Shown here: piece after piece, positions 1 through 64,000 of the stretch
How positions within the stretch are numbered: the first letter of the stretch is position 1
Layout: each line of letters starts with the position of its first letter
Assembly (NCBI GenBank): GCA_019096065.1
Contig: JAGUCH010000005.1
Coordinates: forward strand, 7,254,001-7,318,000
Direction of reading: 5' to 3'
Length of the DNA: 64,000 nucleotides
Source of the DNA: Paracyclopina nana
Lineage: Eukaryota; Arthropoda; Copepoda; Cyclopoida; Cyclopettidae
Notes under the pieces: model-generated
What the model was told of the DNA's origin: nothing
Seen by the model: only the letters and a program-made list of their open reading frames with translations
Databases searched by the model: none
Translations under genes and position numbers: made by a program

Positions 1-603
1 AAAATGTCCCAAAAATGTGCTAGTTTCGGTTTCACGTTACGCGAGTTTCGCTCCTAGCTCAAAAAATTGAAAAAAAATATGCTAGTTTCAGTTCTTATTT
101 TTCACTAGGAGACCAGTTTTGTCAAAACTAGATGAAAAAAGGCCAAAGTGTGGCCTTTGACAAAAAAATGCAATTTTGCTCTTGCAATTATTCACGTTAC
201 GCGAGTTTCGCTCCTAGCTCAAAAAGTTGCAAAAAAAAATATGCTAGTTTCAGTTCTTATTTTGCACTAGGAGACCAGACTTGTCAAAACTAGATGAAAA
301 AAGGCCAAAGTTTGGCCTTTGTCAAAAAAATGCAATTTTGCTCTTGCAATTATTCACGTTACGCAAGTTTCGCTCCTAGCTCAAAAAGTTGCAAAAAAAG
401 GGCGTTCTCATATTGGACTTTAGCTTACCAAAACCTGATTTTGGTTAACCAAAAACTGGTTTTAGTAAAGCGCTATGTAGTGGCTACCTACCGAAATTAT
501 TCACGTTACGCGAGTTTCGCTCCTAGCTCAAAAAGTTGCAAAAAAAATATGCTAGTTTCAGTTCTTATTTTGCACTAGGAGACCAGTCTTGTCAAAACTA
601 GAT
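1..603. repeat. ~160-bp tandem repeat, about 3.5 copies
   Basis: Units open with TTCACGTTACGCGAGTTTCG (third copy one base different) at 31, 191, 353 and 500, giving a period of about 147-162 bp. Each unit runs to a conserved end reading GAGACCAG..TTGTCAAAACTAGAT and holds a short inverted GGCCAAA/TTTGGCC. The third unit carries an extra inverted segment around 440-475. No gene is seen. Confidence 0.85.
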
Positions 604-769
604 AGCAAACTCATAGCAAACGTGGGGCCTGTTCACCTGCTTATTATGGCCGTTATTTTGGCCAGGACTGCATACCCAACCTTCAAATACTCCCAAAACA
701 AGATCATACAAGAATACATAATTAGTGAACAAAGCATTATTCATAAAGATTTGATGCATATAAACAATC

Positions 770-3640
770 TGACCAATCTAAACAATCTGAACATTCTGAA
801 CAATCTGAACAATCCGAACATTCTGAACAATCTGAACATTCTGAACAATCCGAACAATCTGAACAATCCGAACAATCTGAACAATCTGAACATTCTGCAC
901 AATCCGAACATTCTGAACAATCCGAACAATCTGAACAATCTGAACATTCTGAACAATCTGCACAATCCGAACATTCTGAACAATCCGAACATTCTGAACA
1001 ATCTGAACAATCCGAACATTCTGAACAATCTGAACATTCTGAACAATCTGAACAATCTGAACAATCCGAACAATCTGAACAATCTGAACATTCTGCACAT
1101 TCTGCACAATCCGAACATTCTGAACAATCCAAACAATCTGAACAATCTGAACATTATGAACAATATGCACAATCCGAACAATCTGAACAATCTGAACATT
1201 CTGAACAATCCAAACATTCTGAACAATCCGAACAATCTGAACAATCTGCACAATCCGAACATTCTGAACAATCCGAACAATCCGAACAATCTGAACAATC
1301 TGAACAATCTGAACAATCTGAACAATCCGAACATTCTGAACAATCCGAACATTCTGAACAATCTGCACAATCCGAACATTCTGAACAATCCGAACATTCT
1401 GAACAATCCGAACATTCTGAACAATCTGAACATTCTGAACAATCTGAACAATCCGAACATTCTGAACAATCTGAACATTCTGCACAATCCGAACAATCTG
1501 AACAATCTGAACATTCTGAACAATCTGAACATTCTGAACAATCCAAACATTCTGAACAATCTGAACAATCTGCACAATCCGAACATTCTGAACAATCCGA
1601 ACAATCCGAACAATCTGAACAATCTGAACAATCCAAACATTCTGAACAATCCGAACATTCTGAACTATCTGAACATTCTGCACAATCCGAACATTCTGAA
1701 CAATCCGAACATTCTGAACAATCCGAACAATCTGAACAATCCGAACATTCTGAACAATCCGAACAATCCGAACAATCTGAACAATCTGAACAATCCGAAC
1801 ATTCTGAACAATCCGAACATTCTGAACAATCTGCACAATCCGAACATTCTGAACAATCCGAACATTCTGAACAATCTGAACATTCTGCACAATCCGAACA
1901 ATCCGAACAATCTGAACAATCTGAACATTCTGAACAATCTGAACATTCTGAACAATCCAAACATTCTGAACAATCCGAACAATCTGAACAATCTGCACAA
2001 TCCGAACATTCTGAACAATCCGAACAATCCGAACAATCTGAACAATCTGAACAATCCAAACATTCTGAACTATCTGAACATTCTGCACAATCCAAACATT
2101 CTGAACAATCCGAACAATCTGAACAATCTGAACTATCCGAACATTCTGAACAATCCAAACATTCTGAACAATCCGAACAATCTGAACAATCTGAACAATC
2201 TGAACAATCTGCACAATCCGAACATTCTGAACAATCCGAACATTCTGAACAATCTGAACATTTTGCACAATCCGAACATTCTGAATAATCCAAACAATCC
2301 GAACAATCTGAACAATATGCACAATCTGAACATTCTGAACTATCTGAACATTCTGCACAATCCGAACATTCTGAACAATCCGAACAATCTGAACAATCTG
2401 AACAATCCGAACATTCTGAACAATCTGAACATTCTGCACATTCTGCACAATCCGAACATTCTGAACAATCCAAACAATCTGAACAATTTGAACATTATGA
2501 ACAATATGCACAATCAGAACAATCCGAACAATCTGAACATTCTGAACAATCCAAACATTCTGAACAATCCGAACAATCTGAACAATCTGCACAATCCGAA
2601 CATTCTGAACAATCCGAACAATCCGAACAATCCGAACAATCTGAACAATCTGAACAATCCGAACATTCTGAACAATCCGAACATTCTGAACAATCTGCAC
2701 AATCCGAACATTCTGAACAATCCGAACATTCTGAACAATCTGAACAATCCGAACAATCTGAACAATCCGAACAATCTGAACAATCCGAACATTATGAATA
2801 ATCCGAACAATCCGAACAATCCGAACAATATGAACAATACGCACAATCTGAACATTCTGAACAATCCAAACAATCCAAACAATCCGAACAATCTGAACTA
2901 TCCGAACATTCTAAATAATCCGAACAATCTGAACAATCTGAACACTCCAAACAATCCGAACAATCTGAACATTCTGAACAATCTGAACAAACTGAACAAT
3001 CCAAACATTCTGAACAATCCAAACAATCTGAACAATCCGAACAATCAGAACAATCCGAACATTCTGAATAATCTGAACAATCCAAACAATCTGAACAATA
3101 CACACAATCTGAACATTCTGAACATTCTGAACAATCCAAACAATCCGAACAATCTGAACAATCCGAACATTTTGAATAATCCGAACAATCCGAACAATCT
3201 GAACAATACTCACAATCTGAACATTCTGAACATTCTGAACAATCTGAACAATACGCACAATCTGAACATTCTGAACAATCCGAACAATCTGAACAATCCG
3301 AACAATCCGAACAATCCGAACAATCCGAACAATACGCACAATCTGAACATTCTGAACAATCCAAACAATACGCACAATCTGAACAATCCGAACAATCTGA
3401 ACAATCCAAACAATATGAACAATCCGAACATTCTGAATAATCTGAACAATCCGAACATTCTGAATAATCTGAACAATCCAAACAATATGAACAATACGCA
3501 CAATCTGAACAATCCGAACAATCTGAACAATCCGAACATTAAGAATAATCTGAACAATCAAAACAAACTGAATAATGCAAGTAATCCAAACAAACTGAAC
3601 AATCCCAACATTTTGAACAATCCATATAATCTAAAGATTT
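770..3640. repeat. Left arm of FB1: 9-bp minisatellite (AACAATCTG/AACAATCCG/AACATTCTG)
   Basis: About 2.9 kb of nine-base units of the form (A/C)ACA(A/T)TC(T/C)G. Because the unit is a multiple of three and lacks stops, all frames stay open for long stretches, up to about 1,000 codons of Asn-Asn-Leu/Pro type. I treat these as artefacts, not proteins. Units diverge most at the inner, loop-proximal end (2800-3640). Confidence 0.95.
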
Positions 3641-4587
3641 TTTTGCAATTGTGAACAACCAACTGTTTGATGGGGGTTTCTTCAGAACTAGAAGATTTTT
3701 GACTTTGTTTATCTAGTTTATTTTAATTTTTTTTAGTTTTGCACTTTTCAGCTCAGAGATGGCGCTGCTGTTGCAGGCAAAATGTGCTTTTCTACTCACA
3801 AAATTTTTCATAAAATAAGAAATGTGTACAATACTCAAATATTAAGATTGCCTTTTGCATTTTTTAATTGGTTGAAAAATGACTTGTTTGGAGAGAATTT
3901 CGTAAATTAGGTTTTTCAAAAGCATTTGCACTAAAAGGACAGAAGTAAAATTAAAAGATTTTTTTGCAATTGTGAACAACCAACAGTTTGATGGGGGTTT
4001 CTTCAAAAATAGAAGATTTTTGACTTTGTTTATCAATTTTTTTTAGTTTTGCACTTTTCAGCTCAGAGATGGCGCTGCTGTTGTAGGCAAAATGTGCTTT
4101 TCTACTCACAAAATTTTTCATAAAATAAGAAATGTGTACAATGCTCAAATATTAAGATTGCCTTTTTCATTTTTTAATTGGTTGAAAAATGACTTGTTTG
4201 GAGAGAATTTCGTAAATTAGGTTTTTCAAAAGCAATTGCACTAAAAGGACAGAAGTAAAATTAAAAGATTTTTTTGCAATTGTGAATAACCAACTATTTG
4301 ATAGGGGTTTCTTCAAAAATAGAAGATTTTTGGCTTTGTTTTTCTATTTTTTTTTAGTTTTGCACTTTTCAGCTCAGAGATGGCGCTGCTGTTGCAGGCA
4401 AAATGTGCTTTTCTACGCACAAAATTTTTCATAAAATAAGAAATGTGTACAATACTCAAATATTAAGATTGCCTTTTGCATTTTTTAATTGGTTGAAAAA
4501 TGACTTGTTTGGAGAGAATTTCGTAAATTAGGTTTTTCAAAAGCAATTGCACTAAAAGGACAGAAGTAAATTTAAAAGATTTTTTTG
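3641..4587. repeat. Loop of FB1: three tandem ~315-bp units
   Basis: The landmark GCAATTGTGAA/TAACCAACT occurs at 3645, 3966 and 4276, and a final GCAATTG at 4587 runs straight into the right minisatellite arm. Periods are 321, 310 and 311 bp. Each unit contains CAGAGATGGCGCTGCTGTTG, a CTCF-like core (see findings). Open frames in it are short and unconvincing. Confidence 0.85.
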
Positions 4588-7500
4588 CAATTGTTCAGAT
4601 TGTTCGGATTGTTCAGATTATTCGGATTGTTCGGATTGTTCAGATTGTTCAGAATGTTCGGATTGTTCGGATTGTTCAGAATGTTCGGATTTTTCGGATT
4701 TTTCGGATTGTTCAGATAGTTCCGATTGTTCGGATTTTTCGGATAGTTCAGATAGTTCCGATTCTTTGGATTGTTCAGATTTTTAGGATTGTTCAGATTG
4801 TTTGGATTATTCAGAATGTTCAGATTGTTTGGATTGTTCAGATTGTTCGGATTGTTCGGATTGTTAGGATTGTTTGGATTGTTCAGATTGTTTTGATTGT
4901 TTAGATTGTTCGGATTATTTGGATTGTTAGGATTGTTCAGATTGTTCGGATTGTTCAGATTGTTCAGATTGTTTGGATTGTTCGGATTGTTCGGATTGTT
5001 CAGATTGTTTGGATGGTTTGGATTGTTCAGATTGTTCAGAATGTTCAGATTGTTCGGATTGTGTGTATTGTTCAGATTGTTTGGATTGTTCGGATTGTTC
5101 AGAATGTTCAGATTGTTCGGATTGTCAGAATGTTCAGATTGTTCGGATTGTTCAGAATGTTTGGATTGTTCAGAATGTTCAGATTGTTCAGATTATTCAG
5201 ATTGTTCAGATTGTTCGGATTGTTTAGAATGTTCAGATTGTTCGGATTGTTCGGATTGTTCAGATTGTTCGGATTGTTCAGAATGTTCAGATTGTTTAGA
5301 TTATTCAGATTGTTCAGATTGTTCGGATTGTTCAGAATGTTCAGAATGTTCAGAATGTTCAGAATGTTCAGATTGTTCAGAATGTTCGGATTGTTCAGAT
5401 TGTTCGGATTGTTCGGATTGTTCAGAATGTTCGGATTGTTCAGATTTTTAGGATTGTTCAGATTGTTTGGATTATTCAGAATGTTCAGATTGTTCAGATT
5501 GTTCGGATTGTTCGGATTGTTTGGATTGTTCAGATTGTTTTGATTGTTTAGATTGTTCGGATTATTTGGATTGTTAGGATTGTTCAGATTGTTCGGATTG
5601 TTCAGATTGTTCAGATTGTTTGGATTGTTCGGATTGTTCAGATTGTTCGGATGGTTTGGATTGTTCAGATTGTTCAGAATGTTCAGATTGTTCGGATTGT
5701 GTGTATTGTTCAGATTGTTTGGATTGTTCGGATTGTTCAGAATGTTCAGATTGTTCGGATTGTCAGAATGTTCAGATTGTTCGGATTGTTCAGAATGTTT
5801 GGATTGTTCAGAATGTTTGGATTGTTCAGATTATTCAGATTGTTCAGATTGTTCGGATTGTTCAGAATGTTCAGATTGTTCGGATTGTTCGGATTGTTCA
5901 GATTGTTCGGATTGTTTAGAATGTTCAGATTGTTTAGATTATTCAGATTGTTCAGATTGTTCGGATTGTTCAGAATGTTCAGATTGTTCGGATTGTTCAG
6001 ATTGTTCGGATTGTTCAGAATGTTCAGAATGTTCAGAATGTTCAGAATGTTCAGATTGTTCAGAATGTTCGGATTGTTCGGATTGTCCAGAATGTACAGA
6101 TTGTTCGGATTGTTCGAATTGTTCAGAATGTTCAGATTGTTCGGATTGTTCAGAATGTTCAGATTGTTCGGATTGTTCGGATTGTTTGGATTGTTCAGAA
6201 TGTTCGGATTGTTCGGATTGTCCAGAATGTACAGATTGTTCGGATTGTTCAGAATGTTCGGATTGTTCAGAATGTTCAGATTGTTTAGATTATTCAGATT
6301 GTTCAGATTGTTCGGATTGTTCGGATTGTCTAGAATGTACAGATTGTTCAGATTGTTTGGATTGTTCAGATTGTTCGGATTGTTCAGAATGTTCAGATTG
6401 TTCGGATTGTTCGGATTGTTTGGATTGTTCAGAATGTTCGGATTGTTCGGATTGTCCAGAATGTACAGATTGTTCGGATTGTTTGGATTGTTCAGAATGT
6501 TCGGATTGTTCAGAATGTTCAGATTGTTTAGATTATTCAGATTGTTCAGATTGTTCGGATTGTTCAGAATGTTCAGATTGTTCGGATTGTTCAGATTGTT
6601 CGGATTGTTTAGAATGTTCAGATTGTTTAGATTATTCAGATTGTTCAGATTGTTCGGATTGTTCAGAATGTTCAGATTGTTCGGATTGTTCAGATTGTTC
6701 GGATTGTTCAGAATGTTCAGAATGTTCAGAATGTTCAGATTGTTCAGAATGTTCGGATTGTTCGGATTGTCCAGAATGTACAGATTGTTCGGATTGTTCG
6801 AATTGTTCAGAATGTTCAGATTGTTCGGATTGTTCAGAATGTTCAGATTGTTCGGATTGTTCGGATTGTTTGGATTGTTCAGAATGTTCGGATTGTTCGG
6901 ATTGTCCAGAATGTACAGATTGTTCGGATTGTTCAGAATGTTCGGATTGTTCAGAATGTTCAGATTGTTTAGATTATTCAGATTGTTCAGATTGTTCGGA
7001 TTGTTCGGATTGTCTAGAATGTACAGATTGTTCAGATTGTTCAGATTGTTCGGATTGCTCAGATTGTTCGGATTGTTCAGAATGTTCAGATTGTTCGGAT
7101 TGTTCGGATTGTTTGGATTGTTCAGAATGTTCGGATTGTTCGGATTGTCCAGAATGTACAGATTGTTCGGATTGTTCGGATTGTTCAGAATGTTCGGATT
7201 GTTCAGAATGTTCAGATTGTTTAGATTATTCAGATTGTTCAGATTGTTCGGATTGTTCAGAATGTTCAGATTGTTCGGATTGTTCAGATTGTTCGGATTG
7301 TTCAGAATGTTCAGAATGTTCAGATTGTTCAGAATGTTCGGATTGTTCGGATTGTCCATAATGTACAGATTGTTCGGATTGTTCGAATTGTTCAGAATGT
7401 TCAGATTGTTCGGATTGTTCAGAATGTTCAGATTGTTCGGATTGTTCAGATTGTTCGGATTGTTGGGATTGTTCGGATTGTTCAGAATGTTCGGATTGTT

Positions 7501-8010
7501 CAGATTGTTCAGAATGTTCAGATTGTTCGGATTGTTGGGATTGTTCGGATTGTTCAGAATGTTCGGATTGTTCGGATTGTCCAGAATGTACAGATTGTTC
7601 GGATTGTTCGGATTGTTCAGAATGTTCGGATTGTTCAGAATGTTCAGATTGTTCAGATTATTCAGATTGTCAGAATGTTCAGATTGTTCGGATTGTTCAG
7701 AATGTTCGGATTGTTCAGAATGTTCAGATTGTTCAGAATGTTCAGATTGTTCAGATTGTTCGGATTGTTCAGAATGTTCAGATTGTTCGGATTGTTCGGA
7801 TTGTTCAGAATGTTTGGATTGTTCAGAATGTTCAGATTGTTCAGATTATTCAGATTATTCAGATTGTTCAGATTGTTCGGATTGTTCAGAATGTTCAGAT
7901 TGTTCGGATTGTTCAGATTGTTCGGATTGTTCAGAATGTTCAGAATGTTCAGATTGTTCAGAATGTTCGGATTGTGCAGAATGTTCAGATTGTTCAGATT
8001 GTTTTTATGT
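4588..8010. repeat. Right arm of FB1: 9-bp minisatellite in inverted orientation, with higher-order repeats
   Basis: Units CAGATTGTT, CGGATTGTT and CAGAATGTT are the complements of the left-arm units. A higher-order period is visible: a block near 4897 recurs at 5544 (647 bp), and a CCAGAATGTACAG block recurs at about 6090, 6771 and 7358 (as CCATAATG). Long open frames of Ser-Glu-Cys/Ser-Asp-Cys or Leu-Phe-Arg type are artefacts of period 9. Confidence 0.93.
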
Positions 8011-8339
8011 GCATCAAATCTTTATGAATAATGTTTTGATTACTTATGTTCTGTTAATGTGGTCTTGTATGATCTTGTTTTGGGAGTATTTGAAGGTTGG
8101 GTATGCAGTCCTGGCCGTTATTTTGGCAAAATATTGGAGAGAAATACTGAGAAACTGAGAATTTTTATATTGGTGTAGGATGGCTTTTGGTACCAATACA
8201 CTGATTCTGAAGTCAAAATCTGAAAAATGATTTTACTAATACCAGATATTTGCAAATTTCATCATAATATCGCGCGTTATTTTGCTGATAATAATGCAGG
8301 TGAACAGGGCCGTGATATTTCCACTTTTGCAGCCGCCAG

Positions 8340-8830
8340 TAGTGATGGAACGAGCCGGAAATTTTCAGCTTGATCAAGCTTCAAGCTTTTAGAAATGTGT
8401 TCGAGCGATCCCAAGCTTTTGAAAATAATTATCAAGCTTTTTCAAGCTCAAAATTTCACATTTCAAGCTTTTTTCAAGCTTCTCACTTTTTTAGTATTTT
8501 AACATAAAAAATGGCAATTAGTCACCAGATTTGACAAAATTACCACAAAAAACGCAATAAATTACAGAAAAAGATTTAACTTAGATTTTAGTATTTCACT
8601 CCCTCACGTAATTGTTAATTTTAAAATCAGCCCTTTTTTGTTTTGATTAAAAATGGATAAAGTTTTGAAATTTGGTGTCAAGCTTTTTCAAGCTTTGCAT
8701 ATTTTGGGTTTCAAGCTTTTTCAAGCTTTTCAAAATTTGGTTCGAGCGATCCCAAGCTTTTTGCTTATGTAGCTCAAGCTGGGTTTTAGCTTCAAGCTTT
8801 CAAGCCAAGCTGAAACTCGTTCCATCACTA
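8340..8830. mobile_element. Non-autonomous hAT-like transposon full of CAAGCTT motifs
   Basis: Termini TAGTGATGGAACGAG and CTCGTTCCATCACTA are perfect inverted repeats. They are flanked by an 8-bp duplication GCCGCCAG (8332-8339 and 8831-8838), the size typical of hAT elements, and the TAGTGATGG terminus is also hAT-like. The 491-bp body has no coding frame but carries dozens of short CAAGCTT/TTCAAGC motifs at both sides, also as GTTCGAGCGATCCCAAGC. The homologous region at about 25470-25490 (opposite strand) lacks this insert. Confidence 0.9.
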
Positions 8831-8838
8831 GCCGCCAG

Positions 8839-9262
8839 TTCTTAATGAAAAGCTCTATGTAGTACGTCTTACATAAGGCTGCCGATTTATTCGTCTATTC
8901 TATGCCAAAATTCGAAAAATGCTCCAATTTTGGAGCTCTTTACAGTTTTGGAAATGGGTGATCAAATGGAACACTTTTTATTAGTAAATCATTCAAGCAA
9001 CTCAGCAAGAAGTCTCCGCAAAACTCAGCAGTTGGGCTGCTATTAAGTAACTTTGGCGCGCGATATCTCTGGTTCTAGACCAGATATTTGGCTCCAATTT
9101 GATTCTATGAAGTCAGGGCAACCTCCTCTACAAGGTTTTCAAGTGTCATAGACCGTAGACCGACTTTAATTTGATCGCCCGAAATTTGACGCGGACCGTT
9201 TTTCGCGGAAAATTCCACTCTAGAATGCAATAAAGTCTCCAAATTCATGAAAAAGTCCAAGA
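8839..9262. repeat. Internal segment shared by foldback elements
   Basis: This stretch is an inverted copy of about 25025-25475, which lies inside foldback element FB4. A short part (CATAAGGCTGCCGATTTATT) also forms the centre of FB3 near 32740. It contains no convincing gene. It seems to be the loop region of the element whose right arm follows at 9263-10424. Confidence 0.8.
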
Positions 9263-10424
9263 AAACAGGCAAACACGGCGAACACGGCCGAACACAGCGA
9301 ACACGGCCGAACACAGCGAACACGGCCGAACACAGTGAACACGGGCAAACACAGCGAACACGGCCGAACACAGCGAACACTGCCGAACACAGCGAACACG
9401 GCCGAACACAGCGAACACGGCCGAACACAGAGAACACAGCAGAACCCAGAGAACACGGCAAAACACCGCGAACACGGCCGAACACAGCGAATACGGCCGA
9501 ACACAGCGAACACGGCCGAACACGGCCGAACACAGCGAACACAGCGAACACGGCCGAACACAGCGAACACGGCCGAACACAGCGAACACGGCCGAACACA
9601 GCGAACACGGCCGAACACAGCGAACACGGCCGAACACAGCGAACACGGCGAACACGGCCGAACACGGCCGAACACAGCGAACACGGCCGAACACAGCGAA
9701 CACGGCCGAACACAGCGAACACGGCCGAACACAGCGAACACGGCGAACACGGCCGAACACGGCCGAACACAGCGAACACGGCCGAACACAGCGAACACGG
9801 CCGAACACAGCGAACACGGCGAACACGGCCGAACACGGCCGAACACAGCGAACACGGCCGAACACAGCGAACACGGCCGAACACAGCGAACACGGCCGAA
9901 CACAGCGAACACGGCGAACACGGCCGAACACGGCCGAACACAGCGAACACGGCCGAACACAGCGAACACGGCCGAACACAGCGAACACGGCCGAACACAG
10001 CGAACACGGCCGAACACAGCGAACACGGCCGAACACAGCGAACACGGCGAACACGGCCGAACACGGCCGAACACAGCGAACACGGCCGAACACAGCGAAC
10101 ACGGCCGAACACAGCGAACACGGCCGAACACGACCGAACACAGCAAACATGGCCGAACACAGTGAACACGGCCGAACACAGCGAACACGGCCGAACACAG
10201 CAAACACGGCCGAACACAGCGAACACGGCCGAACACAGCCGAACACAGCAAACATGGCCGAACACAGCGAACACGGCCGAACACAGCAAACACAGCGAAC
10301 ACGGCCGAACACAGCAAACACGGCCGAACACAGCGAACACAGCGAACATGGGCGAACTCGGACGGACACAGCGAAAAATTCTAAGTTTTGCTTGCATTTG
10401 ATCCCTGCCTATGCAGTCGCGGCC
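9263..10424. mobile_element. Right half of foldback transposon FB2 with CGAACACGG minisatellite arm
   Basis: From 9275 to 10370 the sequence is a 9/10-bp alternating minisatellite (CGAACACGG, CCGAACACAG). It ends in a unique tail finishing with CCTATGCAGTCGCGGCC at 10424, the same terminus as the right end of FB3 at 33013. The partner left end (GGCCGCGACTGCATAGG) is not in this window upstream of here, so the element is either truncated or extends past position 1. It is inserted in a SINE-like sequence; the duplication would be ACTTTCTG. Open frames of up to 495 codons are artefacts of the array. Confidence 0.85.
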
Positions 10425-10645
10425 ACTTTCTGAGGTTCGAATTTGGGTAGTTCCTCTCTTTTTTGGAATTTGGATAAGTTCCATGGAATATGAGGGACAT
10501 CCCTCAAATGATTCCAGGGCCATTAAGTGTATTTGAATATCCCCAAACAGCTTAGAAAGAACTGTGATATGAGAGCTGAGTCGGATCTGCAAACTGAATT
10601 ATAAAGCGAGTAAATCATATTACAGTATACACAAAAGTAACCTTT
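10425..10645 (+). mobile_element. SINE-like repeat S2, 5' part removed by FB2
   Basis: Begins within a tRNA-type B box (GAGGTTCGAATTT) and continues into a tail homologous to 22600-22820 (AGTTCCATGG.ATATGAGGG, then CTGTGATAT.AGAGCTGAGTC). The A-box half is missing because FB2 ends immediately upstream. Confidence 0.7.
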
Positions 10646-10663
10646 CATCGTGTAAAAATGCAA

Positions 10664-10693
10664 TTTTCCGCATTTCTCAAAATGCGGAAAATA
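10664..10693. promoter_or_regulatory. Palindrome upstream of a zinc-finger gene
   Basis: ATTTTCCGCATTT, a 4-base spacer, then the exact complement AAATGCGGAAAAT. It lies 76 bp before the first ATG of the zinc-finger gene at 10769. The same palindrome, or half of it, precedes five other zinc-finger genes here at similar distance, which suggests a core promoter or operator. Function is inferred. Confidence 0.6.
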
Positions 10694-10768
10694 GCTGTGG
10701 TAATCAAAGGCTGGGTGCCACAATCGAGAAAGGTGAAGCAGTTTCAGTTCCAATTCAACAGTTGAAGA

Positions 10769-12327
10769 ATGAACAAGTGCAACATTTGTGGGCAAACGTT
10801 CAAGCTTGCCATTGCTTTGAAGAAGCATCATGAAGCCAAGCATGAGCTTAGGAAAAGCACGAAAAAGGGGGAAACTTTAAAATGTGACATTTGTGACAAA
10901 TGGTTTTCACGGAAAAGCAGCCTTTTTCGTCACAAAAAACAATTTCATGGAGGCATCAAACACTTCAAGTGTGTCATTTGTGACAAACCATTTGGTCAAA
11001 AAAGTAACCTTTCTATGCATATTAAAATAGTGCATGAGGGACTGAAGCCGTTTCAGTGTGACATTTGTAAAAAATTGTTTGCTTTAAAAGGTTACCTTGT
11101 TAGGCACATTAAAATAGTGCATGAGGAACTGAAGCCATTCAAGTGTGACATTTGTGACAAGCAATTTGGTGAAAAAGGTGCACTTTCAAAGCATATCAAA
11201 ACGGTGCATGAGGGACTAAAGCCTTTCAAGTGTGACATTTGTGATAAACTGTTCGGTGAAAAAGGTAAGCTTTCATTGCATATCAAAGTGGTGCACGAGG
11301 GACTGAAACATTTCAAGTGTGACATATGTGACAAAGCATTTGGTCAAAAAATTACACTTTCAAAGCATTTCAAAGTGGTGCATGAGGGCCACAAGCCATT
11401 CAGGTGTGACATTTGTGACAAATCATTTGGTGAAAAAGGTACACTTTCAACGCATATCAAAACTGTGCATGAGGGACTCAAGCCATATAGGTGTGACATT
11501 TGTGACAGGCAGTTCGGTCAAAGATCAAACCTTTCAATGCATATAAAAAAGGTGCATGAGTGACAGAACTAGGTAAAGGCGTCCATAAATGGACAGCGGA
11601 GGGCAGGCCTACGGAAATATTTCAGTGTGACATTTGTGACAATTTGTTTGCTCTAAAGGGTGACCTTGCAAGGCACATCAAAATAGTACATGAGGGACTG
11701 AAGCCATTCAAATGTGACATTTGTGACAAGGAGTTTGGCCGAAGACAACGCCTTTCAACACATATCAAAATGGTGCATGAGGGACTGAAGTCATTCAAGT
11801 GTGTCATTTGTGACAAATTGTTTGGTGAAAAATGTAAGCTTTCAAAGCATATCAAATTGGTGCATGAGGGACTGAAGCCATTCAAATGTGACGTTTGCGG
11901 CCTAACATATGGAGAGAAGGTTGGTCTTTCAAGACATATTAAAACAGTGTATGAGGGACTGAAACCTTTCAAGTGTGACATTTGTTACAAGCAATTTAGC
12001 TGAAAAGATCACCCTTCAACACATATCAAAACGGTGCATGAGAGACAGAAGCCATTTAAATGTGACATTTGTGGCATGCAGTTTGGCCAAAGATCACACC
12101 TTTCAACGCATATCAAAATGGTGCATGAGGAACTCAAGCCATTCAAGTGTGACATTTGTGACAAAGCATTTGGCAAAAAACGTGACCTTTCAAGACATAT
12201 CAAAACTGTGCATGAGGGACTGAAGAAATCCAAGTGTGACATTTGTGACATTCATTTTGGCACAAAAGATCGCCTTTCAGAGCATGTCAGTGCTTTTGCA
12301 TTGACAATTCAGTGGGAAATCCTGTGA
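10769..12327 (+). pseudogene. C2H2 zinc-finger gene ZF-A, broken (17 finger units)
   Basis: Starts with the family head MNKC.ICGQTFKLAIALKKHH and then runs as 28-residue fingers of form C-x2-C-x12-H-x4-H joined by HEGLKPFKC linkers. Nine fingers are open to a TGA at 11561-11563. There a short Helitron-like end (11567-11619) has been inserted, adding 47 bp and shifting frame. Four fingers continue from about 11620 until a second TGA at 12001-12003 inside a finger (QFS*KDH). Four more follow, the last reading CDICDIHFGTKDRLSEH, the family's terminal finger, and the frame then shifts before the normal stop. Such proteins are nuclear DNA-binding factors; this copy cannot make the full one. A nine-finger product from 10769-11563 remains possible. 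Confidence 0.9.
11567..11619 (-). mobile_element. ~50-bp Helitron/Helentron-like 3' end inserted in ZF-A
   Basis: Read on the - strand it gives CCGTAGGCCTGCC, a hairpin GTCCATTTATGGAC, then GCCTTTACCTAG followed by TT. The same end closes the large elements at 41720 and 62500 and occurs alone near 25502. Other fingers of the gene have 12 bp (GGACTGAAGCC-type linker codons) at this place, so it is an insertion. Only the terminal segment is present, without the rest of the element. Confidence 0.7.
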
Positions 12328-13554
12328 CATTTGATGCAAAATAAACATGAAAAGCAGATCTCAAGAGAAATATTGCTTTGTTTTGAGCGAGAAAACCACA
12401 TATAACAAACAAGGCTGAAAACTTTCAGTTGTTAACCGGTTGCAATAATTTTAAGAGAGCATATTGGTATTTATAGATATTTAGTAAGAGATGGCGCCAC
12501 TCAAATCAAACCAGAGAGCGCTCAAAATTGCACACTTCCCATTTATTGCTCTCTTTGTACTTTAGTATAAGTTGGAAAAAAAGTTCATAGCTTTTGGAAA
12601 TTGAATCCAGTGGTTTTAGGTTACCAGCAGATAATTTGAGCAACTATTTCTAATCCAAGCATAGCGAGTAGGTGCGACAATTTGATTGGCTGATGGGCAG
12701 AACCAGGCTTGAAAAATTGGTATCAACAATGATGGAAATCCTCTTGAGCTGCTTGTAGTTATATAGCTTCAAAGGATGCCAATTCGTCTGTTGCCTATGT
12801 CATACTGTCGAAGTTGGCATAAGTAAAGTAATCCAAAAGCCAAGAGAATTTTTATTTTGGTGTAGGATGGATTTTGGTACCAATAAGAGCTGATTTTGAA
12901 ATTTATCATGGTAGATGGCACCACAGTAAGGTAGTACAGCTGTTTACGCATGACGCTTTGATGGAAAAGTGAAAAAAAATTATTTTGGGGCTACATTCTG
13001 TAAGCTTCTTTAAATTGCCAATTTTTGCACAAAACAGCCCGAATCACAAATTACGTGTTGACAACAGTTTTTATCTGGTAGCAACATAAAAGCCAACATT
13101 TTTCTAACTCTGTTCTGATTGGTCTAAAAAAAGGCAGAAATTTTCAAATTAGATTGCAATTCAAGAACTAGCATTTTCCCGCTTTTTTTTAGCTGATTTG
13201 ACTGAAGTTTTTAATCATATAGTAGCATGAAACACAATAAGAATTCATTTCTATTTTTTGAATTTTTGATAAATGAGAAGGGAAGGCCAATTTATTGGCA
13301 AATTACGAATTGCTATGTAGCTGCCTTTGTAGTGAGAATACTACACGGCTTTTCACACTAGGGTGCGCTGACTGTACTACGTAACAGAAGCCATCGTTCC
13401 TTATAGACCGATTCCGAAGTCAAAATCTGAAAAATGACTTTAGAAATACTAGATATTTGCAAATTTCATGATAATATCCCGCGTTACTTTGCTGATAATA
13501 ATGTGGCTTGTGTGCTATGATTCCTTGTGGCAATTGTGATGGTGTATTGCGGGT
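12328..13554. other. Downstream flank of ZF-A with M1 transposon remnants
   Basis: The first 330 bp match, inverted, the sequence downstream of ZF-G (44640-45000), so gene and 3' flank were duplicated together. This part includes AAGAGATGGCGCCACTC. Fragments of family M1 lie at about 12848-12900 (GGTGTAGGATGG.TTTTGGTACC) and 13397-13500 (GATTCCGAAGTCAAAATCTG). No gene is seen between. Confidence 0.65.
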
Positions 13555-13564
13555 ATGCTTATTT

Positions 13565-13602
13565 CGAGGATTCTATTCGCTGGATATCTGGCCACAGCCC
13601 CA
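13565..13602. mobile_element. Solo terminus related to foldback element FB4
   Basis: ATTCGCTGGATATCTGGCCACAGCC corresponds to the inverted terminus of FB4 (GGCAGTGGCCAGATAACCAGCG). Only this end is present, and it lies just before the zinc-finger remnant ZF-B. A similar solo end is at 44590-44628. Confidence 0.5.
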
Positions 13603-13719
13603 ATTTTTGATCTCACATGCAGCACTGCCATGTCAAATATACGTGCTCAAGTTGCCGGGCTAGATTACATTTGTGATAAACAGGTCACACAGACAGGTAG
13701 CCAAGTGAATGTGAAGCAT

Positions 13720-14526
13720 ATTCATTGTGACCATTGTGACATAACATTTGGAAAAAAATGTCAACTTTTAAAGCATATCAAAATGGTGCATAAGGGACTG
13801 AAGAATTTCAAGTGTGACATTTGTGAAAAATTGTTCGGTGAAAAGGGTACGCTTTCAAGGCATATCAAAATGGTCCATGATGAACTTAGGCCATTCAAAT
13901 TTGACATTTGTGACAGGCAGTTTGGCCAAAGAGAAAACCTTTCAACTCATATCAAAAGTGTGCATGAGGGACTCAAGCCATTCAAGTGTGACATTTGTGA
14001 CATGCAGTTAGGTCGAAGATCACACCTTTCAACACATATAAAAATGGTGCACAAGGGACTGAAGCCTTTCAAGTGTGACATTTGTGAAAAATTGTTTGGT
14101 GAAAAGGGTACACTTTCAAAGCATATCAAAACTGTGCATGAGGGACTGAAGCCGTTCAAGTGTGATATTTGTGACAAGCAGTTTGGCAGAAGATATAACC
14201 TTTCAACACATGTCAAAACAGTGCACGAGGGACTGAAGCCTTTCAAGTGTGACATTTGTGACAAATTGTTTGTTTTAAAGGGTGACCTTAAAAGGCATAT
14301 CAAAATGGTGCATAAGGGACTGTAGCCATTTAAGTGTGACATTTGTGACAAAACATTTTGTTAAAAAGTTGCCCTTTCAACACTTATTAAAACTTTGCAT
14401 GAGGGACTGAAGCCATTCAAGTGTAACATTTGTTACGAGCAGTTCGGCCAATGATCACACCTTTGAACACATTTCAAAATGGTGCATGAGGGACAGAAAA
14501 AATTCATTTGTGACATTGTGCCCAAA
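13720..14526 (+). pseudogene. C2H2 zinc-finger remnant ZF-B (about 10 fingers)
   Basis: Seven fingers are open up to a TAG at 14323-14325. The third has lost its first cysteine (FKFDIC). Homology continues past that stop through further in-frame stops (TFC*KVALST, QFGQ*SHL*) to about 14526. The family head MNKCDICGQTF is absent. The apparent N-terminus of the open frame (13555-13700) is made from a transposon terminus and is unlikely to be coding. A decayed, 5'-truncated member of the family. Confidence 0.85.
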
Positions 14527-14597
14527 CAATTGTGCTACAGGGTTTAATTTAGTTCGTTCTGTTTTTAGTACCGAGAAACGTGTAACGTTTTGAGTTA

Positions 14598-14755
14598 ATA
14601 GCCCGGTTCCAACACGGGATATCAGCATAGTGCAGTGCGGTAAACCAGTTAAGTCAGGTCGAGCTGAGCGCGCGAGCTAGCTGTGACCTGACTATGCTAA
14701 AAAGTCAAGTTACGTCTCTTGACTATGCTGATTTTGCTTGTTGGAACCGGGCTAA
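14598..14755. mobile_element. Tc1/mariner-type MITE (~155 bp)
   Basis: Inverted ends GCCCGGTTCCAAC and GTTGGAACCGGGC are flanked by TA on both sides. Subterminal motifs AGCATAGT and GACTATGCT are also inverted. A diverged copy starts at about 16215 (GCCCAGTTCCAACAAGGAAT), inside the 3' flank of ZF-C. Confidence 0.75.
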
Positions 14756-15028
14756 CATATGATTTGTGAAATACGGAATCTTAAAAATTGATGCTATGAT
14801 TTTGAAATCATGGAAAATGTAATGCTTGCATTCCAATGATGCGGAAGGAATTAATTTTTATTTTATATATTGATTAGTTTTTGAAATATGTTAATCTTAA
14901 AATGAGGATAAAATATTTTAATTTGTATTAATTCCCAATTTTTCAGACTTCAAACTTATTTATTATGGGGTCAGTTTTTTTTTAAATTCCTGTAAATTAT
15001 AGCATGTATTTTTTCTGTATTTCATTAG

Positions 15029-15329
15029 CTTTGGAGCAAAATTGAGGGAACTCCCCCCGGTTGAATTTTGTTCATTTTTTGCACAGAGTCAGTCAAAGAT
15101 GAGTACTTTCAAATAAAAAAATAAAAAAATGGTCCATTTTTGTTTGGAGCCAGATATTGTCCGTCAAATTTTGCTAATTTTAGCCACAATAACTTTGTTT
15201 AACAGACTTCAGATTCATGACCTAAAAATGAAATTTTATTATAATAATAATATGTTGTTAACATTTTTTATTTTAGTCATTTTTGATTTTGGTAGCATCT
15301 GGGGATAGTTCCCTCAATTTTGCTCCTAA
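15029..15329. mobile_element. Possible MITE with ~20-bp inverted ends
   Basis: GGAGCAAAATTGAGGGAACT at 15033-15052 is matched by its complement AGTTCCCTCAATTTTGCTCC at about 15308-15328. The 300-bp body is AT-rich and non-coding. I could not define a target duplication. Confidence 0.55.
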
Positions 15330-16446
15330 GTTAACCCCTAAAATTCACATTTTGCCCCTTGGAGCACGGTGGGCATGCAGGGCGACAACTTTTATCCCAT
15401 TTCCAAAGACACCCTTAGGGGGCCCAACAATGACCAAAAAATGGGTAGATAAAAGTTGCTTCATAGGGCCGTGAGAGGGGCCCAAAGTTTTACTTCATAA
15501 GAATTTCCCAAAACTTTTAGGGCCAATATCTCCCCTCCCAGGGGCCCAAGGGCAAAACCCTTTGGCATGGTGACTATCTAGGGGTAGCCCCTCAAGATGG
15601 TCCATAAGATGCTATGAAATGAAAAAATGGACTGCTGAGCCTCCAGATTCCATAGCTGTAAACAGTTTTAAAATAGGACTACTATAAGCTGAGATAGCGC
15701 TGAGCGCTGAGCATGATATTACGAGCGAACTTATAGTAGACTTAATAGGAAGTGGACTTTTGGACTTGACTATGAAGTACAAACTTGTAGAGGAACTCAG
15801 CCTGACTTCAAAACCGTAAATTGAAGTGTGCTGAGACGCTTCATTGCTGAGATATTGGGGGGTCAAAGTATGGAAAACGGGCCCCAGAAGGAGCGGTTTC
15901 TCTGAAAATTTCATAAAATAAGAAATGATGGGGACATCAAGGGCTGCTTGCATATCAAATTTTAGCTCTCTAGCTGAACATTAAGAATTGCTGAGCCACT
16001 TGCCTGAGATGCTGAGACATGGTATATTTAGGGGTGCTGAGAAACTTTTGCAAAATAAGTTTTTTGATATCTCTAACCGTTTTCAAGATAAAAAGTGCTG
16101 AGAAAGTGACTCAGCAGTTTTGAAAGCGGTTTGAGCTCGATTGAGATGGCCATTTATTTCAGAAAATTCTTTTGAAGAATCTTTATTTCTCACGATTTCT
16201 TTTACACATTTATCAGCCCAGTTCCAACAAGGAATTTGAGCATACTAAAGTGCAGTAAACCAGATAAATAAGTCAGGTTTAGCTGGCAGTGTCCTGACTA
16301 TGCTAAAAATATCAGTGTCTGCATGAACCAGAGTGTCACTTTTTTATGCACATTTATGGTCAAATAAGGTCACAAGTGAATTGTTTTAGGACACATGCAC
16401 AGTCGATTAATGCCTTGATAGGCTAAACTTCATGGCAAACGACTTG
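15330..16446. other. Intergenic: CTGAG-rich dispersed repeat and 3' flank of ZF-C
   Basis: 15600-16140 is homologous to parts of 24630-24800 and 35390-36250: repeated GCTGAG/CTCAGCA words and shared runs such as GAGATATTGGGGGTCAAAGTATGGAAAACGGG in shorter matching pieces. 16160-16446 resembles the 3' flanks of ZF-E and ZF-F, including the complement of AATAAAGAT near 16180, and is interrupted by a diverged MITE at about 16215-16310. The 15340-15600 stretch is GC-richer and unrecognised. Confidence 0.6.
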
Positions 16447-16998
16447 TCATTTGGATGTCTTCAGTCCTTCATGCTCCATTTTGATATGCGTTGAAAGGTT
16501 TGCTGTTTGGCCAAACTGCTTGTCACAAATATTACAGTTGAATGGCTTCACTACCTCATGCACAGTTTTAACATGTGTTGAAAGATTACGTTTATCACCA
16601 AATGCTTTGTCACAAATGTCACACCTGAATGGCTTCTGTCCCTGATGCACTGTTTGAACATGTGTTAAAAGATTATGTTTTTCGCCAAATGCTTTGTCAC
16701 AAATGTCACATTGAAATGGCCTCAGTCGCATGTGTACCAATTTGATATGCATTGAAAGGTTACTTTTCATGCCAAATGGTTTGTCACAAATGTCACACTT
16801 GAATGGTTTCAGTCCCTCATGCACAATTTTGATATGCGTTGATAGGTGTGCTCTTTGGCCAAACTGCATGTCACAAATGTCACACTCAAATGGCTTGAGT
16901 TTCTCATGCACCATTTTGATATGCTTTGCAAGGTTACTTTTTTCGCCAAATGATTTGTAACAAATGTCACACTTGAAACTTTTCTCTCCCTCATGCAC
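16447..16998 (-). pseudogene. C2H2 zinc-finger gene ZF-C/D, 3' half (6 fingers) separated by a transposon
   Basis: Six complete C-x2-C-x12-H-x4-H fingers, from VHEGEKSFKCDIC to a last finger NCNICDKQFGQTANLSTH, then stop after GLKTSK. It has no head of its own. Its first residues before VHEG come from transposon sequence. In the paralogue ZF-F the codons STHVKS run directly into VHEGEKSFKCDIC, so this is the continuation of the gene part at 19111-19972, cut by the 2.1-kb element at 17001-19108. Confidence 0.9.
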
Positions 16999-17000
16999 CG

Positions 17001-19108
17001 CCCAACCAAACAAATGATCCGTAGTTTATCAGTAGTAAACGGATCTGAAAATTAAAAGTGTTAATTTTTAAAAAATATTCTCAAATATTTATTCTCCATG
17101 GTATTTAGTATACAGAAATGTAATTTATACTTAAATATCATTTCAAACATAAGAGATATGATTTTTTTTAAAACTTGATTTTGCGTCATTTTGGCTCTTT
17201 GACAGACTCTTCTAATTTTTTAGGAAACCAATTTTTTTCAACTTATATCATGTTGCTAGGATCAAGCAAAGAAAAATAATTGATTTTTTTTAATATTGTT
17301 AATTTTTTAAGTCAGTATTATTAAAGTATTAAATTAGGTTTTGACAGTTGTACTACTTATATACTACTGTAAAATTTTTATCAGTAGTAGGAATAAATTT
17401 TATTTGCCATACATATATATATTAAAGCAGTATTTAATCCATTTACTACTTATTTTTAAATCTGTTTTTTATCGGTATTCACGTTCAAGTTAATTAATAA
17501 TTATTTGCGTATTATATCTGTAGGAAATCAGTCTGAACCTGATTTACTGCAGCAGTAGTAATTCAGTGAAGTGCAACTTTTCACTTGGCTGTCGCCACCA
17601 GTCTTATATCAGCAGATAACACATTATCTACTGCCACCTAACTCGCTAGTGCGCTTTTTCATCCTTGCTAAAAAATCTGTACTAAATCAGTTTGAAATCA
17701 GTCTGAACCGGATTTACTGCAGCAGTAGTAATTCGGTGAATTGCAACTTTTCACATGGCTGTCGCCACCTGTCCTATATCGGCAGTTAATACATGATCTA
17801 CTGCCACCTAACTCGGTAGTTCCCCAGTGCACCCTTGCTAAAAAATCTGTACTAAATCAGTTTGAAATCAGTCTGAACCTGATTTACTCCAGCAGTAGAA
17901 ATTCGGTGAAGTGCAACTTTTCACATGGCTGTCGCCACCAGTCTTATATCAGCAGATAACACATTATCTACTGCCACCTAACTCGCTAGTGCGCTTTTTC
18001 ATCCTTGCTAAAAAATCTGTACTAAATCAGTTTGAAATCAGTCTGAACCGGATTTACTGCAGCAGTAGTAAATCAGTATTTTATCTGTTTTCATGAATTA
18101 AATTTAGTAAACTATTCAGAGATGGCGCTGCTTACATTTCATCATATTGTGAAAATTCTCTTGTAAATAACTTTTATTGAGTTATAGATTTTGAAAAAAA
18201 GTATTAATAGCTTTTAGCTGTAAGTTTCTAAATATGCTATTGAAAATGGCATTCATGCTTATTTCTGATTAAATAAGTAAAACTTCAAAAAAAATCAAAT
18301 GTATTTGTCAGGAAAGAAGGTATTGCCTTAAGTGCTTATAATTCAAATAACCATATAAATGATTACCAATCGTCTAGTCTGATGAATGGAACATGTTCAC
18401 CTAAGTGGAGAATTGAGTCATCATATCTAAGGCATGCAAAGTTCCTAATTGTGCGCTTTATTGAATGACTTAAATATATGTCATTGCAAATCTCCTTCAA
18501 AGAACACATAGATTTTCAGTAGTTTGGTGGCAGAAGTACTGAAATGAATACAGATATCCTGCTGTAGTTGGGTGTGGTGGAAATCAGCAGTTTCACCGTC
18601 AAACGCCGGATAAAGGAGGGGTAGAAATTCAGTAGTCTGGTGGCAGAAGTAGGAATTCAGATACAGATTTCCTGCTGTAGTTGGGTGTGGTGGAAATCAG
18701 CTGTTTTACTGTACACTACAGATAAAAAACAGTTTTAATATTGATAAAATACAGGCTCGCATTCACAAAAATCAGAAAAAAAAATCAGGTGTTAATGTGT
18801 TGAAATCAAGTATTTGACAGATTAACTACTGAATAAAATTTTATATTCTAAAATTAAAAGATTGTTAACTTGCCAATGAAACATTTTTTGAAAAAATTAA
18901 CTACATATTTGGCATTGCTAGAGTGCGAGGAAGGCAATAATAATGATTAGAAATCTGTAACTTTAATTTTATAAATCAGTATTTTGAAAAGCTTATATTT
19001 TATGATATCGTTACAAATTAATCAGTAGTAAACCGGGAAAATACGGATGATAATACTGGTAGTAAATCTGTATTAAATCAGTAGTTTTTTTTGTTTTGTT
19101 TGGTTGGG
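17001..19108. mobile_element. 2.1-kb DNA transposon inserted in a zinc-finger coding region
   Basis: Ends CCCAACCAAAC and GTTTGGTTGGG are perfect inverted repeats, directly bracketed by CG (16999-17000 and 19109-19110). The uninterrupted paralogue near 48690 reads CATGCACCGATTTGACATG, with CG once, so the insertion duplicated 2 bp. The body is AT-rich with CAGTAGTAAAT motifs near both ends and two sets of tandem repeats. No frame long enough for a transposase is present, so it is non-autonomous. The superfamily is not clear to me: 2-bp duplications other than TA are uncommon. Confidence 0.88.
17567..18077. repeat. 170-bp tandem repeat, three copies, inside the 2.1-kb transposon
   Basis: The landmark TGCAACTTTTCAC.TGGCTGTC occurs at 17572, 17742 and 17912. 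Small frames of 61-72 codons repeat with the unit and are not taken as genes. A second, shorter tandem pair lies at about 18510-18715 (GGTGGCAGAAGTA..CTGCTGTAGTTGGGTGTGG). Confidence 0.88.
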
Positions 19109-19110
19109 CG

Positions 19111-19972
19111 ATTTGACATGTGTTGAAAGATAATGTTTTGCACTAAATGATTTGTCACAAATGTCACACTTAACTGGCTTCAGTCCCTTATGCACCATTT
19201 TGATGTGTGTTGAAAGGTGTTGTCTCATGCCAAACTGCTTGTCACAAATGTCACACTTAAATGGCTTGAGTCTCTCATGCAACGATTTAATATGTTTTGA
19301 AAGGCTGCCTTTTTCGCCAAATGATTTGTCACAAATGTCACACTTGAATGGCTTCATTCCCTCATGCACCATTTTGATATGTTTTGAAAGGTGTGATCTT
19401 TGGCCAAACTGCTTGTCACAAATGTCACACCTATATGGCTTCAGTCCCTCATGCACAGTTTCAACATGTGTTGAAAGGTTACGTTTTTCACCAAATGATT
19501 TGTCACAAATGTCACATTTGAATGGCTTCAGTCTGTCATGCACCATTTTGATATGGTTTGAAAGTTGTGGACTTTGGCCAAACTGCTTGTCACAAATGTC
19601 ACACCTATATGGCTTCAGTCCCTCATGCACAGTTTCAACATGTGTAGCAAGGTAGCTTTTTTTACCAAATAAGTTGTCGCATATGTTGCACTTAAAAGGC
19701 CTGAGTCCCTCATGCGCCATTTTAACATGACTTGAAAGGATACTTTTTTTACCAAATGATTTGTCACAAATGTCACAATGGAGAGGCTTTCCATGCACTT
19801 GGTTTTTGTGATGGAAAAGGCTGCTTTTATGCGGGAAATGTACATCACAAATGTCACTGTTAGAAGGCATCGCCTTTTCCATGCTTGTCCCAAGCTCGTG
19901 CTTTGCTTCATGATGCTTCTTTAAAGCAATGGCGAGCTTGAATGTTTGACTACAAATGTCACACTTGTTCAT
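19111..19972 (-). pseudogene. C2H2 zinc-finger gene ZF-C/D, 5' part (10 finger units)
   Basis: Begins with the family head MNKCDICSQTFKLAIALKKH. The second finger has lost its first cysteine (SNSDICDVHF). Eight further fingers follow and the reading frame is then cut at STHVKS by the 2.1-kb element, after which it runs 12 codons into transposon sequence. With 16447-16998 it would form a gene of about 16 fingers. A truncated ten-finger protein is still encodable from here. Confidence 0.88.
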
Positions 19973-20048
19973 TCTTCAAGTGCTGAATTGAAACTGAAAC
20001 TGCTGCTCCATGTGGCACCATCCAATTGTCTTTTTCATTACCACAGCT

Positions 20049-20078
20049 ATTTTCCGCATTTTGAGAAATGCGGAAAAT
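20049..20078. promoter_or_regulatory. Palindrome upstream of ZF-C/D
   Basis: ATTTTCCGCATTT, spacer TGAG, AAATGCGGAAAAT, 77 bp upstream of the ATG at 19972 on the - strand. Same element and spacing as at ZF-A. Confidence 0.6.
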
Positions 20079-21339
20079 TCCAACTTGAGGCCGCTCTAGA
20101 CAGCAAAATGAGGCTGTTGAAGGTTGAGGCCAATTCCAATCAAATAGATGGATGGTATAAAATAGACAGCATAGAGAGGGGAGGTTCCATACCTGGTACT
20201 ATACAAATGTCATTTACTTTATAGCGCGAGGGCGGGAATTTCTTGGCAAACCTTCTAATCTCACGATTTTTCCGTTGAGCTACCAGATATGCTCAGAAAA
20301 AATCCAACTCAAAGCTCAATTAGCATTTTGAGTCAATATCTGGCTAAATTCTTAACAGACTGATTTCTTATGGCAGGGCTTCGTTTGATACATCGATTCG
20401 GATTCGATTTTTCAATTTTGGGCCCAAACCCCTTGTCACCATGTGGTTTGATGGGGTTTCAAGTTTGGCCGCCCCCAGGATGCTCTAAGGGGGTCAAATG
20501 GGGCCTGGTCTTATCAGCTGATCGAAACAAGGCAAATCTTTGCGGGGGCGTGGCTGGAGGAGTGGAGGGCAGCCAAAATCAACTATGCCCCAATTCTTGA
20601 GGCCCCTGGGGGGTGTCCAGATGTCAGGGGAAAAAAGTTGAAAAAAGTCCTCGTCAAGGCCAAAAAAAGCCAAAATGTGCGTTTTCGGACCCGACTTTGA
20701 GGTCGATTATTTCCAAAGGCCACGGATGGATTTTGGATGTTTTTGCTCCAAACGGCTGATAAAGATCCAAATTAGTACCAAGAAAAAATTTGGGAGGGTG
20801 TTATTCCTCGTTTGTCGGCTACAAGCTCTCAAAGTTGGACAAAATTCACTTTTTCACAGTAGTAACAAAATGGCTACTTTTCTTCTGTCAAAAATTCTCG
20901 ATTGGTCACAGTGGCCAAGTTGATGGCTGGAGTGTGGGCCATTTGGTCTGGAGGACACCTCTAGGGTCTCAGTGGTTGGTATCAGGTCCAACTTCCTTGG
21001 TAGGGCTAGGCCAGGCCCAGCCAGGAGCCTTGGAGCCGAGCCATCGCGACGGCCATTTCGATTCAGTGGCAATTCCAAGGGCCTTGCTGCCAATTCTGGG
21101 GACAGATTGTTGACTATTTGGCCTTGATCACTCCATCAGGGTCCCAGCAGATGATTTCAAGGCTAACAGTCAAGGTACAGCAAGGCCAGCTCAATCCAGG
21201 GGGCTCGGAGTTCACTTGTGGCATTGGTGATTTGGCTACAGAAAGTCTTCAAGGGGTCTCGATGGCCAAGTTCTCTGATCAAGTGAGGATTTTTTTAGCT
21301 GTATCACTCCTTTGGCATCCCAAGTTTTGGTTTTAATAT
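20079..21339. other. Intergenic repeats
   Basis: 20080-20140 has GAGGCTG-type words of the 25-bp repeat also seen at 40.4 and 61.9 kb. 20215-20362 is an inverted copy of about 34690-34850. 20757-20930 is homologous to 56345-56525 (CAAATTAGTACCAAGAAAAAA, CTCAAAGTTG.ACAAAATTCAC, TTTTCTTCTGTCAAAAATTC in part). The remaining GC-richer sequence around 20370-20650 and 20930-21300 is not recognised and its frames lack family features. Confidence 0.55.
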
Positions 21340-21359
21340 GTCAGGCAGACGACTCATTT

Positions 21360-21893
21360 GCTTGTTCTCATAAACATTTCTATAAGGTAAGCAAGGCACT
21401 TTGCGCGCTAATAGCTTGTTCTCATAAAACTCAGTAAGGCAGGCGGTAAGCGGATGAAAATTGGTATGAAGATTCTTCAATATGTTCTCATAAATTCCTC
21501 CAAATTTGGTTCCAATCGGACGAGTAGGTGCTGAGATATGAGCGCGCAAAGTGCCTTGCTTACCTTATAGAAATGTTTATGAGAACAAGCTAATATCTCA
21601 GCATCTACTCGTCCGACTGGAACCAAATTTGGAGGAATTCATAAGGACGTATTCAAGAATCTTCATGCCAATTTTCATCCAAAGTGAGGCAAATCAGTTA
21701 AGCAAAGGAGAAAAATCAGCCACCTCCTTAGAGACCTCCGATCCGGATGAAAATTGGCATGAAGAATCTTCAATACGCTCTTATGAATCCCTCCAAATTT
21801 GGTTCCGATCGGCTCAATACTTTTTGAGTTATAAGCTTCCAAAGTGCCTTGCTTTGCTTACCGCCTGCCTTACTGAGTTTTATGAGAACAAGC
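21360..21893. mobile_element. M2 MITE, compound copy
   Basis: Shares ends GCTTGTTCTCATAAA and TTTATGAGAACAAGC with the clean copy at 50737-51120. Here a second set of ends is embedded (about 21416-21590), so it looks like one copy inserted in or recombined with another. Confidence 0.7.
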
Positions 21894-22041
21894 TATTGAC
21901 TTGAGAGAAAACCTAACCTAGACTTTGTCAACCACCCCAAAACTATATATTTTCTGGAAGCTTATGTCCCTAGCGTTCGTTTGGTGGTAGTTTTAAAATC
22001 CAGGCCTATCCCTCCTCATAACATAAGTTATTTATTTCGAG

Positions 22042-22211
22042 CTGGGGCACTGAAAGTAGATCATTAAATAGCTGAGCGAGGATTTCAAAATGGGAAAACC
22101 TGAGTACAGCTTTGCTAACCTGAGCCTGCGAGGGCTGTAATTGTACAAGTGTTTTTCCATTTTAAAATCCGAGGTCAGCAATTTAATGACCCTACTTTAC
22201 GTGCCCCCGCT
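22042..22211. mobile_element. 170-bp MITE with long imperfect inverted repeats
   Basis: GGGGCAC.GAAAGTAG.TCATTAAATAGCTGA at 22043-22080 is inverted at about 22165-22210 (TCAGCAATTTAATGACCCTACTTTACGTGCCCC in pieces). About 55 bp of each end can pair, leaving a short loop. Target duplication not clear. Confidence 0.65.
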
Positions 22212-22402
22212 CAAAATATACAATTTTATATTCTGTAATACGATTTTAGAGTGTTTTAATGAAGTTACCGGGCTGCCCCTTGCCCTAGAAAATACTGCTC
22301 GGTTTTTAGTTGCTATGTGAATATTACTGGCTCTCATTAGCTAGCATCCAGTGGTTTGAGAGCAATAAAATAGACTTTTAAATTGCATTTCTTGTGAATT
22401 GC

Positions 22403-22475
22403 ACCTATGGCATAGTGGTTAGAGCGCTTGGCTCTTGATTCTGCAGTCTAGGGTTCAAACCCCAGTCATTCCTCA
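22403..22475 (+). mobile_element. tRNA-derived sequence (SINE head or tRNA pseudogene)
   Basis: Contains a good A box TGGCATAGTGGTTAGAGC and a B box GGGTTCAAACCC at normal tRNA spacing. The would-be acceptor arms do not pair, so I do not call a working tRNA gene. Confidence 0.55.
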
Positions 22476-22542
22476 ATTTTTCTGGTTTCTTTATCTGACT
22501 TAAATTATGTTTAAGTCCTATACATAGCATGCATTTTTCATG

Positions 22543-22825
22543 GTGTCACCATAGCTCAGTGGCAAGAGTATTGGAATGCTGATCCAGCTGGCTGAGGTTC
22601 AAATCTTGGATGATTTTTTCTTTTTTCTAACTTCTTTGGAATGTTGATTAGTTCCATGGTATATGAGGGGCATTAAACTACTTAAAATCCCTCAAATTTG
22701 ATTCCAGGGCCGTTAAGTATTTAATATCCCCCAAATTGCTTAGAAAAAACTGTGATATAAAAGAGCTGAGTCAGATCGGTAAACTGAATTATAACACGAG
22801 GAAATCGTATTACAGTATATAAAAT
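22543..22825 (+). mobile_element. SINE-like repeat S2, tRNA-related head plus tail
   Basis: A box TAGCTCAGTGGCAAGAG and B box GAGGTTCAAATCT followed by a tail of about 210 bp that recurs at 10434-10640. Two independent copies with the same head-to-tail order support a SINE family. Confidence 0.7.
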
Positions 22826-22871
22826 CTTAAAAAAACTCTAGCTCTCTTCAGCAAGCTTTTTTTTGCTAAAT

Positions 22872-23708
22872 ACAGCTTTAAACACCCCTCATAAAATCAA
22901 AAGGACTAACTTTTTTATTTCATAAGCAAGTTTCTAGGATGACCAGGATAAAAAATACTGAGGGACAATTTTACAAGTAGCAGAACATTTGTAACAATTT
23001 GATATAAAGTTTGGCATTCCATATCTAATTTCCTGACCATTCCACAGAAGGGTCACTCCTAACAAAAAAGTCGCATCGTTTTCACTGAAACTAAAGCGAA
23101 AAAGGCCATCACTAAATCGGCTCTAGATTGATGCTAACACTTCAAAATTGACTTCCATGATGTTTTTGGGGTACTAAAATGTTATCTTTGGAGATTTTAT
23201 TTTATCAAACTCAGATTTTGTCTATGAAAATCTGTGTCCCAAAAGGCTGCACGAAAATCAGAAAAAAATTATATGTGCCTAGATACCTTGGACCTCAGCA
23301 TTCCTCAAAGGTGCTTTCCAAAAAACTTCAGAAGGACACCTTGGAATAATTTAGTACCCATGTTGTGTTCATATATCCACATTCTTATGAGATATGGCGG
23401 AGTTTTTGCAAACCAAACTTGTGGCTATTTTCATTAAAATTGGTATGTTTTTGATCAATTTAGGCAATTGGCTGCCTAAAAACCTAATTTATTTAAATTT
23501 TTCTGGCTTTAAAATGACTTTCATATGATTTAGAAGGGGATTCATTAAGAAAATGCCAATTTTTGGCATTCTTAAAGTTATGGTGCATTTTTACGTACTT
23601 TTCAATGATGCGACTTTTTTATTAGGAGTGACCCTACTGTGCATTCTAGCGATTTGCTTATGAAATAAAAAAAGTTAGCACTTTAGTTAGATTTTAAGAG
23701 GGGTGTTT
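22872..23708. mobile_element. ~840-bp element M4 with two-tier inverted repeats
   Basis: Outer ends AAACACCCCTC/GAGGGGTGTTT with TTTCATAAGCAA and TTGCTTATGAAA inverted inside them. An inner pair GGGTCACTCCTAA at 23050 and TTAGGAGTGACCC ending 23634 is also inverted. Body AT-rich without a gene. A fragment of the right end is at about 44450-44560. The Helentron-like element H1 is inserted at or in its right end. Confidence 0.65.
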
Positions 23709-23884
23709 GGGGGGCGGGCCGAAGGCCCGCCCCCCACATTTCGCTGTGACCTACGTCAGGATCCAATTTCCAGACAGGAAACTGGGCAGTGGCCAGATAA
23801 CCAGCGCACAGAAACCCCGAAATCACACAAAGGCACACAGCAGTCTCATTAATTATAGAAAGTGGCTTATCATGTGCTTTATTA

Positions 23885-24625
23885 GCAGAATCCTCACAAT
23901 CCTCACAGTCCTCACAATCCTCACAGTCCTCACAGTCCTCACACTCCCCTCAATCCTCTCACTCCTCACTATCCTCACACTCCTCACAATCCTCACACTC
24001 CTCACTCACCTCATAATCCTCACAATCCTCACAGTCCTCACACTCCTCACACTCCTCACAGTCCTCACACTCCTCACACTCCTCACAGTCCTCACACTCC
24101 TCACACTCCTCACAGTCCTCACACTCCTCACAGTCCTCACACTCCTCACCCTCCTCGCAGTCCTCACGCTCCTCACAGTCCTCACACTCCTCACAATCCT
24201 CACAATCCTCACAGTCCTCACGCTCCTCACACTCCTCACCCTCCTCACACTCCTCACAGTCCTCACAGTCCTCACAGTCCTCATGCTCCTCACAATCCTC
24301 ATGCTCCTCACACTCCTCACGCTCCTCACAGTCCTCACACTCCTCACCTCCTCACCTCCTCACGCTCCTCACACTCCTCACACTCCTCACAGTCCTCACA
24401 CTCCTCACAGTCCTCACGCTCCTCACAATCCTCATAGTCCTCACAATCCTCACATTCCTCACACTCCTCACGCTCCTCACACTCCTCACAGTCCTCGCAG
24501 TCCTCATGCTCCTCACAATCCTCACGCTCCTCACACTCCTCACACTCTTCACAGTCCTCACAATCCTCACACTCCTCACAATCCCTGCAATCCTCATTAT
24601 CCTCACACTCCTCACGCTCCTGGAG
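23885..24625. repeat. Left arm of FB4: 9-bp minisatellite (CTCACAGTC/CTCACACTC/CTCACAATC)
   Basis: About 740 bp of nine-base units with variants at three positions (CCTCACAAT, CCTCACAGT, CCTCACACT, CCTCACGCT). Long frames of Leu-Thr-Ile/Val type on + and Arg-Ser-Val on - are artefacts. Confidence 0.93.
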
Positions 24626-26330
24626 TCAACTCAGCACAGTCAGCTGATTTCAAAAATGCTGAGTCACTTTCTCAGCACTTTGTATCTCAGATACAGTGAG
24701 AGATATCAAAAAACTTATTTACCAAAAGTTGTTTAGGACTCAAAACTAATTATTTCTACTTAGTCTCAGCGTCTCAGTCAAGTGACTCAGCAATCTAAAT
24801 TGACAAGATACAGCAAAGTCTTTGAAGCAAAACTTGTGGCAAATAAATCACTTATTTCAAAACTGGTGCGGTTTTTGAGTTAGGCCAATTTGCTCCGTTG
24901 CTGAGATAACGCTCCCCGAAGTCTACTACTATAGAGACTTTGTTTACTTTTCATTTTGGGCCCGAATTTGGCCTATTTTGGGGCCTAAAACTGCTCAAAA
25001 TGGGACAATTCTTGCTGCCAAGTCTTGTTTTCTTGGACTTTTTCACGAATTTGAAGACTTTATAGCATTCTAAAGTGGAATTTTCAGCGAAAAACGGTTC
25101 GCGTCAAATTTTGGCCGATCGATTTTAAGTTGAATTGTGGGCTTGGACTGCTAATACACCTTGTAGAGGAGATCAGCCTGACTTCATAGGTTCAAATTGG
25201 GGCCGGAAATCTGGTCTAGAACCGGAGATATCCCACGCCAAAGTTTACAGCTAAATAGCAGCCACTGCTGAGTTTTACGGAGACTTCTAGCTGAGATATC
25301 TTGTTTACTATTTAATAAAAAGTGTTCAGTTTAATCACCCATTTCCAAAACTATAAATAGTTCCAAAATCGGAGCATTTTTCGAATTTTGGAATTGAATA
25401 GGCGGATGAAACGCAGCCTTATGTACTATGTACTACATAGAGCTTTTCGTTAAGAACTAGCCCAAGTAAAAGTGGAGATATCAAGTTTGCAATGAAATGA
25501 ACTAGGTAAAGGCGTCCATAATTGGACAGCGGAGGGCGGGCCTACGGTGATATTTGAAACTAGCGCCTGATTTCGAAGAGAAACACAAAGCACACTGCAC
25601 ATTGGAAACAAGGAGTTACAAGTGTGCTTTACATTGCATTTACAGAAATTCTTTATCTGAGCTACAATAAGAAAATAAGCAGCTCATTCTGTACAATTTT
25701 TTTACAAGACTTCGATAATTATTGAGGTTTCTAAAAAACGGTCAATTATCTCATTAGTATAAGGGAATGTTTATTTATTGGTTACAGTATATCACCATGG
25801 TCTAAAAAAACTTTACAAAATCTATTTTAAACCAATTGAAAACTTGATTTAGGAATTTTACAACAGCCAGACAAATGACTTCATTATATACAGTCTGTCC
25901 CAGAGATTTCTGTACACTTTGAAATCCACATGCTAGCTAAGTTTCATGAAACTATTTAGCCTGATCACTACTTTTGTGCTGGCTTTTTCCAACTTTTCTT
26001 AGCTTTTCCATGCCAGTACAAAAACTACAGCATGGCAGTCATCATTGCTAGAAAGTACTTTTTGCTCTATTTTTCTCGAAGTATTGACTCTTTCGTCAAA
26101 ATCTTGGCTATTTTTATTTAATCCTCTCAAGTTGAACCTGCTAGTTTGGAACTGTAAGAGAATTGAGTAAGGTAATGTAAGGCATTTTTCTCATTTTCAA
26201 TCCATCATGCTCAAGCCTGGATATGATATGTCTCATGATCCAGAATTCCTTGATCTTTGCCACTTGTTTAACTAAATTAGCAAAAACAGCTTTGTTTATG
26301 TTATTACAAATGCGCTATTTTTTCTGAAAT
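24626..26330. other. Core of FB4, left side: dispersed repeats
   Basis: 24630-24800 is CTGAG-rich repeat related to 15960-16140. 25025-25475 is the inverted copy of 8839-9262. 25500-25550 is a solo Helitron-like end (CTAGGTAAAGGCGTCC and hairpin). At 25893 a mariner-type left end ACAGTCTGTCCCAGAGATTT begins, like that at 41851, but its right end is not found. No gene is supported. Confidence 0.6.
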
Positions 26331-26639
26331 TGGGAAAAGCTTGCCTCAAGCTTTGATTAATGCCAAATCATATTTAGATGGCGCTGCACTCGTACCCAGA
26401 GGGCACTTCAGATCAAAATGACGTCATAATTTGGGCGCGAATAAAAGCGGGTGCGTGATTTCATTCGCGGGCCGGCGTTTCAACCTCGCACATTGTGTGT
26501 GTTAACGGATGACAGATTCCGCAATGGGCCGTTTGATTCCGAAAAAAGCCCACAAACAGAGTTATTTCAGAATGCAACTATCGCCATCTGAACCAACTCT
26601 GTGGCATTAATCTAAGCTCAAGACAAGCTTTTCGCAATT
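26331..26639. mobile_element. ~310-bp MITE with ~55-bp inverted ends
   Basis: AATTGGGAAAAGCTTGCCTC.AGCTTTGATTAATGCCA at the left is inverted at the right (TGGCATTAATCTAAGCTCAAGACAAGCTT in pieces), followed inward by AGATGGCG/CGCCATCT. The central sequence is GC-richer and non-coding. No target duplication assigned. Confidence 0.65.
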
Positions 26640-26896
26640 GCGAAGCGTAAACGCATGCACGCCAGACAGCCAAAAATTCAGCACCATCTATTGCATTATG
26701 CTTGCTTTTTGTTCCCTATAAACTACTTTGGCTTCAGTTGACATTAATCACTCTTCCATAAGGAGAGGTTGAACTTTTGGCCGCGACTGCATAGGCAGGG
26801 ATCAAATGCAAGCAAAACTTAGATTTATTTTCACAAAAAATATAGATTACGCCGTGTGAACCTGTGTGTGGTGTGTTTGCCATGTTCGGTGTGTTC

Positions 26897-27314
26897 TGTA
26901 TAGAAAAACAGGGAAGGTGATGCTGGTAAAACTACTAATCTACACTAGAAGTACTAGATACTTAAAGCATGCTAAAGTAGTAGAAATCCTTACCCTTTAT
27001 GATTGCAGGCAGAGCAGTCCCAAGCTCTTATTTGAAGGCTGAACCTTTTGTAGTTCCTCAGTTGATCCACCCCATCATTCTGATCCTTGGCCCAGCCTTG
27101 GGCCAAGATCTACCCAAGAAGCTTTGCCTTTCTGTATACTCTAATTTTGGTAGACTAGGAATTGTTCTATTCCAAGGTTGGAGAAAGGATGATCACAACT
27201 TCACAACTGGAACTTCACAACTGGCCTCTTATGGGCCTCTTTCTGGCCTCTTTTAGGCCTTTCTCAAAGAGAGCGAGTATATAGCGAGGGAGGGCACATT
27301 TTCATTATTATACA
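26897..27314 (-). repeat. 3' LTR of the retroelement
   Basis: 418 bp, no difference from the other LTR seen by eye. The sequence just upstream of it on the - strand is pyrimidine-rich then CCCGGG, not a clear polypurine tract. Confidence 0.9.
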
Positions 27315-28300
27315 AATATCCCGGGGGAAAAATTGAATGAAAAAGAATAAAATTGTGACTGAAACTGAAAAATGGTCAAAGTTTTTCGTTGGTTGATGTG
27401 AAAAGATGGTGCAGAAGAGGAAGAAGAAGAAGAAGATCACAAGGCCATGACAGCCCTGTGGATGCTGGACTAGACCCTGTGCCTCCTGCCAATCCTGGAG
27501 CAATGCTGAATGATGTGTTGGCTTGATTGGTGATGTTAGCTGCAATGGGTCTTTTGGAAGGGATGGCTCCCCATGATGCTGTTGCTGCTGTCATTGGTGG
27601 TGGTGTGCTTGCCAATTCTGGGGTTGCTTTTTGTGTAGTGTTTCCCAGAGTGGTGATTGAAAGGCTTGGTGGCTCCAGGTTGCTCCTGCTCAGGTTGGTC
27701 AAGGCCAAGATCAAGGTGCTCAAGCTACTGCTTATGGAAGACAAGCAGAGGTTGTAACATGTGTAGATGGTGGTGCCAGGTGGTTGGGAGCTGTCCCCAG
27801 AAGGCTTCAGCCATTGCTCATTGTTGTTCTGTCCCTGTAGGTTGCCTGGTCCTCATTGGGTCAGACACATTTGATGGTTGGTGGCACTTTTTCCTCTTCT
27901 CTTTTTTGGCCATTTTTGGTAACTGCAATTTAACATAAAAATTACACTATTAAATACAAATAATGATTATGCTGCCCATGTGGGCAGTAGCATACTCAGC
28001 TCTTTCTCAGCCTTTCTTTTACCCATTCCTTTTTGTTCAATTTGTCATGTTCGAATAACAACTTTAATGCTGGACTGAAAGAAAGGACATCGTTTTGTAT
28101 TTAAATGGGGCCATTAAAATGTGGAGCTAAGTATAATAATTTGCATGGTAAAAGATCAAAAGAGATTTTTCCAAATTGAGCTTTCATTTCTTGAGTAAAG
28201 TATAATTGCTTGCTCAGTAGATTTGCAGTTTTGGTATCAGTGCTACATCAGGACTTTTCTTCATTTTACAAAGTATAGCTTAATAGTAGTTCAATTGAGG
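27315..28300. other. Retroelement interior without recognised gene
   Basis: 27380-27900 is richer in G+C with many CTGCTG/GGTGG words and moderately long frames on both strands (76-122 codons). None shows motifs of reverse transcriptase, integrase, RNase H or protease. 27900-28300 is AT-rich and non-coding. Confidence 0.4.
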
Positions 28301-28309
28301 AGGAAGATG

Positions 28310-28830
28310 CTGTTGATTGGTGGACTCTTTGCTTTGCTAACTTGTCCTGCTTTTGCCAAGGATGAGTGTTTGATTATCTACTTGGATTTGGAGGATTGTC
28401 ACCACAGATTGGATTTTGCAGAAGGTTGAGTTGACTGGATGCCAATCAAGCATGGCAGAGGGGTTGATGAAACAATTGTCAAAAGAGCTAGATGGTGACA
28501 TCCTCTCAGAATTTCAAGACAAGCTGACAAGTTGTCAACTAGCTACAAAACAAGTTGTTGGTCATTCTGAGCCAATCCAGACTCTCCTGGATTAGTGCAA
28601 AGTTAACCATGGTCAACTCCAAATGGATTTTGAGTCTCAAACAAGTTTGCCAATGGAAGAAAGTCTTCAAGTATTACTCAAGATTTGGGAGGGCAAAAGC
28701 ATTAATATTTGGATTTTTGACTATTTTTGTTGGGCTTGTGCTCTTTTTGTTCCATTTTGCATTTGCTGACATTTTGCATTTAGAAAACTTTTGGGCATTG
28801 GTGTTAAAAGAGGTCATCCTATTTTGTCTG
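28310..28830 (+). pseudogene. Coding-like fragments antisense to gag, with a signal-peptide-like start
   Basis: On + an ATG at 28310 opens with MLLIGGLFALLTCPAFA, a good secretion signal, followed by an acidic, Cys-containing segment to about 28425. A one-base shift later, a new frame (VELTGCQSSMAEGLMKQL and on) is open for about 60 codons, meets one TAG, and continues about 45 codons more into a hydrophobic segment. This looks like a decayed or spliced secreted or membrane protein captured in antisense within the retroelement. Could be chance; no family recognised. Confidence 0.3.
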
Positions 28831-29108
28831 TCCAATTTTTGTTTTTTATGCTGCTATTCTACTGTAAGATTATTTTTGATTCTTATAACCCTTAATGACT
28901 AGAAAATGAGTTCAAGAGAATATTCCTTAATATTATCCCTTAATTCTAAAAAGAAATGGCCATTTTTTCTAACTAAAATCAATGTTTTGACATTCTTTAT
29001 TTACATTTCAGAAGGAAGAGCTCTGTTTTCTGAATTTCTTGAATTGTTGCTTATGCGTGCGATTTTGTTTTGCTTATGCTTACGCATTTGTTTTGCTTTT
29101 CTGAAACA

Positions 29109-29390
29109 AGCCCTTGGTTGCAAATCAAGGTAGTTGCACAGATTACTTTTTTCCAAAGCAAGCCCCTGGCAGCATGCCAAGGTAGTTACTTGGATTACTT
29201 TTTTCCAAAGCAAGCCCCTGGTTGCAAATCAAGGTAGTTACTTGGATTACTTTTTTCCAAAGCAAGCCCTTGGTTGCAAATCAAGGTAGTTACTTGGATT
29301 ACTTTTTTCCAAAGCAAGCCCTTGGTTGCAAATCAAGGTAGTTACTTGGATTACTTTTTTCCAAAGCAAGCCCCTGGTCGCGAATCTAGG
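29109..29390. repeat. 52-bp tandem repeat, about 5.5 copies
   Basis: AGCCC(T/C)TGG.TGCAAATCAAGGTAGTTACTTGGATTAC recurs at 29109, 29161, 29213, 29265, 29317 and 29369, exactly 52 bp apart. It lies in the non-gag part of the retroelement. Confidence 0.93.
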
Positions 29391-29543
29391 CATTTGCTCA
29401 AACTAGAATATGCCTTGGCTTGCGACCAAAACAGATGTAGGAACCTGTTGTTCCTGTATTTTCTGTGGGGAGAACTTGTTTTGAGGCATGGGCCTTTGCA
29501 GCGGCCATTTTCGGTGTATACTTTGGGGCATTTTGGGGCACTT

Positions 29544-30251
29544 TCATGGTACATTCTTTGGGGCAATTTTTCTTACGTAATTTTTGTACTTCACACGATT
29601 TTCCTTTGTTTCCTTGCATTTTCCTGGCATGAGATTACTCAGAAATATGGGGTTATTTTTCCTGTAAATACTTAGAGCACAAGTTATTACACACATTAAT
29701 ACATAGAATATTTTTCCGATTCTGAATGCTAAAATCATGCAGATAAATTGAAACATTACTGCAATATTTTTTTTTTTTTTTTTTCTATAGGAGAGAGAAG
29801 GAAAAAGTTCACCAAATTGGTGATTTTGAATTTCAAGTGCATTGCTCACGAGAGCTTCTTGGCCTCGGCAACGGCCTCTTTCAAGCTGTAGAGAGCTTTC
29901 TCTTTTGTAGAGAAGCATTGGCTCTACGCAGTTTTCATCTGGGTTTTCTCTCCAACTGCCATGTTCATTTGAAAAAGAAAGCCGAGAGCTCAAGTGAGCT
30001 TTTGCAGTGCAATTTGTCAGGGAAAATCCCTCTTTTTTGCCACTCGCAATTGTGCACAATGAAATGCATGCAAACATAAAAGTTGGAATGCTTATGACAC
30101 TGCTTGATTTTTTAAAGCGACTTTGCTGCCTTTTAGCTTTAGAAGGGCAGATGAACTCAGGTTCATCCTCTGTGCTAGCAAAGTCACTTTCATATGAGTT
30201 GTCAGTGCCATAATCATTTTTTGGGTCAAAAGTTTGAATTACAGGCCCCAA
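29544..30251 (-). CDS. Uncertain open frame downstream of gag
   Basis: A 236-codon frame in a different phase from gag, opening within 30 bases of the gag stop with an acidic stretch (DPKNDYGTDNSYESDFASTEDE) shown here in part. The first 60 codons look protein-like. The rest is lysine- and cysteine-rich, crosses a poly-A run near 29770 (17 T on +), and looks random. No start ATG at its beginning. It may be a decayed extension of the polyprotein. Confidence 0.3.
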   Translation of the reverse strand: MGPVIQTFDPKNDYGTDNSYESDFASTEDEPEFICPSKAKRQQSRFKKSSSVISIPTFMFACISLCTIASGKKEGFSLTNCTAKAHLSSRLSFSNEHGSWRENPDENCVEPMLLYKRESSLQLERGRCRGQEALVSNALEIQNHQFGELFPSLSYRKKKKKNIAVMFQFICMILAFRIGKIFYVLMCVITCALSIYRKNNPIFLSNLMPGKCKETKENRVKYKNYVRKIAPKNVP

Positions 30252-30277
30252 TGAACCTTTCTCATTAGGGCTGTTCT

Positions 30278-30781
30278 CTAGTTTTTTGAGTCCCTAGCTA
30301 TGTAAGTTTTGCAGTCACTTGTCCTGTGGAACGCCAATTGGCATTTTCCACAGAGTTCAAAGGTGTCTGGTGCTTTGGCATATGGGCAATACGGGTTATC
30401 AGGGCTGCATGTAGACAATGAACACTTAAAGCACCTGTACTCAAAGTGTTTGAGGCATTCCAATGTGAGTGAGGCATACTGAGAACCTTTCCCTAGCCTA
30501 AAAATGGGAAAGTCAATGCCTGGAGAGTCAGAAACTATTTTGCCATCTTCGTAGACAATGTCTGGCTTCTGTCCCCTGTGGGTTTTAGCTTCAATGTTGC
30601 CTTTGTACCTCGAGTTCATGATTGAACGCACAACCACTCTCAAAACATTTTTTATTTTGAATTGTTGACTTGAGTGGCCAAGAGGAAACTTTTCATCCAG
30701 GCGCCGAATTGCTTCCATATAGCCATCCTCTCCAAATTTAATCAACTGCACAGTTTCATGAGCTTCTTTTCCTTTTCTCAA
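30278..30781 (-). CDS. Gag-like protein, C-terminal cysteine-rich part
   Basis: In the same frame as the preceding Gag frame, separated by one TGA and nine sense codons. Ends with a Cys/His-rich stretch: CFKC, CSPDNPYC, CGKC, then H and C before the TAG stop. This could be a nucleic-acid-binding nucleocapsid analogue, though spacing is not the usual C-x2-C-x4-H-x4-C. Either the TGA is read through, or the element has one inactivating stop. The internal ATG at 30781 is not necessarily a start. Confidence 0.55.
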   Translation of the reverse strand: MRKGKEAHETVQLIKFGEDGYMEAIRRLDEKFPLGHSSQQFKIKNVLRVVVRSIMNSRYKGNIEAKTHRGQKPDIVYEDGKIVSDSPGIDFPIFRLGKGSQYASLTLECLKHFEYRCFKCSLSTCSPDNPYCPYAKAPDTFELCGKCQLAFHRTSDCKTYIARDSKN

Positions 30782-30808
30782 CTGAGTTTTTTGTATGTTT
30801 CTTATCAG

Positions 30809-31819
30809 TCACATATCACTTGCCTGCGAGTTCATTGAAGCCACAGATCTGTCATCTTCTCTTGCCTTGGCCATGAAGATTGACTTTGTTGATGACTTCT
30901 TTGGCTTGGTGTTCGAGTTTTTAAGCTCGTCCTTCACCAAGTGGTAGAATTCCATTGTTGTTAGTTTTGGGATTTTGGTTCCATTTCCTTGAATTTTCTT
31001 TAGCTTTTGCTCATTTGTAAGTACCCTTGCCCTACTGTCATCGGGTAGCGAGGAAAGAATTTTCGTCTTAATGAGGTTGAAGACCTCGTCAAAACTGGCT
31101 TCTTGAAAGGCTAGGTGAGCAAGTCGGTGCAGAACCCTGACTTCCTCATCAAAGTCTTCAAAAGTAAAATTAAATTTATAAAATCGGTCTGCTCTTGTGT
31201 GGGACAATTGGGGTACCGCATGCGTGATGCACAAGTCCTCAAACGCTTTTTCAAGGCTTGACCTTTTGGAAACAGTAACTATATAATCATATAGTTCTTT
31301 TGACATTTTTCTGCGCAATATCTTCAGGATCGCCTGCTCATTCAGGCCGTCCACTTTTTGGATTGAGCTGATTTCCTGGAGAAAGGAAAGCAGCTCTTCT
31401 CCCTCGGTTCCAGTGAACCGATTTTTGAAAATTCCGTCTAGTTCCTGAAGGATATTGTGCAGATCCCTTGTCGAAGTTTCCTTTGCTAAACTAAAATCTA
31501 GGCTGGGGACTTCCTCATCAAATTGCACAGTTAGGTTTAAGAGTGTCTTAACATTGCCCGCCTGCCTATCCGTTTGTTTGATGCTGATTTCCCGCAACTT
31601 GGAATAGCTGGAGCAATTTTTCATCATTAATTTTGCTTGTGCTTTCTCTTCCTCTGTTGCCTCAGCTTTCAGACAAACATTTATGGCACGCGCGTGCATG
31701 TTAGTGATAGGGAGGTAAGCATCTCCTATCTCTACAGCATCCTCGTAGTGGTCTATTCCAGAAGCTCCACTATTTGCTCTGCTGCGAGGAGGAAATGCTT
31801 TCTCATTTTCACGTGACAT
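30809..31819 (-). CDS. Gag-like protein, N-terminal part (336 codons)
   Basis: Starts at ATG 31819, about 85 bases after the primer site, as expected for gag. The product is hydrophilic and largely helical in appearance, with a charged, Lys/Ser-rich end (TKPKKSSTKSIFMAKARED). There is no Cys-His knuckle in this part. It ends at TGA 30811-30809 followed by CTG; the same frame then continues openly for 176 further codons (next feature). Gag assignment rests on position in the LTR element and on general character, not on a recognised domain, so the exact clade (Ty3, BEL/Pao or Copia) is open. Confidence 0.65.
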   Translation of the reverse strand: MSRENEKAFPPRSRANSGASGIDHYEDAVEIGDAYLPITNMHARAINVCLKAEATEEEKAQAKLMMKNCSSYSKLREISIKQTDRQAGNVKTLLNLTVQFDEEVPSLDFSLAKETSTRDLHNILQELDGIFKNRFTGTEGEELLSFLQEISSIQKVDGLNEQAILKILRRKMSKELYDYIVTVSKRSSLEKAFEDLCITHAVPQLSHTRADRFYKFNFTFEDFDEEVRVLHRLAHLAFQEASFDEVFNLIKTKILSSLPDDSRARVLTNEQKLKKIQGNGTKIPKLTTMEFYHLVKDELKNSNTKPKKSSTKSIFMAKAREDDRSVASMNSQASDM

Positions 31820-31903
31820 GATGGTGGTTGAGAAAGGAAATTTAGGGTGTGGCAGGGTGGGGTTTTATGAGGAATACAAAAGGCAGCCGTTCAAAAGTTA
31901 ATT

Positions 31904-31917
31904 TGTCACGGTCGCCA
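31904..31917 (-). promoter_or_regulatory. Primer-binding site, probable tRNA-Arg
   Basis: TGGCGACCGTGACA on the - strand begins 2 bases inside the 5' LTR. It is complementary to a tRNA 3' end ...GTCACGGTCG-CCA, which from memory matches insect-type tRNA-Arg(UCG), with acceptor stem GACCGTG. Position and initial TGG are as expected for LTR elements. Confidence 0.75.
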
Positions 31918-31919
31918 CT

Positions 31920-32337
31920 TGTATAGAAAAACAGGGAAGGTGATGCTGGTAAAACTACTAATCTACACTAGAAGTACTAGATACTTAAAGCATGCTAAAG
32001 TAGTAGAAATCCTTACCCTTTATGATTGCAGGCAGAGCAGTCCCAAGCTCTTATTTGAAGGCTGAACCTTTTGTAGTTCCTCAGTTGATCCACCCCATCA
32101 TTCTGATCCTTGGCCCAGCCTTGGGCCAAGATCTACCCAAGAAGCTTTGCCTTTCTGTATACTCTAATTTTGGTAGACTAGGAATTGTTCTATTCCAAGG
32201 TTGGAGAAAGGATGATCACAACTTCACAACTGGAACTTCACAACTGGCCTCTTATGGGCCTCTTTCTGGCCTCTTTTAGGCCTTTCTCAAAGAGAGCGAG
32301 TATATAGCGAGGGAGGGCACATTTTCATTATTATACA
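31920..32337 (-). repeat. 5' LTR of the retroelement
   Basis: 418 bp, begins and ends with the inverted TGTATA/TATACA. Followed (on -) by 2 bases and the primer-binding site. Contains a TATATA near its end at about 32300. An 85-codon frame inside it occurs in both LTRs and is not considered a gene. Confidence 0.9.
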
Positions 32338-32965
32338 GTTCACCGTGTTCGGTGTGTTCGCCCGTGTTCGCCGTGTTTGGTGTGTTCGCCGTGTTTGCTG
32401 TGTTCGCCGTGTTTGCAGTGTACGCCGTGTTCGCCCGTGTTCAGTGTGTTCGCCCGAGTTTGGTGTGTTCGCCCGTGTTCGCTGTGGTTGCTGTGTTTGC
32501 TGTGTTTGCCGTGTTCACTGTGTACGCCGTGTTCGCCGTGTTCGCCGTGTTTGCTGTGTTTGCCGTGTTCGCCGTGGTCGCTGTGTTTGCTGTGTTCGCC
32601 GTGTTCGCTGTGTACGCCGTGTTCGGCCGTGTTCGATGTGTTCGCCCGTGTTTGGTGTGTTCGCCCGTGTTTGGTGTGTTCGCCCGTGTTCGCTGTGTTT
32701 GCTGTGTTTGCTGTGTGTTTGCTCGATGTAGTACATAGTACATAAGGCTGCCGATTTATTCGTCACAGCGAACACGGCCAAACACAGCCGAACACAGCGA
32801 ACACAGCGAACACGGCCGAACGCGGCCGAACACGGCGAACACGGTCAAACACAGCGAACACGGCCGAACACAGCGAACACGGCCGAACACAGCAAACACG
32901 GCCAAAAACAGCGAACACGGCGGAACACAGCGAACATGGGCGAACTCGGACGGACACAGCGAAAA
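32338..32965. repeat. Inverted minisatellite arms of FB3
   Basis: 32338-32725 carries GTGTTCGCC/TGTTTGCTG-type units; 32763-32960 carries the complement (CAGCGAACACGGCC). Between them is a 40-bp non-repetitive centre. The left array also has about 40 bp on the other side of the retroelement (26860-26896). Confidence 0.9.
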
Positions 32966-33013
32966 AATTCTAAGTTTTGCTTGCATTTGATCCCTGCCTA
33001 TGCAGTCGCGGCC

Positions 33014-33416
33014 GAACTTTTTTGCAAGAAGGATTGCAGCTTTTTCATTCAGTAACCTTTACTTATTTTTTGACATTATATATTAGTCAAAATGAATGCT
33101 GTTGCTGTTCTGGCAAACATGTATAGAGAAGACTGGTGTCCTACTCATCTGATAGAAACCCAGACCAGGTCAAACTGTTAACCAGGACAAGGACCAACTG
33201 TTCACCAGGACCAACTGTTCACCGGGGCCAACTGGCATAAAGGACACAGAAACTAACCAATAAGTTTTTAATGACATACGCCATCCATGACCAAAGCTTT
33301 TTGTCTTTGCTCTCCAAAATCTATTTATGTCCTGGTAAACCTTTGTCAGCCATGGCTAACCATGTAGCTCAAGTCAGAAATGGTGACTCAAGTCACTCCT
33401 TCACTGGCTGGTCTGG
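33014..33416. other. Core of FB4, right of FB3
   Basis: Unrecognised sequence with a short imperfect repeat AGGACCAACTGTTCACC at about 33185-33230. No gene supported. Confidence 0.4.
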
Positions 33417-33917
33417 GCGGCCGTACTTGGATCGACTAGGACATACTGTCCCTGGATAGACTACAACAGATCGTCCTTGGATAGACAGACAGAACTCATA
33501 GTCCCTGGATCGATGAGACGGATAGTCCTTGGATCGACTACTATGACTTAGCAGGACCTAGGTCGACTAGAACCAACTGTGCTAGGATAGACTGACATAA
33601 CTGACTGTCCCTGCATCGAAAAACGGATCGTCCTTGGATCGACAGCTAGAACGTACAATACAATGTTAGAATTCAACAAAAACTTTTGTTCCATCCAAGG
33701 ACTGTATGTTCTCATAGTCGATCCAAGGACGATTCGTCTTGTCGATCCAAGTACATTTCGTTTTTCTTGTCTAACCTAATACATTTCAGTCCTGGTCTAT
33801 CCAAGGACTGTGTGTTCTGACAGTCGGTCCACGGATGATCCGTTTTGTCGATGCAAGGCCAGTTCGTTGTAGTCTATCCACGGACGATCCGTTGTCGATC
33901 CAAGGGTAGGAGTCCGC
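33417..33917. mobile_element. Small foldback element FB6 with TTGGATCGAC repeats
   Basis: The left half has repeated CCTTGGATCGAC, the right half its complement GTCGATCCAAGG, around a short centre near 33660. Ends GCGG..(G)TACTTGG and CCAAGGGTAGGAGTCCGC. Flanks TGGTCTGG and TGGGCTGA agree at 6 of 8 positions, a possible decayed 8-bp duplication. Same family as FB5. Confidence 0.65.
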
Positions 33918-34930
33918 TGGGCTGAACTGACTGCACTAGGTCATTAAATCTTAGGAACCCAAGTTAGTCCTTGGTAGTATGTGGTTAACCAAGTCACCAA
34001 ATGGCTTCCAAAGTCAGTTCTTTTTGCTCGAGTGAATTCAAATCAGGCATGGTTATACAATTTAACCTCAACTTAGTATGTTATAGAATAGTAATTCAGC
34101 CCACTCCCAATGCTGCTTCAGGCAGAAAATTATCACTAACTGTTATTCATTAAATAGCATTGCATTGCATTTGGTAGAAATCTATGTATGGATAAACAAT
34201 CATAGCCACATTTAGCTTGAGAGCCCTAAGTCAAGGAAATTTTCAGGGCCTTCTCTGTTGCATGAAAGGCAGCAAAAATCTAAATGTGGCCTAGCTTGTC
34301 TAACAGCTAAAAAGAAATTCAATCAGGGATAAAACAACAGCCTCAAATTTAACATCATTTTTCACAGTTTCTTGTGTGAAAACAGGGGAGCCACATAGGT
34401 AGCAGTGAAATGTGGAGGGCTTTGGTCTAACCTCCAGAAAAATTAGAATGAAAAAAATTGAGTGGGGGCGGGCCTTTTGCCCACTCCCAATAATATGCAT
34501 CAATCAAATTAGCATTGCTGTTTGTGTTTAATGGGATGAAGGTTTAAATCCCCAAGATGATCTATATTATAAGGTGAGCTCATGTCGCAGCTTTACTATA
34601 GCACTGCGTCTGTCTATGCTGTGGCAAGCTTCTAGACGAAATTTTAATAGAGCACTGTGGATTTTGCATCTTCACATTTAAGAATTTAGCCAGATATTGA
34701 CTGAAAATGCCAAATGGGCTTCGAGTTTGATTTTTTTCTGAACATATCTGGTAGCTCAACAGAAAAAGATTAGCCGGCTTGCCAAGAATTTCTCGCAAAA
34801 ATCGCACCCTCGCGCTATGAAGTAAATTACATTAGCGCCCTCTTCACTTAAACGAAAAACTAAAATAGATTGAGTGATTTCAAGTTACTTTTTACCGTCA
34901 ACATTTGCCTTACGATATGGGGCTGTAAAT
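33918..34930. other. Core of FB4: intergenic with one dispersed repeat
   Basis: 34690-34850 is an inverted copy of 20215-20362 (CGCGCTAT..AAGTAAATTA side). A GGGGGCGGGCC-like word near 34465 hints at an H-family remnant. The rest is unrecognised. Confidence 0.45.
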
Positions 34931-34954
34931 CCCATCTTTGGAAAAACAGAAACT

Positions 34955-34999
34955 GCCGCATTCTGCCCAGTGGCCTACGGCCACTGGGCAGAATGCGGC
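34955..34999. repeat. Perfect 21-bp-stem hairpin
   Basis: CCGCATTCTGCCCAGTGGCC, loop TAC, then its exact complement, plus one more G-C pair. It contains CAGTGGCC, reminiscent of the FB4 terminus. Confidence 0.85.
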
Positions 35000-35094
35000 C
35001 AACATACAAAATTTGCTTGGGGTAGAGGCAATCATAAACTTTTGCTCAACTTCAGCTTTTTCATTCATAATGCTGATCAGAGTAGTAAATTTCA

Positions 35095-35310
35095 TGTGTT
35101 GCTTTGGTGGCTCAGTGACAGATTGTCTGATTGCAATGCAGTCAGACCCAGGTTCAAATCCCATAACAGGCAGTTATTTTTCTGGTTTTTTCTGGATTGC
35201 AATTTACTTCCTGGTCGATATCCTGGTTTGGTTTCCTGGTGCAGTTTCCTGGCAAAAAACTGGGGAAAGACATAGGTCACAGCGAAATGTGGAGGGCGGG
35301 CCGAACAAGT
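35095..35310 (+). mobile_element. SINE-like repeat S1 (tRNA-related head, CCTGGTCGATATCCTGG tail)
   Basis: Head with A box GTGGCTCAGTGACAGA and B box AGGTTCAAATCCC. The tail has TTACTTCCTGGTCGATATCC, CAGTTTCCTGG and ends at CATAGGTCACAGCGAAATGTGG plus GGGCGGGCC. Same head-tail order as 43995-44210 and, inverted, at 37674-37805 and 57843-58066. Confidence 0.75.
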
Positions 35311-36689
35311 GGACTTGGAAGTGGACTTACGGACTTGACTTTGATGTACAAAGTTGTAGAGGAGCTCAGCACGACTTCAGAACAGTAAATAGATCCTTCT
35401 TGAGCCACTCCATTGCTGAGATATTGATCGTCAAAGTTTACTACTGCTGAGCCCCCAGAAAAAGTACTGTTTTCTGCTGAGTTTTCTGATTGGGCTGAGA
35501 CTTGGCACAAATGATCTACTAGATGCCATGAGTCAGCACTTCAAAGGATTTGGTGCTGAGCTGCTCAGCAGCAGAGTTATTTAGCCAGATATGCTTAGCA
35601 TATAAACCTGCTCAGCAGAGAACCAGCTGAGCAGTCATAAAATCTGATGACAGTTTCTAATAGCCCATAAGACAGTGATCATTTATCATATCAGTAAAGA
35701 CATTAGATATATCTCATCATTCTACTGAGTTCTGGTGCAAAGGTCTGAAAATGGGGTCAAATGGGAGGCTCAATAACTCAGCTGCTGAGCGCGTTTGGGC
35801 ATATGTTTACTTCGGATTATCTGCTCAAAATGTGACGGAGACCAATTGTACCAAGTTTCAGCTCGATCCGAGCACTTTGAAAAATCGGCCACTTTTTCTA
35901 AGGCTACCCCTGTGGGAAAACTCAACTTTTTCCCAAGTCCTCCGTTGCTGAGATATCGGGGGTCAAAGTATGGAAAACGGGACCTAGAAGGAGCGGTCTC
36001 TCAGAAAATTTCATTAACTAAGACATGATGGGGACATCAAGAACTACTTGCATATCAAATTTCAGCTCTCTAGCTCAACATTTAGAGTTGCTAAGTCAGT
36101 TGTTTACTTTGCTGAGACTCGGTCAAAATGATGTCTGATTTATTTGCAACAACTTTTGCTTCAATGACTTTGCTGTATCTTGTCATTTTTTATTGCTGAG
36201 CCACTTGGCTGAGATGCTGAGACTATTGGCTTCTGGAACCGCGATACAAAATGGCCTAGTCTCTGCGAATCTCTGAATATAACTAGTTGCTTTATTTGAA
36301 GGACCAAGCATATTTATAGACTCAAACAGGGAAGTGTAATGATAAAGGCAGCTTAATGGTGGAAGGGTTGCTATGCGGAATCGAAGGTTGCAAGGAAGTA
36401 GGAAGACGCAATGTGCAAGTCCATTTTGCACATTAAGACTTAGGACACAAGGGTATTTTGGGGTGCTGAGCAACTTTTGCTGCAATAGTTTGTATTGAGT
36501 CACGGTAGGGAAAAGAAGGGCAAAATTGGGCCAATTCCAATGCCCTGTCCAAAAAGTCGAAATTGTCCAAAAAGTCCACTAAGTTTGAAAAGTCAATAGT
36601 CCAAAAAGCCCATTAATTAAAAAGAGCTTCAACGTTTTTTGAGAACAACTGTGAAATCCATGTAGCTGAGAACCAACTTCATACTGATG
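35311..36689. other. CTGAG-rich dispersed repeat, core of FB4 right side
   Basis: Multiple GCTGAG and CTCAGCA words; 35940-36070 is a close relative of 15840-15965 (GAGATATCGGGGGTCAAAGT, GAAAACGGG, CATGATGGGGACATCAAG). No gene supported; frames up to 106 codons lack family features. Confidence 0.55.
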
Positions 36690-37565
36690 ATTGTGAGGAT
36701 TGTGAGGAGTGCACGAGTGTGAGGATTGTGATTATAGCTAATAAATCACAGTGTGAGGATTGTGAGGATTGTGAGGATTGTGAGGATTGTGAGGAGTGTG
36801 AGGATTGTGAGGAGTGTGAGGATTGTGAGGACTGTGAGGACTGTGAGGAGCGTGAGGAGCGTGAGGAGCATGAGGATTGTGAGGAGCGTGAGGACTGTGA
36901 GGAGCGTGAGGAGTGTGAGGAGTGTGAGGATTGTGAGGATTGTGAGGACTGTGAGGATTGTGAGGACTGTGAGGATTGTGAGGACTGTGAGGAGTGTGAG
37001 GAGCGTGAGGAGGTGAGGAGAGTGAGGAGAGTGAGGAGAGTGAGGACTGTGAGGATTATGAGGAGGGTGAGGACTGTGAGGACTGTGAGGAGTGTGAGGA
37101 GTGTGAGGAGGGTGAGGAGTGTTCGGAGTGTGAGGATTGCGAGGAGTGTGAGGACTGTGAGGAGCGTGAGGAGCGTGAGGAGGGTGCGGAGTGTGAGGAT
37201 TGTGAGGATTGTGAGGAGTGTGAGGAGTGTGAGGAATGTGAGGACTGTGAGGACTGTGAGGACTGTGAGGAGCGTGAGGAGAGTGAGGAGCGTGAGGAGC
37301 GTGAGGAGGGTGCGGAGTGTGAGGATTGTGAGGAGTGTGAGGAGTGTGAGGAGTGTGAGGACTGTGAGGACTGTGAGGACTGTGAGGAGCGTGAGGAGCG
37401 TGAGGAGCGTGAGGAGCGTGAGGAGCGTGAGGAACGTGAGGAGAGTGAGGACTGTGAGGAACGTGAGGAGGGTGAGGACTGTGAGGATTGTGAGGATTGA
37501 GAGGAGTGTGAGGACTGTGAGGACTGTGAGGACTGTGAGGACTGTGAGGATTGTGAGGATTCTGC
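36690..37565. repeat. Right arm of FB4: 9-bp minisatellite (GTGAGGACT/GTGAGGAGT)
   Basis: Complement of the left arm at 23885-24625. Frames of Cys-Glu-Asp and Val-Arg-Ser type are artefacts of the 9-bp unit. Confidence 0.93.
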
Positions 37566-37673
37566 TAATAAAGCATATGATAAGCCAGTTTCTATAATTA
37601 ATGAGACTGCTGTGTGCCTTTGTGTGATTTCGGAGTTTCTGTGCGCTGGTTATCTGGCCACTGCCGGAAACTG

Positions 37674-37805
37674 TACCAGGATATCGACCAGGAAGTAAAT
37701 TGTGATCCAGAAAAATGGAAAAATTTCTCTGACCCTAGCGGGATTTGAACCAGGTACAGTCTGTTCTGCAGCCGGACACTCTACCAGTGAGCCACCTGAG
37801 ACACA
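37674..37805 (-). mobile_element. SINE S1 remainder at the start of H1
   Basis: Continues from 23784 across FB4: the tail words (CCAGGATATCGACCAGGAAG) then the tRNA-like head on -, with B box GGTTCAAATCCC and A box TGGCTCACTGGTAGAGTG. The apparent tRNA lacks paired acceptor arms and is not called a tRNA gene. Confidence 0.75.
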
Positions 37806-37819
37806 TACATAATCATCAA

Positions 37820-38180
37820 TTTTATCTGCTACTTACTTAATTGAACACTTAAGGGCAGGCCATAGGCTTGCCAATTAACATTAAGCTTCAATGGTATGCC
37901 ATAGGTTTGCCATTACATAGTAATTGTGGAGTGGGCTGAAGGCCCACCCTCCACATTTAGCGGAATCAAATTATCTGCTACTTAATTGAACACTTTATGG
38001 CAGGCCGTAGGCCTGCCAATTAACATGATGCTTCAATGGTATGCCAAAGGTTTGCCATTACATAGTTATTGTGGAGTGGGCCGAAGGCCCACCCTCCACA
38101 TTTAGCGGAATCAAATTATCTGCTACTTAATAAAACACTTTAGGGCAGGCCTTAGGCTTGTCATTACATAGTAATTACGG
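37820..38180. repeat. ~140-bp tandem units of H1, about 2.5 copies
   Basis: Each unit has ATCAAATTATCTGCTACTTA, GGCAGGCC.TAGGC.TGCC and GTGGAGTGGGC.GAAGGCCCAC, the last two being small hairpins. The same units occur at 43777-43990 and 58076-58580. Confidence 0.85.
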
Positions 38181-38687
38181 AGTGGGTGGAATGGATCTTT
38201 ATTTGGGCCATTTTTTTTCCACCAAATGACAGACTTCTATTTTTCTCTGCTCTCATGAAACAAAATGAGTTGAAATTTTGTGTGCAGCTCCCATTTGTCA
38301 GGGCTACAATTTGAATTAATGACTTTTTTCTGATTCGGACCCCCAAGGGTACTTTTTTATAAGCTTTTTTAGTATATCTCCAATATCTCCAGCAGGCCTT
38401 GGCCAAATGAAGTGAATTTTTGCGTGGAGCCCTAATTTTGCATTCCCCATAACTTTTATAAGTATCATTTTTGCCCTTAAGTGATTCTACTAAATTGTAG
38501 GCTGATGGCATGTTTTTGTAATGATACTGTTCACTATCATCCTTGGATAGACTAGAATAACATAGTATCTTTATGGGTGGCAAATCATGTCCATCCTTCT
38601 AGCCCATCCATAGACTATGTTTTAAATGCAAATCCAAGAACTCTTCTACATCAGAGCAGTCGATCCAAGGACAGTTCTGTTTTGTCA
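38181..38687. other. Conserved non-coding body of H1
   Basis: Closely related to 58660-59190. A - strand frame of 139 codons here (38164-38583) has a 174-codon counterpart at 58480-59004; they share blocks such as KNSLHLAKACWRY and VPLGVRI. The differences include many that shift or scatter, and no family is recognised, so I rate a conserved protein as unlikely but not excluded. Confidence 0.45.
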
Positions 38688-39345
38688 ATTTATAGCATAT
38701 TGTCTCGTAGCATATTGTCTCATAGCATATTGTCACATAGTACAATGTCCATTGCATATTGGCTCATAGCAAATTGTCTCATAGGCATTTGTCACATAGC
38801 AAATTGTCTCATAGGCATTTGTCACCTTGCAAATTGTCTCATAGGATATAATGCTATGTGACAATTTGATATGAGACAATATGGATATTAGCATGTTTAG
38901 TTAAATTGGCTATTTTATAATTTGCTATGTGACAATATGCTATGAGACATTATGCTATGTGACAATTGGCTGTGTGCCAATACACTTTGAGACATTATGC
39001 TATGAGCCAAAATGCTATGTGTGTAACAATTTGCTATGTGACAATATGGTATGAGACATTATGCTTTGTGACATTATGCTATGAGACATTATGCTATGAG
39101 ACATTATGCTATGGGACTATATCCTATAAGACAATATGCTATGATACAAAAGCCTATGTGACAATTTGCTATGAGCCAACATGCTATGGTACATTATGCT
39201 ATGTGACAATATGCCATGAGACAATATGTTATGTGACAAATGCCTATGTGACAATATGCTATGCGACAATTTGCTTTGTGACAATTTGTTATGGGACATA
39301 ATGATATGAGACAAAATGCTATGGGACATAATGCTGGTGACATTA
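38688..39345. repeat. Inverted ~15-bp minisatellite (GCTATGTGACAATTT) in H1
   Basis: 38690-38850 reads CATAGCATATTGTCTCAT-type units; 38850-39345 reads the complement, TGCTATGAGACATTATGCTATG. This again is a foldback layout with minisatellite arms. Same array in H2 at 59185-59860; a fragment at 47130-47250. Confidence 0.85.
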
Positions 39346-39409
39346 TGTTTGGGCCCATGTAGCTTGATGTAGCACAGAATGTTACTTTATAATTATTCAT
39401 GCGGCCATA

Positions 39410-39799
39410 TACAGTCTGTCCGTTCAAAATTGGACGGTACGGGAATCTTAACTTTTGTCAGATATTCAAGAAATACAGGACTTTTAAATGATATCATTGG
39501 AAAGATTGAGCCTTTTTCCATCTTTTTTGTAAAAGTAGAAAAAATCAACCGAAAGAGGAAAAAGCCGGGCAAATTCAATTGTCCCAAGGCAAAACACAAA
39601 AGTGTCACGATAAAACTGATGCATCATTTATTTTTTGATGTCACGCGGAATTTATAATAATACTTTTTTTTGTCATAACACAAAAAAGATGTCCAAATGT
39701 TCTAGCTTTCCATTGATGCCCATTAATCCACAAAATTCATGAATTCATAACACAAACTTTTGATTCCCGCACTGTCCAATTTTGAACAGTCAGACGGTA
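39410..39799. mobile_element. Tc1/mariner-type MITE (in H1)
   Basis: Ends CAGTCTGTCCGTTCAAAATT and, inverted, CCGTCTGACTGTTCAAAATT, each flanked by TA. 386 bp, no transposase. Copy in H2 at 59931-60328, so it was present before the two H copies separated. Confidence 0.8.
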
Positions 39800-39839
39800 T
39801 TATGGAACATCCTAATTTGTGACAATTTAGAGGACTATC

Positions 39840-40260
39840 TTGGATAGACAAAAGATGGGTAGCACTTACATCAACGGGACAAATCAGCCTTGGTCATATT
39901 GGGAAAACATACTGTATTTGCATCGACAAGTCTTGCTACCTTCTGGTCAAAAAATCAGATCGAGAAATGTGAATAATTGCTTGAGCAGAATTGCGATTTT
40001 TGACTAGGCGCTTATTTGGCCTTTGTTTCACCTTGTCACCAAGTCATAGTAGTCAATCCAAAGACTATTCGTTTCATTGATCTAAGGACTGTTTGTCTTC
40101 ATAGTCGATCCAAGGATGATCCGTCTTGTCAATCAAGGGACTATGAGTTCTGTCTGTCTATCCAAGGGCGATCAGTTGCAGTCTATCCAAGGGCGATCAG
40201 TTGCAGTCTATCCAAGGAAAGTACGTCCAAGTCGATCCAAGTACAGCCGCCCGCTTCTAC
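39840..40260. repeat. TTGGATCGAC-type minisatellite, antisense half, in H1
   Basis: Repeated GTCGATCCAAGG/GTCTATCCAAGG words at 40045-40245; a few sense copies lie at about 38545 and 39838. H2 keeps a fuller version with both orientations (60960-61660). Confidence 0.7.
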
Positions 40261-40360
40261 TTCTAGCTCAATACCAAGACTGAGTTTGAACTTGAACCAC
40301 TGCCGATTGACGCCATGTGGCGATTGCAATTTTGCATCGCACATTTTTAACCAATGATAT

Positions 40361-41440
40361 AAAACTAAAACTGTAACTTGAAGCTGTTCTAGACTTCATA
40401 CAGGGCTGCTCAAAACTATGAGTTGTGGCTGCTCAAGACAACAAAGTGAGGCTGTTCAAGACCACAAATTACTAGAATTTGGACTTTTCATGGCGCAAAT
40501 TGTGGCTGCTCAAGACTACAAATTGACGCCACCCAAGTAAAAATTGAGGCCACCCAAGTCCACAAAGTGAGGCAGCTCAAGACAGTAATTTGAGGCTGTT
40601 CAAGATGTAAATTGCGGCTGCTCAAGACTACAAATTAAGGCCACTCAAGACTAAAAATTAAGGCCACTCCAGGGGCATCTCTAACGAGCAATCCTGATGG
40701 AACCATTCTACTTTTGAATCACGAAACTATGATAGTTATTTTGTCCTCCCCTAGGGAGCGCTTCAGTGGCGCTAGTACATAAAAATATCGCGAAATTCAA
40801 ATACAAGAACTGGATAAACCAGTTTGAGAGTGAGCGTTCACGCTCGCTTGCATCACATGCCTGAAAGCGTTACCAGCCTTTTTCAAACTTTAGCTCTTCA
40901 TAAAATAGATTGTGGCTGTTTTTATGGGTTCTTGGGGATAATTTTGAATCCATATATTCTAACACAAAGAAAAATCCACAGATTTAAATAAAAATTTCGT
41001 CCTGCACCCTACTGTAGCAGGGAGCCGGTCGGCCTACAGGTCGACCGCTCGCTGCGCGCCGTAGTATATTGAGTAGTGTAGTAGTATCATAAGTAAAAGG
41101 AATAAACCGCATGGACACATGTTGTCTGCGGCCTAGTATTGACCTCTGCTAGCCTTACAGGCCCGTCCCCGTCAGACGTAGCCTAGATCCGAGTAGTGGC
41201 TTGATAAGTCACAGCAGTATATCTCGACCTACTACACTACAATAGTATAGTGCGATGACATGCTAGCGCATGGAGCTCACCTTATACATTTAGCATCTAG
41301 CATGAGCATATCATAATCTTGGGCCACTCAAGACTGATAATTTGAGGCTGCTCTAGACTGCCAATTGAGGCTGCTTAAGACTGTCAATTGAGGCTGCTTA
41401 CGACTGTCAATTGAGGCTGCTTAAGACTGCAAGGGCTATT
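40361..41440. repeat. ~25-bp degenerate minisatellite (TTGAGGCTGCTCAAGACTACAAA)
   Basis: About 20 units at 40430-40668 and 41322-41440, split by the hAT-like insertion. Units vary between GAGGCTGCTC and GAGGCCACTC forms. Also at 61900-62200 (H2), 20080-20140 and, inverted, 53745-53890. Confidence 0.8.
40670..41321. mobile_element. Non-autonomous hAT-like insertion in H1 (652 bp)
   Basis: Starts CAGGGGCATC and ends ATAATCTTG, flanked by GGCCACTC twice (40662-40669, 41322-41329). H2 at 62140 has GGCCACTCCAGACTGAT with no insert, so it is an insertion with 8-bp duplication, although GGCCACTC is also a word of the host minisatellite. Terminal inverted repeats are weak. Body contains CTAGTA/TAGTAG words and a GC-rich stretch near 41020-41060. 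No gene. Confidence 0.65.
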
Positions 41441-41720
41441 CAGACTAAAAAAGTAGCCCAATATCAACTTCAAAAGAAGATGAGAAGATTCCCCTGGTCA
41501 AATTTTTTTCCCAATATTTTTGTTTTCATTTCGTTTTTCCCTATTATGTGCTAGCCTTGGAAGAGAAATAAACTAAGAACTATCTAGAAATTGAAATCTT
41601 ATCAGGGATTTTTGGTTACCGGTAGAGAAAAATAATTATGATGGTACAAAATTAGTACAAACTTTTGCTCAAAACCGTAGGCCCGCCCCCCGCTGTCCAT
41701 TTATGGACGCCTTTACCTAG

Positions 41721-41850
41721 TTGAATAGAGTCGCGAGATTTTCCAAACAGCATAATCCACAGTGCTGTATTATTTCGTCTTGAGGCTTACCACAATGAGT
41801 GCATTTACAGATGACAACTTTGGCCTCTTAAAGAAGAATGGAAAATCCTA
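41721..41850. other. Short unique spacer
   Basis: Sequence right of H1; nothing recognised. Confidence 0.4.
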
Positions 41851-42552
41851 TACAGTCTGTCCCGTAGATTTCTGTACATTTTGAAATCAGAAGTTAGTGT
41901 TAAAACTTCTGGAATTATTAGACACAATGGCTACCGTTGGAAAGCTTGAAACTTAAGCCATCATTTTAAGTTTTGAGATTTTTAAAAAGTATTAATTCAA
42001 ATTTTGATTTAGACCACAAAATTGATAGTTTCTCCAAATTCACACACATTTTCACTGATTTTTTTTATGAATAGTCTCTTTCACAAAAAAATTGGTTAAA
42101 CATTTGATCTTGATAAACAAAAAATCCCAAAGATGTGATGTTTCAAACACTAATTTTGAAACTTTTTTGTAGGCAGTGGCCTTATTGTCTTATTCCCTTT
42201 TACTGAAAAATATCCTTTCCAATCATCCACCTTTCTGATGAGCCAGCACAGTGCTGCAAGATTATTTTTCATGAAAAATGTCAAAAATTAGCCAGGATTA
42301 GCTTAGCTGAAAATTTGGTCAATAATAGCCGGTTTTGGCAAATTTGCATTTTTGGGAGAAAAATTAAGGGTGCCTCAGGAAAATTAAGTTTTCTCATTTT
42401 TTTTACTTTTAATTTCTTTTATCCATTGAAGCAAAAAAAGATGGCCAAAGATTCAAGCTTTCCAATGATATCCATTGTGTCTAATATTTCCAGAATTTGT
42501 AACACAAACTTTTGATTTCTAAGTGTACAGAAATCTCCGGGACAGTCTGTAT
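41851..42552. mobile_element. Tc1/mariner-type MITE (~700 bp)
   Basis: Ends TACAGTCTGTCCCGTAGATT and, inverted, TACAGACTGTCCCGGAGATT, continuing through TTCTGTACA, with TA at each border. No transposase frame. A left end of the same family is at 25893. Confidence 0.82.
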
Positions 42553-42889
42553 ATGCCTCTGATTGGCAAATTCCTTCAACTCATGACTTTCTTTGTATTA
42601 GTCTCAGCTAAATTACTTTTTTGAAGCAGTTCTCACAAATGAGCTGCTTTCAATTTCTGCCATCTAGCATCCATTACAGAAAATACTTTTGAATATTCTT
42701 TATTTCTCATGATTACTTATACAAGCAGAGTTAAAAGCAATGTAAGGGCAACAACTTTGGATGATCAGTGTCTGCATGAACCATCACTTTTTGACGCACA
42801 TTTATTGTCAAATAATGTCACACTTGAATGGTTTTAGGCCACATGCACTGTCTAAAACTGCATTGATAGGCTACACTTCGAGACAAAGG
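42553..42889 (-). other. 3' flank of ZF-E
   Basis: Resembles the flanks at 16200-16446 and 47575-47716 (AGTGTCTGCATGAACC, TTTATTGTCAAATAATGTC). On - it holds AATAAAGAATATTC at about 42690-42705, a likely poly(A) signal. Confidence 0.6.
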
Positions 42890-43776
42890 TTTTGTCACAA
42901 ATGTCATCTTTTGAATGGCTTCAGTCCCTCATGCACCATCTTGATATGCAATGAAAGCTTACCTTTTTCACAAATGTCACACTTGTATGGCTTCAGTCCC
43001 TCATGCACAGTTTTAGAATGTATTGAACAGCAACGTTTTTGACCAAAAGCTTTGTCACAAATGTCACATTTGAATGGCTTCAGTCCCTGATGTAACATTT
43101 TGATATGCTTTGAAAGGTTTGATCGATGACCAAACTGCTTGTCACATATGTCACACTTGAATCTTTTCTCTCCCTCATGCACCGTTTTGAAATGAATTGT
43201 TAGGTAATGGTTTTCTCTAAATGATTTGTCACAATTGTCGCACTTGAATGGCTTGTGTCTCTCATGCACTATTTTCATGTTTGTCACTGTTTTCAGGTTA
43301 TGTTGTTGGCCAAATTTCTTGTCACAAATGTCACAATGGAAAGGATTTCCATGCACTTGTTTTTTGTGACGAGAAAGGCTACTTTCCTGCAGGAATTGTT
43401 TATCACAAATGTCACATTTAAAAGGCATGCACCGTTATGATATGCCCATACAGGTTATCTTTTCGACCAAAGTGCTTGCTGCAATCATCACATTTGAATG
43501 GTTTCAGATCTTCATGCACTATTTTGATATGCCTTGTAAGGTGATGTTTTCCACCAAACTGCAAGTCACAAATGTCACACTTGAATGGTTTCAGTCCCTC
43601 ATGCACAGTTTTGATATGCCTTGCAAGGTCACCCTTTAAAGCAAACAATTTGTCACAAATGTCACACTTGTATGGCTTAAGTCCCACATGCACCATTTTG
43701 ATATGCGTTGAAAGGTGTGATCTATGGCCAAATGCTTTATCACAAACATCACAATGAAATGGCTTCAGTCCCTCAT
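42890..43776 (-). pseudogene. C2H2 zinc-finger remnant ZF-E, chimeric and rearranged
   Basis: 5' part 43418-43776: four mid-array fingers (FHCDVC, YKCDIC, FKCDIC, FKCDDC) whose upstream end is cut by an H-family fragment at 43777. At 43430 it joins, out of frame, a piece that matches the second finger onward of the family (MPFKCDICDKQFLQESSLSRH). That piece has six fingers, one with altered spacing (HNLKTVTNMKIVH) and one fused by deletion (YKCDICEKGKLSLH), and stops at 42904 after KPFKR. The head MNKCDICGQTF is missing. Confidence 0.85.
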
Positions 43777-44215
43777 ATGTAATGGCAAGCTTACAGTCTG
43801 CCCTAAAGTGTTCAATTAAGTAGCAGATAATTTGATTCCGCTAAATGTGGAGGGTGGGCCTTCGGCTCACTCCACAATTACTATTTAATGGCAAACCTAC
43901 AGCATACCATTGAAGCTTCATGTTAATTGGCAGGCCTACGGCCTGCCCTAAAGTGTTCAATTAAGTAAGTAGCAGATAAAATTGAGGATAAAGTATGTGT
44001 CTCAGGTGGCTCACTGGTAGAGTGTCTGGCTGCAAAACAGACTATACCAGGTTCGAATCCCGCAGGGGTCATAGAAATTTTTCCATTTTTCTGGACCACA
44101 ATTTACTTCCTGGTCGATATCCTGGTCGATATCCTGGTGCAGTTTCCTGGTACAGTTTCCTGTCTGGAAATTGGATTCTGACATAGGTCACAGCGAAATG
44201 TGTGCAAAATGTGTG
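43777..44215 (+). mobile_element. Fragment of the H family with SINE S1
   Basis: Contains 1.5 of the ~140-bp units (GGCAGGCCTACGGCCTGCC hairpin) followed by the tRNA-like head (A box TGGCTCACTGGTAGAG, B box GGTTCGAATCCC) and tail to ACAGCGAAATGTG, all in the orientation opposite to H1 and H2. It then breaks off into a short TGTGTGCAAAA repeat. Confidence 0.8.
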
Positions 44216-44244
44216 CAAAAATGTGTGCAAAAATGTGTGCAATA

Positions 44245-44412
44245 GGCTTAGTCTTTCGCAAGTTTTGCATAGTCACGCTATTTAAATAGCTCATAGCATA
44301 AAACGTATTTAAATAGCCTCTGGATGTATTTAAATAGCTGCTATTTAAATACGTTTTATGTTATGAGCTATTTAAATAGCGTGACTATGCAAAACTTGCG
44401 AAAGACTAAGCC
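44245..44412. mobile_element. Hairpin MITE, 168 bp, stem ~72 bp
   Basis: GGCTTAGTCTTTCGCAAGTT and its complement open and close the element. The arms pair over about 72 bp with one mismatch seen, leaving a loop of roughly 20 bp. AATA flanks both ends (44241-44244, 44413-44416). Internal TATTTAAATAG motif repeats. Confidence 0.85.
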
Positions 44413-44640
44413 AATATATGACATCTTTCTTGCTAAGGAATGAGTTATATAAGATTTGGAATACGATTTATCTAGGTTATGACCAGATTTAAAGTTACGG
44501 TGTATTTTCAAGTATTTTTCAATGATGCAACTTTCTTATTAGGAGTGACCCTACTGTGCAAAGGTGAGACTTAATTGCTGGCGTGCCTATTCCGGGGATT
44601 CGGCACGCTGGATATTTGGCCACTGCCAAAGTCATTCCCA
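44413..44640. other. M4 fragment and solo FB4-like terminus
   Basis: 44450-44560 matches the right end of M4 (TTAGGAGTGACCCTACTGTG). 44590-44628 (GGCACGCTGGATATTTGGCCACTGCC) is an FB4-type terminus; its left partner is not seen. Both are inserted in the zinc-finger 3' flank. Confidence 0.6.
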
Positions 44641-44999
44641 TGCTCGGGTTAAAAATAGTTGCTCAAATTATCTGCTGGTAACCTAAAACCACAGGATTCA
44701 ATTTCCAAAAAGTTATGAACTTTTTTTCCAACTTATACTAAAGTACAAAGAGAGCAAAAAAGGGGGAAGTGTGTAATTTTGAGCGCTCTCTAGTTTGATT
44801 TGAGTGGCGCCATCTCTTACTAAATATCTATAAATACCTATATGCTCTCTTAAAGTTATTGCAACCGGTTAACGACTGAAAGTTTTCAGCCTTGTTTGCT
44901 ATATGTGGTTTTCTCGCTCAAAACAAAGCAATATTTCTCTTGAGATCTGCTTTTACTGTCTATTTTGCATCAAATGTCACAGGATTTCCAACTGAATTG
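44641..44999 (-). other. 3' flank of ZF-G shared with ZF-A, ZF-H and ZF-I
   Basis: Inverted match to 12330-12650, weaker to 51340-51740 and 54180-54460. All four contain GAGTGGCGCCATCTCTT and GTGTAATTTTGAGC. This shows that genes and flanks were duplicated together. Confidence 0.7.
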
Positions 45000-46226
45000 T
45001 CAATGCAAAGGACTGACATGCTCTGAAAGGCGATCTTTTGTGCCAAAATGAATGTCACAAATGTCACACTTGGATTTCTTCAGTCCATCATGTACCACTT
45101 TGATATGCGTTGAAAGGTTTGATCTTAGGCCAAACTGCTTGTCACATATGTCACACTAGAAAGGTTTCAGTCCCTCATGCACAGTTTTAACATGTACAGA
45201 AAGGTCACGTTTTTCACCAATTGTTTTGTCACAAAGATCACACTTAAATGGCTTCAGTCCCTCGTGCACCATTTTGATATGCGTTGAAAGGTGTGATCTT
45301 TGGCCAAACTGGTTGCCACATATGTCACACTTGAATAGCCTCAGTCCCTGATGCACTGTTTTAACATGTCCTGAAAGGTGATCTTTTCGGCTAAATTGCT
45401 TGTCACAAATGTCACACTTGAAAGGTTTCAGTCCCTCATGCACCACTTTGATATGCAATGAAAGCTTACCTTTTTCACTGAACAGTTTGTCACAAATGTC
45501 ACTCTTGAAAGACTTCAGTCCCTCATGCACCACTTTGATATGCAATGAGAGCTTACCTTTTTCACTGAACAGTTTGTCACAAATGTCACACTTGAAAGAC
45601 TTCAGTCCCTCATGCACTATTTTAATGTGTCTTGCAAGGTCACCCTTTAGAGCAAACAATTTGTCACAAATATCACACTGAAATGGCTTCAGTCCCTCAT
45701 GCACCAATTTGATATGCGTTGAAAGGTTACCTTTCAAACCAAATAATTTGTCACAAATGTCACATTTGAATGGCTGCAGTCCCTCATGCACCATGTTGAT
45801 ATGCCTTGTAAGGTCACCCTTTAATGCAAACAATTTGACACAAATGTCACACTTGAATGGCTTCAGTCCCACATGCACTATTTTAATGTGTCTTGCAAGG
45901 TCACCCTTTAAAGCAAACAATTTGTCACAAATGTCACACTTGTATGGCTTCAGTCCCTCATGCACCAATTTGATATGCGTTGATAGGTGAACTTTTTGAC
46001 CAAATGATTTGTCACAAATGTCACACTTGAAGTGTTTGATTCCTCCATGCACTTGGTTTTTGTGACGAAGAAGGCTACTTTTCTGCGAAAACCATTTGTC
46101 ACAAATGTCACATTTAAAAGTGTTCGCCTTTTTCATGCTTTTCCCCAGCTCATGCTTTGCCTCCAGGTGCTTCATCAAAGCAATGGCAAGCTTGAACGTT
46201 TGCCCACAAATATCGCACTTGTTCAT
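45000..46226 (-). pseudogene. C2H2 zinc-finger gene ZF-G with a late nonsense codon (14 fingers)
   Basis: Head MNKCDICGQTFKLAIALMKH, then 28-residue fingers. One finger has lost a cysteine (FKSDICDKLF). After 356 codons the frame meets TAG at 45156-45158, where the family has AAG (KPF*CDIC). Two more fingers, ending in CDICDIHFGTKDRLSEHVS, remain open beyond to TGA at 45000. The stop removes only the last two of 14 units, so a shortened protein may still work. Two neighbouring fingers (SEKGKLSLHIKVVHEGLKSFK) are near-identical, a sign of recent finger duplication. Confidence 0.88.
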
Positions 46227-46305
46227 TCTTCAACTGCTGAATTGAAACTGAAACTTCTGCACCTTTCTATAATGTGGCACCTATTCATTTTTGATTACCA
46301 TGGCT

Positions 46306-46336
46306 ATTTTCCGCATTTTTCATAAATGCGAAAAAG
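46306..46336. promoter_or_regulatory. Palindrome between divergent zinc-finger starts
   Basis: ATTTTCCGCATTT with a slightly decayed right half (AAATGCGAAAAAG). It lies 80 bp from the ATG of ZF-G (46226, -) and about 70 bp from a zinc-finger-like ATG on + at 46407. Confidence 0.6.
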
Positions 46337-46339
46337 TTC

Positions 46340-46435
46340 CACCTTTACAAAATGTTCTAGAAAGTGCAATCAGTTTTGAACTAAATCTCAAATCTAGCGT
46401 AGAAGAATGAACAACAGTGACATCCTTATTTAATG
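46340..46435 (+). pseudogene. Head remnant of a divergent zinc-finger gene
   Basis: TCAAATCTAG.GT.GAAGAATGAACAA matches the 5' leader and start at 55850-55880. After ATGAACAACAGTGACATCC the similarity is lost. It is the divergent partner of ZF-G, reduced to its start. Confidence 0.5.
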
Positions 46436-46557
46436 TTAATGCAGAAGTTTTGTGGGTTTTTTTAAGATAACTGATCTGTTTTGGGATACTTGCAAATTAC
46501 TATTTTTAGCATATTTGACTACAGAAAATGTCACGTCTTGCAAAACTTCAAACTTAG

Positions 46558-46777
46558 AGCCTGTTCACCTGCTTATTATGCCCGTTATTTTGGCAAAATA
46601 TTGGAGAGGAAAACTGAGAAACTGAGAATTTTTATATTTGTGCAGGATGGCTTTTGGTACCAATAGACCGATTCTGAAGTCAAAATCTGAAAAATGATTT
46701 TACTAATATCAGATATTTGCAAATTTCATCATAATATCACGCGTTATTTTGCTGATAATAATGCAGGTGAACAGGGC
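46558..46777. mobile_element. Intact M1 MITE (220 bp)
   Basis: Ends AGCCTGTTCACCTGC and GCAGGTGAACAGGGC, with CTTAG on both sides (46553-46557, 46778-46782). This is the unoccupied reference for FB1: its GCCCGTTATTTTGGC contains the 8-bp FB1 target once. A 60-bp fragment is at 56267-56336. Confidence 0.87.
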
Positions 46778-46782
46778 CTTAG

Positions 46783-47297
46783 TTGAAAAAGGCGCAAAAT
46801 GACGGCGATTTGTTGCGAAAAAATGGTTGTTGTCACATTAAAATGGGCTTGTGAATCTGTCTACAAAAATGGCATTATCTCAAAATGAATCCAATGGATG
46901 CAAAATTGGCTTTGTCATAAGAGCTTAGTTTTGCTTGGGCCAGCTGAAAACTATTGCGAATTAGCATGTGTCCAGTTTTACAAAAAATCGCAAAATTATT
47001 AATTTTGCATTCTTGGAACATATTAAAATGTTCTATAGCCAATAAGGCAGCGAGGCTAATTTATTTTTGCTTAAAGAAAAAAGGAACCATTGTTATTAAT
47101 TGTCCCCAAGATTTCATTTCATTCTTGGCTCATAACAAATTGTCACACTAAGAGACAAGATACAGTGAGACAACTTCCCATGGAACAATATGCTATGTGA
47201 CATATTGCTATGAGACAATATGTTATGCGACAATATGCAATTGTTATTTTTACTTTATTATTACTATTATCTATTAGTATTCAATGTTTTATTAATT
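46783..47297. other. Intergenic with a minisatellite fragment
   Basis: 47130-47250 has AATATGCTATGTGACA-type units as in H1. The rest is unrecognised and AT-rich. Confidence 0.45.
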
Positions 47298-47427
47298 TTT
47301 ATCACTAATGTCACATTTCAAAGTTTTGGCATTTGCAAGCTTTTCCCAAGCTTATGTTAAACTTCATGAAGCTTGTTCATAGCAATGACCAGCTTGAACT
47401 TTTGCCCACAATTGTCGCGCTTGTTCA
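47298..47427 (-). pseudogene. Zinc-finger head remnant ZF-K
   Basis: Decayed copy of the family start: MNKRDNCGQKFKLVIAMNK with first-finger cysteines and histidines damaged, then a stop, then HKLGKSL. Upstream on - it keeps TTCAGCTGCTGAAGG, the common leader. No fingers follow. Confidence 0.75.
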
Positions 47428-47580
47428 TCCTTCAGCAGCTGAATTTGAAGTGAAGCAAATGAAGCACTAAATTCATAATAATGATCTTCTTTGCATTAGT
47501 CTCAGCAAAGTAACTTTCTATAAGGAGCAGTACTCAGAAATTATAGCTGCTTTCAATTTCAGACATCTATTACAGAAACA

Positions 47581-47590
47581 CTTTTGAAGA
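47581..47590 (-). terminator. Probable poly(A) signal of ZF-F
   Basis: AATAAAGAAT on -, about 130 bp beyond the ancestral stop at 47717. The same block occurs in the flanks of ZF-C and ZF-E. Confidence 0.5.
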
Positions 47591-47716
47591 TTCTTTATTG
47601 CTCTTGATTTCTCTTACATGTTAAGCTATAGACACTTTTCCCCTAAAACCTTTGTCACAATTGTCACACTTGAGAACAACAACTTTAGATGATAAGTGTC
47701 TCCATGAACCAGTAAG

Positions 47717-49378
47717 TCAATGTACATTTATGGTCAAATAATGCTTTGAAAGGCTTCCTTTTTCGCCAAATGATTTGTCACAAATGTCACACTTGAATGG
47801 CTTCAGTCCCTCATGCACTGTTTTGACATGTGTTGAAAGGCTTCTTTTTTCGCCAAATGATTAGTCTCAAATGTCACATTGAAATGGCTTCATTCCCTCA
47901 TGCACCATTTTGATGTGAGTTGAAAGGTGTGATCTTTGGCCAAACTGTTTGTCACAAATGTCGCACTTGAATGCCTTCAGTCCCTGATGCACAGTTTTGA
48001 CATGTGTTGAAAGGTTAACATTGTCGACAAATGATTTGTAACAATTGTCACACTTGAATGGCTTCAGTCCTTGATGCACCCTTTTGATATGTGAAGAAAG
48101 GTGTGATCTTTGGCCAAAGTGCTTGTCACAAATGTCACATTTGAATGGCTTCAGTTTTTCATGCACAGTTTTGACATGTGTTGAAAGGGTAACTTTGTAA
48201 CCAAATGTTTTGTCACATATGTCACACTTGAAAGGCTTCAGTCCCTCATGCACAGATTTAACATGTATTGAAAGGTATCTGTATTCACAAAATGTTTTAT
48301 CACAAATGTCACACATGAATCTTTTCTGGCCATCATGAACATTTTTGATATGAGTAGAAAGGTGTGATCTTTGGCCATACTGCTTGTCACAAATTTCACA
48401 TTTGAATGGCTTCAGTCCCTCATGCACAGTTTTAACATGTGTTGAAAGGTAACATTTCTCAGCAAATGATTTGTCACAAATGTCACACTTGAATGGCCTG
48501 AGTCCCTCATGCACCATTTTGATATGTACTGAAAGGTGTGATGTTTGGCCAAACTGCTTGTCACAAATGTAACACTTGAATGGCTTGAGTCCCTGATGCA
48601 CCGTAGTGATATGGGTAGAAAGGTTTGGCCTTTGGCTAAACTGCTTGCCACAAATGTCACACTTGAAACTTTTCTCTCCCTCATGCACCGATTTGACATG
48701 TGTTGAAAGATAATGTTTTGCACTAAATGATTTGTCACAAATGTCACACTTAACTGGCTTCAGTCCCTTATGCACCATTTGGATGTGTGTTGAAAGGTTT
48801 TGTCTGTTGGCAAACTGCTTGTCACAAATGTCACACTTAAATGGCTTGAGTCTCTCATGCACCATTTTATTATGTTTTGAAAGGCTGCCTTTTTCGCCAA
48901 ATGATTTGTCACAAACGTCACACTTGAATGGCTTCAGTCCCTTATGCACAGTTTCAACATGTGTTGCAAGGTGCTGTTTTACCCTAAATGATTTCTCACA
49001 AATGTCACACTTGAATGGCTTCATTCCCTCATGCACCATTTTGATATGCCTTGATAGGTGCAATCTTTGGCCAAACTGCTTGTCACAAATGTCACACCTA
49101 TATGGCTTCAGTCCCTCATGCACAGTTTTAATATGTGTCGATACGTAGCCTTTTTGAACAAATGATTTGTCACAGATGTCACAATGGAAAGGATTTCCAT
49201 ACATTTGGCGTTTGTGACACAAAAGGCTACTTTCCAGCAGTGACTGTTTATCACTTAAGTCACATTTAGAAGGCATCGCCTCCTTTATTTTTTTCCCAAG
49301 CTCGTGCTTGGCTTCATGATGCTTCTTCAAAGCAATGGCAAGCTTGAACGTTTGCCCACAAATATCGCACGTGTTCAT
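47717..49378 (-). CDS. C2H2 zinc-finger protein ZF-F (503 codons to first stop at 47867)
   Basis: Head MNTCDICGQTFKLAIALKKH; second finger degenerate (CDLSDKQSLLESSLLCHKRQMY, lacking one Cys and one His). About 14 good C-x2-C-x12-H-x4-H fingers follow. The frame stops at TGA where the cysteine codon TGT is expected (PFQCDI*), with a second stop shortly after; two further finger units remain readable to TGA at 47717. So the encoded protein is 503 residues, missing two fingers of its ancestor. It is the uninterrupted paralogue of ZF-C/D and shows that gene's transposon-free structure. Probable nuclear DNA-binding protein; target unknown. A foldback element sits 80 bp upstream of the start. Confidence 0.82.
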
Positions 49379-49438
49379 CCTTCAACAGATGAATTGAAAC
49401 TGAAACACCTGATTTTGTCCTGCGAAAACGCAATACCT

Positions 49439-49452
49439 ATTTTCCGCATTTT
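49439..49452. promoter_or_regulatory. Half of the zinc-finger palindrome upstream of ZF-F
   Basis: ATTTTCCGCATTTT without its complement; instead AGTGTGCGCCACGC follows, the same as at ZF-H. The half-site is preserved in both genes. Confidence 0.45.
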
Positions 49453-49466
49453 AGTGTGCGCCACGC

Positions 49467-50600
49467 GGGCTCCTACCTTTGGATCGACAACGAACCATCT
49501 TTGGATAGACAACAACAGAACATCTTTAGATCGACATAACTTATCATCCTCTGATCGACTGCTGAGACGGATCATCACACGATCAACAAAAATATAGGAT
49601 CCATTGATCGACTATAAAAACGAACTGTCCTTGCGCAGTGGGTCAAAAAGCCGTTTTCCGCCAAATCGCCCGAATTCTCATTTAACCACTAATTTTCGTC
49701 ATCTAATTTGGCTGATTTCTGGACAATTGAAAGAGTCAAAACTGGTTTTAATCGACAGATACAGATTCAAATTTGACTTCAACATCAAACTTTGCCTGAA
49801 AAAGTGTTCAGCAAGGAAAATGGTAGAATAGCTATTTTTGCCCATTTTTGGGGCATCCATAACTTATGATTGGAATCAAGTGTAATTTATCTATGATGAC
49901 TGAGAGGCCAATCAGACCTCATTTAATGATTATTTATCAAAATTGGCTGCGGAAATTTGCGGACTTGGGAGCTCTGAATGTCTGCTTTTAGCTTACGGCC
50001 CTATGAAAATTGATTCCAACGATTTCGCGAGTTTTTTTTCCCGTGCGCGTCAAGAAGGCATTTTGAGCCTCTGTGCCTTGGTTAGACACAACGGATCATC
50101 CTTGGGTACAAGATCACACCAGACTTTAGTTGATTGGACCGGACTGTCCCTAGATCGACTGGAACAGACTGTCATTGCATCGACTTGGTTTGATATACAT
50201 CAAAAAGTGCATATTACCAGTCTACCAAAGGATGACACAGTGTATTGATCCAGAGACAGTCAATTCTAGTAGTCGATCCAGGGACAGAGTGTCAAAACAG
50301 TCTATCAAAGGATGACCCGATGTGTCGATCTAAGGACAGTCAATTCTAGAAGTCGATCCAGGGGCAGAGTGTCAAAACAGTCTATCAAAGGATGACCCAA
50401 TGTGTCGATCTAAGTACAGTCAATTCTAGAAGTCGATCCAGGGACAGTTCGTTTCAGTCGATCCAGGGACAATGCAGGATAGCTGTCTACCCAAGGATGA
50501 TCAGCATCATCGATCTAGGAATGGTGCGTTCTGCCAGTTGATTCATGGATGATCTCTCAGAGTCGATCCAAGGACCACACAGGTCCAGTCGATCCAAGGA
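49467..50600. mobile_element. Foldback transposon FB5 with TTGGATCGAC arms, upstream of ZF-F
   Basis: Flanked by an exact 8-bp duplication CGCCACGC (49459-49466, 50601-50608). The unoccupied equivalent is upstream of ZF-H at about 53570 (GTGTGCGTCACGCTATTTA). Left arm: repeated TTGGATCGAC/TTTAGATCGAC; right arm: repeated GTCGATCCAGGGACAG/GTCGATCCAAGG. Ends GGGCTCCTACCTTTGGATCG and, inverted, CGGGAGGCTGTCCTTGGATC. The unique centre (about 49640-50080) has no recognised gene. Confidence 0.85.
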
Positions 50601-50608
50601 CAGCCTCC

Positions 50609-50736
50609 CGCGCCACGCTATTTAACAAACTCGGCGGTCTCACATTCATCAATTCGGCAAGGTAGGTGGACTTACCTTCCCACCTACCCTGGGTAGGTAG
50701 GTGAGGGTAGGCAGGTGGGTAGGTGGGTAACCTAGT
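50609..50736. repeat. GTAGGTGG/TGGGTAGG simple repeat
   Basis: 50658-50730 is a short tandem of TAGGTGGG-type words with an inverted part (TTCCCACCTACC). Nothing else seen. Confidence 0.75.
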
Positions 50737-51120
50737 AGCTTGTTCTCATAAACATTTCTATAAGGTAAGCAAGGCACTTTGCGCGCTCATATCTCAGCAT
50801 CTACTCGTCCGATTGGAACCAAAATTGGAGGAATTCATAAGGTCATATTGAAGAATATTCATGCCAATTTTCATCCAGATCGAAGGACGCTAAGGCCGCC
50901 TTACTGAAAGTAAGGCAAATCAGTTAAGCAAAGGAGAAAAATCAGCCACCTCCTTAGAGTTCTCCGATCCGGATGAAATTTTGCATGTGGATTCTTCAAT
51001 ATGCTCTAATGAATACCTCCAAATTTGGTTCCAATCGGCTCAGTACTTACTGAGTTATGAGCTTCCAAAGTGCCTTGCTTTGCTTACCGCCTGCCTTACT
51101 GAGTTTTATGAGAACAAGCT
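50737..51120. mobile_element. M2 MITE, intact (384 bp)
   Basis: Ends AGCTTGTTCTCATAAA and TTTATGAGAACAAGCT are perfect complements, with AGT on both sides. Within it GGCAGGCGGTAAGCAAAGCA-type sequence (opposite strand) is shared with copies at 21360-21893 and 56534-56903. A 3-bp duplication would fit PIF/Harbinger; not proven. Confidence 0.82.
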
Positions 51121-51741
51121 AGTAGCTTAGTGAACCAGTTAGTATTCAGGCAAGTTATGTCAATTTGACTCAGAAATCACGAGTGGACATTATGCGTAGT
51201 AGCAACAAAAACGACCATTTGAAATTCTTTTTAAGTTAAAACCAATTATTTGTTGCAAATGTCACACTTGATTCTAGATGCGTTTATTGTATTGAAACAG
51301 CACATTTAATTCATACCCTATTAATTTTTGAGAAGCTAACATCACATTTTTCATTTCCTCGCTATGCTCGGATGAAAAATAGATGCTTAAATATTTCCCT
51401 GCCAGGGACCTAAAATCACTGGATTCAATTAACGAAAAGTAAAAAGATATTTTTTTTAACTGATGTTTAAATACAAAGAGTGCAATAAAAGGGGGAATTG
51501 TGTAATTTTGAGCCTCTCTTGCGCGATTTGAGTGGCGCCATCTCTTATTAAATATTCTTTAACCTAATCAATTCAGACTTGAATTAAGGTAATACCTTTT
51601 TATTTTCTCTCTTAAGGTTATTGCAAGCCTTGAATGACTGAAAGTTTTCAGCCTTGCTTTCTTTCAGAAAAGAAAGTACTATTTTCTTGAGGACTTGTTT
51701 ATTATTACACCACAAATTATACTATATTCCCGGCTGAATTC
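51121..51741. other. 3' flank of ZF-H
   Basis: Related to the flanks of ZF-A, ZF-G and ZF-I (GAGTGGCGCCATCTCTTA at about 51530). On - there is no strong AATAAA close to the stop except within AT-rich sequence near 51480. No gene seen. Confidence 0.5.
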
Positions 51742-53490
51742 TCAATGCACAACACTGACATGCTCTGAAAGGCAAACTTTAGTGCCAAAATGAATGTCGC
51801 AAATGTCACACCTGAATGGCTTCAGTCCCTCATGTACCATTTTGATATGCATTGAAAGTTGTGATCTTTGACCAAACTGCTTGTCACAAATGTCACACTT
51901 GAATGGCTTGAGTCCCTCATGCACAGTTTTGACATGCGTTGAAAGGTAAACTTTTTGGCCAAATGATTTTTGACAAATGTCACATTTGAATGGCTTCAGT
52001 CCCTCATGCACAGTTTTAACATGCACTGAAAGGTTACATTTTACACTAAATGCTATGTCACAAATGTTGCACTTGAATTGCTTCAGTCTCTCATGCACCG
52101 TTTTGATATGTGTTGAAAGGTGATCTTTTCGGCTAAATTGCTTGTAACAAATGTCACACTTGAAAGGTTTCAGTCCCTCATGCACTGCTTTAATATGTCC
52201 TAAAAGGCCACTCTTCTGTCCAAATGTTAGGTCGCAAACGTCACATTTGAATGGCTTCAGTCCCTCATGCACCAATTTGATATGCTTTGAAAGCTTACAT
52301 TTTTCACCAAACAATTTGTCACAAATGTCACATTTGAATGGCTTCAGTCCCTCATGCACATTTTTGACATGTGTTGAAAGGTAACATTTGTCAGCAAATG
52401 ATTTGTCACAAATGTCACACTTGAATGGCTTCAGTCCCTCATGCACATTTTTGACATGGACTGAAAGTTTACGTTTTTCCCCAAATGTTTTGTCACAAAT
52501 GTCACACTTGAATGGCTTCAGTCCCTCATGCACAGTTTTGATATGTTTTGAAAGACTGTCTTTTATGCCAAACTGCTTGTCACAAATTGAACACTTGAAT
52601 GGCTTCAGTCCCTGATGCACAGTTTTAACATGTACAGAAAGGGCAAGTTTTTCACCAAATGCTTTGTCACAAATGTTGCACTTGAATGGCTTGAGGCCCT
52701 CATGGACCTTTTTGATATGTGTTGAAACGTGTGATCTTTGGCCAAACTGCTTGTCGCAAATGACACACTTGAATGGCTTCTGTCCTTCATGAACTGTTTT
52801 AATATGAGTTTCAAGGCTACTGTTTTCACTAAACAGTTTGTCACAAACGTCACACTTGAATGACTTGAGTCCCTGATGCACCCTAGTGATATGTTTAGAA
52901 AGGTTTGCTATTTGGCCAAACTGTGTGTCACAGAAGTCACACTTGAATGGCTTCAGTCCCTCATGCACTGTTTTGATATGTGTTGAAAGGTTACCTTTCA
53001 AACCAAATGATTTGTCACAAATGTCACACTTGAATGGCTTGAGTCTCTCATGTACCATTTTGATATGCTCTGAAAGGTAACCTTTGTCGCCAAATGATTT
53101 GTCACAGATGTCACACTTGAATGGTTTCAGTCCCTCATGTACTGTTTTGATATGTCCTGAAAGGTCAGCTTTCAAACAAAATGTTTTGTTGCACTTGTCA
53201 CACTTGAATGGCTTCAGCCCCTCATGCACCATTTTGATATGCTTTGAAAGGTTAAATTTTAAACCAAACAATTTGTCACAAATGTCACACTTGAATGGCC
53301 TCAGTTTTCCATGCACTTGGTTTTTGTGACGAGAAAGGCTACTTTTATGTGGGAAATATTTATCACAAATGTCACATTTAAAAGGCACCGCCTTTGGCAT
53401 GCTTTTTCCAAGCTCATGCTTGGCTTCGTGATGCTTCTTCAAAGCAATGGCAAGCTTGAACGCTTGCCCACAAATATCGCACTTGTTCAT
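51742..53490 (-). CDS. C2H2 zinc-finger protein ZF-H, intact, 20 fingers
   Basis: 582 codons without interruption, from MNKCDICGQAFKLAIALKKH to the family's usual end LSEHVSVVH. Nineteen of the fingers follow C-x2-C-x12-H-x4-H with 28-residue period; the first is the head finger with a longer spacer to the second. Linkers are mostly (H)EGLKPFKC in place of the common TGEKPY/F. No KRAB, BTB, ZAD or SCAN-like domain is attached. Fingers differ mainly in the recognition-helix region (for example GQRSHVST, GEKRKLSV, ADKCYLST), so it probably reads a long, specific DNA site of up to about 60 bp. Promoter-proximal half palindrome at 53551. Best candidate for a working gene in the window. Confidence 0.92.
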   Translation of the reverse strand: MNKCDICGQAFKLAIALKKHHEAKHELGKSMPKAVPFKCDICDKYFPHKSSLSRHKNQVHGKLRPFKCDICDKLFGLKFNLSKHIKMVHEGLKPFKCDKCNKTFCLKADLSGHIKTVHEGLKPFKCDICDKSFGDKGYLSEHIKMVHERLKPFKCDICDKSFGLKGNLSTHIKTVHEGLKPFKCDFCDTQFGQIANLSKHITRVHQGLKSFKCDVCDKLFSENSSLETHIKTVHEGQKPFKCVICDKQFGQRSHVSTHIKKVHEGLKPFKCNICDKAFGEKLALSVHVKTVHQGLKPFKCSICDKQFGIKDSLSKHIKTVHEGLKPFKCDICDKTFGEKRKLSVHVKNVHEGLKPFKCDICDKSFADKCYLSTHVKNVHEGLKPFKCDICDKLFGEKCKLSKHIKLVHEGLKPFKCDVCDLTFGQKSGLLGHIKAVHEGLKPFKCDICYKQFSRKDHLSTHIKTVHERLKQFKCNICDIAFSVKCNLSVHVKTVHEGLKPFKCDICQKSFGQKVYLSTHVKTVHEGLKPFKCDICDKQFGQRSQLSMHIKMVHEGLKPFRCDICDIHFGTKVCLSEHVSVVH

Positions 53491-53550
53491 TCTTCAACAG
53501 CTGAATTGAAACTGACACAACTGATTTTCTCCTGCGAAAACGCAATACCT

Positions 53551-53564
53551 ATTTTCCGCATTTT
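53551..53564. promoter_or_regulatory. Half palindrome upstream of ZF-H
   Basis: ATTTTCCGCATTTT, 61 bp before the ATG, followed by GTGTGCGTCACGCTATTTA as at ZF-F (where FB5 interrupts that sequence). Confidence 0.45.
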
Positions 53565-53590
53565 TGTGTGCGTCACGCTATTTACAAACT

Positions 53591-54468
53591 CGGTGTCCAA
53601 GACGCTCAAGACTTTATAGGAAGCTCCGTTAGGATTAGAAGAGCAGAAATATACTTTTTTGTGGTCCTAATCTAATGGGAAGCAATTCTAAAAAGTCATT
53701 TAAAGAATGTAAGATTACTTTATAATAGCTTGTCCGCCAAAACTCAATTTGTAGCCTTGGGCAGCCCAAATTTGTAGCCTTCAGCAGCCTCAATTATAAG
53801 TCTTGGATTACCACAATTTGCAATCTTGAGCGGTCCCATTTTGTTGTCTTGAGCGACCTCAATCTTTTGTAGGCTTGAGCAGCATCAATCTTGGATTTTG
53901 CCGATTTTCACGCATTTTCAAAATGGCCACATTCCAGCTGACTTGAGCTCAAAGCTGAAGCTCAGCCTCAGCAGCTATTGCTACTGGCTAGCAGGTCAGT
54001 GAATAAACGCCGGATCGAAGTAGTAGGTCAAGCTGTTCGTGGAATTTCAACTAACCTGGGATTTTCGGCTGAGCCTCCAAAGAACCTAGCTTAGCTTACC
54101 TTAGCTTGGCTTCGATTATATGAAATCGGCCTGCTAACTACGTAAGCTAAAATCACTGGATTCAGTAATCAGATTTTTTTGTTAACTTAAAATACAAAGA
54201 GAGCAATCAAAGGGGGAAATGTGTAATTTTGAGCACTCTCTTGTGAAATTTGAGTGGCGCCATCTCTTAATAAATTCTTTAACCTAATCAATTCAGGCTT
54301 GAATTAAGGTAATACCTTTTTATTTTCACTCTTAAAGTAATTGCAAGCGTTTAAAAACTGAAAGTTTTCAGCCTTGTTTTCTCTTGAGGAAAACTAAAGC
54401 AACATTTTCTTGAGATCTTCTTTTGATCTTTTTGTACCACAAATGCTACAGGAATTCCAACTGAATTC
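53591..54468. other. Intergenic between ZF-H and ZF-I
   Basis: 53745-53890 holds the complement of the 25-bp GAGGCTGCTCAAGAC repeat. 54180-54460 is the ZF 3' flank with GAGTGGCGCCATCTCTTA. The rest is unrecognised. Confidence 0.5.
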
Positions 54469-55689
54469 TCAATGCTCAACACTGACATGCTTTGAACGGC
54501 CACTTTTAGTGCCAAAATGAATGTTGCAAATGTCACACTTGAATGGCTTCAGTTCCTCATGCACCATTTTGATATGATTTGAAAGGTGTTGTCTTTGGCC
54601 AAACTGCTTGTCACAAATGTCACACTTGAATGGCTTGAGTCCCTCATGCACAATTTTGATATGCACTGAAAGGTGTGGTCTTTGGCCAAAATGCTTGTGA
54701 CAAATGTCACACCTGAATGGCTTGAGTCCCTCATGCACAATTTTGATATGCACTGAAAGGTGTGGTCTTTGGCCAAAATGCTTGTGACAAATGTCACACC
54801 TGAATGGCTTCTGTCCCTCATGTACAGTTTTAAGATGTGTTGAAAGGTAACGTTTGTCAGCAAATGTTTTGTCACAAATGTCACACTTGAATGGCTTCAG
54901 TGCCTCATGCAACCTTCTGATGTGTAAAGAAAGAGATGAACTGTGGCCAAACTGCTTGTCACAAATGTCACATTTGAATGGCTTCAGTCCCTCATGCACA
55001 GTTTTAACATGTGTAGCGAGTTTACTGTTTTCATTAAATGGTTTGTCACAAATGTCGCACTTGAATCTTTTCTGGCCATTGTGAACATTGTTGATATGCG
55101 TAGAAAGGTTTGATCTTTGGCCAAACTGCTTGTCACAAATGTCGCATTTGAATGGCTTCAGTCCCAGATGCACAGTTTTAACATGTGTAGCAAGGTATCT
55201 GTTTTCATGAAATGGGGTGTCACAAATGTCACACATGAATGGCTTCAGTCCCTCATGCACATTTTTTATATGCAAAGAAAGGTGTGACCTTTGGCCAAAC
55301 TGCTTGTCACAAATGTCACACTTGAATGGCTTCAGTCCCTCATGCACCGTTTTGGTATGCTTTAATAGGTTGCCTTTTTCACCAAACGATAAATCACAAA
55401 TGTCACACTTGAATATTTTGAGTCCCTCATGCACTATTTTGATATGCCTTGCAAGGTTCCCCTTTTCACTAAATGATTTGTCACAAATTTCACATTGGAA
55501 AGGATTTCCATGCACTTGGTTTTTGTGTTGAGAAAGGCTACTTTTATGACCAAAGTGCTTTTCGCAAATGTCACAATTAAAAGGCATCACCTTTGGCATG
55601 CTTTTCCCAAGCTCATGCTTGGCTTCGTAATGCTTCTTCAAAGCAATGGCAAGCTTGAAAGTTTGCCCACAAATATCGCACTTGTTCAT
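54469..55689 (-). CDS. C2H2 zinc-finger protein ZF-I, intact, 14 fingers
   Basis: 406 codons, head MNKCDICGQTFKLAIALKKHY, end KSGRSKHVSVEH. Fourteen finger units including the head, 28-residue period, HEGLKPFKC linkers. Fingers 11 and 12 (CHKHFGQRPHLSVH) are identical in protein and, by eye, in DNA over 84 bp, a very recent tandem duplication of one finger. All zinc ligands seem present. Shares leader TTCAA..GCTGAATTGAAACTGA with the other members. A second divergent start lies about 180 bp upstream. Probable nuclear DNA-binding regulator; target unknown. Confidence 0.92.
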   Translation of the reverse strand: MNKCDICGQTFKLAIALKKHYEAKHELGKSMPKVMPFNCDICEKHFGHKSSLSQHKNQVHGNPFQCEICDKSFSEKGNLARHIKIVHEGLKIFKCDICDLSFGEKGNLLKHTKTVHEGLKPFKCDICDKQFGQRSHLSLHIKNVHEGLKPFMCDICDTPFHENRYLATHVKTVHLGLKPFKCDICDKQFGQRSNLSTHINNVHNGQKRFKCDICDKPFNENSKLATHVKTVHEGLKPFKCDICDKQFGHSSSLSLHIRRLHEALKPFKCDICDKTFADKRYLSTHLKTVHEGQKPFRCDICHKHFGQRPHLSVHIKIVHEGLKPFRCDICHKHFGQRPHLSVHIKIVHEGLKPFKCDICDKQFGQRQHLSNHIKMVHEELKPFKCDICNIHFGTKSGRSKHVSVEH

Positions 55690-55768
55690 TCTTTAACTGC
55701 TGAATTGAAACTGAAACATATTGTTGTGCCTTTCAAGAATGTTCTAACCATATTTGTCTTTCACGGCT

Positions 55769-55798
55769 ATTTTCCGCATTATGAGAAATGCGGAAAAT
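55769..55798. promoter_or_regulatory. Palindrome in a bidirectional zinc-finger promoter
   Basis: ATTTTCCGCATT, short spacer, AAATGCGGAAAAT, placed 80 bp from the ZF-I ATG (55689, -) and 72 bp from a family-type ATG on + (55870). The symmetrical placement is like that at 46306-46336. Confidence 0.65.
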
Positions 55799-55869
55799 AG
55801 CACTTATACAGAAAGCTCCAGAGAGTGCTATCAGTTTTGAACTTAGTCTCAAATCTAGAGTGGAAGAAT

Positions 55870-55904
55870 GAACAAGTGTGACATTTGCGGCCTAACGCTG
55901 TTTT
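55870..55904 (+). pseudogene. Head of a divergent zinc-finger gene ZF-J, truncated
   Basis: ATGAACAAGTGTGACATTTG encodes the family start MNKCDICG with LT following, then homology ends at a poly-T/poly-G tract. The upstream leader (TCAAATCTAGAGTGGAAGA) resembles that at 46390. Confidence 0.7.
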
Positions 55905-55910
55905 TTTTTT

Positions 55911-55942
55911 GGGGGTGGGGGGTGGGGGTTTGGGTTTTTGGG
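55911..55942 (+). other. G-rich tract with G-quadruplex potential
   Basis: Five G runs of 3-6 bases (GGGGGTGGGGGGTGGGGGTT and on) directly after ten T's, at the breakpoint that truncates ZF-J. Confidence 0.7.
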
Positions 55943-56533
55943 TTTTTGCTTTTTAAAAAGGCATAAAGCAATGCATTTCTTGAGGAAGGATGGAGTACGA
56001 ACATGATTAAAAATCACTGTGATTGAGCCCCAAATATCATGAAAAAGGCATATTACAGTGATAGGCAAAATAGGCAAATCAAATTTGTTTTCAATTTTAA
56101 ACCGCTTGCAAAGGTTGCAACTTCTTTCCGTTTGGAAATCGTAAACAAATGCTCAATTACTATCAAAATGGGCCAATTTTTGTGCAATTCTGTTATGAAA
56201 CTGAACACAAAAAAACACGCATGCTTTTATCTTGCGATAAACAAACAAAATTGAAAATTGTCAAAGGCCCTGTTCACCTGCATTATTATCAGCAAAATAA
56301 CGCGTGATAGTATGATGAAATTTGCAAAAATATGATTTTTGCTTTGAATGGTAGATACAGATCCAAATTGTCACCAAAAAAAAAATTGGGATGGTGCTAT
56401 TTCTTGTTTGTCCACTATGAGCCCTCAAAGTTGAACAAAATTCACTTGTACAAAGCACTAACAAAATGGCAACTTTTCTTCTGTCAAAAATTCACGATTG
56501 GTCACAGTAGCCAAGTTGATGGTTGAAATCATC
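55943..56533. other. Intergenic with M1 and other repeat fragments
   Basis: 56267-56336 is a terminal fragment of M1 (GCCCTGTTCACCTGCATTAT). 56345-56525 is the dispersed repeat also at 20757-20930. 55943-56260 is unrecognised. Confidence 0.55.
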
Positions 56534-56903
56534 AGCTTGCTCTCATCAAACTCAGTAAGGCAGGCGGTAAGCAAAGCAAGGCACTTAGGAAGCTCATAAC
56601 TCAGTAATTATTGAACCGATTGGAACCAAATTTTAAGGTATTCATAAATGCATATTGAAGAATGTTCATGCAAAATTTCATCCGGATCGGAGAACTCTAA
56701 GGAGGTGGCTGATTTTTCTCCCTTGCTTAACTGATTTGCCTGACTTTCAGTGAGGCGGCCTTAGCGTCCTCCAATCCGGATGAAAATTGGCATGAAGATT
56801 CTTCAATACGTCCTTATGAATTCCTCCAATTTTGGTTCCAGTCGGACGAGTAGATGCTGAGATATAAGCGCGCAAAGTGCCTTGCTTACCTTATTGAAAT
56901 GTT
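56534..56903. mobile_element. M2 MITE, diverged copy
   Basis: Starts AGCTTGCTCTCATCAAACTC and runs to GCCTTGCTTACCTTATTGAAATGTT, the inverse order of the copy at 50737-51120; the terminal inverted repeat at the right is decayed. Confidence 0.7.
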
Positions 56904-57733
56904 CCACAAGTGACTAACGCAATACGTTATAGGGTGAACCTTAGAGAAAGTCAGCTCCTCTCATTTTGTTCAATTTGCTGCATAGAAATTCCCATAAACT
57001 GAACAAAACGGGATCAGCTGATGCCTCTACATGTCACCCTATGACACAGTTAACGAAGTTGCTGAGGAATATTAAGAGCCCTGTATCACATAAACCTGCA
57101 TTCAAAAAATTTTTAAGGTTGCCAAAATATTTAAAAAAAATCCGGTTCAATCCAAGATCAACAGTGTGCTCCAAAATTATGAAGATGACTGATTGACTTC
57201 TTGTTTTATACTGCTAAGCTAGAACTCACTTTGGGTATGAACAATGCTCTGCTCAAATAATCCAAGGTGGCAAAAGCACTGCTCCCCCACTTTGTACACC
57301 TAGCTAGTACTATTTTGTGTACACCTTTTTGTAAGCTATTAATTTTTGCTTTGTTGGGATTTTGAGTGCCATTTGCGCATCGTTCCAGTCGCCTGTTTGA
57401 GCGCTGGTAGAAGGCTTTGATTGAGCTGTGCTTTCAGCTTGTGCTTGCTTTTCGTCTTCCTCTCGGAGTATCTCTACTGTTTCGAGTAAGTTTTGCCTTG
57501 TGTTCAGGCTAGCCTTCGAGATGCTGGAAATTTTCAGATGATCCGGGAATGGGAACGCAAACGAAGACTCGCTTGCAGAGTAATACTTTTAAGTGTGGAA
57601 CCGAAGAATAATCATTTTATTCAGCTGAAGCTGACAAGTTTAATGAGAGGGAGGGAAAATATCAAGAGTGGGAATATTCAAATACCTTATAGAAGTTTAA
57701 ATAGTTTCAAAATTTATTCATCAAGTTTGAATG
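56904..57733. other. Unrecognised sequence
   Basis: No repeat family or gene recognised. Frames of 76 and 95 codons (56966, 57493) have basic, low-information products. The CT-rich TTGCTTTTCGTCTTCCTCTC near 57450 resembles a 5' leader or splice-acceptor tract, but I cannot support a gene. Confidence 0.35.
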
Positions 57734-57842
57734 TTAACATAGATAAATTGATATTGAGAACAAAAACAACAAATTATTGATGCTGAGGTCATTTGTATCA
57801 TTTTTTGAATCAGTATTTGAATCATTTTTTGAATCAGTATTT
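57734..57842 (-). CDS. Terminal codons of the kelch gene, beyond the H2 insertion
   Basis: On - it reads NTDSKNDSNTDSKNDTNDLS and then a hydrophobic end LLFLFSISIYLC before TAA at 57734-57736. The NTDSKND(E)S units match the tail of the kelch frame at 62503-62640, and the two parts join in frame if H2 is removed (GAATC|AAATACTG). So this is the C-terminus of that gene. The final hydrophobic run could act as a membrane or GPI-type tail; that is speculative. Confidence 0.7.
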
Positions 57843-57984
57843 GGGGGGCGGGCCGAAGGCCCGCCCCCCACATTTCGCTGTGACCTACGTCAGGATCCAA
57901 TTTCCAGACAGGAAACTGTACCAGGATATCGACCAGGATATCGACCAGGAAGTAAATTGTGATCCAGAAAAATGGAAAAATTTC

Positions 57985-58066
57985 TATGACCCTTGTGGGA
58001 TTTGAACCAGGTACAGTCTGTTCTGCAGCCGGACACTCTACCAGTGAGCCACCTGAGACACATAAT
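57985..58066 (-). mobile_element. tRNA-like head of SINE S1 in H2
   Basis: B box GGTTCAAATCCC and A box TGGCTCACTGGTAGAG on -. Acceptor arms do not pair fully (TGTCTCA against TGACCC end), so it is not called a tRNA gene. Confidence 0.65.
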
Positions 58067-58075
58067 TAATGATCA

Positions 58076-58580
58076 ATTTTATCTGCTACTTACTTAATTG
58101 AACACTTTAGGGCAGGCCGTAGGCCTGCCAATTAACAAGCTTCAATGGTATGCCATAGGTTTACCATTACATAGTAATTGTGGAGTGGGCCAAAGGCCCA
58201 CCCTCCACATTTAGCGGAATCAAATTATCTGCTACTTAATTGAACACTTTAGGGCAGGCAGTAGGCTTGCCAATTAACATGAAGCTTCAATGGTATGCCA
58301 TAGGTTTGCCATTATATATTAATTTTGGAGTGGGCCGAAGGCCCCCCCTCCACATTTAGCAGAATCAAATTATCTGCTACTTAATTGAACACTTTAGGGC
58401 AGGCCTTAGGCTTGCCATTACATAGTAATTAGGGAGTGGGCCGAAGGCACTTTCACATTGAGCGGAATCAAATTATCTGCTACTTAATTGAACACTTTAG
58501 GGCAGGCCGTATGCTTGTCATTACATAGTAATTAGGGAGTGGGTGGAAGGCCCACCCTCCACATTTAGTAGAATCAAATG
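58076..58580. repeat. ~140-bp tandem units of H2, about four copies
   Basis: Repeats of ATCAAATTATCTGCTACTTA ... GGCAGGCCGTAGGCCTGCC ... GTGGAGTGGGCC.AAGGCCCAC. Each unit has two small hairpins. H1 has fewer copies. Confidence 0.85.
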
Positions 58581-59184
58581 AAAAAGAGACATCAACATTG
58601 GAACTAGTACGATTATTTGTAAGCCCTGTGCACATACTGAGCAGGCGACCTGAAATTTGGCATGTGAATTCCTCTCCCAATCGAGCTTGATCTTTATTTG
58701 GGCCATTTTTTCCCACCAAATGACAGACTTCTATTTTTCTTGCTCTCATGAAACAAAATGAGTTGAATTTTTGTGTGCGGCTCCCAGTTGTCAAGGCTAC
58801 AATTTGTATTAATGGCTTTTTTCCGATTCGGACCCCCAAGGGTACTTGTTTGTAAGCATTTTTAATATATGTGCAATATCTCCAGCAGGCCTTGGCCAAA
58901 TGAAGTGAATTTTTGCGTGGAGCCCTAATTTTGCATTCCCCATAACTTTTATAAGTATCATTTTTGCCCTTAAGTGATTCTACAAAATTGTAGGCCCATG
59001 GCATGTTTTTGTTATGATACTGTTTTCTATCATCCTTGGATAGAGTAGACTAACATAGTATCTTTACGGGTGGCAAATTATGTCCATCCTTCTTGCCCAT
59101 CCATAGACTGTATGTTTTACCTGCAAATCCAAGAACTCTTCTACATCAGAGCAGTTGATCCATGGACAGTTCTGTTTTGTCAAT

Positions 59185-59860
59185 TTATAGCATATTGTAT
59201 CATAGCATATTGTCACATAGCACTATGTCTATTGCATATTGGCTCATAGCAAATTTTCTCATAGGCATTTGTCACATAGCAAATTGTCTCATAGGCATTT
59301 GTCACCTTGCAAATTGTCTCATAGGATATAATGCTATGTGACAATTTGCTATGAGACAATATGCATGTTAGCATGTTTGGCTAAATTGGCTATTTTATAA
59401 TTTGCTATGTGACAATATGCTATGTGACAATTTGCTAATTGGCAATATGCTATGATACATTATGCTATGTGACAATTGGCTGTGTGCCAATACACTATGA
59501 GACATTATGCTATGAGCCAAAATGCTTTGTATGTAACAATTTGCTATGTGACAATATGGTATGAGACATTATGCTATGTGACATTATGCTATGAGACATT
59601 AAGCTATGAGACATTATGCTATGGGAATATATCCTATAAGACAATATGCTTTGAGACAAATGCCTATGTGACAATTTGCTATGAGCCAACATGCTATGGG
59701 ACATTATGCTATGTGACAATATGCCATGAGACAATATGTTATATGACAAATGCATACGCAACAATATGCTATGCAAAAATTTGCTTTGTGACAATTTGTT
59801 ATGGAACATAATGCTATGAGACAAAATGTTATGGGACAGAATGCTATGTGACATTATTTG
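59185..59860. repeat. Inverted ~15-bp minisatellite in H2
   Basis: CATAGCATATTGTCAC-type units to about 59320, then the complement TGCTATGTGACAATTTGCTATG to 59860. Counterpart of 38688-39345. Confidence 0.85.
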
Positions 59861-59930
59861 TGGGCCCATGTAGCCTGATGAAGCACAGAATGTTACTTTA
59901 TAATTATTCATGTGTCCATATACAGTCTGT

Positions 59931-60328
59931 CCGTTCAAAATTGGACGGTACGGGAATCTTAACTTTTGTCACATATTCAAGAAATACAGGACTTTTAAAT
60001 TATTCAAGAAATAAAGGACTTTTAAATGATGTTGTTGGAAAGATTGAGCCTTTTTTGTAAAAGTAGAAAACATCAATCGAAAGAGGAAAAAGCCGGGAAA
60101 ATTCAATTCTCCCAAGACAACCCAAATCTTGTCACGAAAAAACTGATACATCATTTATTTTTTGCTGCCACGCGGAATTCACAATAATACTTTTCATTTT
60201 GTCATAAAACAAAAAAGATGTCCAAAGGTTCTAGCTTTCCATTGATGCCCATTAAGCCACAAAATTCATGAATTCATAACACAAACTTTTGATTCCTGCA
60301 CCGTCCATTTTTGAACAACCAGACGGTA
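59931..60328. mobile_element. Tc1/mariner-type MITE (in H2)
   Basis: Same as 39410-39799: TACAGTCTGTCCGTTCAAAA at the left, AACAACCAGACGGTA at the right. It has a small internal duplication (TTCAAGAAAT.(C/A)AGGACTTTTAAAT) not in H1. Confidence 0.8.
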
Positions 60329-60329
60329 T

Positions 60330-61660
60330 TATGGGACATCCTAATGAGTAACAATTTAGAGGACTATCTTGATAGAAATTTTTTCCTGGAGCTGGACACA
60401 TGCGCGTTCAGAATTGGGAAAAAAGTTGCTAATACAAATTGTAGCCCTGACAAAATAAGAGTCATTATCAAAAAATTCAGCTCATTTTGTTAATTGGGAG
60501 CAGAGAAAAATGAAAGTCTGTCATTTGGAGGAAAGTCAAGAAATGGCACCAATAATGATCATGCACAATGAGGAGAGGAATGCACTTGCCAAATTTTAGG
60601 TTGCCTGCTGAAAGTATACACACAGGGCTCCCAAATAATTGTACTTGTTCCAATGAGGACAGCTACTTTTCAATTATGACTGAGAGGGTTCATCAGAAAC
60701 AATTCATTTAATGATTATTCATCAAACTTGGCTGCAGAAATTTGTGGAATAAGCTATTTGCGAGGTTCTCTAATTATTACTAACCTATCAGGGATTTGTC
60801 ACGGGGTCTAACTTTTGTTGATGGTGATAGGGATTCATTTTTCTCTAACAATCACCAAAAATCCCAGGTTGAAATAAATTCAAAGATGGACTCAACCTAC
60901 TATTTTGATCCATCATAAAGTGACCCAAGTCAACACATGCTCACTTGGCGGGTCTGTGGCTTCTATGGACTCCTACCCTTGGATCGACAATGGATCATCT
61001 GTGGATAGACTACGACAAACTGGCCTTGCATTGACAAAACATATCATCCATGGATCAACTACCGCTATGGACAGTCCCCAGATTGACAAGACAGATCATC
61101 CTTGGATCGACTGTTATAACACATAGTCCTTGGATAGACCAGGACTGACATGAATTTTGTTAGATAAGAAAAATGAACTGTACTTGGATCGACAAGACAA
61201 ACGGTTCTTGGATCGACTATTAGAACATATAGTCCTTAGATCGACCAACCTTGGATAGAAAAAAGATGGGTAGTACTTGCATCAAACAGGATGAATCAGC
61301 CTTGGTCCGTCTGGGAAAACATACTGTACTTGCATCTACAGGTCTTGCTACCTTCTGATCAGAGTTCTAGCTGATACAAAAAATCAGATCAAGAAATGTG
61401 AATAATTGCTTGAGCAAAATTGCGATTTTTAACAGGGCCCACATTTGGCCTTTGTTTCACCTTGTTACCAAGTCATATTAGTCAATCCAAAGACTATTCG
61501 TTTCATTGATCTAAGGACTGTTTGTCTTCAAAGTCGATCCAAGGATGATCTGTCTAGTCAATCCAGGGACTATGAGTTCAGTCTGTCTATCCAAGGGCCA
61601 TCAGTTGCAGTCTATCCAAGGAATGTATGTCCAAGTCGATCCAAGTACAGCTGCCCGCTT
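60330..61660. repeat. H2 segment with inverted body piece and TTGGATCGAC arms
   Basis: 60395-60640 is an inverted, diverged piece of 58600-58830. 60970-61260 carries sense CCTTGGATCGAC units and 61475-61650 antisense GTCGATCCAAGG units. Most of 60370-61250 is absent from H1, so it was gained by H2 or lost by H1. Confidence 0.65.
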
Positions 61661-61761
61661 CTACTTCTAGCTCAATACCGAGACTGAGTTTGAACCACTA
61701 CCGATTGACACCATGCGGCCATTGCAATTTTGCATCGCACATTTTTAATCAATGATATATA

Positions 61762-61863
61762 CCGATTGAGTCATGAGAAACGGTATGCGCTGGCTGCACT
61801 GTCGCACTAAATAAACCGGCCAGATTGGCCATAGCGCTTACCCGGTTTTGATGACTCAATCGG
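61762..61863. mobile_element. 102-bp TA-flanked MITE present in H2 only
   Basis: CCGATTGAGTCATGA and TGATGACTCAATCGG are inverted ends, each bordered by TA. H1 at about 40360 reads ATGATATAAAACTAAAAC without it. The centre is GC-rich relative to its surroundings. Confidence 0.85.
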
Positions 61864-61879
61864 TAACTAAAACTGTAAC

Positions 61880-62210
61880 ATGCTGTTCTGGACTTCATAC
61901 AGGGCAGCTCAAAACTACAAGTTATGGCTGCTCAAGACAACAAAGTGAGGCTGTTCAAGACCGCAAATTGCTTATAATTTGGACTTTTCATGGCGCAAAT
62001 TGTGGCTGCTCAAGACTACAAATTGACGCCACCCAAGACTATAAATTGAGGCCACTCAAGTCTACTAAGTGAGGCCGCTCAAGACAGTAATTTGAGGCTG
62101 TTCAAGATGTAAATTGCGGCTGCTCAAGACTACAAATTAAGGCCACTCCAGACTGATGATTTGAGGTTGTTCTAGACTGTCAATTGAGGCTGCTTAAGAC
62201 TGCAAGGGCT
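61880..62210. repeat. 25-bp minisatellite in H2
   Basis: Units of the GAGGCTGCTCAAGACTACAAA type, as at 40430-40668. The region 62210-62460 following it is the conserved 3' body of the H family (CTATTCAGACTAAAAAAG.AG). Confidence 0.8.
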
Positions 62211-62502
62211 ATTCAGACTAAAAAAGCAGCCCAATCTCAACTTCAAAAGAAGATGAGAAGATTCCCCTGGTCAAATTTTTTTCCCAATATTTTTGTTTTC
62301 ATTTCGTTTTTCCCTATTGTGTGCTAGCCTTGGACCAAAAATAAACTGAGAACTATTTTGAAATTGAAACCTTATCAGGGATTTTTGGTTGCCAGTAGAG
62401 AAAAATAATTAACAATTATGATGGTACAAAATTAGTACAGACTTTTGCTCAAAACCGTAGGCCCGCCCCCCGCTGTCCAATTATGGACGCCTTTACCTAG
62501 TT

Positions 62503-62881
62503 GATTCATTTTTTGAATCAGTATTTGATTCATTTTTTGAATCAGTATTTGATTCATTTTTTGAATCAGTATTTGATTCATTTCTTGAATCATTTTTTGA
62601 TTCATTTCTTGAATCATTTTTTGATACAGTTTTTGAATTGAATTCATTTTTGCAAGTAGCCAGTTCATTCGGGATGTACATTGCAACAGTGTTGTTAGTG
62701 ATGCCTTGCAGTGTTTGGTTTAGAGTGATCCATGAGCAATCATGAATCCCTGAGCCACATTGAAGCTTCCAAATATGTGATGTAAAATGATGATTTTCTG
62801 CTCCTCCTATCCCAAGAACTCCTAGTTTGTCAGGATTAGTTGGCATTTTCATACTATAAATGGGGGAGGGCAATGCTGGAC
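62503..62881 (-). CDS. Kelch gene, exon 2 with repetitive tail
   Basis: Begins at an acceptor TTTTGCAG|GTCCAGC (62882/62881), with phase matching exon 1 (CAA-G|GT-CCA). Encodes a short kelch-like piece (GVLGIGGAENHHFTSHIWK), then a spacer and an Asn/Ser/Lys/Asp-rich tail of 8-residue repeats (NESNTDSK), coded by 24-bp DNA units. The tail is cut by H2 at 62502 and resumes at 57842. The intron upstream is 62882-62942, 61 bp. Confidence 0.75.
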
Positions 62882-62942
62882 CTGCAAAAGACATATGGTT
62901 ATGCAATTAATGCCAGTTTTTGAGAGTGTTTTTATTTTGTAC

Positions 62943-63543
62943 CTTGAGTCCAGATTTGGCTTTGTAGGTCAAGTATTTCTACTGAATCCAAATAATCATC
63001 ATAACCAAACCCTCCTCCAACCACTAAAAACTGTTTACCAGACTTGTCTAACATTGATGAGCAAGAGTGATGAGCTCTTCTAGTCTCCAAGCGTGGTCCT
63101 TCAGTCCAATTGAAGTTGGCAAGATTGAGGTACCAGACCTCATTGCTGTAATCTTTGGAGAGTCCTCCAATCAGGATGGCCATGCTCTCATTGATTTTGT
63201 TCATGCAGTGCTCAGCAACAGGCTTGGGTAGGTCTGGGCCAGCCACTGAGGGCTGCCCAATGGTGACAAATTCACTAGTAGACAACAAACCTGAATCGCT
63301 GTAACCTCCCAAGATGAAAAGGGAATTGTGTAGCACAATGCTGTCAGCATAGAATCGACCACTGATCATCAATGAGACTACATCAGGTTGGCCAATGATG
63401 TAACACTGATTTAAGGGTTGGCCTTTGGGGTATCCACCACACACCAATGGATATGCATTATCAATCAGTCCTCCAGTTGCACCATTAACATCTATAGGGA
63501 ACAGCAGTGAGACTTCAAAATTATAGAGGGCACTGCTAGCAAG
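62943..63543 (-). CDS. Kelch-repeat protein, exon 1
   Basis: About 200 codons with kelch blade signatures: VCGGY, ILGGYSDSG, LIGGLSKDYS followed by WYLNLANFNW, and VVGGGFGYDD followed by W. This is part of a beta-propeller used for protein binding. It ends at donor CTCAAG|GTACAA (62943/62942). An upstream ATG at 63579 is in frame but separated by a TAG at 63544-63546; either the true 5' exon lies further right and splices in after CCTAG, or the gene has one nonsense codon. With exon 2 the blades number about five, fewer than the six usual for a closed propeller, so a missing 5' exon is plausible. Confidence 0.75.
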
Positions 63544-63546
63544 CTA

Positions 63547-64000
63547 GGTAATTCCTGGATTGTTTTCCACCATGCTCATGATTTGTGAAAAACGTAAGAA
63601 AAGCAAAAGTCACGAGATTGTCGTGATTGGCACGAGACACTAAAAAATAATGAGTGTTTTCCGACAGCCTAAAGGCGTACAATGCTATTACTATTAGCTA
63701 CCCCCTACATTTATGCATATTCCCAAATTCAGTTTTGGTTGGTATTTTGTGCAACTTTAAGGACAAAATTGCCTTAAATTCAGTAGTGTGCACTGCCACC
63801 TGTGAAGGCATGATGAGCGCGCGCGGTCAGCTAAGATGACCCAATGGCTCAACTAGGTTCACCAAACGCGCCGCTGACTCTAGCTGTATGGACCTTTCCA
63901 TGTGTCTGTACAAAAATAAAACTCAAAAACGGTTTTTGATGGTACAAAAATTTGTCTTTGCCAAGCAGCAAAAGAAGTAAACAAATAAGTAACATCCAGT
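63547..64000. other. Upstream flank of the kelch gene
   Basis: Contains the in-frame ATG at 63579 (MSMVENNPGIT then TAG) and an inverted CACGA.ATTGTCGTG near 63612-63640. No other gene or repeat is recognised up to the window edge. Confidence 0.4.

What the first reader, a model, noticed from the sequence alone, without database searches (positions are those of the whole stretch)
660..50600. A set of foldback transposons whose arms are built from 9-bp minisatellites
FB1 (660-8116), FB3 (26779-33013), FB4 (23785-37665), FB5 (49467-50600), and the half element FB2 and smaller FB6, share one plan: inverted unique ends of 20-125 bp, then minisatellite arms that are complementary between the two ends, then a loop, with 8-bp target duplications (GTTATTTT, GAACTTTT, GGAAACTG, CGCCACGC). 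FB1, FB2 and FB3 have related termini (GGCC..GACTGCATA), while their minisatellite units differ completely. That implies the arrays are gained or replaced while the ends are kept. Drosophila FB elements also have repetitive arms, but with different ends and 9-bp duplications. I know of no described family with this exact combination. No transposase is visible.
Basis: partly seen in the sequence, partly recalled or inferred. Interest (0 to 1): 0.9.

Follow-up and report, generated by a model that had tools for sequence, protein, structure and literature searches.

The report
Jumping DNA with tandem-repeat arms
This animal genome carries many copies of non-coding jumping elements whose inverted arms, and in some families also their cores, are made of tandem repeats; in one pair of subfamilies the ends and core are nearly the same while both arms are almost completely different, which makes this a new and unusually clear variant of the known 'foldback' transposons.

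Summary
FB1, FB3 and FB4 are inverted-end elements flanked by 8-bp target duplications. Genome-wide, 48 of 61 inverted pairs with these ends carry a perfect 8-bp duplication, against 2 of 3540 mismatched flank pairs; 2 more carry 9 bp. Two insertions have exact empty-site counterparts. Corrections: FB2 is not half an element (its left end lies 789 bp outside the window; FB1 sits inside it); FB3's loop is an LTR retrotransposon; FB3 sits inside FB4; FB5 has a 9-bp duplication and GGG ends.

FB3-type and two FB4 subfamilies share loop satellites (about 160 and 170 bp). Those two FB4 subfamilies share ends (95-96%) and a 3.8-kb loop (up to 92%) but almost nothing in either arm (133-bp versus 110-bp units). 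Three FB1 copies carry the same nested FB3 end at three sites, so composites have moved.

Best reading: non-autonomous, probably Mutator-like foldback transposons moved in trans. Three Mutator-like loci in this genome also have terminal arrays and 8-9-bp duplications, and one FB4 copy holds a Mutator transposase fragment. No cognate transposase was found. Drosophila Tetris and Galileo and nematode Tm1 are close precedents: new variant of a known kind.

The parts
660..8116 (.). FB1 element: TIR 660-762, left arm of AACAATCTG-type 9-bp units 763-3622, 310-bp x3 loop about 3623-4593, right arm about 4594-8003, TIR to 8116
652..659 (.). 8-bp target duplication GTTATTTT, left (right copy 8117-8124)
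1..10424 (.). FB2: right part of a complete FB3-type element whose left end is at C5:7253212, 789 bp left of window base 1; FB1 is nested in it
31..601 (+). S160 satellite monomers in the FB2 loop
8833..9260 (+). non-coding block shared with FB4-type loops (window 25033-25461; C6:5508269 element)
9261..10375 (.). FB2 right arm, 19-bp array
10425..10432 (.). FB2 right 8-bp duplication ACTTTCTG (left copy outside the window)
23785..37665 (.). FB4 element; arms of TCCTCACAC-type 9-bp units at 23891-24621 and 36685-37559; duplication GGAAACTG at 23777-23784 and 37666-37673
26779..33013 (.). FB3 element, nested in FB4; duplication GAACTTTT at 26771-26778 and 33014-33021; arrays 32338-32716 and inverted 32769-32945
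26897..32337 (-). LTR retrotransposon inserted in FB3 (identical 418-bp LTRs, duplication GTTC; minus strand taken from its ORFs); not part of FB3
49467..50609 (.). FB5: 9-bp duplication GCGCCACGC, ends GGGCTCC../GGGAGGC.., about 25-bp terminal units; Mutator-like type, distinct from FB1-FB4

Best explanation
FB1-FB4 are copies of several related families of non-autonomous cut-and-paste DNA transposons of foldback type, most likely of the Mutator-like (MULE) superfamily. A transposase made elsewhere is inferred to recognise the GGC...ATA ends plus repeated sites in the arms, to excise the element and to insert it with a staggered cut that leaves 8-bp (rarely 9-bp) duplications. The arms are tandem arrays that expand, contract and can be replaced, while ends and loops persist; left and right arms stay of one type, possibly because one arm can be copied from the other. 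Loops are non-coding; in FB3-type elements and two FB4 subfamilies they hold satellites shared across different ends. Shown: ends, duplications, empty sites, nesting, movement of composites, shared loops, and different arms between like ends and like loops. Inferred: superfamily, transposase recognition of arm units, and how arms are replaced.
For: 48 of 61 pairs with perfect 8-bp duplications, control 2/3540; 32/32 empty-site matches in satellite monomers for two insertions. Three FB1 copies (C1:5968101, C2:11415949, C4:3433738) hold the same FB3 end at the same site CTATCAGG with 97.6-99.3% identity over 721 bp, at three sites with three different duplications. FB4b and FB4c share ends (bases 1-51, 96%; 7617-7672, 95%) and loop (2073-5901, up to 92%), while the arms between match only in two pieces under 40 bp. 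Three MULE loci in the same genome have terminal arrays of short units and duplications of 9 bp (L068), 8 or 9 bp (L069) and 8 bp (L136); with the right flank shifted, 0 of 50 shifts give such a match for each of the three and for FB5; all three carry the MULE domain. FB5 has a 9-bp duplication and an end resembling L068 (GGGCTCC). One FB4c element (C2:11811601-11813298) contains 53 aa 41.5% identical to the N-terminal part of the L136 MULE protein (E 7e-9; E 2.7e-7 genome-wide). In print: MULE duplications are 8-11 bp and the Spectre clade has 8 bp (PMC6446971, passages read); tandem repeats in Galileo arms bind its transposase's DNA-binding domain (PMC3688188, abstract read).
Against: No MULE gene was found between FB1, FB3 or FB4 ends: 0 of 6 MULE-domain matches, 1 of 27 matches to the L136 protein (the fragment above) and 0 of 14 to the L068 protein lie in a known pair. 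The fragment is found in 1 of 14 element bodies held, and its relatives are scattered at 47 genome places, 2 of them in known pairs, so it may be a captured piece. Most MULE groups seen in the passages are listed with 9-bp duplications; these families make 8. FB1-FB4 ends begin GGC, whereas L068 and FB5 begin GGG. Arm-to-arm copying has mixed support: within-element sharing exceeds between-element sharing for 133-bp arms (0.39 versus 0.14) and FB4a 9-bp arms (0.20 versus 0.06), but not for 110-bp arms (0.16 versus 0.22) or FB1 (0.04 versus 0.10).
Confidence: 0.6

Rival explanations
1. The same non-autonomous foldback transposons, but mobilised by a non-MULE transposase that makes 8-bp duplications (Merlin, hAT, P, KDZ or an undescribed group).
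For: 8-bp duplications dominate (48 of 61). P-type elements with 8-bp duplications exist in this genome.
Against: The two P elements read have unrelated ends (CAGAGACTTA), and none of the 11 P-domain matches lies in a known FB pair. hAT, Merlin and KDZ domain searches found nothing, though for hAT and KDZ the control genomes also stayed silent. Duplication composition (A at position 2, T at 7) is opposite to the recalled hAT pattern nTnnnnAn.
Confidence: 0.3
2. The arms are not replaced: FB4b and FB4c are old lineages whose arms simply diverged faster than ends and loops, helped by concerted evolution of tandem repeats.
For: 133- and 110-bp units share a core of about 40 bp in the same orientation (score 34, best of 300 shuffles 32). 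FB3a and FB3b ends are 40/45 alike, and their 9-bp units look alike by eye, though not beyond shuffles (75 of 300 as good).
Against: Ends are 95-96% and the loop up to 92% identical, single S160 monomers up to 98%, while the arms match only in two pieces under 40 bp at E 1e-5. Divergence alone would need far faster change in both arms at once.
Confidence: 0.3
3. Large inverted repeats made by recombination, segmental duplication or assembly joins rather than transposition.
For: 11 of 61 pairs lack a perfect 8- or 9-bp duplication (one of them 7/8, two being alternative pairings); some appear to lie in segmental duplications (C2:194816 and 255757; C8:17430 and 134679).
Against: Perfect duplications in 48 of 61 versus 2 of 3540 in the control, exact empty sites, and one nested composite at three sites.
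Confidence: 0.02

Closest known systems
Tetris / DAIBAM of Drosophila virilis group (PMC4079207; abstract and two sections read)
   Same: Non-autonomous foldback element, tandem repeats inside long inverted repeats, variable non-coding middle, 8-10-bp duplications, transposase unknown, link to satellite DNA, suggested Mutator superfamily.
   Different: Units of about 220 bp and only three structurally complete copies reported. Here there are tens of copies, several arm types (9-, 110-, 133-bp), and loop satellites shared across families with different ends.
Tm1 Mutator/Foldback elements of root-knot nematodes (PMC3169594; passages read)
   Same: Composite inverted repeats with an internally repeated short motif (about 14 bp), non-autonomous members, duplications of 8-10 bp.
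   Different: Mostly 9-bp duplications and some members encode a putative transposase; here 8 bp, with no coding member found.
Galileo of Drosophila (PMC3573991 abstract and passages; PMC3688188 abstract)
   Same: Foldback-like, independent expansion of arm repeats, chimeric copies with mismatched duplications, binding sites for the transposase's THAP domain in the arm repeats.
   Different: P superfamily with 7-bp duplications; the two P elements read in this genome have unrelated ends.
Rehavkus (MULE outgroup; PMC6446971 passages read)
   Same: Animal MULE relative with a minisatellite next to a terminal repeat.
   Different: 9-bp duplications and a PHD-finger transposase; the minisatellite is described before the 3' end only.
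Sea-urchin TU foldback elements (recalled; PMC4079207 only cites a sea-urchin foldback)
   Different: Not compared by sequence here; its ends and loop come from no call.

Membership tests
Cut-and-paste TIR transposon (class II) | Inverted ends with fixed-length target duplication | tested here: met
   48 of 61 pairs 8/8, control 2/3540
Cut-and-paste TIR transposon (class II) | Precise insertion into a known empty site | tested here: met
   32/32 matches in S170 monomers for L020/21 and L041/42
Foldback-type element | Long inverted arms made of tandem repeats, non-coding middle | tested here: met
Mutator-like (MULE) superfamily | MULE (PF10551) transposase encoded by the family | tested here: not met
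   6 genome matches, none inside known pairs; only a 53-aa fragment in one FB4c copy. For a non-autonomous element this does not exclude the superfamily; long copies were not read through.
Mutator-like (MULE) superfamily | 8-11-bp target duplication | tested here: met
   8 bp, rarely 9; range from PMC6446971
Mutator-like (MULE) superfamily | Ends shared with a MULE-encoding element | tested here: inconclusive
   Architecture shared with L068, L069 and L136; end sequence resembles L068 only for FB5
P superfamily | Ends shared with a P-transposase element | tested here: not met
   P ends CAGAGACTTA.. in both loci read
hAT | hAT dimerisation domain present in the genome | tested here: inconclusive
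   0 matches, but no control genome rang either
Merlin | IS1595-type transposase in the genome | tested here: not met
   0 matches; one control genome did ring
KDZ / Zisupton | KDZ transposase in the genome | tested here: inconclusive
   0 matches, no control genome rang
Rehavkus | PHD-finger transposase and 9-bp duplication | tested here: inconclusive
   FB1-FB4 duplications are mostly 8 bp; no Rehavkus transposase model was searched

The most novel reading that the evidence does not exclude
The arms are interchangeable modules: within one transposon lineage both arms can be replaced together by a nearly unrelated tandem array while ends and satellite loop stay, because the two arms pair (foldback) during repair or replication and one templates the other. 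The same elements carry and spread two satellite families, so the transposon acts as a vehicle that makes, swaps and disperses tandem repeats.
Probability: 0.3. Interest if true: 0.7.

Novelty: new variant of a known kind. Interest (0 to 1): 0.52.

Why it matters
How short tandem repeats become parts of transposons, and how satellites spread, is hard to study when few complete copies exist (Tetris: three). Here one 92-Mb assembly in 10 contigs offers tens of copies, some ordered by nesting, in which ends, arms and loops can be compared separately. It makes two questions directly testable: whether arm units are transposase-binding sites, and whether one arm templates the other.

Tried and rejected
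Rejected: FB2 as a half element (its left end was found outside the window). A real loop in FB3 (it is an LTR retrotransposon). The P elements read as the mobilising family (different ends). Strict mirror copying of arms: the longest stretch shared by the two arms is within the range of 20 unit-shuffled controls for FB1 (64, best shuffle 68) and window FB4 (44, 44), but beyond it for C6:5508269 (153, 69), C1:15384382 (128, 73), C2:696533 (123, 72) and C7:804290 (71, 56). A transposase near the ends: ORFs of 75 aa or more with under 30% tandem repeat in the inner 1.5 kb of the 65 terminal loci were listed and read by eye; no transposase was recognised, and the MULE fragment in L063/L064, which is in that list, was overlooked until.

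Led nowhere: naming the organism by its zinc-finger proteins (120 of 938 hits listed, identities 26-48%; named hits mostly arthropods, some vertebrates). KDZ, hAT and Merlin domain searches. A literature query on internal tandem repeats (0 papers). The reversed-sequence control (swamped by tandem arrays). Arm units of FB1 against FB3a and window FB4 units gave borderline matches only (3 and 4 of 300 shuffles as good); the 110-bp unit matches neither FB4a 9-bp unit (112 and 299 of 300) and the 133-bp unit does not match the C6-type FB4a unit (169 of 300).
Full report
WHAT IS THERE. The window lies at C5:7254001-7318000 of an unnamed 91.95-Mb genome in 10 contigs, among many C2H2 zinc-finger ORFs. 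A scan for 8-bp direct repeats that bound inverted ends returns FB1, FB3 and FB4 as the only cases with 22/22 identical ends (its reversed-sequence control was swamped by tandem arrays and says nothing). FB1 runs 660-8116, FB3 26779-33013, FB4 23785-37665. The arms are tandem arrays in opposite orientation: AACAATCTG-type in FB1, GTTCGCCGT-type in FB3, TCCTCACAC-type in FB4.

CORRECTIONS. FB2's left end is at C5:7253212, 789 bp left of window base 1, and both sides carry ACTTTCTG; FB1 is therefore nested in FB2. FB3 is nested in FB4. FB3's loop is an LTR retrotransposon (26897-32337) with 418/418 identical LTRs and a 4-bp duplication GTTC. FB5 ends at 50609 with a 9-bp duplication GCGCCACGC and GGG ends.

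CENSUS. Ends were searched in the genome: GGCCAGGACTGCATA up to 1 mismatch, 15 forward and 13 reverse against 0 and 0 for the reversed pattern; GGCCNNGACTGCATA up to 1 mismatch, 77 and 79 against 5 and 4; GGCAGTGGCCAGATA up to 2 mismatches, 137 and 115 against 3 and 11. I paired inverted ends by hand and fetched missing flanks. Of 61 pairs with both flanks, 48 have a perfect 8-bp duplication (FB1 type 8 of 11, FB3 type 14 of 20, FB4 type 26 of 30), 1 has 7/8, and 2 have a perfect 9-bp duplication. The other 10 include 2 alternative pairings that reuse an end, two pairs that share flanks with each other (C2:194816 and 255757) and two FB1-type pairs on C8 that are mirror images of each other. 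Comparing the left flank of one element with the right flank of another gives 2 of 3540 exact matches. Two further rows that combined ends of different families were set aside before the count. The lists are cut after about 100 places: exact ends are listed in full, mismatched ones are not.

EMPTY SITES AND MOVEMENT. Two elements sit in S170 satellite monomers; the joined flanks with one duplication match unoccupied monomers 32/32. Three FB1 copies on C1, C2 and C4 hold the same FB3 end at the same target CTATCAGG, with 97.6-99.3% identity over 721 bp, yet have three different duplications, ATTTATGC, AAGAATTC and CAATTTGC. So the composite moved after the nesting. Only one FB3 end was recognised in each.

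MODULES. C2:7813369-7821040 is end, 133-bp x13 arm, 160-bp x14.5 satellite, 175-bp x8.6 satellite, 133-bp x11 arm, end; C8:1347948-1354924 has the same plan with 110/140-bp arms. The FB4a copy C6:5508269 has 9-bp-based arms and a 4.2-kb non-tandem loop; the FB1 copy C7:804290 has a loop of about 0.9 kb with 311-bp repeats. Of 14 bodies tested, 6 carry S160 (FB3a C7:5679382 and C2:194816; FB4b and FB4c, 4) and 5 of these also S170; none of the 4 FB1 bodies, the 3 FB4a bodies or window FB3 carries either. So the satellites are shared by FB3-type and FB4b/c elements, whose ends differ. Another non-coding block is shared by FB2, FB3-type and FB4-type loops. A genome search with an FB4c monomer of S160 gave 493 matches (40 of 109 candidate stretches scored); the listed rows (about 150, checked by eye) all fall within known FB4-type pairs, including a run of at least 9.3 kb in the 53-kb pair C3:4075315-4128744. 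FB3-type monomers, more distant from that query, are not among the listed rows.

ARM REPLACEMENT. The first 51 bp and last 56 bp of the 133-bp-arm element match the 110-bp-arm element at 95-96%, and its loop 2073-5901 matches at up to 92%. Apart from pieces at 83-119 and 2026-2064, the stretches between do not match at E 1e-5. The two unit types still share a core of about 40 bp with GTCCTCA(C)TGTGCTCA in the same orientation (score 34, best of 300 shuffles 32). The 133-bp unit weakly resembles the window FB4 unit (3 of 300 shuffles as good) but not the C6-type FB4a unit (169 of 300), and the 110-bp unit resembles neither (112 and 299). So replacement may have kept a functional core, but only between those two types is this shown. 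Sharing of 40-45-mers between left and right arms is higher within than between elements for 133-bp and FB4a 9-bp arms but not for 110-bp and FB1 arms, so arm-to-arm copying is only partly supported.

WHICH TRANSPOSASE. Ends share GGCNNNGNCNNNATA (FB1 and FB4 agree at 8 of 15). Pfam searches of the genome: MULE 6 matches, P-type 11, hAT 0, Merlin 0, KDZ 0; none of the MULE or P matches lies in a known pair. Two P elements read have ends CAGAGACTTA. Three MULE loci were resolved: L068 3570-9318 (9-bp GATATACCT, about 29-bp units), L069 4212-6363 (8-bp ATCAGTAT or 9-bp CATCAGTAT, about 24-bp units) and L136 2448-4091 (8-bp GCTGCTAG, about 15-bp units). These duplications came from scans over many boundaries; with the right flank shifted by 15-64 bases, 0 of 50 shifts gave an equally good match in each case, FB5 included. 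A fourth and fifth locus (L137, L138) gave no duplication. Thus some Mutator-like elements of this genome carry terminal arrays and make 8-9-bp duplications. A MULE protein search found one match inside FB4c C2:11811601-11813298 (1 of 27 matches): 53 aa, 41.5% identity, E 7e-9, between S160 pieces. Its relatives are scattered at 47 places, 2 of them in known pairs, so it may be a remnant or a captured piece. The L068 protein gave 14 matches, none in a known pair.

COMPARISON. Tetris (PMC4079207; abstract and two sections read), Tm1 (PMC3169594; passages), Galileo (PMC3573991 abstract and passages; PMC3688188 abstract), and Rehavkus and Spectre (PMC6446971; passages) together cover most single features: repetitive arms, 8-10-bp duplications, unknown transposase, arm dynamics, binding sites in arm repeats, minisatellite near an end. 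Galileo also has copies whose middle comes from another subfamily, the nearest published parallel to the module exchange seen here. TU of sea urchin is recalled, not read. I found no description of ends plus loop kept while both arms differ; searches (listings) are the basis, and they cover open-licence papers only.

VERDICT. A real, multi-copy set of foldback transposons that has moved since it began to nest; new variant of a known kind; superfamily probably Mutator-like but not proven.

Noticed in passing
window 10769-12290, 13555-14517, 16447-17013, 19073-19972, 42904-43776, 45014-46226, 47741-49378, 51742-53490, 54469-55689: Cluster of C2H2 zinc-finger ORFs (VHEGLKPFKCDICDK repeats) on both strands, interleaved with the transposons.
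   Followed up: partly
window 26897-32337: LTR retrotransposon with 418/418 identical LTRs inserted in FB3, i.e. a recent insertion; two ORFs in 30278-31819 on the minus strand have no Pfam match.
   Followed up: partly
window 37675-41724 and 57932-62504: Two copies (pieces 83-94% identical, third fragment 43783-44126) of a long repeat containing 145-bp, 15-bp inverted, 25-bp and 23-bp arrays; FB4 appears to be inserted into a copy of it.
   Followed up: partly
L068 3570-9318, L069 4212-6363, L136 2448-4091: Mutator-like elements with a RING-type C-terminus (L068; weaker in L069) or without (L136), whose termini are inverted arrays of 15-29-bp degenerate units.
   Followed up: yes
L070, L071 (C1:7809000, C5:1228700): P-superfamily elements with ends CAGAGACTTA and 8-bp duplications, each with an internal stop in the transposase frame.
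   Followed up: partly
L049, L050, L051 (C2:177058, 188256, 204869): Three near-identical FB4-type left ends with the same flank GTTATTTT; in at least two, what looks like a kinase gene follows: a local segmental duplication.
   Followed up: no
C8:17430-20493 and C8:134679-137742: Two FB1-type pairs of identical length in mirror orientation near a contig end, without duplications: an inverted segmental duplication.
   Followed up: no
C2:11812466-11812726 and 46 further places: A small protein module like the N-terminus of MULE transposases is scattered in the genome, one copy in the FB3-type pair C9:5997031-6030870.
   Followed up: no
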